From the NCBI GenBank assembly GCA_963402885.1, contig OY727096.1, positions 20,193,820 to 20,257,819 on the forward strand: a stretch of 64,000 nt of DNA, read 5' to 3'. The stretch is from Antedon bifida. Taxonomy: Eukaryota > Echinodermata > Crinoidea > Comatulida > Antedonidae. This document shows positions 1 through 64,000 of this stretch, in pieces (positions within the stretch are counted from its first letter, which is position 1; each line of letters opens with the position of its first letter). The notes beneath the pieces were generated by a model that saw nothing but the letters and a program-made list of their open reading frames with translations, was not told where the DNA came from and made no database searches. The position numbers and the translations under genes were made by a program.

Positions 1-1390
1 AGTATTTCTTCAATAGTTTAATATAAGCCTTTTAACAAATTATTTACAAAGGGGATACCTTAATACATTCTTGTTTATTTCTCGAATACATCTAGGAGAG
101 TAGAGACTTAGTCTAGTTAGGCCTATTACCTTCTCCTAGCTAGACAATGTATTATGTAGGAAGGGAACAAGACTTCCCGCTGTCTTCATAATTCCAAATA
201 AAGGTCAGTTCGCCCTTACTGTGTACAGACAGTAGGCAACCAACAAGATATTTACTAATGTTTGTATGTAGGCCTATATATTATATGTCATGTTGTGGTT
301 TTATTAAAAGTGGAGTATATTTTCGGCAAATTTAATACCTATTTCTTGACATGATAATAATTATAATGTATTATTAGGGCCTAGTAATAAATATTACTTA
401 TTTATAAATTATACAGTAGTATGAATTAACTATTTTAAAAAATAACTCTATCAGGTTCTCTTTCTAGGCTAACCTAGGCCTAGGTCTACAAAGATCTGCA
501 TAAATATTGTTTAAAAAATTGTTTGTTTTAATATGATATTAATGATCCTGATATATCCTTTTTTTTAAATTGTATTCAATACCCACTGGCCATCCTACAA
601 ATGTACAAAGTAAATTGTGAATGTGATATTGCAGAAAAGCATTTTATTATGTATAAAAACAAATTTTGAAATTATACGGAATAAAAACAATTATCTCTGC
701 AACGTCTTTTCTTTTTTAATGACTTTTACTCCATCTGTCTGGCTAACCAACATCCTAAAGCTTACCCATCTGTATACCATAATCAACTGTTCTTCATCTA
801 AGAACTACAAAATAAAGGTGTGTAAAACACTTAAATTAATAAGAAAAACCATTAATTACTATATTATGTTTAAAAGTTTATACAGTTTAGTCAAAAAATA
901 ATAAAAAAGCTACTACAGTACAGTATGTAGCTACCATGTACCAACCAGACTATCATCTTTATATAGTAGCCTACTTTAAAATCATTAAATTTCTTTGTAA
1001 AGTATGCAGACAAATACTAGCAATTTATGCATTAACAATCCATTATTTATGCTCTCCATTAACCAGTAAATGTAATTAATCTAAAATAATGCCTAAATAG
1101 CCGAGCAGGCAATATTCAATCTTTTGATGATATTAAATTACAAGATAGAGTCGCCCGAAATATTGTCAAATAAAAATAATAACACAAATTCAAAAATCTG
1201 TAGTCTTATATCCCATCCTTGTAATTGTAGATTTTTCTGAGAAAAAAATTATGCAAAATACATAATATGAATGATACTATTGGGGTGTCCCAATACTGTA
1301 CAGTTAGCTCAACAACAATTGATATTGTATTTTATTTTTAAACTATAGTCCAATGTAATTTATTGTGTTTTTAAGTATCTTTGCTACATA
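1..1390. other. AT-rich noncoding DNA
   Basis: No gene is recognisable here. The open frames are short, full of low-complexity residues and lack any domain pattern. TAGGCCTA-type words occur several times, as they do in the other single-copy parts of the window. Confidence 0.6.
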
Positions 1391-2130
1391 ATAATAATGC
1401 TGACGATACCGTCTTGACTGGCTATATTACCAATGCAGATGAAAATAGTTATAGGGAAATGATAATAACCGATTAAACTTAAGTGGAGTGAGGATAACAA
1501 CCTGAAATTAAATGCAACTAAAACTAAAGAAGTTGTAATTGATTATAGGAAAGAATGTGAACCTTTGATTCCAGTAGAATTTCTATGTTTTTTTTAAAAA
1601 AACAAATGACAATAAATGATACTTAACTTGACTTATAAATGGAGAAGAAATTAATATGGTAGAAGAATATACATATTTAGGATGTATCATTGATCATAAA
1701 CTTAACTGGAAGACAAACACAGATAAATTAGTTGGTAAATCATCTCAAAGAATTTATATATTGCGAAAAATGAAAACGCTCAATATTGATATCACTATTA
1801 TGAAGTTGTTTTATACGACGACGATCCAAAGTGTATTATCTTACTGTCTGATTTGTAACTATGGTAATTTATATAAGAAAGATGAAAAAAAGGCTAAATC
1901 AAATTGTAAAAAGAGCTGGTAAACTTATAGGCGATATGCCAATCTGCCTGGATGAATTAGATCAATACAGGCTGCTTTGCGTTTTATGGGTGATGTCAGT
2001 TATCCCCTAAATGATCAGTTTATTCGATCCCGTAGTGGTAGGCTCTGTGTCCCTAAGACAAACCGATCCCGTTATGCCTTTATAGCCAACGTCATACATT
2101 TGATAAACTCACGGCAAAAAAAGATAGGAA
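1391..2130 (+). pseudogene. decayed non-LTR retrotransposon reverse transcriptase fragment
   Basis: Conceptual translation around 1399 gives ADDTVLTGYITNADEN, which resembles the catalytic YADD block of a non-LTR reverse transcriptase with the Tyr replaced. It is followed in another frame by NLKLNATKTKEVVIDYRK (about 1500-1555) and, at 1656-1922, by YLGCIIDHKLNW, then SQRIYILRK and FYTTTIQSVLSY, the usual C-terminal part of CR1/L2/Jockey-type polymerases. A further piece near 2040-2120 reads LCVPKTNRSRYAF. At least three frame changes and internal stops separate these blocks, and no endonuclease domain precedes them, so this is a dead 5'-truncated copy. Assignment to a particular clade is uncertain. 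Confidence 0.75.
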
Positions 2131-4056
2131 ACTGTAGTGTTAACATATCATTGTGCAATTCTTCCTTTTTAATATTGTATTTCTAATAGTTTTAATAATT
2201 TTATGATAAAAGCTTTTAATCTGTATGTATTATACATAACCTAGTGTTTAATTATGTATTTTTGTGTATTTTGTTGTAATCTTCTGAATTTGTATAGTAC
2301 TGTATATCTTTTTTTTATATTTCATGTCAGTTTCAAATGTATTCCATTTATATTACTATGGACAAATAATATCAGTATCAGTAACTGCTCATACATGGTT
2401 TTAAATTTTGTGCAGAGTGACATTATATTTTTTTTAATGTGACAAGTTATCCGTTCTTCTCAAGATTTTAAATCTGTTTCTTGAATGTATCCTTGAACTG
2501 AGAATGAAAATTAAAAATGTTCCATCTTGTCAGGCCATCTTCAACACACCTATTATAATTACAACGGTCACTCATCTCACAATACCACAGGAGAGAACTC
2601 AATGATTAATCTAAACACCAGAGTTGTGTCTCATACAGCATTAATATTTTCTTTATAAATGATAATAATGCATTTTGTCTCAACCTTTTCCATACATTTT
2701 GTTGATCAGCTAGACCACTATGCTAGTATGTTGTAGATTTTCCTAGCCCGCATTCTGTATGCCGCAAATATAATATTCTTTTGATTTTAAGTGGGGGAAA
2801 AACTCATTCAAACCACTCTGAACGTACTTCCAAGCCATAAAAAAGAATTCTAATATACTGTACATGGCTACCTAGTTTTTAGGTGAAGAACTGGGTCTTA
2901 ATGCCATGACACCTACACCCCTTGTTGTTTTCAACTTTTTAAAGCCCTGTTCAGTGAAACATTACTCTTAAAATAATAGTCATATTTGTTTAAAAAATGC
3001 ATGAATGACTTTAGTATTCTACATGCTAAACCAGTGGACATAACTTTTCTGTTTGACTATAGAATTAGAAGAATTCCATGGTTTGACCATATGTTTGAAG
3101 TATTTAATCATTGATTGGCTGGGTGCATCGACAACAATAGATTTTTGGGTTTATTTTCACAATATTAACTTTCAATTGAGTGTTGTTAAAGGTGTGTCTA
3201 GTATAAACTTCCTTACTGTACAAAGGAAAGCCACAGATTAGAATAGAATATTAAGATACAGATCATACAGGTAGCTTTGTAATGGAAGTAAGTAGACTTG
3301 ACGGCTTGACAGCAGAAGTCTTGATTGAGAAGCATTAAATTCGGAAGGTATTTTATCTATATTTTTTTCAAGCTTTTTTAAAATAATAATATTCTTCAAA
3401 ATCATGCAAATATTATGTTAAACTTATTCGGAAAATTAATGATTTATTTGTTATTAAGTTTATACAGTTAACAAAATGTGAAAGTCATTTTTTTATTATT
3501 GTACTGCACATGGAGGAGGAATTTGGTCTAAAAATAATTTGCCATTGTTAAAGCTATGTGTACAGTATGTAACTGTATCTGCCTACACAGAATTCTATGA
3601 AATACTCAACACCATTTCTATCAAGAAACAGGATAGGTAGGACAGGAACTTGAGGACAGGTTTCAAAAGTATAGCTGTTAATTAGTATTTATTTCTTTCA
3701 AAATCAAGGTGATAAAATGCAGGATAACGATCTGTAAGATAACATTACAGGATTATGATCTCAAAGGAAAGTAGTACTGATAAGTGCTTACAGGAAAAGG
3801 GAGAGTATTCATTTGATTTGAGCGTCTTGGTTATCTTTGCCGCCATATGTTTCGGTTACTTGATATCAGAAAGGTAATTTTATGTTTGCAGATAGTTGCT
3901 GTGTAAGGTATTTCCAACATTGCGCTTGGTGTATGTCTACAATTTAATTTACAGTATTTCGAACAAAAAAATATTTTGTTGTCCTTTCTATACACTTGTG
4001 TATTGAAAATGCTCATTTTCAATTTAAAATGCTCAGTTGGCTATTTGTTGATTCAA
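2131..4056. other. AT-rich noncoding DNA
   Basis: I see no supported gene, RNA or mobile element. Part of 2131-2500 may be the 3' untranslated remnant of the preceding retroelement, but no terminal repeat or tail marks its end. Confidence 0.5.
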
Positions 4057-4136
4057 GTCTATTTAAAAGGTTGATTGTCTATTTAAAATGTTGATTGTCT
4101 ATTTAAAAGGTTGAGTGTCTATTTAAAATATTGAAT
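4057..4136 (+). repeat. 20-bp minisatellite, four copies
   Basis: Four successive 20-bp units begin GTCTATTTAAAA at 4057, 4077, 4097 and 4117 and differ at one to three positions in their second half. The next 20 bases no longer match. A weak half copy (GGCTATTTGTTGATT) lies just upstream. Confidence 0.85.
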
Positions 4137-5673
4137 TATTACAAATATTGTGTATTAATATTTTTAAGATTAAATAATAAAGTATTTGAATGTAAGATTA
4201 ATATTTTAATCTTTACATTTTGCCTTAAATTGCTTTGTCATACATAGTTTTTATTGCACATCAAGATAATCATTTCAGACATTCGTTTCAGATGTTAACA
4301 TTTGGTACATTATATTTTCACAAATAATGTTTTTATGTGATTGATTGCCGTCGTCATTTATTACTGTATGTTATAATTACTCAAATAACTTTAAGAATAC
4401 TCTACATTACTAAATGCCTTTCTGTGTTTTAAACCATTATGTGTGTTAATCATAAAAAATGTATGTTTTAATGGACATTTGATTGATTATATAACAACAA
4501 TATTCATCTAGTCATTTTTGAACAATTTTCTTCCAGAAATCTGGTTCAAATTCTTAAGGACAACAAATCCTATTTCTTTTATTATTACCTTGTACTGCTA
4601 TAAATTCTGTAGGTTTTTTTTTAGTCTATCATTTCAAATCTAGTCTCATCTTCATACTGTACAGTTACATTGATTAATATTTTATTTTTTTATTGGATTC
4701 TTAGAGTTCTTGTAGTATCATCGATTAAACTTACAGGTACTATTAAACATTCACTAAATGTCAGTCAGCAAAAAATATGAACAAATAAATCTTCATATTT
4801 TTGTATGTATTTGCAGGCTTGAGAATTGTGCACAATTTATGTAAGCTATTTAGATAAAAATGGAGCAAGAGGGACAGTGGCGGATCCGATACATGATTAA
4901 AATTTAGAGGGTGGCTGGACTCTCCCCCTTGGCATTCGTATGTCACCAAAATTAATGGGCTTGTCTCATTCTTATTTAATTGACACTACAGCAAAAAAAG
5001 TGCAAAATTAGGCTTTTTATAGAGCCTATTATTATGAAATAATACAGTACATTAAATATTATTACACATTATTACATTATACAATAAATTCTCTTGTATT
5101 GAGAAAAGTCATATTCTATCTTTATTGTATACTGTATTACTATAAACAATGATAGTATTTTTGAAAATGCTTGTAATAAAAATACTGTTTAAAATGAAGG
5201 AATTAAAACGAGCAAGCCTGCCAAAAAATAATAGATCGACACATGAATCTTCTTAACAACAAAAAAATGACTGAAGTAATAAGTGTATGAAGAATTGTAT
5301 CATACTGTGCCTTCCTTCAAGTCGGAACTAATAGAGATCTCTAGATTAGCTGCTGTATGACTAAGGTTATATTTTATGATATCGTTTTATATCTCTGAAT
5401 AAACTAAAACATACTGTACATAATACACAGGATACAATACATAGGCTATTATTAAAAACATCACTGTAATGTAAACAACCAATGTTCTAAAACAATTTTT
5501 ATATGGCATTCTAAAATTAATCTGTTTAATATATCAATAATTGTATTAATTCAATTTAAATTTAATTATGTATAATACATTATTTTATACGGAAATTATT
5601 GTAATATATTGTTATTAAATAACAATTATCATAGACATGTTTGTCATTTTAAAAATGATGATTTTTAAATTAT
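4137..5673. other. AT-rich noncoding DNA
   Basis: No gene found. Reading frames are short and interrupted, and the stretch ends at the left palindrome of the first type A transposon. Confidence 0.5.
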
Positions 5674-5738
5674 TAGGTGATCATTTAGAATAAAATGATC
5701 ACCTATTGTTATTGTATAAAATCTTTATTATTATTTAT

Positions 5739-7368
5739 TGGTTTTCCGCAACGAAGTTGCAGGAAAACCTCTTGTGATTGTACGAAATCATCATCATCAT
5801 CATCATCTTTTTTTTCATCTTCTTTCTTTCTGTATGATTTTTGTGTAACGCTTTTCTCTAAAACTTGCAAACATAACATTTTTTTAACTATGTTGACATT
5901 TTGACATTTATGTAACGTCGTCAAGCGAAGCTTTTCATGATGCTTACAATTGCGCAACGTGACGTACGCGCGATTTAACGATTTTCTCGTATTTAACATA
6001 GCTCGACAACCAAATAACATTTCAACTTGAAACTTTGCAAAAGTTTAATTTATATTATGCGCTAACTTTCTGTGGAAAAAAAATTGCGTGTTTTACACAA
6101 AGTTACGCGCGCACGCGCATTTAAAATTTCAAAATGCGCAAAATTAATTTATAATCAACTTTCTACGCGTTTCATGTCGTTTTAAGCATGTCAAAAATTC
6201 CCACGCGTGCGCACATTTTTACGTGTGCGGTGCGCACGTAGCATTGAAAACGTATTTTTTTCGCGTGATTTATGTTTTTCCAGCCTTTTCTAGTAATTTT
6301 ACCAAATTTTAAACAATTTCGACTTAAAGATACGTCATACGAGCACGTCGAATTGGACAATTTGCGCGCGTTTTTTATGAAAAGGTTAAAAAATTCGTTT
6401 AAAATATGCCTTTTTTTAAACAGTCGTAATTTCTAAACTAGACGGTCAACTTTTTGTGGATGACATTTTCTGGAAGTTAATGAGTTGTAGATATCGGATC
6501 ATATATTAATATGGCTAACCGGACATTGTGACGTCATCGTATTGCCACGCTAATATAAAATTTAGGATTTTTGTATCTTTCGTCATAGCTCATCACATTT
6601 AATAGAGCGCATCTCCACTTATCCGTTTTCCATTTTCACCCAAATTTTGATATTGTCTAGGTCAATCAACTGTCTTTCGCATGAATTATAAATATTTTAA
6701 TTTTTTTGACGTCATCAATCCTAAAAATTTAAATTACGTGTGGCATTAATTTCATCTTTACAGTAAATTTTAATCTGTTATAGCTCGTAAGAATAAAATT
6801 TGATAATCACGATTAAAACGTTTTCTGGAAGCTATTGGATTTTAGATACGAAATCATGTGAAAATTTTGCCAATCGGATGTTGTGACGTCATCATATGGC
6901 CAGTTAAATGAAAAAAGTCGTATTTTCATCTTTTTCGTCATAATTCATTGCATTTAAAAGAGCGCGCATCAATATTTCACGTATTCAAATTTCTTCTACA
7001 CGCTAATACGTTGTTGCTGAGATAATTTCTTTTCGGAAATGCTACCTTCGCGTTTCATTTTAAAACCGTCAACATGTTAAAAATTGCAATAAATAGCGGG
7101 TCCCGTAATTTCACCTATTCTACACTGTATGTGATATGGATACAGATTATACTGTGTATACTATATATGAATCAAAATAATAGAATTCAGCAATAAAAAC
7201 ATATCATATTCTTCAGTTCAGGTCATAATGCCAACGTGGACACTTCCTTTTGTCCTCAACCTATCCCCTTAATGTTCGGTACGGTAAGGTACGTCGTTAC
7301 ACGTTCATGTTGCACCACTTGCGCGGCGGAAAACCAAACTCGTCAAAGTGACGAGTTACATGTCTAGT
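5739..7368 (+). mobile_element. type B element B1 nested in A1
   Basis: The left palindrome is GGTTTTCC-GCAAC ... GTTGC-A-GGAAAACC (5740-5769). The right end has the same GGAAAACC word, then the hairpin ACTCGTCA-AAG-TGACGAGT and terminal CTAGT ending at 7368. The 1.63-kb core shows GACGTCATC words at 6530, 6708 and 6885 and a diverged one near 7064, a period of about 178 bp. It is the most divergent of the three B copies: it lacks the small deletions shared by B2 and B3 near the right end. It sits in the microsatellite of A1 without visible target duplication. Confidence 0.8.
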
Positions 7369-7378
7369 TTTTTTTTTT

Positions 7379-8983
7379 TAGTTATCCGCATTTAGCGGAT
7401 AACTCCTTGTAACTGTCCTGTTTCATCATCTTTTTTTTTTTTTTCTGTATTCTTCTTTCTTTCTGTCATTTTTGTGTCACGCGTAACTCAAAAACGTGTA
7501 AACATAACATTTTATAACTTTGTCAACATGTGGGCGTTCACGTGAAGTTGTGCACCCGCTATTGTGAATGACGTCATAGTTGCGCAACGTGACTTACGCG
7601 CGTTTTTATGAATTTCGCGTATTTAACATAGATCGAAAACCATATAACATTTTAATTTGAAACTTAGAAAAAGTTTAAGTTATATCTTGCGCTAACTGAC
7701 TGTGAGAAAAAAATGGCATGTTTTACACGAAGTTACGCGCGCACGCGCGTTTAAAATTTCAGAATGCGCAAAATTAATTTCTAATCAACTTTCTACGCGT
7801 TTCATGTCATTTTAAGCATGTAAAAAATTCCCACGCGTGCGCAAATTTGTACGCGCGCGGTGCGCACGTAGCGTTAAAAACAATTTTTTCCGCGCGATTT
7901 ATGTTTTTCCAGCCTTTTCAAGTAATTTTACCAACTTTTAAACAATTTCGACTTAAAATTAACGTCATACCAGCACGTTGAATTGGATAATTTACGTACG
8001 TTTTTGATGAAAAAGTTCAAAAATTCCTTAAAATTTGTCAAAATTATACCTTTTTTAAAACAGTCGTAGTTTCTAAACTAAACGGTAAAAGTTATTTTTA
8101 TTACGTATTCTGGAAGATGATGAGTTGTAGATATCGTATCATGCATCAATATTGCTAACAGGACATTGTGACGTCATCGTATGGCCATGCGAATATAAAA
8201 TATAGGATTTTTGTATCTTTTGTCATAGAGCATCACATTTAATAGAGCGCATCTTCGCTTATCCGTTTTTCATTTTAACCCAGATTTTGATATTTTTTAG
8301 GTTAATCAACTACCTTTCGCATGGGTTAAAAATATTTTAATTTTTTTGACGTCATCATGTCTAAAAATGTAAATAACGTGGGTCACTTATTTTCATCTTT
8401 ACAGTAACTTTCAATCTGTTATAGCTCGTCAGAATAAAAAGCGGTAATCATGATTAAAACGTTTTCTGGAAGCTATTGTATTGTAAATACGAATTCATAT
8501 CAAAATTTTTCCAATCCGACGTTGTGACGTCATCATATGGCCAGTTGAACAAAAAAAATTGTATTTTCATCTTTTGCGTCATAGTTCATCACATTTAAAA
8601 GAGCGCGCATCTATATTTTACGTATTCAAATTTCTTCTACATGTTAATATGTTGTTACTGAGATAATATCCTTCCGAAATTGCTATCTTAGTGTTTCATT
8701 TTGATACTGTCGCCATGTTAAAAATAGGAATAAACGGGGGGGTCCCGTAATTTCACCTATTCTACACTGTATGTAATATGTATACAGATTATACTGTTTG
8801 CATGTATATGCTATATGACACAACATTGACAGAATTCAGCACTAACAGCATATCATATTCTTCAGTTCTTGTCATAATGCCATAATATTTATCTGTGTGC
8901 AATATTCCAACGTATGATGTGAACGTGGCGTTTGTCGTGGTGCGGATAACTAACTCGTCAAAGTGACGAGTTTCATGTCTAGT
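7379..8983 (+). mobile_element. type C element C1 nested in A1
   Basis: A third end type. The left palindrome is AGTTATCCGC / GCGGATAACT (7380-7404) and the right end carries GCGGATAAC (8942-8950), then AACTCGTCA-AAG-TGACGAGTT and CTAGT ending at 8983. The core is alignable by eye with type B (GACGTC words at 8170, 8348 and 8526). It follows a run of ten T after B1, so it is a second independent insertion in the same A1 tract. It is the only copy of this end type in the window. Confidence 0.8.
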
Positions 8984-10494
8984 CTTTTTATTGTTTCTGT
9001 ACACTATTTTGTGTAACAATTATCTCAAAAAGTTTAATATCAATGATTACAAAAATTTCAGAATATCTTTCAAATAATATAACTTAATCCTAATAAGCTT
9101 TCCAGCGTGATCACTCATCCGTGACGACATTTATACGCCATTTTGCGAAATCACATTATCAATCATATCTCCATAATTCATTATCACATATTAATGAAAT
9201 TCACTACACGTAAACTTCAGATCAAGGGTAAAAATATTAGCAAATAAAAACGCACGCGCACGTAGGTTCATGCGCGTGATATCGCGCGTTAAAAATTTAA
9301 AACGCTCAAAACTAAGTTTTGATCAATTTAGAGCATGAATTAGGCCATTTGCGTGTTTCAAAAAATTACTGCGCAAAAATGTGTTTTTGCGCGCGCGATA
9401 CTTAAAAAGCGTAAAAAACATGAATTTTTTTTACAAATCTCATTCTACTCACCATCCTTAGTACATTCACCAAATTTGAGTCAGTTCCGACTTAAAATAA
9501 CGCTATACGAGCACGTTAAAAATGACAAAATGCGCACATTAATTTTACAAAAGTTCTGAAAATGGTGAAAAATAGGTCTTTTTTAAAATGAAAATAATTC
9601 TTCAGAATGCAAGATGACCCCCGATTTTTTTAACTTATTCTGGAAGCCATTGAGTTGTAGATATGAATTCATGTACACATTTTACGTACAAAATGTTTTG
9701 ACGTCATCAAATGGCCACTTGAATTTAAAAATTAGGATTTGTTATCTTTTTGTGTAGATTATCACATTCAACAGAGCGCATCTTGGTTATGTGTGCTCGA
9801 ATTTCGCACAACTTTCAGTATGTGCTTGCTTAATTAATTATCTTTATCATGAGTTGACACTATCTTCATTTTAATGACGTCATCACGCGTAAAAACTTGA
9901 ATAACGTAGGCCGTGTAATTTCACCTTCGCAGTAAATTTGAATATCTTACAGCTCTTCAGAATTGAAGGTTACCTTGATGATTATAATTTATTATGAAAG
10001 CTGATGAAATGTAGATATTAATTCATATAAAAATTAAGCCTATCGGATGTTGTGACGTTAACATATGGCCAGTTGAAGTGAAAAAGTAGTTTTTTCATAT
10101 TTTTCGTCAAAGTTATACACAATTCAAAGAGCGCGCACAGCGCTTCTACGTGCCAAATTTTTTTCCAAATCTTATATTTTTTTGCTCAATTAATTATCTT
10201 TCGAAATTGTCATCTTAAAGTTTAGTTTGATAACGTCATCATGCCAAAAAATTAGAACATGTGTGTCCCGTAATTTCACCTATGCTACACTGTATATAGA
10301 TATACAGTATATACTGTACATATTGTATATGGCATATAGGCACAACTCAGCACTATAAGCATATAATAGGATGGCATACATCAACATTTTCCGATCGTAT
10401 GTTAACGTACGTGCATGTTTAAAAAAAATTAATTTCAGTAAAATGATAAAAATGATCACCTATAATTCGTCAAAGTGACGAATTAAATTCTAGT

Positions 10495-11836
10495 TTTATC
10501 ATTAGATTCGTTATTGTATTGTAATGATAATTGTTCAAACTTAGATTTAAAATTGTTTCTGTTTCATTAAGACTTCAAAGTAAAATATCTTTCTATTTCA
10601 TTAATATTACTGCATTTAACAGAGCAATTTAAATGAATTATTCAACAAATGATTTTTTTATAAGCCATAATTATCCTATCTGCATTACAATTTCTTTACC
10701 CTAAACCATTGAAAAATGAAACACACTCATTTTAATACACAATCGTGTTTGTAGATATATTGCCTACAGTAATACATAATAAAGATAAAAGTTCCGATAA
10801 TAAAAAAACATGACTATTTGAATATTTTAATTAACGGTATCGTCTGTATAATGTAAATGAAGATACTGTTTTATTCAATAGTGTTTAGTATTCATTAAGC
10901 TTATGAATAATTCATTGCATAAAATTATTATGTAGTTAGATTTTGAACTACATAACACAAACACCTTACAGTAGATTGTGAATTCATTTTTAAAATGTAA
11001 GCAAAATCAAATTAGTAAAAAATGTGAAATAAACATTTGATGAATGAATGGCCATATTTATAATTGCAAACTAGTTAAATCTATTGCATTGTAAGAGATT
11101 CCAATATAACAGCCAAAATGGAACAACTTGGCAAAATGCTTTTCCAATTTTAGAAGCTAGTTCTACAGGTACAGTAGATGGAAATTCAGCTTAATATTGC
11201 TAAAAAGGTAAACATTTTGGCACACATGGCGTGTCATATGTATTGAGCTGGAATTGCCTCTGGTTACGGAAACAATTTTAAGGCATATAAAAAAGACAAT
11301 AGCTAGGGAATTAGGAATATTAAAAAATGAACTATTATTTGGAATATCTCACTCACCTGATAATAATTTAATAAAATTACATATTACATTCTTTTAAAAT
11401 ATATTTTAAAATCCAGTTGTCTACACCATCTAAACCCCCACCAATATACCCTCTTTTTCCCCCAACCGTATCGCCATTGCATTTATTTTTCATTACTGCC
11501 TTATGTATGGTTGCAAATGATGAAAAATAGATCATTTTGACGCTTATTTTACATTAATCATAAAATATCTGTTGTACAGGAAATTACGATTGACATGTTG
11601 TGTCACAATTTTGAGTTTAAATTTAAAGGAATGATACATTAGGTGCTTTTATAGAATTTATTAGTATTTTGCGGTTAATTATTTAAATAGAATTATTTTA
11701 TCTTGAAGCAGATTCCATGAAGACTGAGTACCTTTTTATGGTAGTGCATATTAGATTAAAAATCTGGGCTTTTGCTTAATTCAAGATATTTAAAAATCAT
11801 CAAAATCAAACTGTGAATAAAGCCATTTATAGTTTT
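10495..11836. other. AT-rich single-copy DNA
   Basis: No gene, RNA or repeat is supported. A few short A/T runs and GAATGAATG-like words near 11040 are the only patterns. Confidence 0.5.
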
Positions 11837-12002
11837 AAGCCTTGTCTACACTATCAAACTTTATCTGACAAAAAAGTGTGATGTGCCCATATATGGACAT
11901 GATGGTATCATGCTACCATATTTGGGCATACAATATCATGTCCATATATGGGCACATCATATTTTGCTGTCACATAAAGTTTGATAGTGTAGACAGAGCT
12001 TT
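11837..12002. mobile_element. palindromic MITE, family 1, intact copy
   Basis: The ends are inverted: TCTACACTATCAAACTTTAT on the left and ATAAAGTTTGATAGTGTAGA on the right. Inner inverted words GATGTGCCCATATATGG and CCATATATGGGCACATCA make nearly the whole 166 bp foldable. It has no coding capacity. Related copies lie at 20608 and 24390, so it is a dispersed family rather than a local hairpin. The superfamily cannot be told because the target duplication is unclear (TTTAAGC / GCTTTAA at the edges). Confidence 0.8.
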
Positions 12003-12424
12003 AAATGTTATTCATTTTTGCCAAAAAAAGACAAATTAAACAGTTACACATTTTTAATGTTCTCACATTTTAACAATTCCAGATCAAACCTTCCCATTCT
12101 AGTTTGCTTTTGCTTATCTTGACAATGTCAGATTTGTTTAAAAATTCATAACTACTTCTCAAGATACATTTTGTTAAAGTCATTGATTATACATAGCCTA
12201 ATTTCTTGTAGGTCCGTAAATGTAAGTACAGTAATTGATTCACAGCCTGCCAACAACCAAAGTAGTGACTATGTGTGACTAGACAAGCATTGACACAATC
12301 ATATTCCAATTTGACCTTTTAAAGGTCCTCTTAATGTATACAATGTATACTACACTCACAGTATGTTTATCAATACTAAATTGAACAACCCATTTTCTGA
12401 TAAAGTATTGAATAATAATTGACT
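12003..12424. other. AT-rich noncoding DNA
   Basis: Nothing recognisable lies between the MITE and the degenerate interspersed repeat. Confidence 0.45.
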
Positions 12425-12690
12425 GTATGACCAGAATAATAATAATAGTTCATTCTTATTTAGCACATAATAAGCAAGCTCTCAATGCGCTGCATATTAT
12501 TACCCCAGTCATTTTTTGGATCATACATGTATGAAAACATACTCCCATAATAATGCAGCTAGTAATCAGCGCAAAGTTGTGTCTTGATCTAACCAGGTAC
12601 CCATTTTATACACCTGGATGGACAGAGGCAAATGTAAGTAAAGTGTCTTGCCTACAAGCAATGCGGTGAGAGTATAGTCCCATGGGTCTA
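12425..12690 (+). repeat. degenerate SINE-like interspersed repeat
   Basis: The stretch starts in an ATA run and contains AATGCGCTGCATATTATTAC, then GCAGCTAGTAATCAGCGCA, GGTACCCATTTTATACACCTGG and AAAGTGTCTTGCCTACAAGC. From memory this resembles a dispersed short repeat common in marine invertebrate genomes. No second copy is in the window, so the family call rests on recall only. Confidence 0.4.
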
Positions 12691-13499
12691 TGTATGAAAT
12701 TTGCCAAAAATTGGGGAGTTTTGATTTATACACAAATTTCATTTAAATAATAGGATTTTAAACCTGCAGAGTCTAAATTTATCCTCGATTGGAATTATAC
12801 TTTAATAGCATGAGATTAAAATCGGTCATAACGTTAGTGTAATTTTCCATTTTGCTTCTTCTCTTGCCAATTAGATCCTGGAATGACGCCACCTTATTAA
12901 TTTTTTTCTTAAGACACAACTCCATCTTAATAATCACCGCAATTTCTGTCTTTTTTTTTACAAGTTTGTTTATGGTGCTGTTTTTTAACTTCCAACCTAT
13001 GTATTTTTTTCCTTTTAAGATGTATTTTACTAAGATACATTAAAGTATTTTTGATCGAACCATACCATATTATGAATTTGATAGAACGCATAAATTTATT
13101 TCGAAAATTCTCTTGGGTATCGATTCACATGCTCATATATAGAATTACAGTTAAAGTAATAAATTAGTTTTCAGTAAATCACAATCTCAAGAAAATTTCT
13201 TCATTCATTCATTATACAAATCTTGTGATGTACACATCACCACTCAAGATGAGGGTCTTGAAATCTGTTTGAGATATTTTGAAATTTGTTTTGGACAATT
13301 TTTGCGTGGTTGAAGCACTTGTCATCATTTCCATCGTTTTCATTTTCAGGGAATTAAATTTGAATGCTACTCCTAAAGGGTGGTTGTCAATAAGCAAACA
13401 CTAATTGGTCTGTCATAAAAGGGAGATATAAATCCCATGTGCTATCAGTATTAATGGAATTATACAGAAAAGACATGAGTGAGTTTTTAAATTGTGTTT
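12691..13499. other. noncoding DNA upstream of the sulfotransferase gene
   Basis: No coding signal. This is probably intron or promoter-side sequence of the gene that follows, because a splice acceptor lies at its downstream edge. Confidence 0.4.
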
Positions 13500-13520
13500 T
13501 TTTTGTTTTATTATTTGCAG
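13500..13520 (+). other. probable 3' splice site of a 5' UTR intron
   Basis: A pyrimidine-rich run leads into TTATTTGCAG ending at 13520, a good eukaryotic acceptor. The 156 bases between it and the ATG at 13677 contain in-frame stops, so the exon would start in the 5' untranslated region and contain the whole coding sequence. This is inferred; no donor or transcript is visible. Confidence 0.4.
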
Positions 13521-13676
13521 GTTTGTATAGTGTCTTCTATTGAGAAGGGTGACGGGAATTGTGGAGACGATTGCTAAATGGAAACAACAATTTGCTAGCT
13601 AAATGGAAACAATGAAGACTGTTAAATAACATGTCAATTAACAATTTATGGTATTGATAGTTAAAACTTGGGAAAC

Positions 13677-15059
13677 ATGTCTCTTATTAATAAGAAGATA
13701 CTTATTCTTTCGTGCTGTGCTTTAACGCTGTTGATGATATCCTACGTATCGCTTCGGTTGAATGACAGTACAGAAGCTGGCTTTCAGAACGATAGAAAAA
13801 GACTTTCATATCGCAAAAAGGCGATTCTACGCAATCCTGCTCTAAATAACAAAATACAAAAACCTCTTCTTGATAAGCCTTTAAGTCGATCTTCTGGAAA
13901 CCGAGAAAATAATACATCAGGAGAGTTATCATACGGAGAATATGTTAAAACAAAACAGTTAAATCTTGATACTCCAGCTGTACAGTATCTAAATCATAGT
14001 TCTACTACTAAGCAAAAAGATCTTGTGGAGTATTTAGTGGAAACAAAAGATCCTCGATCTGAACGTCTAATTAAAAAGTTGTACTCCACAATAAGTGATG
14101 ATTTGTATCAAAAATTGTTTACAAAAATTAAAAGAATAGAGGAAGCAAAGCATATAACATTTAGAAATTTACCTTTTCAAAAACAATGGAAGGTGTTGAT
14201 ACCAACAATGAAAGAGCTCGGGTACGAACAGAGGTTACCAAGGGTTATTAATATTGGTTCGAAAAAGAGCGGAACAAACGCATTTGGGTTCTTTTTTCAA
14301 CAACATCCGCAAGTATGCCACTCGCTCGGAAACGAGGTTCATTACTTTGATTGGAATCATGAAAAAGGTACGGCGTATTACAAGTCAAGAATGGGCTTTG
14401 CAACTGGAAACCAATTTAGTTTTGAGAAAACGCCGCGGTATTTTGTAACAGAAGATGCACCGTTATTTATATTAGAAGAACTTCCAGAAGATATTAAATT
14501 TATTTTATGTGTTAGAGATCCAGTAGACCGCGCAATCTCAGATTTCCGTCACGAATCTGAGCTGACTGAAAGGCGCAATTCAAAGGGAAGAATAAACCAT
14601 GCAAAGTACTTGTCAAAAGATGGGCAAATTCAAGGCCTCAAATTTGAAAAATTGGTCATGACACCAAACGGAGAGGTCAATGCGTCAAATGAAATAATAC
14701 AAACAAGTTTGTATTCTAAACATTTAAAAAACTGGTTGAAATATTACTCCAGAGATAGGTTTTTGATTATTAACCATGATAATCTTCAAGATGATGCGTA
14801 CAATGAACTGAAGCGCGTAGAAATGTTTCTAGGATTGAAGCCATATTTCACAAAAGATATGTTTTACTACGATGAAAAGAGACACGGGTCTTGTATGAAA
14901 GGGAAACCTAGGCCATGCCCCGCAAAAAGTACCCCAGGCTTCTTACCAAAAGCGCAACTTAGCCCTTATATATCTAAAAAACTACATGATTTTTATAGAC
15001 CATACAATAATGAATTTTCTAAATTAATTGGTCAACGGTTTGATTGGATGGACAGATGA
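13677..15059 (+). CDS. heparan sulfate glucosamine 3-O-sulfotransferase-like protein
   Basis: A 460-residue single-exon reading frame. The start is the ATG at 13677 (AAC before it, in-frame stop at 13662); an upstream TTG is not credible. Residues 8-26 form a signal-anchor, so this is a type II Golgi membrane protein. A polar stem of about 165 residues follows, then the sulfotransferase domain from about 188 to the end. The PAPS 5'-phosphosulfate loop is IGSKKSGT (193-200). NEVHYFDW (219-226) holds the Glu220, His222 and Asp225 triad that matches the catalytic residues of HS3ST enzymes. RDPVDRAIS (280-288) gives the Arg and Ser that bind the 3'-phosphate. Cys406 and Cys414 match the family disulfide, and FDW lies near the C-terminus. 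It would transfer sulfate from PAPS to a glucosamine 3-OH of heparan sulfate. The substrate is inferred, since related carbohydrate sulfotransferases share these motifs. The stem is longer than in human HS3ST1. All catalytic motifs are intact. Confidence 0.88.
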   Translation: MSLINKKILILSCCALTLLMISYVSLRLNDSTEAGFQNDRKRLSYRKKAILRNPALNNKIQKPLLDKPLSRSSGNRENNTSGELSYGEYVKTKQLNLDTPAVQYLNHSSTTKQKDLVEYLVETKDPRSERLIKKLYSTISDDLYQKLFTKIKRIEEAKHITFRNLPFQKQWKVLIPTMKELGYEQRLPRVINIGSKKSGTNAFGFFFQQHPQVCHSLGNEVHYFDWNHEKGTAYYKSRMGFATGNQFSFEKTPRYFVTEDAPLFILEELPEDIKFILCVRDPVDRAISDFRHESELTERRNSKGRINHAKYLSKDGQIQGLKFEKLVMTPNGEVNASNEIIQTSLYSKHLKNWLKYYSRDRFLIINHDNLQDDAYNELKRVEMFLGLKPYFTKDMFYYDEKRHGSCMKGKPRPCPAKSTPGFLPKAQLSPYISKKLHDFYRPYNNEFSKLIGQRFDWMDR

Positions 15060-15716
15060 CATCAGAAATAATACCTTTCTTTCGTTAATGCACACTATAC
15101 TCTTAATGGCAGGCCTACTAAAATACTACAGTATAACTCTCTGATTAATTCCTTCAAGCTTGCTGAGCCTCTCTGGAATCACGCATCTAATTGCAATTTG
15201 TTTTACAGTGTACAGCATACATTTATTTGTTTCTGTTTTATGCAAATTTTTATTGATCGAAGAAAGTTGTTTAACACGTCTTTATTTTGCTCTGGGGAGT
15301 AGCGCAAAATATGCTGTTCTTGCTATGCTAATTCTTAAATAAGTTTTGTTTTACAATTTATTTAACTAAAAGCAATTAACTTAATTTAACTTATCTATGA
15401 TTCTTATAAATATAAAATATTATAAGACTACATACAAGAATAGCATTTTCTATTTTCAACAAACTATTTTGCTAAAGAAATTTTTATAGCAGCCTGTATT
15501 TTTAGTGCAAATAATGTAAACAATACATTATGGACAATGAGTATATCATCTTTGCAAGTGTAACTTACTGAAGGAAAGTATAAGACAGTATGTTGTGATT
15601 CTCTGACCTCACAGCCGCGGCGTAAATAAATAAAAAGTAAGGAAATAATTTATATTTTATCAAAGACTATGGCAGGCCTAGTCTTGCTTTCATGTTGTCT
15701 TTCGAAATTGCTTCAT
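15060..15716 (+). other. 3' flank of the sulfotransferase gene
   Basis: Probably 3' untranslated region. An AATAAA word lies at 15625-15630, a possible but unproven poly(A) signal. A small hydrophobic frame at 15160-15342 lacks homology and is not called. The stretch ends at a transposon left palindrome. Confidence 0.4.
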
Positions 15717-18700
15717 TAGGTGATCATTTAGAATAAAATGATCACCTATTGTTATTGTATAAAATCTTTATTAGGTGATCATTTAGAATAAAATGATCAC
15801 CTATTGTTATTGTATAAAATCTTTATTATTATTTTTCTTTTTTTTTTTCTTTTTATTGTTTCTGTACACTATTTTGTGTAACAATTATCTCAAAAAGTTT
15901 AATGTCAATGATTACAAAAATTTCAGAATATCTTTCAAATAATATAACTTAATCCTAATAAGCTTTCCAGCGTGATCACTCATCCGTGACGACATTTATA
16001 CGCCATTTTGCGAAATCACATTATCAATCATATCTCCATAATTCATTATCACATATTAATGAAATTCACTACACGTAAACTTCAGATCAAGGGTAAAAAT
16101 ATTAGCAAATAAAAACGCACGCGCACGTAGGTTCATGCGCGTGATATCGCGCGTTAAAAATTTAAAACGCTCAAAATTAAGTTTTGATCAATTTAGAGCA
16201 TGAATTAGGCCATTTGCGTGTTTCAATAAATTACTGCGCAAAAATGCGTTTTTGCGCGCGCGATACTTAAAAAGCGTAAAAAATATGAATTTTTTTTACA
16301 AATCTCATTCTACTCACCATCCTTAGTACATTCACCAAATTTGAGTCAGTTCCGACTTAAAATAACGCTATACGAGCACGTTAAAAATGACAAAATGCGC
16401 ATATTAATTTTACAAAAGTTCTGAAAATGGTGAAAAATAGGTCTTTTTTAAAATGAAAATAATTCTTCAGAATGCAAGATGACCCCCGATTTTTTTAACT
16501 TATTCTGGAAGCCATTGAGTTGTAGATATGAATTCATGTACACACTTTACGTACAAAATGTTTTGACGTCATCAAATGGCCACTTGAATTTAAAAATTAG
16601 GATTTGTTATCTTTTTGTGTAGATTATCACATTCAACAGAGCGCATCTTGGTTATGTGTGCTCGAATTTCGCACAACTTTCAGTATGTGCTTGCTTAATT
16701 AATTATCTTTATCATGAGTTGACACTATCTTCATTTTAATGACGTCATCACGCGTAAAAACTTGAATAACGTAGGCCGTGTAATTTCACCTTCGCAGTAA
16801 ATTTGAATATCTTACAGCTCTTCAGAATTGAAGGTTACCTTGATGATTATAATTTATTATGAAAGCTGATGAAATGTAGATATTAATTCATATAAAAATT
16901 AAGCCTATCGGATGTTGTGACGTTAACATATGGCCAGTTGAAGTGAAAAAGTAGTTTTTTCATATTTTTCGTCAAAGTTATACACAATTCAAAGAGCGCG
17001 CACAGCGCTTCTACGTGCCAAATTTTTTTCCAAATCTTATATTTTTTTGCTCAATTAATTATCTTTCGAAATTGTCATCTTAAAGTTTAGTTTGATAACG
17101 TCATCATGCCAAAAAATTAGAACATGTGTGTCCCGTAATTTCACCTATGCTACACTGTATATAGATATACAGTATATACTGTACATATTGTATATGGCAT
17201 ATAGGCACAACTCAGCACTATAAGCATATAATAGGATGGCATACATCAACATTTTCCGATCGTATGTTAACGTACGTGCATGTTTAAAAAAAATTAATTT
17301 CAGTAAAATGATAAAAATGATCACCTATAATTCGTCAAAGTGACGAATTAAATTCTAGTTATTATTTTTTTTCTTTTTTTTTTTTTTCTTTTTATTGTTT
17401 CTGTACACTATTTTGTGTAACAATTATCTCAAAAAGTTTAATGTCAATGATTACAAAAATTTCAGAATATCTTTCAAATAATATAACTTAATCCTAATAA
17501 GCTTTCCAGCGTGATCACTCATCCGTGACGACATTTATACGCCATTTTGCGAAATCACATTATCAATCATATCTCCATAATTCATTATCACATATTAATG
17601 AAATTCACTACACGTAAACTTCAGATCAAGGGTAAAAATATTAGCAAATAAAAACGCACGCGCACGTAGGTTCATGCGCGTGATATCGCGCGTTAAAAAT
17701 TTAAAACGCTCAAAATTAAGTTTTGATCAATTTAGAGCATGAATTAGGCCATTTGCGTGTTTCAATAAATTACTGCGCAAAAATGCGTTTTTGCGCGCGC
17801 GATACTTAAAAAGCGTAAAAAATATGAATTTTTTTTACAAATCTCATTCTACTCACCATCCTTAGTACATTCACCAAATTTGAGTCAGTTCCGACTTAAA
17901 ATAACGCTATACGAGCACGTTAAAAATGACAAAATGCGCATATTAATTTTACAAAAGTTCTGAAAATGGTGAAAAATAGGTCTTTTTTAAAATGAAAATA
18001 ATTCTTCAGAATGCAAGATGACCCCCGATTTTTTTAACTTATTCTGGAAGCCATTGAGTTGTAGATATGAATTCATGTACACACTTTACGTACAAAATGT
18101 TTTGACGTCATCAAATGGCCACTTGAATTTAAAAATTAGGATTTGTTATCTTTTTGTGTAGATTATCACATTCAACAGAGCGCATCTTGGTTATGTGTGC
18201 TCGAATTTCGCACAACTTTCAGTATGTGCTTGCTTAATTAATTATCTTTATCATGAGTTGACACTATCTTCATTTTAATGACGTCATCACGCGTAAAAAC
18301 TTGAATAACGTAGGCCGTGTAATTTCACCTTCGCAGTAAATTTGAATATCTTACAGCTCTTCAGAATTGAAGGTTACCTTGATGATTATAATTTATTATG
18401 AAAGCTGATGAAATGTAGATATTAATTCATATAAAAATTAAGCCTATCGGATGTTGTGACGTTAACATATGGCCAGTTGAAGTGAAAAAGTAGTTTTTTC
18501 ATATTTTTCGTCAAAGTTATACACAATTCAAAGAGCGCGCACAGCGCTTCTACGTGCCAAATTTTTTTCCAAATCTTATATTTTTTTGCTCAATTAATTA
18601 TCTTTCGAAATTGTCATCTTAAAGTTTAGTTTGATAACGTCATCATGCCAAAAAATTAGAACATGTGTGTCCCGTAATTTCACCTATGCTACACTGTATA

Positions 18701-18898
18701 TAGATATACAGTATATACTGTACATATTGTATATGGCATATAGGCACAACTCAGCACTATAAGCATATAATAGGATGGCATACATCAACATTTTCCGATC
18801 GTATGTTAACGTACGTGCATGTTTAAAAAAAATTAATTTCAGTAAAATGATAAAAATGATCACCTATAATTCGTCAAAGTGACGAATTAAATTCTAGT
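15717..18898 (+). mobile_element. type A element A2, interrupted by A3
   Basis: The left end is 15717-15771; the body resumes at 17360 after A3 and ends with CTAGT at 18894-18898. Joining 15771 to 17360 restores CTTTATTATTATTTTT as in uninterrupted copies. A2 and A3 share the same variants (CAATAAATTAC, GCGCATATTAA, ACACACTTTACG), so host and guest are nearly identical and the insertion is young. Confidence 0.85.
15772..17359 (+). mobile_element. type A element A3 nested in A2
   Basis: A complete 1588-bp unit with left palindrome, T tract, core, right hairpin and CTAGT at 17355-17359. It is inserted directly behind the left end of A2 in the same orientation. The CAATAAATTAC variant puts a stop in the second codon of the frame that stays open in some other copies. 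Confidence 0.87.
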
Positions 18899-19040
18899 TT
18901 TCCATTTGTTTTATTATGAGATTTTAACCAGATTAGTATCATATCAAAATTATTCTACTGCAGTAATTACATTTTGTTTACTGTGTTTATGCAATTATTT
19001 AGGGGGTAATCATACACATTGTTTATTGTTTATTGCAGTA
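18899..19040. other. AT-rich noncoding DNA
   Basis: Right flank of A2; no feature seen. Confidence 0.4.
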
Positions 19041-19135
19041 TTTATTTATTTATTTATTTGGAATTACACCTTTAGATCGGTGGCACACTTAGTACAAAGG
19101 TGCATCCTTCACAATAACATTATAAAATATAACAA
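19041..19135 (-). mobile_element. possible 3' tail of a non-LTR retroelement
   Basis: On the minus strand, GGTGTAATTCC is followed by five AAAT units (complement of 19041-19059), a layout typical of CR1/L2/RTE-type 3' ends with short tandem tails. No coding part is recognisable upstream on that strand, so this would be an extremely short 5'-truncated copy. It may be only a microsatellite. Confidence 0.35.
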
Positions 19136-20181
19136 ATAATTTACATACAGAAAAGTATATAGGCAAAAAACAACTATCAACCCCTACCCTATCCCCCACC
19201 CCTCCGCACCACCCCAACCGATTTTAATCGATACATACTGCAGTAAAAAATGCAGTTTTTGCAGTAACTGCAGTAGAACAATTTTTATCCCTTAGTTTTA
19301 TATAGTTTTATTATACTATATTGTACATTTTAACCTTTGTATTTTATCGTTAGGATTATGAGATATTTTATGTCTTTGTTAATGTTAGGGACCGTGTCAA
19401 ACTACACCCTTAACCTGTGCAAAACCGAGGACTGGCAAAATCTAATGTTTATATTTTCAGTGACTCATTGCCATAGACTTGACATAAACTAAAAGGATAC
19501 ATTATTGCAGTAGTTACTGCATCAACTGCAGTAAAGTCATGTTTACCCAGTGTTTATGAATGTTTTTTTTTCTCTATTATCGAGCACAAGTTTTTTTGCT
19601 TCAAAATCAAATCTTTATTTAATATTTCGTATTCATAACTTTGCTTGCCTTGTTAAAAACATATACTTTGACTTTTATATACTTAATTTTAACCAAAATT
19701 TTATTGATGTTTTATTAACATTAGTTATGCCTACTCAACTACTTAAATACATTATTGAATCGTTAATGTAGATTTTTGTAATATTAACAAAAATATATAA
19801 TTTTACTGTTATAAATTTATATAAAATTGTTTCTATTTTCTGTATAATTTTTAATATTAGTTAGATATTAGTATGGATGAATATATGTATATTTTTAAAA
19901 ACTTTCATTTAACATGCTTATTTATGACATTATTTCCTACCTACCTATGTAAAAATGTAGTTCAAAGTCTTAGTAGTAGTTTAGGTGTCCCACCAACATG
20001 AAATCAAGCCCCCTTTAATTAGGCCTACAGGACATTGTCAGCAGAATTTCATCTGCTTTGGTATGAATGCAGTTTCAATATTTGCGCTTACCTAATAGGT
20101 AATAGCCATTATATAAATCTCTAGATCTGCCGTTAAGGAAAAATCTTGTTTTTCTGTGGGTCACATTCTCCTTATCTATAT
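19136..20181. other. AT-rich noncoding DNA
   Basis: Contains several CTGCAGTA words (19238-19270, 19505-19535) but no gene or defined repeat. Confidence 0.45.
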
Positions 20182-20379
20182 AAGGGTTTAATGTCATCAT
20201 CACAAAATTATTCAACAAAGCTAAAATGTGTTATATAAGGGTCTGGCCACACCTGCTAAAATGATCTGAGATTGTAGGACATTTTAAGGGTTTAATTTCA
20301 TCACTACAAATTTATTCAACAAAAGCTAAAATGTGTTATAAGGGTCTGGCCACACCTGCTAAAATGATCTGAGATTGTA
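20182..20379 (+). repeat. diverged tandem duplication of about 95 bp
   Basis: AAGGGTTTAATGTCATCATC ... GAGATTGTA (20182-20276) is repeated at 20286-20379 with a few substitutions and small indels. The shared word GGTCTGGCCACACCTGCTAA is identical in both. Confidence 0.85.
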
Positions 20380-20607
20380 TTTTATATATTTGAAACATAT
20401 GTATTGTATTATTTATGTTATAACATTTCAATGTTATTGGTGTATCCGCACTCATGCATAGTGAAATAAAATAAACAGGAAATTTTTAATATTATGCTGG
20501 TGTTGTGGTATCTATTGTGACTACTGAATACAAAATCAAAATACTTCAGTTTGTATTCAATTATAGAATTCAAGCTGTTTTCTCTAAAACGATTTTTATG
20601 CTGTCTT

Positions 20608-20726
20608 AAGCTCACACTATCAAACTAGTTTGATAAAAGTGTGACGTGCCCAAATATGGTAGTGATATAATATATCATCATGTCCATATATGGGCACATC
20701 ACATTTTGTTGTCGCATAAAGTTTGA
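20608..20726. mobile_element. palindromic MITE, family 1, right end lost
   Basis: It begins AAGCTCACACTATCAAACTA and holds the internal GTGCCCAAATATGG and CCATATATGGGCACATCAC words of the copy at 11837. After CATAAAGTTTGA the terminal GATAGTGTAGACAGAGCTT is absent. Confidence 0.7.
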
Positions 20727-20796
20727 GTTTTGTCGTCGTAAAAACGGTAGTAAGATTTGTATACAGTATCTTTCTAAAATGCTTGGTTCCTATTAT

Positions 20797-21005
20797 GCTT
20801 GGTTCCCACTAGAGACGCAACACAACGACGTAACGCAACGTAAGTGATTTGACCAATAACAAGCTATGGATTTATTGGACTGTCGCTTGTGATTGGTCAA
20901 CTCGTTTGCATTACGTCCTAGTGTGAACTAAAGCTTCAGAGACGCAACACAAGGACGTAGAGCAACGTAAGTGATTCGACCAATCACAAGCGATGGATCA
21001 TTCGA
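20797..21005. mobile_element. palindromic MITE, family 2, with adjacent partial copy
   Basis: The left part has AGAGACGCAACACAACGACG and GTAAGTGATTTGACCAATAA; the right part has CGCTTGTGATTGGTCAA and TTACGTCCTAGTGTGAAC, which are inverted matches. A second partial copy of the left half (GAGACGCAACACAAGGACG) starts at about 20939. A duplicated ATGCTTGGTTCC (20779 and 20795) flanks the left side and may be an insertion scar. Confidence 0.55.
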
Positions 21006-21469
21006 ACTCGTAGGCCTACTTTGCATCTAACGGCAGGTGAAATCGTACGATAAGTTGTTTATTCCGTTGTACATTCCCGCCGTGAATATTAACTGCAGGA
21101 CAGGATCTTCTACTGCAGTAAATTATGTTGCCATGTTACTCGGTAACAAAAACCTCTTTTGAATCTTCTACTTAGACGGATAAATAATTCATTACGTTTA
21201 TATGACAATATTTACTAAGTGACATTAATACAATTGTGCAATTGTATAAATTCAGAAGGAATCGACTCCGGGGGATATTTATAATGAATGTTATACATTA
21301 ACACCCACAGATTGGAGGAGGAGGAGAGCTTTGATTTAAGAACAAAATTAATTGGAGTGACGTTTATTACAATTAATCAAATGTCAATGCATCTCTTCTG
21401 CTTTTCATCAGTTCGGTAATTAAATAATTCATCATCTATATAGAGCACCAACCTACCTGAATATGCTAC
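21006..21469. other. noncoding DNA
   Basis: No gene or repeat is supported. Confidence 0.4.
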
Positions 21470-21745
21470 CCTCCAAACGAGATAAGAAATGCGGTACCGT
21501 ATCAATAAACAAGTTTAAGTCTGCTCTAAAAAAATATTTGACACCAAAAGAAAAACCTCAACGTTTTGTATAGTGGGCTATATTTTGTATTTATGTATAT
21601 ATTTGTTTAAACATACTTCATTCGGTTTTTTTCATATTATGTTTTTTATATGTGTATATGAGGGCCCCTTGATTGTCAGCATAATGCTGTTTTGGGTTAC
21701 CCACAATAAATAAGGTTTAATAAAAAATAATATAGGGTCTATCGT
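21470..21745 (+). mobile_element. 5'-truncated non-LTR retrotransposon 3' end
   Basis: A short frame from about 21478 reads RDKKCGTVSINKFKSALKKY and ends at a stop near 21570. It resembles the C-terminus of CR1/L2-like polymerases, where a conserved phrase of this kind closes ORF2. About 150 bp of 3' untranslated sequence follows, ending in repeated AATAA words at 21708-21735. Everything 5' of this is missing. Confidence 0.55.
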
Positions 21746-22382
21746 ACTGTGCAGGTTGGTAGGTGATGCAATCACGGATAGGCAAGAGGTTGATAATGAA
21801 AATTTAAAAAAACAACAAAAAACGATGTAAAAGCATGAAAAATCGATTGTGAATCTCGGACACAGCTTGATTCGTTGAGCCGTCGAGTAGGCCTACTTAT
21901 AAGATCGAATCTAAGATCATGGAGGATAAAACCTATGCGAAATCAATTATGGTGGAATAACTTCGGATCAATCATTTATAGGCCTATAGGTTATTTCGTC
22001 GATATCCGATCAAAACATTATATCGGCGCCTGCACGTACAGCATGTTACCCCTTTTTAGACTCAGCAAGTAGGCCTAGTACCATTTTTAGTACTTTCGAT
22101 CTATTGGATCAACCAAAAAGAATTCTCTTCTAGACTCAGAGATCGTATGCCGCCAAAATTCTACAATAATAATTAATTGTTTGATGGTGGATAACAATAT
22201 TATGATTTTAAAATCATTACTCAAACCATTATGGCATTCACAAAAATGGACCTTTTTTAAACATAAGTCATTCTTTAAACAAAGAGGTCCCTCACATAAA
22301 AAAAAGAAAAAAAAAAAGATTCCTCGAAAAAGTTGTATTTTTTTAGCAACTAACGGGTCCTTATTAGAATAAATAAAATATA
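21746..22382. other. noncoding DNA
   Basis: No gene is supported. The minus-strand frame at 22087-22401 is driven by an A-rich run and has no domain pattern. Confidence 0.45.
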
Positions 22383-22895
22383 GAATTAGATTTAAACACA
22401 TAAAGTGTCGTCTTTTTGGCCGGGTGAAGAAAGATGGGCATTATTGGTAATATGGCCACTAACATAGGGTTGGTTGAGCATGAAGGAGAACTTTACAATA
22501 ACCGAAGATCATGTGTGAATTTTATTATAATAATAATAATTATAATCGGGCCGTTGTCTAGACTAAAATTGCCGTCCTAATTTGTGTAATTGTATTGAAC
22601 TCAGTTTTAAATTATGATTCGATCATAAAATTAATGATAAGTAGGCCTATTATAATGATAAAGAATGAATTAGATTAAAACACTAAACATTGTCCTTTTG
22701 GCCGATTGGGTGAAAGATATATAATATTGTAAATGGCCAATAAATGTAGGCCTATGTGGCTGAGCATGAAAGGAGAAGATTCGTGAATGTTATTAATATA
22801 ATCGGGCCGTTGTCTAGACTGAGATTGCCGCCCAGTTCTAATTTGTGAACTAAGTTTTTATATGATTATTCGATCATAAAATATTTAATGATGGC
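22383..22895 (+). repeat. diverged tandem duplication of about 283 bp
   Basis: Copy one starts GAATTAGATTTAAACACATA at 22383; copy two starts GAATTAGATTAAAACACTAA at 22666. Both contain TTTTGGCCG, TGAGCATGAA, AATCGGGCCGTTGTCTAGAC and ATTCGATCATAAAAT in that order. Indels of several bases separate them, so the duplication is old. Confidence 0.8.
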
Positions 22896-22921
22896 GCTAT
22901 GTAAAAATTTGCCTGATACTG

Positions 22922-23039
22922 ATGATAGAATGTCGGAACGTAGCGTAACGTAACGTAACTGATCCATAGAGAGAAAAACTATGATAGAATGTCGGAACGT
23001 AGCGTAACGTAACGTAACTGATCCATAGAGAGAAAAACT
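22922..23039 (+). repeat. perfect 59-bp tandem duplication
   Basis: The 59 bases from 22922 are repeated without change from 22981. Each unit contains GTAGCGTAACGTAACGTAAC. Perfect identity suggests a recent slippage or duplication event, or an assembly artefact. Confidence 0.9.
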
Positions 23040-24389
23040 AAATTAGCAACATCTATCAACACTACATTATTAACATGGATATTGATATAAATAAAAAAAA
23101 AAAGCTATAGTGTAATACAGTATAAATAAATTATTATATGAATGTAAAATGTAATACAAAATTTAATAAAAACAATAAATAAAGAATGGCAATATGTTTT
23201 ATTCTATTGTGCTTCGTTCCAGTCCGCCGCGTCCGATTATTCTCTAATGATCATCTCCAAAGAAATGTTGACAGTCCGGTTTTTTTGTTGTGTTGCGAAG
23301 GTGAGAGAACATCAGTTCGTCTGCAAGAAGTACAGTATTGTAACTAGTTATTGAATAGAAATACCGTTTTTGGAATTCGGTTGAGGTATGTTTTTAAATT
23401 TTAAAATGCGCGTTCTGTATAGATTGTGTTGATAATTGTAAATATGAGTTGTTAATGAGATGCAGGCTAAAGAAGAGCTAGGCCTAGGCTAGACCTAGGC
23501 TAGCCATAGAGGCTACTAGAAGTTGACTCTGGCCACACACTGCGCATAGTGCAGGAGGAGGAGTGGCTTGATGAAATGACTTGCTGACTTACTAGGCCAT
23601 AGGCATCCTCATTTTCATCATCGGTAGCTAAAAAGTCATTGCGAATTTCAGTGATTACATTTAATAATAGGTTTTGTTGTTTAACAAATGCAATGGTCAT
23701 GGATGACTGAATTTGAATGAATTCTAATGAATTAAATGCTGGATTTATATATTTATTAAATAATAAATTAATATTTTGAATTTGAGTGAATACAATTTAA
23801 TTGGATAATGACATGACATGTGGCCCTGTTTTTTTTACATATTTATGGATAAACATGTATTGTATGGCAGTCTTTTAATTATTAAAAATCAAATAAATGA
23901 ATAAGCAACAATATTTACAACCAATAATTATGGATGACAACTGTAAAGTAGGTCTACAATATAGCATGCCTAGGGTCATCCTACCATCATCTACCTAACT
24001 GTAGAAGAATACATGAATAAAGTGATTATAATTAGATATGACAATTCTGAATGAATTGCTTTGATACCTTGAAGCCAAGATATTTAAAGTCACAGCTTAA
24101 TCAAACAATTCTTACTATGATTTTTGATGGGGATCTTTAATATTTGCAGTTAGAAAAATGAATGTAGAATTTAGCATTAGTTGCTCTCTGTCAAACCTTA
24201 TATATACTGATACATGGGTTCTGTAGTGTGTAGGTTCGACCAGCCATTAACATCCAAAATTGATAGCCTAGCTTTGAATTACAAAGTGGTTACTTTACAT
24301 TAAAAGAAAATTTAATATATACATTAAGTCTATGAAATTAATATTTTGAAAAATCATTTAGGTATACAATTTTCTGTTTGGTGCCTTCA
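23040..24389. other. noncoding DNA with one weak minus-strand frame
   Basis: The only candidate is a 66-codon minus-strand frame (23700 to 23500) whose translation has ordinary protein-like composition (for example QQNLLLNVITEIRND) but no recognised domain. It is too short to call a gene, though it could be an exon. The rest is AT-rich with TAGGCCTA words near 23480. Confidence 0.35.
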
Positions 24390-24532
24390 AAGCTCTGTCC
24401 ACACTATCAAAACTAGTTTGACAAAAAATGTTTGATGTGCCCAAATATGGTGGTAATATGACATCATCATGTGCATATAGGGGCACATCACAGTTTTTTG
24501 TCACATAAAGATTGATAGTGTAGACAGAGCTT
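24390..24532. mobile_element. palindromic MITE, family 1, intact copy
   Basis: The ends are AAGCTCTGTCCACACTATCA and TGATAGTGTAGACAGAGCTT, inverted with one mismatch. The interior has GATGTGCCCAAATATGG and GGGGCACATCAC. It is 143 bp, slightly shorter than the copy at 11837. Confidence 0.8.
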
Positions 24533-24726
24533 AAGGTTTGTCAGCAAGTATTACCACATTTTAAGAAGGTTCAAAATACTCTAATAATGAAATTATATTG
24601 CTGTAATTCATATTCATTCATATTAAAGTAGTCTTCATCTTAATTATATGTATTGATGCATTTTGCAAACTAATTCTGAAATTTAATAAAGTGGTATATA
24701 AATGTGTTTCACAGATGTTCTCTAAT
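24533..24726. other. AT-rich left flank of the transposon array
   Basis: No feature is seen. From 24727 onward no single-copy DNA is visible. Confidence 0.4.
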
Positions 24727-26305
24727 TAGGTGATCATTTAGAATAAAATGATCACCTATTGTTATTGTATAAAATCTTTATTGTTTTTTTCTTTCTTTTT
24801 ATTGTTTCTGTACACTATTTTGTGTAACAATTATCTCAAAAAGTTTAATGTCAATGATTACAAAAATTTCAGAATATCTTTCAAATAATATAACTTAATC
24901 CTAATAAGCTTTCCAGCGTGATCACTCATCCGTGACGACATTTATACGCCATTTTGCGAAATCACATTATCAATCATATCTCCATAATTCATTATCACAT
25001 ATTAATGAAATTCACTACACGTAAACTTCAGATCAAGGGTAAAAATATTAGCAAATAAAAACGCACGCGCACGTAGGTTCATGCGCGTGATATCGCGCGT
25101 TAAAAATTTAAAACGCTCAAAATTAAGTTTTGATCAATTTAGAGCATGAATTAGGCCATTTGCGTGTTTTAAAAAATTACTGCGCAAAAATGCGTTTTTG
25201 CGCGCGCGATACTTAAAAAGCGTAAAAAATATAAATTTTTTTTACAAATCTCATTCTACTCACCATCCTTAGTACATTCACCAAATATGAGTCAGTTCCG
25301 ACTTAAAATAACGCTATATGAGCACGTTAAAAATGACAAAATGCGCACATTAATTTTACAAAAGTTCTGAAAATGGTGAAAAATAGGTCTTTTTTAAAAT
25401 GAAAATAATTCTTCAGAATGCAAGATGACCCCCGATTTTTTTAACTTATTCTGGAAGCCATTGAGTTGTAGATATGAATTCATGTACACATTTTACGTAC
25501 AAAATGTTTTGACGTCATCAAATGGCCACTTGAATTTAAAAATTAGGATTTGTTATCTTTTTGTGTAGATTATCACATTCAACAGAGCGCATCTTGGTTA
25601 TGTGTGCTCGAATTTCGCACAACTTTCAGTATGTGCTTGCTTAATTAATTATCTTTATCATGAGTTGACACTATCTTCATTTTAATGACGTCATCACGCG
25701 TAAAAACTTGAATAACGTAGGCCGTGTAATTTCACCTTCGCAGTAAATTTGAATATCTTACAGCTCTTCAGAATTGAAGGTTACCTTGATGATTATAATT
25801 TATTATGAAAGCTGATGAAATGTAGATATTAATTCATATAAAAATTAAGCCTATCGGATGTTGTGACGTTAACATATGGCCAGTTGAAGTGAAAAAGTAG
25901 TTTTTTCATATTTTTCGTCAAAGTTATACACAATTCAAAGAGCGCGCACAGCGCTTCTACGTGCCAAATTTTTTTCCAAATCTTATATTTTTTTCCTCAA
26001 TTAATTATCTTTCGAAATCGTCATCTTAAAGTTTAGTTTGATAACGTCATCATGCCAAAAAATTAGAACATGTGTGTCCCGTAATTTCACCTATGCTACA
26101 CTGTATATAGATATACAGTATATACTGTACATATTGTATATGGCATATAGGCACAACTCAGCACTATAAGCATATAATAGGATGGCATACATCAACATTT
26201 TCCGATCGTATGTTAACGTACGTGCATGTTTAAAAAAAATTAATTTCAGTAAAATGATAAAAATGATCACCTATAATTCGTCAAAGTGACGAATTAAATT
26301 CTAGT
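24727..26305 (+). mobile_element. type A element A4
   Basis: A complete unit of 1579 bp whose left flank is single-copy DNA. Private variants include CCAAATATGAGTCAG and GCTATATGAGCACG. Its tract is shortened to GTTTTTTTCTTTC, like that of A20. Confidence 0.87.
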
Positions 26306-27953
26306 TAGGTGATCATTTAGCATTCTAAATGATCACCTAACTAGAATTTAATTCGTCACTTTGACGAATTATAGGTGATCATTTTTATCATTTTACTGAA
26401 ATTAATTTTTTATTGTTATTGTATGAAATCTTTATTTTTTTTCTTTTTATTGTTTCTGTACACTATTTTGTGTAACAATTATCTCAAAAAGTTTAATGTC
26501 AATGATTACCAACATTTCAGAATATCTTTCAAATAATATAACTTAATCCTAATAAGCTTTCCAGCATGATCACTCATCCGTGACGACATTTATACGCCAT
26601 TTTGCGAAATCACATTATCAATCATATCTCCATAATTCATTATCACATATTAATGAAATTCACTACACGTAAACTTCAGGTCAAGGGTAAAAATATTAGC
26701 AAATAAAAACGCACGCGCACGTAGGTTCATGCGCGTGATATCGCGCGTTAAAAATTTAAACCGCTCAAAATTAAGTTTTGATCAATTTAGAGCATGAATT
26801 AGGCCATTTGCGTGTTTCAAAAAACTACTGCGCAAAAATGCGTTTTTGCGCGCGCGATACTTAAAAAGCGTAAAAAATATGAATTTTTTTTACAAATCTC
26901 ATTCTACTCACTATCCTTAGTACATTCACCAAATTTGAGTCAGTTCCGACTTAAAATAACGCTATACGAGCACGTTAAAAATGACAAAATGCGCATATTA
27001 ATTTTACAAAAGTTCTGAAAATGGTGAAAAATAGGTCTTTTTTAAAATGAAAATAATTCTTCAGAATGCAAGATGACCCCCGATTTTTTTAACTTATTCT
27101 GGAAGCCATTGAGTTGTAGATATGAATTCATGTACACACTTTACGTACAAAATGTTTTGACGTCATCAAATGGCCACTTGAATTTAAAAATTAGGATTTG
27201 TTATCTTTTTGTGTAGATTATCACATTCAACAGAGCGCATCTTGGTTATGTGTGCTCGAATTTCGCACAACTTTCAGTATGTGCTTGCTTAATTAATTAT
27301 CTTTATCATGAGTTGACACTATCTTCATTTTAATGACGTCATCACGCGTAAAAACTTGAATAACGTAGGCCGTGTAATTTCACCTTCGCAGTAAATTTGA
27401 ATATCTTACAGCTCTTCAGAATTGAAGGTTACCTTGATGATTATAATTTATTATGAAAGCTGATGAAATGTAGATATTAATTCATATAAAAATTAAGCCT
27501 ATCGGATGTTGTGACGTTAACATATGGCCAGTTGAATTGAAAAAGTAGTTTTTTCAAATTTTTCGTCAAAGTTATACACAATTCAAAGAGCGCGCACAGC
27601 GCTTCTACGTGCCAAATTTTTTTCAAAATCTTATATTTTTTTGCTCAATTAATTATCTTTCGAAATTGTCATCTTAAAGTTTAGTTTGATAACGTCATCA
27701 TGCCAAAATATTAGAACATGTGTGTCCCGTAATTTCACCTATGCTACACTGTATATAGATATACAGTATATACTGTACATATTTTATATGGCATATAGGC
27801 ACAACTCAGCACTATAAGCATATAATAGGATGGCATACATCAACATTTTCCGATCGTATGTTAACGTACGTGTATGTTTAAAAAAAATTAATTTCAGTAA
27901 AATGATAAAAATGATCACCTATAATTCGTCAAAGTGACGAATTAAATTCTAGT
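26306..27953 (+). mobile_element. type A element A5 with an altered left end
   Basis: The left palindrome has the loop AGCATTCT. An inverted 71-bp right-end fragment follows it before the TTGTTATTGTATGAAATC segment resumes. The body is otherwise normal and shares GTTGAATTGAAAAAG and TTTTTTCAAATTTTTCG with A15. Confidence 0.82.
26340..26410 (-). repeat. inverted right-end fragment inside a left end
   Basis: Read on the minus strand, this is the last 71 bases of a type A element: AAAAATTAATTTCAGTAAAA through the right hairpin to CTAGT. It is the only minus-oriented piece of this family in the window. It makes a head-to-head pair with the right end of A4 (ending 26305) across a palindrome. Confidence 0.9.
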
Positions 27954-29483
27954 TATTATTATTTTTTTTTTTCTTTTTATTGTTTCTGTACACTATTTTG
28001 TGTAACAATTATCTCAAAAAGTTTAATGTCAATGATTACAAAAATTTCAGAATATCTTTCAAATAATATAACTTAATCCTAATAAGCTTTCCAGCGTGAT
28101 CACTCATCCGTGACGACATTTATACGCCATTTTGCGAAATCACATTATCAATCATATCTCCATAATTCATTATCACATAATAATGAAATTCACTACACGT
28201 AAACTTCAGATCAAGGGTAAAAATATTAGCAAATAAAAACGCACGCGCACGTAGGTTCATGCGCGTGATATCGCGCGTTAAAAATTTAAAACGCTCAAAA
28301 TTAAGTTTTGATCAATTTAGAGCATGAATTAGGCCATTTGCGTGTTTCAAAAAATTACTGCGCAAAAATGCGTTTTTGCGCGCGCGATACTTAAAAAGCG
28401 TAAAAAACATGAATTTTTTTTACAAATCTCATTCTACTCACCATCCTTAGTACATTCACCAAATTTGAGTCAGTTCCGACTTAAAATAACGCTATACGAG
28501 CACGTTAAAAATGACAAAATGCGCACATTAATTTTACAAAAGTTCTGAAAATGGTGAAAAATAGGTCTTTTTTAAAATGAAAATAATTCTTCAGAATGCA
28601 AGATGACCCCCGATTTTTTTAACTTATTCTGGAAGCCATTGAGTTGTAGATATGAATTCATGTACACATTTTACGTACAAAATGTTTTGACGTCATCAAA
28701 TGGCCACTTGAATTTAAAAATTAGGATTTGTTATCTTTTTGTGTAGATTATCACATTCAACAGAGCGCATCTTGGTTATGTGTGCTCGAATTTCGCACAA
28801 CTTTCAGTATGTGCTTGCTTAATTAATTATCTTTATCATGAGTTGACACTATCTTCATTTTAATGACGTCATTACGCGTAAAAACTTGAATAACGTAGGC
28901 CGTGTAATTTCACCTTCGCAGTAAATTTGAATATCTTACAGCTCTTCAGAATTGAAGGTTACCTTGATGATTATAATTTATTATGAAAGCTGATGAAATG
29001 TAGATATTAATTCATATAAAAATTAAGCCTATCGGATGTTGTGACGTTAACATATGGCCAGTTGAAGTGAAACAGTAGTTTTTTCATATTTTTCGTCAAA
29101 GTTATACACAATTCAAAGAGCGCGCACAGCGCTTCTACGTGCCAAATTTTTTTCCAAATCTTAAATTTTTTTGCTCAATTAATTATCTTTCGAAATTGTC
29201 ATCTTAAAGTTTAGTTTGATAACGTCATCATGCCAAAAAATTAGAACATGTGTGTCCCGTAATTTCACCTATGCTACACTGTATATAGATATACAGTATA
29301 TACTGTACATATTGTATATGGCATATAGGCACAACTCAGCACTATAAGCATATAATAGGATGGCATACATCAACATTTTCCGATCGTATGTTAACGTACG
29401 TTCATGTTTAAAAAAAATTTATTTCAGTAAAATGATAAAAATGATCACCTATAATTCGTCAAAGTGACGAATTAAATTCTAGT
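27954..29483 (+). mobile_element. type A element A6, left palindrome missing
   Basis: It starts directly after CTAGT with TATTATTATTTTTTTTTT and a complete body. No unpaired left end lies upstream to account for it, so its left end is lost. Carries the private ATTACGCG change in the second GACGTCATCACGCG word. Confidence 0.82.
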
Positions 29484-31061
29484 TAGGTGATCATTTAGAA
29501 TTCTAAATGATCACCTATTGTTATTGTATAAAATCTTTATTATTTTTTTTCTTTTTATTGTTTCTGTACACTATTTTGTGTAACAATTATCTCAAAAAGT
29601 TTAATGTCAATGATTACCAAAATTTCAGAATATCTTTCAAATAATATAACTTAATCCTAATAAGCTTTCCAGCGTGATCACTCATCCGTGACGACATTTA
29701 TACGCCATTTTGCGAAATCACATTATCAATCATATCTCCATAATTCATTATCACATATTAATGAAATTCACTACACGTAAACTTCAGATCAAGGGTAAAA
29801 ATATTAGCAAATAAAAACGCACGCGCACGTAGGGTCATGCGCGTGAAATCGCGCGTTAAAAATTCAAAACGCTCAAAATTAAGTTTTGATCAATTTAGAG
29901 CATGAATTAGGCCATTTGCATGTTTCAAAAAATTACTGCGCAAAAATGCGTTTTTGCGCGCGCGATACTTAAAAAGCGTAAAAAATATGATTTTTTTTTA
30001 CAAATCTCATTCTACTCACCATCCTTAGTACATTCACCAAATTTGAGTCAGTTCCGACTTAAAATAACGCTATACGAGCACGTTAAAAATGACAAAATGC
30101 GCACATTAATTTTACAAAAGTTCTGAAAATGGTGAAAAATAGGTCTTTTTTAAAATGAAAATAATTCTTCAGAATGCAAGATGACCCCCGATTTTTTTAA
30201 CTTATTCTGGAAGCCATTGAGTTGTAGATATGAATTCATGTACACATTTTACGTACAAAATGTTTTGACGTCATCAAATGGCCACTTGAATTTAAAAATT
30301 AGGATTTGTTATCTTTTTGTGTAGATTATCACATTCAACAGAGCGCATCTTGGTTATGTGTGCTCGAATTTCGCACAAATTTCAGTATGTGCTTGCTTAA
30401 TTAATTATCTTTATCATGAGTTGACACTATTTTTATTTTAATGACGTCATCACGCGTAAAAACTTGAATAACGTAGGCCGTGTAATTTCACCTTCGCAGT
30501 AAATTTGAATATCTTACAGCTCTTCAGAATTGAAGGTTACCTTGATGATTATAATTTATTATGAAAGCTGATGAAATGTAGATATTAATTCATATAAAAA
30601 TTAAGCCTATCGGATGTTGTGACGTTAACATATGGCCAGTTGAAGTGAAAAAGTAGTTTTTTCATATTTTTTGTCAAAGTTATACACAATTCAAAGAGCG
30701 CGCACAGCGCTTCTACGTGCCAAATTTTTTTCAAAATCTTATATTTTTTTGCTCAATTAATTATCTTTCGAAATTGTCATCTTAAAGTTTAGTTTGATAA
30801 CGTCATCATGCCAAAAAATTAGAACATGTGTGTCCCGTAATTTCACCTATGCTACACTGTATATAGATATACAGTATATACTGTACATATTGTATATGGC
30901 ATATAGGCACAACTCAGCACTATAAGCATATAATAGGATGGCATACATCAACTTTTTCCGATCGTATGTTAACGTACGTGTATGTTTAAAAAAAAATAAT
31001 TTCAGTAAAATGATAAAAATGATCACCTATAATTCGTCAAAGTGACGAATTAAATTCTAGT
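29484..31061 (+). mobile_element. type A element A7
   Basis: A complete unit with the perfect-palindrome left end (AGGTGATCATTTAGAATTCT and complement). Variants include GTAGGGTCATGCGCGTGAAA and GCATGTTTCAAAAAATTAC, which lean toward the divergent A' subfamily. Confidence 0.86.
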
Positions 31062-32610
31062 TAGGTGATCATTTAGAATAAAATGATCACCTATTGTTAT
31101 TGTATCAAATCTTTATTCTTCTTCTTATTAGGTGATCATTTAGAATAAAATGATCACCTATTGTTATTGTATAAAATCTTTATTATTATTTTTCTTTTTT
31201 TTTTTCTTTTTATTGTTTCTGTACACTATTTTGTGTAACAATTATCTCAAAAAGTTTAATGTCAATGATTACAAAAATTTCAGAATATCTTTCAAATAAT
31301 ATAACTTAATCCTAATAAGCTTTCCAGCGTGATCACTCATCCGTGACGACATTTATACGCCATTTTGCGAAATCACATTATCAATCATATCTCCATAATT
31401 CATTATCACATATTAATGAAATTCACTACACGTAAACTTCAGATCAAGGGTAAAAATATTAGCAAATAAAAACGCACGCGCACGTAGGTTCATGCGCGTG
31501 ATATCGCGCGTTAAAAATTTAAAACGCTCAAAATTAAGTTTTGATCAATTTAGAGCATGAATTAGACCATTTGCGTGTTTCAATAAATTACTGCGCAAAA
31601 ATGCGTTTTTGCGCGCGCGATACTTAAAAAGCGTAAAAAATATGAATTTTTGTTACAAATCTCATTCTACTCACCATCCTTAGTACATTCACCAAATTTG
31701 AGTCAGTTCCGACTTAAAATAACGCTATACGAGCACGTTAAAAATGACAAAATGCGCATATTAATTTTACAAAAGTTCTGAAAATGGTGAAAAATAGGTC
31801 TTTTTTAAAATGAAAATAATTCTTCAGAATGCAAGATGACCCCCGATTTTTTTAACTTATTCTGGAAGCCATTGAGTTGTAGATATGAATTCATGTACAC
31901 ACTTTACGTACAAAATGTTTTGACGTCATCAAATGGCCACTTGAATTTAAAAATTAGGATTTGTTATCTTTTTGTGTAGATTATCACATTCAACAGAGCG
32001 CATCTTGGTTATGTGTGCTCGAATTTCGCACAACTTTCAGTATGTGCTTGCTTAATTAATTATCTTTATCATGAGTTGACACTATCTTCATTTTAATGAC
32101 GTCATCACGCGTAAAAACTTGAATAACGTAGGCCGTGTAATTTCACCTTCGCAGTAAATTTGAATATCTTACAGCTCTTCAGAATTGAAGGTTACCTTGA
32201 TGATTATAATTTATTATGAAAGCTGATGAAATGTAGATATTAATTCATATAAAAATTAAGCCTATCGGATGTTGTGACGTTAACATATGGCCAGTTGAAG
32301 TGAAAAAGTAGTTTTTTCATATTTTTCGTCAAAGTTATACACAATTCAAAGAGCGCGCACAGCGCTTCTACGTGCCAAATTTTTTTCCAAATCTTATATT
32401 TTTTTGCTCAATTAATTATCTTTCGAAATTGTCATCTTAAAGTTTAGTTTGATAACGTCATCATGCCAAAAAATTAGAACATGTGTGTCCCGTAATTTCA
32501 CCTATGCTACACTGTATATAGATATACAGTATATACTGTACATATTGTATATGGCATATAGGCACAACTCTATGGAACGCCTCCTCTGCCTTCAGTTCAC
32601 ATTTATCATG

Positions 32611-32904
32611 CAGTACACACCAATGGTCATGCAGTACACACCAATCGTCATGCAGTACCCACCAATGGTCATGCAGTACACACCAATCGTCATGCAGTAC
32701 ACACCAAACATCATTCAGTACACACCAATCGTCATGCAGTACACACCAAAAATCATGCAGTACACACCAAACGTCATGCAGTACACACCAATCGTCATGC
32801 AGTACACACCAATGGTCATGCAGTACACACCAAACATCATGCAGTACACACCAAACATCATGCAGTACACACCAATCGTCATGCAGTACACACCAATCGT
32901 CATG
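32611..32904 (+). repeat. left-arm 21-bp repeats, 14 units
   Basis: The unit is CAGTACACACCAATCGTCAT plus G. Variants change the ATCGTC part to ATGGTC, AACATC, AACGTC or AAATC. The reading frames across it are repeat translations only. Confidence 0.95.
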
Positions 32905-33246
32905 CAGTCAAATATTGCGTAATTTATACCGCCACCTATCGACAAAATCCAATATCACGTGACGTTTATTAGACGACTGTAAAACTAAGGCTATTCAAAC
33001 TGTATACTACAGCAACTCACGATGTCTACTACTACATCGCACGTGCTTTATGACTAAAATGGCTCGCAAAACTATTAAAGCAATCTTGGAATCTATAGGA
33101 CGTAGGCGCGGCTAGGAGGCCATTGTAATCATTGAATTCCATAAAAGAAATAATAAATAGTCTTAGTTTTACAGCCGCCTAATAAACGTCACGTGATATT
33201 CGATTTTGTCGATAGGTGGCGGTATAAATTACGCAATATTTGACTG

Positions 33247-33519
33247 CATGACGATTGGTGTGTACTGCATGACGATTGGTGTGTACTGCATGATGTTTGG
33301 TGTGTACTGCATGACCATTGGTGTGTACTGCATGGCGATTGGTGTGTACTGCATGACGATTGGTGTGTACTGCATCATGTTTGGTGTGTACTGCATGACG
33401 ATTGGTGTGTACTGCATGATGTTTGGTGTGTACTGCATGACGATTGGTGTGTACTGCATGACGATTGGTGTGTACTGCATGACGATTGGTGTGTACTGCA
33501 TGACGATTGGTGTGTACTG
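33247..33519 (-). repeat. right-arm 21-bp repeats, 13 units
   Basis: The inverted version of the left array, with one unit fewer and a different order of variant units. The two arms have therefore changed independently since the element formed. Confidence 0.95.
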
Positions 33520-34413
33520 CATGATAAATGTGAACTGAAGGCAGAGGAGGCGTTCCATACAACTCAGCACTATAAGCATATAATAGGATGGCATACATCA
33601 ACATTTTCCGATCGTATGTTAACGTACGTGCATGTTTAAAAAAAATTAATTTCAGTAAAATGATAAAAATGATCACCTATAATTCGTCAAAGTGACGAAT
33701 TAAATTCTAGTTCTTATTATTTATTTCTCTCTGTACAAATTTGTGTAACAATTATCTCAAAAAGTTAAATGTCAATGATCACAAATTTTTCACAATGTCT
33801 TTTAAATACTTTAACTTAACCATAATAAGCTTTTCAGTGTGATCACTCAACCGTGACGTCATTAATACGCGATTTTGTGAAATCACACTATCAATCATAT
33901 CTCCATAACTCTTTATCACATATCAATCAAATTCACTACACGTAAACTTCAGGTCAAGGGTAAAAATATAAGCAAATAAAAACTTGCGTGTTTCAAGGTC
34001 ATGCACCTATGCTACACTGTATATAGATACAGTATATACTGTACATATTGTATATGACATATAATAGGCACAACTCAGCACTATAAGCATATATAATAGG
34101 ATGGTATACATCAACATTTTCTGATCGTATGTTAACGTACGTGCATGTTTAAAAAATGTGTGGTTCCCGTAATTTCACCTATGTTACACTGTATATAGAT
34201 ATACTGTACACTGTACTGTATAGAGTATATATTCTATGACACATAATAGGTACAACTCAGCACTATAAGCATATGCATCATGTCGTAGGATGGCGTACAT
34301 CAACTTTTTATGATCGTATGTTAACGTACGTGCATGTTTAAAAAATGTTAATTTCATTAAAATGATAAAAATGATCACCTATAATTCGTCAAAGTGACGA
34401 ATTAAATTCTAGT

Positions 34414-35981
34414 TAGGTGATCATTTAGAATAAAATGATCACCTATTGTTATTGTATGAAATCTTTATTCTTCTTTCTGTACACTATTTTGTGTAACAAA
34501 TATCTCAAAAAGTTAAATGTCAATGATCACAAAAATTTCACAATATCTTTCAAATACTGTAACTTAATCCTAATAAGCTTTTCAGCGTGATCACTCAACT
34601 GTGACGTCATTTATACGCCATTTTGTGAAATCACATTATCAATTATATCTCCATAATTAATCATCACATAATAATGAAATTCTACTACACGTAAACTTCG
34701 GGTCAAGGGTAAAAATATTAGCAAATAAAAACTTGCGCGTTTCAAGGTCATGCGTGTGAAATCACGCGTTAAAAATTGAAAAAGCTTGAAATTAAGTTTT
34801 GATCAATTTAGAGCATGAATTAGGCCATTTGCACGTTTTAAAAAATTACTGCGCAAAAACACGTTTTTGCGCGCGCTGTACTTAAAAAGCGTAAAAAATA
34901 CGAATTTTTTGTACAAATCGCATTCTACTCACCATCCTTAGTACATTTACTAAACTTGAGTCCGTTCCGACTTAAAATAACGCTATACGAGGAGGTTAAA
35001 AATGACAAAATGCGCACATTAATTGCATAAAAGTGCTGAAAATGGTGAAAAATAAGGCATTTTTAAAATGAAAATAATTCTTCAGAATGCACGATGACCC
35101 CCAATTTTTTTAACTTATTCTGGAAGTCATTGAGTTGTAGATATGAATTCATGTACACATTTTACGTACAAAATGTTGTGACGTCATCAAATGGCCACTT
35201 GAATTTAAAATTAAGTTTTTTTTCTCTTTCGTCGTATTTTATCACATTCAATAAAACGCATCTCTGTTATTTTGTGCCCGATTTTCGCTCAAATTTTAGT
35301 ATGTGATTGCACAATTAATTGACTTTCTCATGACTTGCCACTATTTTTGTTTTTATGACGTCATCACGCGTAAAAACTTGAATAACGTAGGTCGTGTAAT
35401 TTCACCTTCGCCGTAAATTTGAATATCTTACAGCTCTTCATAATTGAAGGTTACCTTGATGATTATAATTTATTATGGAAGCTGATGAAATGTAGATATG
35501 AATTCATATAAAAATCAAGCCTATCGGATGTTGTGACGTTAACATATGGCCAGTTGAAGTTTAAAAGTAGTTTTTTCATCTTTTTCGTCAAAGTTATACA
35601 AATGTCAAAGAGCGCGCACAGCGCTTCTACGTGCCAAATTCTCTTCCAATTCTTATATTTATTTGCTCAATTCATTATCTTTCGAAATTGTCATCTTCAA
35701 ATTTATTTTGATAATTCCATCATACCAAAAAATTAGAACATGATGTGTGTCCCGTAATTTCACCTATGCTACACTGTATATAGATATACATTATATACTG
35801 TACATATTGTATATGGCATATAATAGGCTCAACTCAACGCTATAAGCGTATAATAGGATGGCATACATCAACATTTTCTGATCGTATGTTAACGTACGTG
35901 CATGTAAAAAAAAAAATAATTTCATTAAAATGATAAAAATGATCACCTATAATTCGTCAAAGTGACGAATTAAATTCTAGT
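34414..35981 (+). mobile_element. type A' element A10
   Basis: A complete divergent unit: short tract (ATTCTTCTTTCTGTACAC), GTGACGTCATTTATACGCC and AAGTGCTGAAAATGG. The hairpin GCGCAAAAA-CACG-TTTTTGCGC keeps the stem and changes the loop. The right half resembles A21. Confidence 0.85.
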
Positions 35982-37566
35982 TAGGTGATCATTTAGAATA
36001 AAATGATCACCTATTGTTATTGTATAAAATCTTTATTATTATTTTTTTTTTTTTTCTTTTTATTGTTTCTGTACACTATTTTGTGTAACAATTATCTCAA
36101 AAAGTTTAATATCAATGATTACAAAAATTTCAGAATATCTTTCAAATAATATAACTTAATCCTAATAAGCTTTCCAGCGTGATCACTCATCCGTGACGAC
36201 ATTTATACGCCATTTTGCGAAATCACATTATCAATCATATCTCCATAATTCATTATCACATATTAATGAAATTCACTACACGTAAACTTCAGATCAAGGG
36301 TAAAAATATTAGCAAATAAAAACGCACGCGCACGTAGGTTCATGCGCGTGGTATCGCGCGTTAAAAATTTAAAACGCTCAAAACTAAGTTTTGATCAATT
36401 TAGAGCATGAATTAGGCCATTTGCGTGTTTCAAAAAATTACTGCGCAAAAATGTGTTTTTGCGCGCGCGATACTTAAAAAGCGTAAAAAACATGAATTTT
36501 TTTTACAAATCTCATTCTACTCACCATCCTTAGTACATTCACCAAATTTGAGTCAGTTCCGACTTAAAATAACGCTATACGAGCACGTTAAAAATGACAA
36601 AATGCGCACATTAATTTTACAAAAGTTCTGAAAATGGTGAAAAATAGGTCTTTTTTAAAATGAAAATAATTCTTCAGAATGCAAGATGACCCCCGATTTT
36701 TTTAACTTATTCTGGAAGCCATTGAGTTGTAGATATGAATTCATGTACACATTTTACGTACAAAATGTTTTGACGTCATCAAATGGCCACTTGAATTTAA
36801 AAATTAGGATTTGTTATCTTTTTGTGTAGATTATCACATTCAACAGAGCGCATCTTGGTTATGTGTGCTCGAATTTCGCACAACTTTCAGTATGTGCTTG
36901 CTTAATTAATTATCTTTATCATGAGTTGACACTATCTTCATTTTAATGACGTCATCACGCGTAAAAACTTGAATAACGTAGGCCGTGTAATTTCACCTTC
37001 GCAGTAAATTTGAATATCTTACAGCTCTTCAGAATTGAAGGTTACCTTGATGATTATAATTTATTATGAAAGCTGATGAAATGTAGATATTAATTCATAT
37101 AAAAATTAAGCCTATCGGATGTTGTGACGTTAACATATGGCCAGTTGAAGTGAAAAAGTAGTTTTTTCATATTTTTCGTCAAAGTTATACACAATTCAAA
37201 GAGCGCGCACAGCGCTTCTACGTGCCAAATTTTTTTCCAAATCTTATATTTTTTTGCTCAATTAATTATCTTTCGAAATTGTCATCTTAAAGTTTAGTTT
37301 GATAACGTCATCATGCCAAAAAATTAGAACATGTGTGTCCCGTAATTTCACCTATGCTACACTGTATATAGATATACAGTATATACTGTACATATTGTAT
37401 ATGGCATATAGGCACAACTCAGCACTATAAGCATATAATAGGATGGCATACATCAACATTTTCCGATCGTATGTTAACGTACGTGCATGTTTAAAAAAAA
37501 TTAATTTCAGTAAAATGATAAAAATGATCACCTATAATTCGTCAAAGTGACGAATTAAATTCTAGT
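35982..37566 (+). mobile_element. type A element A11, clean reference copy
   Basis: Left palindrome AGGTGATCATTT / AAATGATCACCT (35983-35994, 36001-36012). TTA/T tract 36032-36062. Inner hairpins CACGCGCA / TGCGCGTG (36325-36332, 36343-36350) and GCGCAAAAA / TTTTTGCGC (36443-36451, 36456-36464). GACGTC-like words at 36772, 36948, 37126 and 37304. Left-arm word AAATGATCACCTA again at 37522-37534. Right hairpin TAATTCGTCA-AAG-TGACGAATTA (37535-37557). CTAGT 37562-37566. It shares private variants with A1, 27 kb away. Confidence 0.88.
36645..37352 (+). repeat. internal direct duplication of about 355 bp in the core
   Basis: Shown on A11 but present in the other units with intact cores. 36645-36999 and 37000-37352 align: CTTCAGAATGCAAGATGACC with CTTCAGAATTGAAGGTTACC, TTCTGGAAGCC with TTATGAAAGCT, TTGTAGATATGAATTCAT with ATGTAGATATTAATTCAT, ATGGCCACTTGAA with ATGGCCAGTTGAA, and both end in GTAATTTCACC. 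Each half shows a weaker subdivision at about 177 bp. Confidence 0.8.
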
Positions 37567-40500
37567 TAGGTGATCATTTAGAATGCTAAATGATCACCTA
37601 TTGTTATTGTATGAAATCTTTATTTTTTTTTGGTTTTCCGCAACGAAGTTGCAGGAAAACCTCTTGTGATTGTACGAAATCATCATCTTTTTTGTCATCT
37701 TCTTTCTTTCTGTATGATTTTTGTGTAACGCTTTTCTCTGAAACTTGCAAACATAACATTTTGTGAACTATGTTAACATTTTGACATTTATGTAACGTCG
37801 TCAAGCGAAGCTTTTCATGATGTTTACAATTGCGCAACGTGACGTACGCGCGATTTAACGATTTTCTCGTATTTAACATAGGTCAAAAACCAAATAACAT
37901 TTTAAATTGAAACTTTGCACAAGTTTAATTTATATCATGCGCTAACTTTCTGTTGAACAAAAATTGCGTGTTTTACACAAAGTTACGCGCGCACGCGCAT
38001 TTAAAATTTCAAAATGCGCAAAATTAATTTCTAATCAACTTTCTACGCGTTTCATGTCGCTTTAAGCATGTAAAAAATTCCCACGCGAGCGCAAATTTTT
38101 ACGTGTGCGGTGCGCACGTAGCATTAAAAACATATTTTTTTCGCGTGATTTATGTTTTTCCAGCCTTTTCTAGTAATTTTACCAACTTTTAAACAATTTC
38201 GACTTAAAGTAACGTCATACGAGCACATGGAATTGGACAATTTGCGCGAGTTTTTGTTGAAAAAGTTAAAAAATTCGTCAAAATTATACCTTTTTTTAAA
38301 CAGTCGTAATTTCTAAACTGCACGGTCAACTTTTTGTGGATGACATTTTCTGGAAGTTAATGAGTTGTAGATATCGGATCATGTATTAATATGGCTAACC
38401 GGACATTGTGACGTCATCGTATGGCCACGCTAATATAAAATTTAGGATTTTTGTATCTTTCGTCATAGCTCATCACATTTAATAGAGCGCATCTCCACTT
38501 ATCCGTTTTCCATTTTCACCCAAATTTTGATATTGTCTAGGTCAATCAACTGTCTTTCGCATGAATTAGAAATATTTTAATTTTTTTGACGTCATCATTC
38601 CTAAAATTTAAATTACGTGTGGCATTAATTTCATCTTTACAGCAAATTTTAATCTGTTATAGCTCGTAAGAATAAAATGTGATAATCACGATTAAAACGT
38701 TTTATGGAAGCTATTGGATTGTAGATACGAAATCATGTGAAAATTTTGCCAATCGGATGTTGTGACGTCATCATATGGCCAGTTAAATGAAAAAAGTCGT
38801 ATTTTCATCTTTTGCGTCATAATTCATTACATTTAAAAGAGCGCGCATCAATATTTCACGTATTCAAATTTCTTCTAGACGTTAATATGTTGTTGCTGAG
38901 ATAATTTCCTTCCGAAATTGCTACCTTCGCATTTCATTTTAAAACCGTCAACATGTTAAAATTTGCAATAAATAGCGGGTCCCGTAATTTCACCTATTCT
39001 ACACTGTGTGATATGGATACAGATTATACTGTGTATACTATATATGAATCGAAATAATAGAATTCAGCAATAACAACATATCATATTCTTCAGTTCAGGT
39101 CATAATGCCAACGTGAACACTTCCTTTTGTCCTCAACCTATCCCTTAATGTTAAAAGGTACGTCGTTACACGTTCATGTTGCACCACTTGCGCGGCGGAA
39201 AACCAAACTCGTCAAAGTGACGAGTTACATGTCTAGTCTTTTTATTGTTTCTGTACACTATTTTGTGTAACAATTATCTCAAAAAGTTTAATGTCAATGA
39301 TTACCAAAATTTCAGAATATCTTTCAAATAATATAACTTAATCCTAATAAGCTTTCCAGCGTGATCACTCATCCGTGACGACATTTATACGCCATTTTGC
39401 GAAATCACATTATCAATCATATCTCCATAATTCATTATCACATATTAATGAAATTCACTACACGTAAACTTCAGGTCAAGGGTAAAAATATTAGCAAATA
39501 AAAACGCACGCGCACGTAGGTTCATGCGCGTGATATCGCGCGTTAAAAATTTAAAACGCTCAAAATTAAGTTTTGATCAATTTAGAGCATGAATTAGGCC
39601 ATTTGCGTGTTTCAAAAAATTACTGCGCAAAAATGCGTTTTTGCGCGCGCGATACTTAAAAAGCGTAAAAAATATGAATTTTTTTACAAATCTCATTCTA
39701 CTCACCATCCTTAGTACATTCACCAAATTTGAGTCAGTTCCGACTTAAAATAACGCTATACGAGCACGTTAAAAATGACAAAATGCGCATATTAATTTTA
39801 CAAAAGTTCTGAAAATGGTGAAAAATAGGTCTTTTTTAAAATGAAAATAATTCTTCAGAATGCAAGATGACCCCCAATTTTTTTAACTTATTCTGGAAGC
39901 CATTGAGTTGTAGATATGAATTCATGTACACATTTTACGTACAAAATGTTTTGACGTCATCAAATGGCCACTTGAATTTAAAAATTAGGATTTGTTATCT
40001 TTTTGTGTAGATTATCACATTCAACAGAGCGCATCTTGGTTGTGTGTGCTCGAATTTCGCACAAATTTCAGTATGTGCTTGCTTAATTAATTATCTTTAT
40101 CAAGAGTTGACACTATTTTAATTTTAATGACGTCATCACGCGTACAAACTTGAATAACGTAGGCCGTGTAATTTCACCTTCGCAGTAAATTTGAATATCT
40201 TACAGCTCTTCAGAATTGAAGGTTACCTTGATGATTATAATTTATTATGAAAGCTGATGAAATGTAGATATTAATTCATATAAAAATTAAGCCTATCGGA
40301 TGTTGTGACGTTAACATATGGCCAGTTGAAGTGAAAAAGTAGTTTTTTCATAATTTTCGTCAAAGTTATACACAATTCAAAGAGCGCGCACAGCCCTTCT
40401 ACGTGCCAAATTTTTTTCCAAATCTTATATTTTTTTGCTCAATTAATTATCTTTCGAAATTGTCATCTTAAAGTTTAGTTTGATAACGTCATCATGCCAA

Positions 40501-40752
40501 AAAATTAGAACATGTGTGTCCCGTAATTTCACCTATGCTACACTGTATATAGATATACAGTACTGTATATACTGTACATATTGTATATGGCATATAGGCA
40601 CAACTCAGCACTATAAGCATATAATAGGATGACATACATCAACATTTTCCAATCGTATGTTAACGTACGTGCATGTTTAAAAAAAATTAATTTCAGTAAA
40701 ATGATAAAAATGATCACCTATAATTCGTCAAAGTGACGAATTAAATTCTAGT
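37567..40752 (+). mobile_element. type A element A12, interrupted by B2
   Basis: The left end (loop AGAATGCT) is followed by T8, then B2, then CTTTTTATTG at 39238. Removing B2 leaves T8-C, the same tract as uninterrupted A14. The body is normal and ends with CTAGT at 40748-40752. Confidence 0.86.
37631..39237 (+). mobile_element. type B element B2 nested in A12
   Basis: A complete unit with the GGTTTTCC palindrome and the right GGAAAACC / ACTCGTCAAAGTGACGAGT / CTAGT end. It shares short deletions with B3 near the right end (CCCTTAATGTTAAAAGG), so B2 and B3 are closer to each other than to B1. Confidence 0.85.
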
Positions 40753-40818
40753 TAGGTGATCATTTAGAATAAAATGATCACCTATTGTTATTGTATAAAA
40801 TCTTTATTATTATTTTTT
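40753..40818 (+). mobile_element. type A left end only (stub)
   Basis: A left palindrome and tract up to ATTATTATTTTTT, followed directly by the left end of A13. Its body is probably one of the palindrome-less bodies between 45631 and 50227. Confidence 0.8.
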
Positions 40819-42409
40819 TAGGTGATCATTTAGAATTCTAAATGATCACCTATTGTTATTGTATGAAATCTTTATTTTTTTTCTTTTTATTGTTTCTGTA
40901 CACTATTTTGTGTAACAATTATCTCAAAAAGTTTAATGTCAATGATTACCAAAATTTCAGAATATCTTTCAAATAATACAACTTAATCCTAATAAGCTTT
41001 CCAGCGTGATCACTCATCCGTGACGTCATTTATACGCCATTTTGTGAAATCACATTATCAATCATATCTCCATAATTAATCATAACATAATAATGAAATT
41101 CACTACACGTAAACTTTAGGTCAAGGGTAAAAATATTAACAAATAAAAACGCGCGCACACGTAGGGTCATGCGCGTGAAATCGCGCGTTAAAAATTTAAA
41201 AAGCTCAAAATTAAGTTTTGATCAATTTAGAGCATGAATTAGGCCATTTGCGTGTTTCAAAAAATTACTGCGCAAAAAAATATTTTGCGCGCGCGATACT
41301 TACAAAGCGTAAAAAATGCAATTTTTTTATACAAATCGCATTCTACTCACCAGCCTTAGTACATTCACCAAATTTGAGTCAGTTCCAACTTAAAATAACG
41401 CTATACGAGCAGGTTAAAAATGACAAAATGCGCAAATTAATTGCATCAAAGTGCTGAAAATGGTGAAAAATAAGGCCTTTTTAAAATGAATATAAATCTT
41501 CAGAATGGCAGGTGACCCCTAATTTTTTTAACTTATTCGGGAAGCCATTGGGTTGTAGATACATATTCATGTACACATTAGACGTACAAAATGGTATGAC
41601 GTCATCAAATGGCCACTTGAATTTAAAAATTAGTAATTTTTATCTTTTTGTGTGGGTTATCACATTCAATAGAGCGCATCTCCGTTATTTGAGCCCGATT
41701 TTCGCAAAAATTTTAGAATGTGCTTGCTGAATTGATTATCTTTCTCATGGGTTGTAAACATTTTTATTTTTATGACGTCATCACGCGTAAAAACTTGAAT
41801 AACCTAGGTCGTGTAATTTTAGCTACACCATACATTTGAATATCTAATAGCTCTTCAGAATTAAAGGTGACCTTGAAGATTATAACTTATTATGAAAGCT
41901 GTTGAAATGTAGATATGAATTCATATAAAAATTAAGCCTATCGGATGTTGTGATGTTATCATATGGCCAGTTGAAGTTAAAACGTAGTTTTTAGATTTCT
42001 TTAGTCGAAGTTATACAAATTTCAATGAGCGCGCATTGCGCTTCTACGTATCAAATTCTCTTCCAATCCTTATATTTATTTGCTCAATTCATTATCTTTC
42101 GAAATTGTCATCTTTGAGTTTATTTTGATAATTCCATCATACCAACAAATTTGAACATGATATGGGTCCCGTAATTTTACCTATGCTACACTGTATATAG
42201 ATATACAGTATATACTGTATATATTGTATATGACACATAATAGGTACAACTCAGCACTATAAGTGTTTATGCATCATGTCATAGGATGGCGTACATCAGC
42301 TTTTTACGATCGTATGTTAACGTACGTGCATGTTTAAAAAATGTTAATTTCATTAAAATGATAAAAATGATCACCTATAATTCGTCAAAGTGACGAATTA
42401 AATTCTAGT
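40819..42409 (+). mobile_element. type A' element A13
   Basis: A complete divergent unit (GTGACGTCATTTATACGCC, GCGCAAAAAAATATTTTGCGC). Its second half (GGTGACCCCTAATTTTTT, TTGGGTTGTAGATACATATT) is nearly the same as that of A20 and A26. Confidence 0.85.
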
Positions 42410-43985
42410 TAGGTGATCATTTAGAATGCTAAATGATCACCTATTGTTATTGTATGAAATCTTTATTTTTTTTCTTTTTATTGTTTCTGTACACTATTTT
42501 GTGTAACAATTATCTCAAAAAGTTTAATGTCAATGATTACCAAAATTTCAGAATATCTTTCAAATAATATAACTTAATCCTAATAAGCTTTCCAGCATGA
42601 TCACTCATCCGTGACGACATTTATACGCCATTTTGCGAAATCACATTATCAATCATATCTCCATAATTCATTATCACATATTAATGAAATTCACTACACG
42701 TAAACTTCAGGTCAAGGGTAAAAATATTAGCAAATAAAAACGCACGCGCACGTAGGTTCATGCGCGTGATATCGCGCGTTAAAAATTTAAAACGCTCAAA
42801 ATTAAGTTTTGATCAATTTAGAGCATGAATTAGGCCATTTGCGTGTTTCAAAAAATTACTGCGCAAAAATGCGTTTTTGCGCGCGCGATACTTAAAAAGC
42901 GTAAAAAATATGAATTTTTTTTACAAATCTCATTCTACTCACCATCCTTAGTACATTCACCAAATTTGAGTCAGTTCCGACTTAAAATAACGCTATACGA
43001 GCACGTTAAAAATGACAAAATGCGCATATTAATTTTACAAAAGTTCTGAAAATGGTGAAAAATAGGTCTTTTTTAAAATGAAAATAATTCTTCAGAATGC
43101 AAGATGACCCCCGATTTTTTTAACTTATTCTGGAAGCCATTGAGTTGTAGATATGAATTCATGTACACATTTTACGTACAAAATGTTTTGACGTCATCAA
43201 ATGGCCACTTGAATTTAAAAATTAGGATTTGTTATCTTTTTGTGTAGATTATCACATTCAACAGAGCGCATCTTGGTTATGTGTGCTCGAATTTCGCACA
43301 ACTTTCAGTATGTGCTTGCTTAATTAATTATCTTTATCATGAGTTGACACTATCTTCATTTTAATGACGTCATCACGCGTAAAAACTTGAATAACGTAGG
43401 CCGTGTAATTTCACCTTCGCAGTAAATTTGAATATCTTACAGCTCTTCAGAATTGAAGGTTACCTTGATGATTATAATTTATTATGAAAGCTGATGAATT
43501 GTAGATATTAATTCATATAAAAATTAAGCCTATCGAATGTTGTGACGTTAACATATGGCCAGTTGAAGTGAAAAAGTAGTTTTTTCATAATTTTCGTCAA
43601 AGTTATACACAATTCAAAGAGCGCGCACAGCGCTTCTACGTGCCAAATTTTTTTCCAAATCTTATATTTTTTTGCTCAATTAATTTATCTTTCGAAATTG
43701 TCATCTTAAAGTTTAGTTTGATAACGTCATCATGCCAAAAAATTAGAACATGTGTGTCCCGTAATTTCACCTATGCTACACTGTATATAGATATACAGTA
43801 TATACTGTACATATTGTATATGGCGTATAGGCACAACTCAGCACTATAAGCATATAATAGGATGGCATACATCAACATTTTCCGATCGTATGTTAACGTA
43901 CGTGCATGTTTAAAAAAAATTAATTTCAGTAAAATGATAAAAATGATCACCTATAATTCGTCAAAGTGACGAATTAAATTCTAGT
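42410..43985 (+). mobile_element. type A element A14
   Basis: A complete unit with left-loop AGAATGCT and an uninterrupted T8-C tract after TATGAAATCTTTA. This tract is the reference for restored hosts A12 and A19. Confidence 0.86.
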
Positions 43986-43991
43986 TATTAT

Positions 43992-44057
43992 TAGGTGATC
44001 ATTTAGAATAAAATGATCACCTATTGTTATTGTATAAAATCTTTATTATTATTTTTT
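43992..44057 (+). mobile_element. type A left end only (stub)
   Basis: A left palindrome and tract immediately followed by the left end of A15; six bases (TATTAT) separate it from A14. Its body is most simply A16 at 45631. Confidence 0.78.
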
Positions 44058-45630
44058 TAGGTGATCATTTAGAATAAAATGATCACCTATTGTTATTGTA
44101 TAAAATCTTTATTATTATTTTTCTTTTTTTTTTTCTTTTTATTGTTTCTGTACACTATTTTGTGTAACAATTATCTCAAAAAGTTTAATGTCAATGATTA
44201 CAAAAATTTCAGAATATCTTTAAAATAATATAACTTAATCCTAATAAGCTTTCCAGCGTGATCACTCATCCGTGACGACATTTATACGCCATTTTGCGAA
44301 ATCACATTATCAATCATATCTCCATAATTCATTATCACATATTAATGAAATTCACTACACGTAAACTTCAGATCAAGGGTAAAAATATTAGCAAATAAAA
44401 ATGCACGCGCACGTAGGTTCATGCGCGTGATATCGCGCGTTAAAAATTTAAAACGCTCAAAATTAAGTTTTGATCAATTTAGAGCATGAATTAGGCCATT
44501 TGCGTGTTTCAAAAAATTACTGCGCAAAAATGCGTTTTTGCGCGCGCGATACTTAAAAAGCGTAAAAAATATGAATTTTTTTTACAAATCTCATTCTACT
44601 CACCATCCTTAGTACATTCACCAAATTTGAGTCAGTTCCGACTTAAAATAACGCTATACGAGCACGTTAAAAATGACAAAATGCGCATATTAATTTTACA
44701 AAAGTTCTGAAAATGGTGAAAAATAGGTCTTTTTTAAAATGAAAATAATTCTTCAGAATGCAAGATGACCCCCGATTTTTTTAACTTATTCTGGAAGCCA
44801 TTGAGTTGTAGATATGAATTCATGTACACACTTTACGTACAAAATGTTTTGATGTCATCAAATGGCCACTTGAATTTAAAAATTAGGATTTGTTATCTTT
44901 TTGTGTAGATTATCACATTCAACAGAGCGCATCTTAGTTATGTGTGCTCGAATTTCGCACAACTTTCAGTATGTGCTTGCTTAATTAATTATCTTTATCA
45001 TGAGTTGACACTATCTTCATTTTAATGACGTCATCACGCGTAAAAACTTGAATAACGTAGGCCGTGTAATTTCACCTTCGCAGTAAATTTGAATATCTTA
45101 CAGCTCTTCAGAATTGAAGGTTACCTTGATGATTATAATTTATTATGAAAGCTGATGAAATGTAGATATTAATTCATATAAAAATTAAGCCTATCGGATG
45201 TTGTGACGTTAACATATGGCCAGTTGAATTGAAAAAGTAGTTTTTTCAAATTTTTCGTCAAAGTTATACACAATTCAAAGAGCGCGCACAGCGCTTCTAC
45301 GTGGCAAATTTTTTTCCAAATCTTATATTTTTTTGCTCAATTAATTATCTTTCGAAATTGTCATCTTAAAGTTTAGTTTGATAACGTCATCATGCCAAAA
45401 AATTAGAACATGTGTGTCCCGTAATTTCACCTATGCTACACTGTATATAGTGTACATATTGTATATGGCATATAGGCACAACTCAGCACTATAAGCATAT
45501 AATAGGATGGCATACATCAACATTTTCCGATCGTATGTTAACGTACGTGCATGTTTAAAAAAAATTAATTTCAGTAAAATGATAAAAATGATCACCTATA
45601 ATTCGTCAAAGTGACGAATTAAATTCTAGT
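44058..45630 (+). mobile_element. type A element A15
   Basis: A complete unit. The near-terminal hairpin CTGTATAT-AG-ATATACAG is reduced to GTATATAGTGTACATATTG (45440-45460), the only such loss seen. Shares the GTTGAATTGAAAAAG change with A5. Confidence 0.85.
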
Positions 45631-47156
45631 TTTTTATTATTTTTTTTCTTTTTATTGTTTCTGTACACTATTTTGTGTAACAATTATCTCAAAAAGTTTA
45701 ATGTCAATGATTACAAAAATTTCAGAATATCTTTCAAATAATACAACTTAATCCTAATAAGCTTTCCAGCGTGATCACTCATCCGTGACGACATTTATAC
45801 GCCATTTTGCGAAATCACATTATCAATCATATCTCCATAATTCATTATCACATATTAATGACATTCACTACACGTAAACTTCAGATCAAGGGTAAAAATA
45901 TTAGCAAAAAAAAAGCACGCGCACGTAGGTTCATGCGCGTGATATCGCGCGTTAAAAATTTAAAACGCTCAAAATTAAGTTTTGATCAATTTAGAGCATG
46001 AATTAGGCCATTTGCGTGTTTCAAAAAATTACTGCGCAAAAATGCGTTTTTGCGCGCGCGATACTTAAAAAGCGTAAAAAATATGAATTTTTTTTACAAA
46101 TCTCATTCTACTCACCATCCTTAGTACATTCACCAAATTTGAGTCAGTTCCGACTTAAAATAACGCTATACGAGCACGTTAAAAATGACAAAATGCGCAC
46201 ATTTATTTTACAAAAGTTCTGAAAATGGTGAAAAATAGGTCTTTTTTAAAATGAAAATAATTCTTCAGAATGCAAGATGACCCCCGATTTTTTTAACTTA
46301 TTCTGGAAGCCATTGAGTTGTAGATATGAATTCATGTACACATTTTACGTACAAAATGTTTTGACGTCATCAAATGGCCACTTGAATTTAAAAATTAGGA
46401 TTTGTTATCTTTTTGTGTAGATTATCACATTCAACAGAGCGCATCTTGGTTATGTGTGCTCGAATTTCGCACAACTTTCAGTATGTGCTTGCTTAATTAA
46501 TTATCTTTATCATGAGTTGACACTATCTTCATTTTAATGACGTCATCACGCGTAAAAACTTGAATAACGTAGGCCGTGTAATTTCACCTTCGCAGTAAAT
46601 TTGAATATCTTACAGCTCTTCAGAATTGAAGGTTACCTTGATGATTATAATTTATTATGAAAGCTGATGAAATGTAGATATTAATTCATATAAAAATTAA
46701 GCCTATCGGATGTTGTGACGTTAACATATGGCCAGTTGAAGTGAAAAAGTAGTTTTTTCATATTTTTCGTCAAAGTTATACACAATTCAAAGAGCGCGCA
46801 CAGCGCTTCTACGTGCCAAATTTTTTTCCAAATCTTATATTTTTTTGCTCAATTAATTATCTTTCGAAATTGTCATCTTAAAGTTTAGTTTGATAACGTC
46901 ATCATGCCAAAAAAATAGAACATGTGTCCCGTAATTTCACCTATGCTACACTGTATATAGATATACAGTATATACTGTACATATTGTATATGGCATATAG
47001 GCACAACTCAGCACTATAAGCATATAATAGGATGGCATACATCAACATTTTCCGATCGTATGTTAACGTACGTGCATGTTTAAAAAAAAATTAATTTCAG
47101 TAAAATGATAAAAATGATCACCTATAATTCGTCAAAGTGACGAATTAAATTCTAGT
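45631..47156 (+). mobile_element. type A body A16 without adjacent left end
   Basis: Starts TTTTTATTATTTTTTTTC after CTAGT. Shares AATAATACAACTTAATCC and GCGCACATTTATTTTAC with A18 and A23, a separate variant group. Confidence 0.83.
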
Positions 47157-48687
47157 TTTTTTTCTTTTTTTTTTTTTTCTTTTTATTGTTTCTGTACACT
47201 ATTTTGTGTAACAATTATCTCAAAAAGTTTAATGTCAATGATTACAAAAATTTCAGAATATCTTTCAAATAATATAACTTAATCCTAATAAGCTTTCCAG
47301 CGTGATCACTCATCCGTGACGACATTTATACGCCATTTTGCGAAATCACATTATCAATCATATCTCCATAATTCATTATCACATATTAATGAAATTCACT
47401 ACACGTAAACTTCAGATCAAGGGTAAAAATATTAGCAAATAAAAACGCACGCGCACGTAGGTTCATGCGCGTGATATCGCGCGTTAAAAATTTAAAACGC
47501 TCAAAATTAAGTTTTGATCAATTTAGAGCATGAATTAGGCCATTTGCGTGTTTCAAAAAATTACTGCGCAAAAATGCGTTTTTGCGCGCGCGATACTTAA
47601 AAAGCGTAAAAAATATGAATTTTTTTTACAAATCTCATTCTACTCACCATCCTTAGTACATTCACCAAATTTGAGTCAGTTCTGACTTAAAATAACGCTA
47701 TACGAGCACGTTAAAAATGACAAAATGCGCACATTAATTTTACAAAAGTTCTGAAAATGGTGAAAAATAGGTCTTTTTTAAAATGAAAATAATTCTTCAG
47801 AATGCAAGATGACCCCCGATTTTTTTAACTTATTCTGGAAGCCATTGAGTTGTAGATATGAATTCATGTACACATTTTACGTACAAAATGTTTTGACGTC
47901 ATCAAATGGCCACTTGAATTTAAAAATTAGGATTTGTTATCTTTTTGTGTAGATTATCACATTCAACAGAGCGCATCTTGGTTATGTGTGCTCGAATTTC
48001 ACACAACTTTCAGTATGTGCTTGCTTAATTAATTATCTTTATCATGAGTTGACACTATCTTTATATTAATGACGTCATCACGCGTAAAAACTTGAATAAC
48101 GTAGGCCGTGTAATTTCACCTTCGCAGTAAATTTGAATATCTTACAGCTCTTCAGAATTGAAGGTTACCTTGATGATTATAATTTATTATGAAAGCTGAT
48201 GAAATGTAGATATTAATTCATATAAAAATTAAGCCTATCGTATGTTGTGACGTTAACATATGGCCAGTTGAAGTGAAAAAGTAGTTTTTTCATATTTTTC
48301 GTCAAAGTTATACACAATTCAAAGAGCGCGCACAGCGCTTCTACGTGCCAAATTTTTTTCCAAATCTTATATTTTTTTGCTCAATTAATTATCTTTCGAA
48401 ATTGTCATCTTAAAGTTTAGTTTGATAACGTCATCATGCCAAAAAATTAGAACATGTGTGTCCCGTAATTTCACCTATGCTACACTGTATATAGATATAC
48501 AGTATATACTGTACATATTGTATATGGCATAGGCACAACTCAGCACTATAAGCATATAATAGGATGGCATACATCAACATTTTCCGATCGTATGTTAACG
48601 TACGTGCATGTTAAAAAAAAATTAATTTCAGTAAAATGATAAAAATGATCACCTATAATTCGTCAAAGTGACGAATTAAATTCTAGT
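47157..48687 (+). mobile_element. type A body A17 without adjacent left end
   Basis: Starts in a long T run after CTAGT and ends with CTAGT at 48683-48687. Variants include GTTCTGACTTAAAATAACG and ATCTTTATATTAATGACG. It is one of three bodies in a row that have only two unpaired left ends upstream. Confidence 0.83.
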
Positions 48688-50227
48688 TTTTTATTATTTT
48701 TTTTATTATTTTTTTTCTTTTTATTGTTTCTGTACACTATTTTGTGTAACAATTATCTCAAAAAGTTTAATGTCAATGATTACAAAAATTTCAGAATATC
48801 TTTCAAATAATACAACTTAATCCTAATAAGCTTTCCAGCGTGATCACTCATCCGTGACGACATTTATACGCCATTTTGCGAAATCACATTATCAATCATA
48901 TCTCCATAATTCATTATCACATATTAATGAAATTCACTACACGTAAACTTCAGATCAAGGGTAAAAATATTAGCAAATCAAAACGCACGCGCACGTAGGT
49001 TCATGCGCGTGATATCGCGCGTTAAAAATTTAAAACGCTCAAAATTAAGTTTTGATCAATTTAGAGCATGAATTAGGCCATTTGCGTGTTTCAAAAAATT
49101 ACTGCGCAAAAATGCGTTTTTGCGCGCGCGATACTTAAAAAGCGTAAAAAATATGAATTTTTTTTACAAATCTCATTCTACTCACCATCCTTAGTACATT
49201 CACCAAATTTGAGTCAGTTCCGACTTAAAATAACGCTATACGAGCACGTTAAAAATGACAAAATGCGCACATTTATTTTACAAAAGTTCTGAAAATGGTG
49301 AAAAATAGGTCTTTTTTAAAATGAAAATAATTCTTCAGAATGCAAGATGACCCCCGATTTTTTTAACTTATTCTGGAAGCCATTGAGTTGTAGATATGAA
49401 TTCATGTACACATTTTACGTACAAAATGTTTTGACGTCATCAAATGGCCACTTGAATTTAAAAATTAGGATTTGTTATCTTTTTGTGTAGATTATCACAT
49501 TCAACAGAGCGCATCTTGGTTATGTGTGCTCGAATTTCGCACAACTTTCAGTATGTGCTTGCTTAATTAATTATCTTTATCATGAGTTGACACTATCTTC
49601 ATTTTAATGACGTCATCACGCGTAAAAACTTGAATAACGTAGGCCGTGTAATTTCACCTTCGCAGTAAATTTGAATATCTTACAGCTCTTCAGAATTGAA
49701 GGTTACCTTGATGATTATAATTTATTATGAAAGCTGATGAAATGTAGATAATAATTCATATAAAAATTAAGCCTATCGGATGTTGTGACGTTAACATATG
49801 GCCAGTTGAAGTGAAAAAGTAGTTTTTTCATATTTTTCGTCAAAGTTATACACATTTCAAAGAGCGCGCACAGCGCTTCTACATGCCAAATTTTTTTCCA
49901 AATCTTATATTTTTTTGCTCAATTAATTATCTTTCGAAATTGTCATCTTAAAGTTTAGTTTGATAACGTCATCATGCCAAAAAATTAGAACATGTGTGTC
50001 CCGTAATTTCACCTATGCTACACTGTATATAGATATACAGTATATACTGTACATATTGTATATGGCATATAGGCACAACTCAGCACTATAAGCATATAAT
50101 AGGATGGCATACATCAACATTTTCCGATCGTATGTTAACGTACGTGCATGTTAAAAAAAAATTAATTTCAGTAAAATGATAAAAATGATCACCTATAATT
50201 CGTCAAAGTGACGAATTAAATTCTAGT
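48688..50227 (+). mobile_element. type A body A18 without adjacent left end
   Basis: Starts TTTTTATTATTTTTTTTATT and ends with CTAGT at 50223-50227. Carries the A16/A23 variant set (TACAACTTAATCC, CACATTTATTTT). Confidence 0.83.
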
Positions 50228-53200
50228 TAGGTGATCATTTAGAATTCTAAATGATCACCTATTGTTATTGTATGAAATCTTTATTTTTAGGTGATCATTT
50301 AGAATAAAATGATCACCTATTGTTATTGTATAAAATCTTTATTGTTTTTTTCTTTCTTTTTATTGTTTCTGTACACTATTTTGTGTAACAATTATCTCAA
50401 AAAGTTTAATGTCAATGATTACAAAAATTTCAGAATATCTTTCAAATAATATAACTTAATCCTAATAAGCTTTCCAGCGTGATCACTCATCCGTGACGAC
50501 ATTTATACGCCATTTTGCGAAATCACATTATCAATCATATCTCCATAATTCATTATCACATATTAATGAAATTCACTACACGTAAACTTCAGATCAAGGG
50601 TAAAAATATTAGCAAATAAAAACGCACACGCACGTAGGTTCATGCGCGTGATATCGCGCGTTAAAAATTTAAAACGCTCAAAATTAAGTTTTGATCAATT
50701 TAGAGCATGAATTAGGCCATTTGCGTGTTTAAAAAATTACTGCGCAAAAATGCGTTTTTGCGCGCGCGACACTTAAAAAGCGTAAAAAATATGAATTTTT
50801 TTTACAAATCGCATTCTACTCACCATTCTTAGTACATTCACCAAATTTGAGTCAGTTCCGACTTAAAACAACGCTATACGAGCAGGTTAAAAATGACAAA
50901 ATGCGCAAATTAATTGCATCAAAGTGCTGAAAATGGTGAAAAATAAGGCCTTTTTAAAATGAATATAAATCTTCAGAATGGCAGGTGACCCCTAATTTTT
51001 TTAACTTATTCGGGAAGCCATTGGGTTGTAGATACATATTCATGTACACATTAGACGTACAAAATGGTATGACGTCATCAAATGGCCACTTGAATTTAAA
51101 AATTAGTAATTTTTATCTTTTTGTGTGGGTTATCACATTCAGTAGAGCGCATCTCCGTTATTTGAGCCCGATTTTCGCAAAAATTTTAGAATGTGCTTGC
51201 TCAATTGATTATCTTTCTCATGGGTTGTAAACATTTTTATTTTGATGACGTCATCACGCGTAAAAACTTGAATAACCTAGGTCGTGTAATTTTAGCTACA
51301 CCATACATTTGAATATCTAATAGCTCTTCAGAATTAAAGGTGACCTTGAAGATTATAACATATTATGAAAGCTGTTGAAATGTAGATATGAATTCATATA
51401 AAAATTAAGCCTATCGGATGTTGCGATGTTATAATATGGCCAGTTGAAGTTAAAACGTAGTTTTTAGATTTCTTTAGTCGAAGTTATACAAATTTCAATG
51501 AGCGCGCATTGCGCTTCTACGTATCAAATTCTCTTCCAATCTTTATATTTATTTGCTCAATTCATTATCTTTCGAAATTGTCATCTTCGAGTTTATTTTG
51601 ATAATTCCATCATACCAACAAATTTGAACATGATGTGGGTCCCATAATTTTACCTATGCTACACTGTATATAGATATACAGTATATACTGTATATATTGT
51701 ATATGACACATAATAGGTACAACTCAGCACTATGTGTATATGCATCATGTCATAGGATGGCGTACATCAGCTTTTTACGATCGTATGTTAACGTACGTGC
51801 ATGTTTAAAAAATGTTAATTTCATTAAAATGATAAAAATGATCACCTATAATTCGTCAAAGTGACGAATTAAATTCTAGTTTTTCTTTTTATTGTTTCTG
51901 TACACTATTTTGTGTAACAATTATCTCAAAAAGTTTAATGTCAATGATTACAAAAATTTCAGAATATCTTTCAAATAATATAACTTAATCCTAATAAGCT
52001 TTCCAGCGTGATCACTCATCCGTGACGACATTTATACGCCATTTTGCGAAATCACATTATCAATCATATCTCCATAATTCATTATCACATATTAATGAAA
52101 TTCACTACACGTAAACTTCAGATCAAGGGTAAAAATATTAGCAAATAAAAACGCACGCGCACGTAGGTTCATGCGCGTGATATCGCGCGTTAAAAATTTA
52201 AAACGCTCAAAATTAAGTTTTGATCAATTTAGAGCATGAATTAGGCCATTTGCGTGTTTCAAAAAATTACTGCGCAAAAATGCGTTTTTGCGCGCGCGAT
52301 ACTTAAAAAGCGTAAAAAATATGATTTTTTTACAAATCTCATTCTACTCACCATCCTTAGTACATTCACCAAATTTGAGTCAGTTCCGACTTAAAATAAC
52401 GCTATACGAGCACGTTAAAAATGACAAAATGCGCACATTAATTTTACAAAAGTTCTGAAAATGGTGAAAAATAGGTCTTTTTTAAAATGAAAATAACTCT
52501 TCAGAATGCAAGATGACCCCCGATTTTGTTAACTTATTCTGGAAGCCATTGAGTTGTAGATATGAATTCATGTACACATTTTACGTACAAAATGTTTTGA
52601 CGTCATCAAATGGCCACTTGAATTTAAAAATAAGGATTTGTTATCTTTTTGTGTAGATTATCACATTCAACAGAGCGCATCTTGGTTATGTGTCCTCGAA
52701 TTTCACACAACTTTCATTATGTGCTTGCTTAATTAATTATCTTTATCATGAGTTGACACTATTTTCATTTTAATGACGTCATCACGCGTAAAAACTTGAA
52801 TAACGTAGGCCGTGTAATTTCACCTTCGCAGTAAATTTGAATATCTTACAGCTCTTCAAAATTGAAGGTTACCTTGATGATTATAATTTATTATGAAAGC
52901 TGATGAAATGTAGATATTAATTCATATAAAAATTAAGCCTATCGGATGTTGTGACGTTAACATATGGCCAGTTGAAGTGAAAAAGTAGTTTTTTTATATT
53001 TTTCGTCCAAGTTATACACAATTCAAAGAGCGCGCACAGCGCTTCTACGTGCCAAATTTTTTTCCAAATCTTATATTTTTTTGCTCAATTAATTATCTTT
53101 CGAAATTGTCATCTTAAAGTTTAGTTTGATAACGTCATCATGCCAAAAAATTAGAACATGTGTGTCCCGTAATTTCACCTATGCTACACTGTATATAGAT

Positions 53201-53393
53201 ATACAGTATATACTGTACATATTGTATATGGCATATAGGCACAACTCAGCACTATAAGCATATAATAGGATGGCATACATCAACATTTTCCGATCGTATG
53301 TTAACGTACGTGCATGTTTAAAAAAAATTAATTTCAGTAAAATGATAAAAATGATCACCTATAATTCGTCAAAGTGACGAATTAAATTCTAGT
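50228..53393 (+). mobile_element. type A element A19, interrupted by A20
   Basis: The left end 50228-50287 ends in TATGAAATCTTTATTTT and the body resumes at 51881 as TTTTCTTTTTATTG. Joined, the tract is T8-C, equal to A14. The body ends with CTAGT at 53389-53393. Confidence 0.87.
50288..51880 (+). mobile_element. chimeric type A/A' element A20 nested in A19
   Basis: The first ~500 bp match the common A type (GTGACGACATTTATACGCC at about 50494, CACGTAGGTTCATGCGCG). From about 50811 it matches A' copies A13 and A26 (AAATCGCATTC, ACGAGCAGGTT, GGTGACCCCTAATTT). The switch lies between about 50770 and 50812. Both ends are normal. Confidence 0.85.
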
Positions 53394-54957
53394 TAGGTGA
53401 TCATTTAGAATAAAATGATCACCTATTGTTATTGTATCAAATCTTTATTTTTCTTTTTATTGTTTCTGTACACTATTTTGTGTAACAGATATCTCAAAAA
53501 GTTTAATGTCAATGATTACCAAAATTTCAGAATATCTTTCAAATGATATAACTTAATCCTAATAAGCTTTCCAGCGTGATCACTCATCCGTGACGTCATT
53601 TATACGCCATTTTGTGAAATCACATTATCAATCATATCTCCATAATTCATTATCACATATTAATGAAATTCACTACACGTATACTTCAGGTCAAGGGTAA
53701 AAATATTAGCAGATAAAAAGTTGCGCGTTTCAAGGTCATGCACGTGAAATCGCGCGTTAAAAATTTAGAACGCTCAAAATTAAGTTTTGATCAATTTAGA
53801 GCATGAATTAGGCCATTTGCGCGTTTCAAAAAATTACTGCGCAAAAACACGTTTTTGTGCACGCGATACTTAGACAGCGTAAAAAATAAAATTTGATGTA
53901 TAAATCACAATCTACTCACAATTCTTAGTACATTCACCGATTTTGAGTCCATTCCGACTTAAGATAACGCTATACGAGCACGTTAAAAATGACAAAATGC
54001 GCAAATTAATTGCATCAAAGTGCTGAAAATGGTGAAAAATAAGGCATTTTTAAAATGAAAATAACTCTTCAGAATGCAAGATGACCCCCATTTTTTTTAA
54101 CTTATTCGGGAAGCCATTGAGTTGTAGATATGAATTCATGTACACATTTGACGTAGAAAATGTTGTGACATCATCAAATGGCCACTTGAATTTAAAATTA
54201 AGTTTTTTTTCTCTTTTGTCATATTTTATCACATTCAATAGAACGCATCTCTAATAATTTGTTCCTGATTTTCGATCAAATTTTAGTATGTGATTTCTCA
54301 ATTAATTGACTTTCTCGTGACCTGCCACTATTTTTATTTTGATGACGTCATCACGCGTAAAAACTTGAATAACGTAGGTCGTGTAATTTCACCTTCGCCG
54401 TAAATTTGAATATCTACAGCTCTTCAGAATTAAAGGTTACCTTGATAATTATAATTTATTATGAAAGCTGATGAAATGTAGATATGAATTCATATAAAAA
54501 TTAAGCCTATCGGATGTTGTGACGTTAACATATGGCCAGTTGAAGTTAAAAAGTAGTTTTTTCATCTTTTTCGTCAAAGTTATACAAATTTCAAAGAGCG
54601 CGCACAGCGCTTCTACGTGCCAAATTCTCTTCCAATTCTTATATTTATTTGCTCAATTCATTATCTTTCGAAATTGTCATCTTCGAGTTTATTTTGATAA
54701 TTCCATCATACCAACAAATTAGAACATGATGTGTGTCCCGTAATTTCACCTATGCTACACTTTATATAGATACATTATATACTGTACATATTGTATATGG
54801 CATAATAATAGGCACAACTCAGCACTAAAGCGTATAATAGGATGGCATACATCAACATTTTCTGATCGTATGTTAACGTATGTGCAAACAAATTATTTCG
54901 GTAAAATGATAAAAATGATCACCTATAATTCGTCAAAGTGACGAATTAAATTCTAGT
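53394..54957 (+). mobile_element. type A' element A21
   Basis: A complete divergent unit with TTGCGCGTTTCAAGGTCATG and a right half like A10 (TTCTCTTCCAATTCTTATAT). The right end is shortened near 54880 (ACGTATGTGCAAACAAATTA). Confidence 0.85.
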
Positions 54958-55012
54958 TAGGTGATCATTTAGAATAAAATGATCACCTATTGTTATTGTA
55001 TAAAATCTTTAT

Positions 55013-58000
55013 TAGGTGATCATTTAGAATAAAATGATCACCTATTGTTATTGTATAAAATCTTTATTATTATTTTTTTTTTTATTGGTTTTCCGCAACG
55101 AAGTTGCAGGAAAACCTCTTGTGATTGTACGAAATCATCATCATCATCTTTTTTTTCATCTTCTTTCTTTCTGTATGATTTTTGTGTAACGCTTTTCTCT
55201 GAAACTTGCAAACATAACATTTTGTGAACTATGTTAACATTTTGACATTTATGTAACGTCGTCAAGCGAAGCTTTTCATGATGTTTACAATTGCGCAACG
55301 TGACGTACGCGCGATTTAACGATTTTCTCGTATTTAACATAGGTCAAAAACCAAATAACATTTTAAATTGAAACTTTGCACAAGTTTAATTTATATCATG
55401 CGCTAACTTTCTGTTGAACAAAAATTGCGTGTTTTACACAAAGTTACGCGTGCACGCGCATTTAAAATTTCAAAATGCGCAAAATTAATTTCTAATCAAC
55501 TTTCTACGCGTTTCATGTCGTTTTAAGCATGTAAACAATTTCCACGCGTGCGCAAATTTTTACGTGTGCGGTGCGCACGTAGCATTAAAAACATATTTTT
55601 TTCGCGTGATTTATGTTTTTCCAGCCTTTTCTAGTAATTTTACCAACTTTTAAACAATTTCGACTTACATTAACGTCATACGAGCACGTGGAATTGGACA
55701 ATTTGCGCGAGTTTTTGTTGAAAAAGTTAAAAAATTCGTCAAAATTATGCCTTTTTTTAAACAGTCGTAATTTCTAAACTGCACGGTCAACTTTTTGTGG
55801 ATGACATTTTCTGGAAGTTAATGAGTTGTAGATATCGGATCATGTATTAATATGGCTAACCGGACATTGTGACGTCATCGTATGGCCACGCTAATATAAA
55901 ATTTAGGATTTTTGTATCTTTCGTCATAGCTCATCACATTTAATAGAGCGCATCTCCACTTATCCGTTTTCCATTTTCACCCAAATTTTGATATTGTCTA
56001 GGTCAATCAACTGTCTTTCGCATGAATTAGAAATATTTTAATTTTTTTGACGTCATCATTCCTAAAAATTTAAATTACGTGTGGCATTAATTTCATCTTT
56101 ACAGTAAATTTTAATCTGTTATAGCTCGTAAGAATAAAATTTGATAATCACGATTAAAACGTTTTATGGAAGCTATTGGATTGTAGATACGAAATCATGT
56201 GAAAATTTTGCCAATCGGATGTTGTGACGTCATCATATGGCCAGTTAAATGAAAAAAGTCGTATTTTCATCTTTTGCGTCATAATTCATTACATTTAAAA
56301 GAGCGCGCATCAATATTTCACGTATTCAAATTTCTTCTAGACGTTAATATGTTGTTGCTGAGATAATTTCCTTCCGAAATTGCTACCTTCGCATTTCATT
56401 TTAAAACCGTCAACATGTTAAAATTTGTAATAAATAGCGGGTCCCGTAATTTCACCTATTCTACACTGTGTGATATGGATACAGATTATACTGTGTATAC
56501 TATATATGAATCGAAATAATAGAATTCAGCAATAACAACATATCATATTCTTCAGTTCAGGTCATAATGCCAACGTGAACACTTCCTTTTGTCCTCAACC
56601 TATCCCTTAATGTTAAAAGGTACGTCGTTACACGTTCATGTTGCACCACTTGCGCGGCGGAAAACCAAACTCGTCAAAGTGACGAGTTACATGTCTAGTT
56701 ATTTTTTTTCTTTTTATTGTTTCTGTACACTATTTTGTGTAACAATTATCTCAAAAAGTTTAATGTCAATGATTACAAAAATTTCAGAATATCTTTCAAA
56801 TAATACAACTTAATCCTAATAAGCTTTCCAGCGTGATCACTCATCCGTGACGACATTTATACGCCATTTTGCGAAATCACATTATCAATCATATCTCCAT
56901 AATTCATTATCACATATTAATGAAATTCACTACACGTAAACTTCAGATCAAGGGTAAAAATATTAGCAAATAAAAACGCACGCGCACGTAGGTTCATGCG
57001 CGTGATATCGCGCGTTAAAAATTTAAAACGCTCAAAATTAAGTTTTGATCAATTTAGAGCATGAATTAGGCCATTTGCGTGTTTCAAAAAATTACTGCGC
57101 AAAAATGCGTTTTTGCGCGCGCGATACTTAAAAAGCGTAAAAAATATGAATTTTTTTTACAAATCTCATTCTACTCACCATCCTTAGTACATTCACCAAA
57201 TTTGAGTCAGTTCCGACTTAAAATAACGCTATACGAGCACGTTAAAAATGACAAAATGCGCACATTTATTTTACAAAAGTTCTGAAAATGGTGAAAAATA
57301 GGTCTTTTTTAAAATGAAAATAATTCTTCAGAATGCAAGATGACCCCCGATTTTTTTAACTTATTCTGGAAGCCATTGAGTTGTAGATATGAATTCATGT
57401 ACACATTTTACGTACAAAATGTTTTGACGTCATCAAATGGCCACTTGAATTTAAAAATTAGGATTTGTTATCTTTTTGTGTAGATTATCACATTCAACAG
57501 AGCGCATCTTGGTTATGTGTGCTCGAATTTCGCACAACTTTCAGTATGTGCTTGCTTAATTAATTATCTTTATCATGAGTTGACACTATCTTCATTTTAA
57601 TGACGTCATCACGCGTAAAAACTTGAATAACGTAGGCCGTGTAATTTCACCTTCGCAGTAAATTTGAATATCTTACAGCTCTTCAAAATTGAAGGTTACC
57701 TTGATGATTATAATTTATTATGAAAGCTGATGAAATGTAGATATTAATTCATATAAAAATTAAGCCTATCGGATGTTGTGACGTTAACTTATGGCCAGTT
57801 GAAGTGAAAAAGTAGTTTTTTCATATTTTTCGTCAAAGTTATACACAATTCAAAGAGCGCGCACAGCGCTTCTACGTGCCAAATTTTTTTCCAAATCTTA
57901 TATTTTTTTGCTCAATTAATTATCTTTCGAAATTGTCATCTTAAAGTTTAGTTTGATAACGTCATCATGCCAAAAAATTAGAACATGTGTCCCGCAATTT

Positions 58001-58219
58001 CACCTATGCTACACTGTATATAGATATACAGTATATACTGTACATATTGTATATGGCATATAGGCACAACTCAGCACTATAAGCATATAATAGGATGGCA
58101 TACATCAACATTTTCCGATCGTATGTTAACGTACGTGCATGTTTAAAAAAAAATTAATTTCAGTAAAATGATAAAAATGATCACCTATAATTCGTCAAAG
58201 TGACGAATTAAATTCTAGT
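55013..58219 (+). mobile_element. type A element A23, middle of the nest
   Basis: The left end and tract (55013-55085) are followed by B3, then by the body 56700-58219, which has the TACAACTTAATCC / CACATTTATTTT variants of A16 and A18. Confidence 0.85.
55086..56699 (+). mobile_element. type B element B3, innermost of the nest
   Basis: A complete type B unit with its own palindrome and right end (CTAGT ending 56699), close to B2. It lies in the T tract of A23. Confidence 0.86.
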
Positions 58220-59746
58220 TATTATTTTTTTTTTTCTTTTTATTGTTTCTGTACACTATTTTGTGTAACAATTATCTCAAAAAGTTTAATGTCAATGATT
58301 ACAAAAATTTCAGAATATCTTTCAAATAATATAACTTAATCCTAATAAGCTTTCCAGCGTGATCACTCATCCGTGACGACATTTATACGCCATTTTGCGA
58401 AATCACATTATCAATCATATCTCCATAATTCATTATCACATATTAATGAAATTCACTACACGTAAACTTCAGATCAAGGGTAAAAATATTAGCAAATAAA
58501 AACGCACGCGCACGTAGGTTCATGCGCGTGATATCGCGCGTTAAAAATTTAAAACGCTCAAAATTAAGTTTTGATCAATTTAGAGCATGAATTAGGCCAT
58601 TTGCGTGTTTCAAAAAATTACTGCGCAAAAATGCGTTTTTGCGCGCGCGATACTTAAAAAGCGTAAAAAACATGAATTTTTTTTACAAATCTCATTCTAC
58701 TCACCATCCTTAGTACATTCACCAAATTTGAGTCAGTTCCGACTTAAAATAACGCTATACGAGCACGTTAAAAATGACAAAGTGCGCACATTAATTTTAC
58801 AAAAGTTCTGAAAATGGTGAAAAATAGGTCTTTTTTAAAATGAAAATAATTCTTCAGAATGCAAGATGACCCCCGATTTTTTTAACTTATTCTGGAAGCC
58901 ATTGAGTTGTAGGTATGAATTCATGTACACATTTTACGTACAAAATGTTTTGACGTCATCAAATGGCCACTTGAATTTAAAAATTAGGATTTGTTATCTT
59001 TTTGTGTAGATTATCACATTCAACAGAGCGCATCTTGGTTATGTGTGCTCGAATTTCGCACAACTTTCAGTATGTGCTTGCTTAATTAATTATCTTTATC
59101 ATGAGTTGACACTATCTTCATTTTAATGACGTCATCACGCGTAAAAACTTGAATAACGTAGGCCGTGTAATTTCACCTTCGCAGTAAATTTGAATATCTT
59201 ACAGCTCTTCAGAATTGAAGGTTACCTTGATGATTATAATTTATTATGAAAGCTGATGAAATTTAGATATTAATTCATATAAAAATTAAGCCTATCGGAT
59301 GTTGTGACGTTAACATATGGCCAGTTGAAGTGAAAAAGTAGTTTTTTCATATTTTTCGTCAAAGTTATACACAATTCAAAGAGCGCGCACAGCGCTTCTA
59401 CGTGCCAAATTTTTTTCCAAATCTTATATTTTTTTGCTCAATTAATTATCTTTCGAAATTGTCATCTTAAAGTTTAGTTTGATAACGTCATCATGCCAAA
59501 AAATTAGAACATGCGTGTCCCGTAATTTCACCTATGCTACACTGTATATAGATATACAGTATATACTGTACATATTGTATATGGCATATAGGCACAACTC
59601 AGCACTATAAGCATATAATAGGATGGCATACATCAACATTTTCCGATCGTATGTTAACGTACGTGCATGTTTAAAAAAAATTTATTTCAGTAAAATGATA
59701 AAAATGATCACCTATAATTCGTCAAAGTGACGAATTAAATTCTAGT

Positions 59747-61332
59747 TAGGTGATCATTTAGAATGCTAAATGATCACCTATTGTTATTGTATGAAATCTT
59801 TATTATTATTTTTTTTTTTTTTCTTTTTATTGTTTCTGTACACTATTTTGTGTAACAATTATCTCAAAAAGTTTAATGTCAATGATTACAAAAATTTCAG
59901 AATATCTTTCAAATAATATAACTTAATCCTAATAAGCTTTCCAGCGTGATCACTCATCCGTGACGACATTTATACGCCATTTTGCGAAATCACATTATCA
60001 ATCATATCTCCATAATTCATTATCACATATTAATGAAATTCACTACACGTAAACTTCAGATCAAGGGTAAAAATATTAGCAAATAAAAACGCACGCGCAC
60101 ATAGGTTCATTCGCGTGATATCGCGCGTTAAAAATTTAAAACGCTCAAAATAAAGTTTTGATCAATTTAGAGCATGAATTAGGCCATTTGCGTGTTTCAA
60201 AAAATTACTGCGCAAAAATGCGTTTTTGCGCGCGCGATACTTAAAAAGCGTAAAAAATATGAATTTTTTTTACAAATCTCATTCTACTCACCATCCTTAG
60301 TACATTCACCAAATTTGAGTCAGTTCCGACTTAAAATAACGCTATACGAGCACGTTAAAAATGACAAAATGCGCACATTAATTTTACAAAAGTTCTGAAA
60401 ATGGTGAAAAATAGGTCTTTTTTAAAATGAAAATAATTCTTCAGAATGCAAGATGACCCCCGATTTTTTTAACTTATTCTGGAAGCCATTGAGTTGTAGA
60501 TATGAATTCATGTACACATTTTACGTACAAAATGTCTTGACGTCATCAAATGGCCACTTGAATTTAAAAATTAGGATTTGTTATCTTTTTGTGTAGATTA
60601 TCACATTCAACAGAGCGCATCTTGGTTATGTGTGCTCGAATTTCGCACAACTTTCAGTATGTGCTTGCTTAATTAATTATCTTTATCATGAGTTGACACT
60701 ATCTTCATTTTAATGACGTCATCACGCGTTAAAACTTGAATAACGTAGGCCGTGTAATTTCACCTTCGCAGTAAATTTGAATATCTTACAGCTCTTCAGA
60801 ATTGAAGGTTACCTTGATGATTATAATTTATTATGAAAGCTGATGAAATGTAGATATTAATTCATATAAAAATTAAGCCTATCGGATGTTGTGACGTTAA
60901 CATATGGCCAGTTGAAGTGAAAAAGTAGTTTTTTCATATTTTTCGTCAAAGTTATACACAATTCAAAGAGCGCGCACAGCGCTTCTACGTGCCAAATTTT
61001 TTTCCAAATCTTATATTTTTTTGCTCAATTAATTATCTTTCGAAATTGTCATCTTAAAGTTTAGTTTGATAACGTCATCATGCCAAAAAATTAGAACATG
61101 TGTGTCCCGTAATTTCACCTATGCTACACTGTATATAGATATACAGTATATACTGTACATATTGTATATGGCATATAGGCACAACTCAGCACTATAAGCA
61201 TATAATAGGATGGCATACATCAACATTTTCCGATCGTATGTTAACGTACCGTGCATGTTAAAAAAATTAATTTCAGTAAAATGATAAAAATGATCACCTA
61301 TAATTCGTCAAAGTGACGAATTAAATTCTAGT
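59747..61332 (+). mobile_element. type A element A24
   Basis: A complete 1586-bp unit. Its CACGCGCA hairpin is damaged on both arms (CGCACATAGG, TTCGCGTG), and GTTAACGTACCGTGC has an extra C. Confidence 0.86.
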
Positions 61333-62920
61333 TAGGTGATCATTTAGAATAAAATGATCACCTATTGTTATTGTATAAAATCTTTATTATTATTTTTCTT
61401 TTTTTTTTTCTTTTTATTGTTTCTGTACACTATTTTGTGTAACAATTATCTCAAAAAGTTTAATGTCAATGATTACAAAAATTTCAGAATATCTTTCAAA
61501 TAATATAACTTAATCCTAATAAGCTTTCCAGCGTGATCACTCATCCGTGACGACATTTATACGCCATTTTGCGAAATCACATTATCAATCATATCTCCAT
61601 AATTCATTATCACATATTAATGAAATTCACTACACGTAAACTTCAGATCAAGGGTAAAAATATTAGCAAATAAAAACGCACGCGCACGTAGGTTCATGCG
61701 CGTGATATCGCGCGTTAAAAATTTAAAACGCTCAAAATTAAGTTTTGATCAATTTAGAGCATGAATTAGGCCATTTGCGTGTTTCAATAAATTACTGCGC
61801 AAAAATGCGTTTTTGCGCGCGCGATACTTAAAAAGCGTAAAAAATATGAATTTTTTTTACAAATCTCATTCTACTCACCATCCTTAGTACATTCACCAAA
61901 TTTGAGTCAGTTCCGACTTAAAATAACGCTATACGAGCACGTTAAAAATGACAAAATGCGCATATTAATTTTACAAAAGTTCTGAAAATGGTGAAAAATA
62001 GGTCTTTTTTAAAATGAAAATAATTCTTCAGAATGCAAGATGACCCCCGATTTTTTTAACTTATTCTGGAAGCCATTGAGTTGTAGATATGAATTCATGT
62101 ACACACTTTACGTACAAAGTGTTTTGACGTCATCAAATGGCCACTTGAATTTAAAAATTAGGATTTGTTATCTTTTTGTGTAGATTATCACATTCAACAG
62201 AGCGCATCTTGGTTATGTGTGCTCGAATTTCGCACAACTTTCAGTATGTGCTTGCTTAATTAATTATCTTTATCATGAGTTGACACTATCTTCATTTTAA
62301 TGACGTCATCACGCGTAAAAACTTGAATAACGTAGGCCGTGTAATTTCACCTTCGCAGTAAATTTGAATATCTTACAGCTCTTCAGAATTGAAGGTTACC
62401 TTGATGATTATAATTTATTATGAAAGCTGATGAAATGTAGATATTAATTCATATAAAAATTAAGCCTATCGGATGTTGTGACGTTAACATATGGCCAGTT
62501 GAAGTGAAAAAGTAGTTTTTTCATATTTTTCGTCAAAGTTATACACAATTCAAAGAGCGCGCACAGCGCTTCTACGTGCCAAATTTTTTTCCAAATCTTA
62601 TATTTTTTTGCTCAATTAATTATCTTTCGAAATTGTCATCTTAAAGTTTAGTTTGATAACGTCATCATGCCAAAAAATTAGAACATGTGTGTCCCGTAAT
62701 TTCACCTATGCTACACTGTATATAGATATACAGTATATACTGTACATATTGTATATGGCATATAGGCACAACTCAGCACTATAAGCATATAATAGGATGG
62801 CATACATCAACATTTTCCGATCGTATGTTAACGTACGTGCATGTTTAAAAAAAATTAATTTCAGTAAAATGATAAAAATGATCACCTATAATTCGTCAAA
62901 GTGACGAATTAAATTCTAGT
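61333..62920 (+). mobile_element. type A element A25
   Basis: A complete 1588-bp unit of the A2/A3/A9 variant group (CAATAAATTAC, GCGCATATTAA, ACACACTTTACG). Confidence 0.86.
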
Positions 62921-64000
62921 GAGAAATTGTTTTTGTAAAACAAAAACTGTTTCTTCGCAATTTCTTTCTGTACAGATTTTGTGTAACAAATATCTCAAAA
63001 AGTTTAATGTCAATGATTACCAAAATTTCTGAATGTCTTTCAAATACTTTAACTTAGTCCTAATAAGCTTTTCAGCGTGATCACTCATCCGTGACGTCAT
63101 TTAGACGCCATTTTGTGAAATCACATTATCAATCATATCCCCATAATTCATTATCACATATTAATGAAATTCACTACACGTAAACTTTAGGTCAAGGGTA
63201 AAAATATTAACAAATAAAAACACGCGCACACGTAGGGTCATGCGCGTGAAATCGCGCGTTAAAAATTTAAAAAGCTCAAAATTAAGTTTTGATCAATTTA
63301 GAGCATGAATTAGGCCATTTGCGTTTTTCAAAAAATTACTGCGCAAAAACACGTTTTTGCGCGTGCGTATATAGAAAGCGTAAAAAATAACAATTTTTTG
63401 TACTAATTCCATTCTACTCATCTTCTTTAGTACATTCACTAAATTTGAGTCAGTTCCAACTTAAAATAACGCTATACGAGCAGGTTAAAAATGACAAAAT
63501 GCGCAAATTAATTGCATCAAAGTGCTGAAAATGGTGAAAAATAAGGCCTTTTTAAAATGAATATAAATCTTCAGAATGGCAGGTGACCCCTAATTTTTTT
63601 AACTTATTCGGGAAGCCATTGGGTTGTAGATACATATTCATGTACACATTAGATGTACAAAATGGTATGACGTCATCAAATGGCCACTTGAATTTAAAAA
63701 TTAGTAATTTTTATCTTTTTGTGTGGGTTATCACATTCAATAGAGCGCATCTCCGTTATTTGAGCCCGATTTTCGCAAATATTTTAGAATGTGCTTGCTC
63801 AATTGATTATCTTTCTCATGGGTTGTAAACATTTTTATTTTGATGACGTCATCACGCAAAAAAAACTTGAATAAACTAGGTCGTGTAAGTTTAGCTACAC
63901 CATACATTTGAATATCTAATAGCTCTTCAGAATTAAAGGTGACCTTGAAGATCATAACTTATTATAAAAGCTGTTGAAATGTAGATATGAATTCATATAA
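62921..64000 (+). mobile_element. type A' core with a new left palindrome, A26, cut by the window end
   Basis: Directly after CTAGT of A25 comes a different left end: AGAAATTGTTTTTGT (62922-62936), loop AAA, ACAAAAACTGTTTCT (62940-62954), 13 of 15 pairs. The T/TTA tract is absent and the core starts TTTCTTTCTGTACAG. The body is A' type, close to A13. The right end lies beyond 64000. Confidence 0.75.

Follow-up and report, generated by a model that had tools for sequence, protein, structure and literature searches.

Serial self-insertion of a HINE-like element as the very probable origin of a nested array in Antedon bifida

Introduction

The closest described systems are nonautonomous Helentrons (HINEs) and tandem or nested Helitrons. 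According to the accessible part of PMC4067079, the HINEs of mites carry an inverted copy of the subterminal repeat 38 to 60 bp from the 3' end, and tandem Helitrons are attributed there to bypassed termination. Three tandem copies in Metarhizium acridum are explained, in the available part of PMC5148889, either by insertion at the 5' end that took place twice or by circle replication. Helitron-1N1_CRe inserts between TTTT and T/C (PMC3627910). Here, we describe an array from the crinoid Antedon bifida and the order in which its units are nested within each other.

Results

Anatomy of the array

The window (the whole stretch of 64,000 nucleotides that was analyzed, in which position 1 is the first base) contains 23 A-type left palindromes (L; TAGGTGATCATTT...AAATGATCACCTA) and 25 A-type right ends (R), all on the plus strand, and this recount gives the same numbers as an earlier sequence-only reading. 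They belong to one noncoding element of 1.6 kb. Of the 25 copies of the 47-bp R, 24 are identical and the other has a single mismatch; the sole minus-strand copy found (26339 to 26385) is a local fold-back. The units of the window are as follows.

15717..15771, +, U03 outer left end and tract start (opens)
15772..17359, +, U02, complete inner copy nested in U03
17360..18898, +, body and R of U03, postponed; closes 15717; same body sequence as U02
24727..26305, +, U04, complete copy at the array's left edge
26306..27953, +, U05, copy whose left end is an enlarged fold-back
27954..29483, +, U06, orphan body without left end
29484..31061, +, U07, complete copy
31062..31128, +, U09 outer left end (TATCAAATC, TTC tail)
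31129..33711, +, U08, inner copy; contains a foreign 21-bp-repeat element at about 32571-33558
33712..34413, +, U09 postponed body, divergent, with internal deletion; closes 31062
34414..35981, +, U10, complete copy of divergent subtype
35982..37566, +, U11, complete copy
37567..40752, +, U12, tract broken by a B-type relative (37631-39237)
40753..40818, +, outer left end; its closing body is U17 in strict order, or U18 when stub 43986 is taken as a separate opening
40819..42409, +, U13, inner copy
42410..43985, +, U14, inner copy adjoining U13
43986..43991, +, stub TATTAT; stub plus U17 head equals U03 head exactly
43992..44057, +, U16 outer left end
44058..45630, +, U15, inner copy
45631..47156, +, body of U16, postponed; closes 43992, giving the tract of U22 on rejoining
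47157..48687, +, U17 postponed body; head carries on from stub 43986
48688..50227, +, U18 postponed body; marker bases common to U16 and U22; orphan under strict order
50228..50287, +, U20 outer left end (TATGAAATC)
50288..51880, +, U19, inner copy; mosaic, left U04-like, right U13-like
51881..53393, +, U20 postponed body; T4 + T4 = T8 as in intact copies
53394..54957, +, U21, complete copy, TATCAAATC subtype
54958..55012, +, U23 outer left end
55013..58219, +, U22, inner copy; tract broken by a B-type relative (55086-56699)
58220..59746, +, body of U23, postponed; closes 54958, giving on rejoining the tract of two intact copies beyond the window
59747..61332, +, U24, complete copy
61333..62920, +, U25, complete copy, reference unit
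62921..64000, +, C-type relative with a different left end, R at window-equivalent 64481; the array goes on

All six double left ends that had been listed are present (15717/15772, 31062/31129, 40753/40819, 43992/44058, 50228/50288, and 54958/55013), and eight palindrome-less bodies stand behind an R (U03 at 17360, U06 at 27954, U09 at 33712, U16 at 45631, U17 at 47157, U18 at 48688, U20 at 51881, and U23 at 58220). Thirteen of the 23 L adjoin the preceding R exactly, with zero spacer; seven stand behind another L or a split-tract stub (the six doubles and 43992, behind TATTAT), and three lie in other DNA. The array itself had been recognized correctly; its end had been placed at 64000 after 39 kb, whereas in the assembly it extends about 21 kb beyond the window, for a total of about 60 kb, with its last R at window-equivalent 84770.

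Each of the 23 L has a T directly on its left, and 24 of the 25 R have one directly on their right, the exception being U25 with a right-flanking G. One of three B-type relatives and the single D-type relative sit between T and C. Thus, the proposed target between two Ts describes most sites but not all of them. Similarly, the claim of a single orientation is true within an array and not across the genome, since both array orientations occur within one 90-kb stretch elsewhere.

The element carries HINE-like ends

The element has the ends and target of a HINE. A hairpin at base 1 (TAGGTGATCATTT; z = -4.66) corresponds to the 5' palindromic subterminal inverted repeat, and an inverted copy of this repeat (AAATGATCACCTA) is found in 25 of 25 R, 32 nt from the 3' end (counted by reading), slightly nearer than the distance given for mite HINEs in the accessible part of PMC4067079. 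The 3' hairpin has a 10-bp stem that finishes 9 nt before the end (z = -4.34). Insertion is into T-rich DNA without target duplication, and rejoined sites, where equal, match uninterrupted family copies base for base; a few flanks are C or G. Among open frames of at least 120 amino acids (stop to stop, n = 8), one is a sulfotransferase frame outside the array and seven run through 21-bp repeats, so that the element itself has no coding capacity, as is expected of a HINE. A canonical Helitron (Helitron1), with 5'-TC, 3'-CTRR, a target between A and T, and no 5' hairpin, was considered and rejected: the element begins with 5'-TAGG and a hairpin and has a target between T and T, although the CTAG before its last T does fit CTRR.

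Outer left ends rejoin with postponed bodies

To assess the nesting, we dropped the inner copies, joined each outer left end to its postponed body, and compared the product with uninterrupted copies. Pairing by a last-in-first-out rule gave 16 pairs at three loci. Left-end subtype and tract were rejoined base for base in 8 of the 16, whereas permutation gave a mean of 1.2 and a maximum of 6, and none of 100,000 permutations reached 8. The other half of the pairs were not exact. When the rejoined tract was scored alone, 8 of 16 were again exact (P = 8e-5). Left-end subtype agreed with that of the nearest body in 8 of 16 (shuffled mean, 4.35; P = 0.026); for the exact pairs H67652, H75440, and H37821, the nearest intact body has a different left-end subtype. 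All 16 stacked openings in the parsed stretches have a later left-less body.

Within the window, 5 of 7 pairs fit a tract class, which is the most that any pairing reaches (P = 0.006), and the fit of the stub at 43986-43991 plus the U17 head to the U03 head is the only one among 64 head pairs. For the window array by itself, the test of whether double and left-less units are neighbors is weakly significant (P = 0.020); that of whether all doubles close is not (P = 0.38). Parsing by strict order leaves two bodies of this array (on C9) without a surviving left end (U06 and U18); the U18 tract joined with 40753 resembles the U22 tract but is one ATTA-T8 repeat longer.

The same grammar recurs at other loci. 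A second array, on another contig (C7), is nested five levels deep and includes a triple left end, behind which come one ordinary body and two that are left-less. In this array, a left end split between CACCTATTGT and TATTGTATAAAATC is restored base for base over 3.2 kb. Left end 48990 and its postponed head reproduce the tract of unit 39373, and the first 450 bp of the postponed body are 99.3% like that unit (next best, 91.8%). Left end 42589 has its closing body 22 kb away, and the intact unit nearest to this body (94.4%) has the same left-end subtype and a similar tract. Under strict order, H69288 has no partner, and the only match for H56910 is a truncated left end. A truncated left-end fragment occurs between positions 53722 and 53787 of this array. 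At C1:5.66 Mb, an isolated nested pair, with no other copy cluster found in its 10-kb stretch, rejoins exactly, as does (by reading) a nested pair in a small array at C1:31.59 Mb. The pair at C7:9.73 Mb, inspected afterwards, has one ATT too many on rejoining.

Collectively, nesting exceeds chance weakly when judged from window order alone and clearly once the other loci are added. Repeated insertion behind the left end of another copy, as the sequence-only reading had proposed, is thus supported by the pairing of host left ends with postponed bodies, for which the window by itself is suggestive. Its bracket-like order holds overall, apart from the two window bodies that strict parsing leaves without left ends.

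Discussion

Serial insertion and its alternatives

We consider it very probable that serial insertion of a HINE-like rolling-circle element into its own family built the array. The inserting element has the form T-AGGTGATC...CTAG-T and causes no target duplication. One kind of site would be the T-rich tract that separates the left hairpin of another copy from its body, and insertion there would divide the host, leaving its left end in front and postponing its body; the second would be the precise outer ends of copies already in place, so that units abut head to tail. Because every insertion would create a new tract and new ends, arrays would enlarge their own target. The U25 tract has 26 TT versus 3 AA, and orientation would be fixed within an array because TT is plentiful on one strand of these sites and scarce on the opposite strand. 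Stacked left ends may occasionally be lost, leaving orphan bodies. The anatomy, the order of nesting, exact rejoining in half of the pairs, and the lack of similarity among neighbors are observed directly, and we infer Rep-mediated end targeting, a rolling-circle mode, and the reason why left ends are lost. T-richness can roughly account for the nested sites but not for the 13 exact end-to-end junctions, which need an explanation of their own.

Other processes could produce parts of this pattern. Homologous recombination has also acted on the bodies, since the four-gamete test fails for 43 of 253 pairs of sites and U19 is a mosaic, and unequal crossing-over or segmental duplication of a few founder units could have made the array with doubles as by-products. 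We disfavor this origin as highly improbable: neighboring bodies share 93.99% identity, against 94.19% when the order is shuffled (a fraction of 0.59 of the shuffles attains the observed figure; 0.74 for the core copies), inner and outer copies may belong to different subfamilies (U08/U09, 75.6% identity), and exact rejoining is not predicted. The absence of neighbor similarity also counts against concatemers from rolling-circle read-through (missed termination) or multiround circle copying, in which left-less bodies would be aberrant starts. The exact junctions of R with L do resemble Helraiser circle junctions in the part of PMC4778049 available, and bypassed termination is the published view of tandem Helitrons in the corresponding part of PMC4067079; nevertheless, near-identical neighbors are expected and not seen, and rejoined tracts are not predicted, making such an origin very unlikely.

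For the 13 abutments only, integration of circles of different copies by homologous recombination inside resident bodies is a doubtful but serious candidate. It would also yield exact junctions and a single orientation, nested cases staying true insertions, and both the zero spacer at 13 of 13 abutments and the recombination evident in mosaic bodies agree with it. However, U09/U10, U10/U11, and U20/U21 abut at 77 to 91% identity, a poor substrate, and abutment is also seen for C-type relatives, whose left end is different. That the doubles arose mainly because the hairpin-prone left end was duplicated by slippage, with independent hairpin deletion in left-less bodies, is highly unlikely. Left-end loss does seem to occur (the truncated C7 fragment; the orphan bodies), but three of the six window doubles mix subtypes (31062/31129, 40753/40819, and 50228/50288) and the exactness of rejoined tracts is far above chance. 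Finally, near-identical 1.5-kb units are difficult to assemble, yet an assembly artifact is hardly plausible given the same grammar at separate loci (including the C1:5.66 Mb pair), chromosome-sized contigs, and private differences in most units.

Returning to serial insertion, it is possible, and we suggest it tentatively, that the hairpin-to-body stretch and the exact outer ends are an evolved, self-directed landing pad through which the family directs its new copies into existing members and spares genes. If so, the target would be recreated each time and arrays would grow autocatalytically, forming satellite-like blocks without unequal crossing-over in which a last-in-first-out record of insertion stays readable. 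Serial insertion would be a route, visible here at base resolution, by which a rolling-circle-type element can make long repeat arrays by insertion rather than crossing-over, and arrays with a readable insertion order are a clean substrate for questions of Helentron target choice.

Comparison with known systems

HINE/DINE-1-like elements, in the accessible part of PMC4067079, share with this element a palindromic inverted repeat near the 5' end that recurs near the 3' end, a 3' palindrome, a T-rich target without target modification, lack of coding capacity, and clustering; that part mentions clusters and side-by-side insertions, and no nested order with rejoinable tracts. Helitron2 (PMC3627910) likewise has asymmetric terminal inverted repeats with hairpins at both ends and differs in that the word "tandem" is absent from the main text. 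Cg_HINE of the Pacific oyster (PMC7492417) is alike in its HINE ends, its oligo-T preference, and a short variable microsatellite behind the 5' repeat; its tandem repeats lie inside one element, and "nested" is absent from the main text.

The suggestion that the grammar is undescribed needs softening, because nested self-insertion is credited with multiple 5' termini in the FoHeli Helitrons of Fusarium in the available part of PMC5148889. The ends differ, and the likeness is one of working only. As far as that part of the source goes, FoHeli cases are few, the elements measure about 5 to 11 kb, the target of FoHeli1 and 2 lies between TNAT and A, and no array of tens of kilobases like the present one is described; doubled 5' ends are thought to move as a unit there, whereas here each opening has a later left-less body. 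Self-insertion and multiple 5' ends are thus already described for Helitrons, and what is new here is the scale and depth of the nesting and the fact that it can be tested at the level of single bases.

Anatomy and placement of the A element

The window (C9:20193820-20257819; G+C ~31%, no N) comes from a genome of 315.6 Mb in 27 contigs. Its last A copy, U25, is an A element of 1588 bp. The element begins with a 32-bp left palindrome, followed by a short, variable T-rich tract and a ~1.5-kb body, and closes with a 47-bp right end that holds a hairpin and the left repeat in inverted form. We recovered the 23 left ends, 25 right ends and all six double left ends (an outer left end with an inner copy behind it) that the sequence-only reading had counted, on the plus strand throughout. 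Eight bodies in the window stand directly behind a right end and have no left palindrome. The right hairpin CGTCAAAGTGACG and a CTAGT end are common to the A-, B- and D-type families. Apart from frames in the 21-bp repeats, the only open frame of at least 120 aa in the window encodes 464 aa (13665-15059) with a sulfotransferase domain (PF00685, 2.7e-18).

Most A left ends in the window directly adjoin a right end (13/23); seven lie behind another left end or a split-tract stub (the stub case being 43992), and three lie in other DNA. Within the array itself, 13 right ends are followed by a left end with no spacer, and one by a left end with a spacer of 6. Relatives also sit inside A tracts of the window (three B-type, one D-type); the tract of U01 holds one copy of each (5739-8983), the D-type copy with left end AGTTATCCGC. 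A BLAST search with U25 found none of the window's A bodies interrupted by A-, B- or D-type families. An unrelated 21-bp-repeat element (32571-33558) has inserted into the body of U08; it looks palindromic, with a unique core between repeat arrays of opposite orientation. U09 carries an internal deletion. To the right of the window, insertions outside tracts do exist. The C-type relatives, all five of which adjoin a right end, as do two more in an array on contig C7, are as follows.

C-type relatives (n = 5), with other left ends, GAGAAATTG or GTAAAATTG, and a right end as in A; window-equivalent coordinates continue to the right of the window
62921-64000
window-equivalent 64482
window-equivalent 78529
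window-equivalent 80080
window-equivalent 83212

Rejoining of split copies

A tract that has taken in another copy should read as a normal tract once that copy is left out. Taking element boundaries as T-AGG...CTAG-T, we rejoined outer left ends to postponed bodies in the window. Left end 50228 with U20 reproduces, without a base of difference, the T8 C tract found in four more window copies. Likewise, 43992 with U16 is identical to the tract of U22, which a B copy splits in turn, and the stub TATTAT (43986-43991) joined to the head of U17 is identical to the head of U03. Of 56 possible pairings, 18 fit a known tract class; last-in-first-out order fits 5/7, the maximum for any assignment (P = 0.006). 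Here the stub was a separate opening with an inferred TTTAT before it, so that 40753 was paired with U18. By body markers, U16, U18 and U22 form one group and U01, U06, U11 and U23 another; the tree is weakly supported overall (1/16 inner branches starred).

The C7 array (31421-70797 of reversed C7:12518000-12607999, minus strand) shows the same grammar. Behind a triple left end come three bodies, two of them left-less and one ordinary, and strict order gives a nesting depth of five at unit 49060. In one left end of this array the break falls inside TTGT|TATTG rather than in the T tract, and rejoining restores that end exactly. Joining the tail of 48990 to its postponed head reproduces the tract of unit 39373, whose body agrees with the postponed one at 99.3% over 450 bp. 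Left end 42589 pairs with a body 22 kb on, whose nearest unit, 63098 (94.4%), is one of two intact units with the kind of tract that 42589 has. An isolated pair on contig C1 at 5.66 Mb also rejoins exactly.

In a joint test of the window with the adjoining 21 kb on its right side, the C7 array and the C1 pair, 16 pairs were set by hand under one rule: a left-less body closes the latest open left end, and the stub extends it. U01, with two foreign copies in its tract, served as a reference and not as a test pair. Two further short arrays, lying at the margins of the C7 stretch and lacking double left ends, were also kept out, and the rearranged inside of 69239-75440 was taken as one block. One truncated C7 left end was counted as opening and takes the left-less body H56910, outside the 16 pairs. 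Compared with 36 intact tracts, 8/16 pairs were exact in left-end subtype and tract, and random assignment of 20 left-less heads reached 8 in 0/100,000 trials. The pairing of host left end and postponed body that the sequence-only reading predicted holds beyond chance over these three loci. Two extra pairs were read afterward, one exact and one not.

A split of TTGT|TATTG directly behind the left hairpin occurs at two loci, C7 array 39337 and L036:549, which suggests a second preferred target; a search of the 2.5 kb upstream of the L036 site gave no left end.

Under strict order, no left end remains for U06 and U18 (C9 array) or for H69288 (C7), and the left-less body H37821 receives one whose subtype suits the H69288 body better. 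Left ends seem to be lost occasionally, and a truncated one survives in C7. The inexact half of the pairs would be expected if T tract lengths change, although this is no proof. Left-end subtype and nearest body agree in a modest 8/16 (P = 0.026). At 26306-26411, near the orphan body U06, ~106 bp of a right end-left end junction are repeated inverted (98% identical), forming a large hairpin (z -23), and the left palindrome loop is reversed relative to sister copies. This fold-back resembles the product of snap-back template switching at a hairpin.

How the arrays grew

In the exactly rejoined cases, insertion occurred without target duplication or loss. The insertion points, within the tract that follows a left end or at an outer end, adjoin a T; the proposed T|T target holds for most of them, and some are only next to T. 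Uniform orientation follows because suitable sites on the opposite strand are scarce within these targets. The elements would be mobilized by a Helentron Rep/Helicase encoded elsewhere in the genome, with T-rich, readily melted DNA probably attracting the nested insertions. Resident ends, which Rep would have to cut in any case, may serve as acceptors for abutting copies.

Growth mainly by crossing-over, or by copying of one circle, would also yield an array, but neighboring bodies differ as much as random ones and abutting copies sometimes belong to different subfamilies, so we reject both. Recombination has nonetheless occurred among bodies. U19 (50288-51880) is a mosaic, U04-like over its left ~450 bp and U13-like over the rest. 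For the abutments only, circles may have been integrated by homologous recombination, since Helitron circles have similarly precise junctions (PMC4778049).

Comparison with known elements

In the sequence-only reading, such a grammar was not known to be described. A literature search covering few subscription journals turned up no account of long arrays with multi-level nested order. Nested self-insertion and multiple 5' ends, however, are published for Fusarium Helitrons (PMC5148889), and PMC4067079 covers HINE anatomy and the T-rich target and explains tandem Helitron clusters by bypassed termination. Element anatomy, T-rich target and self-insertion are therefore already known, and what appears new, relative to these sources, is the long array with multi-level nested order.
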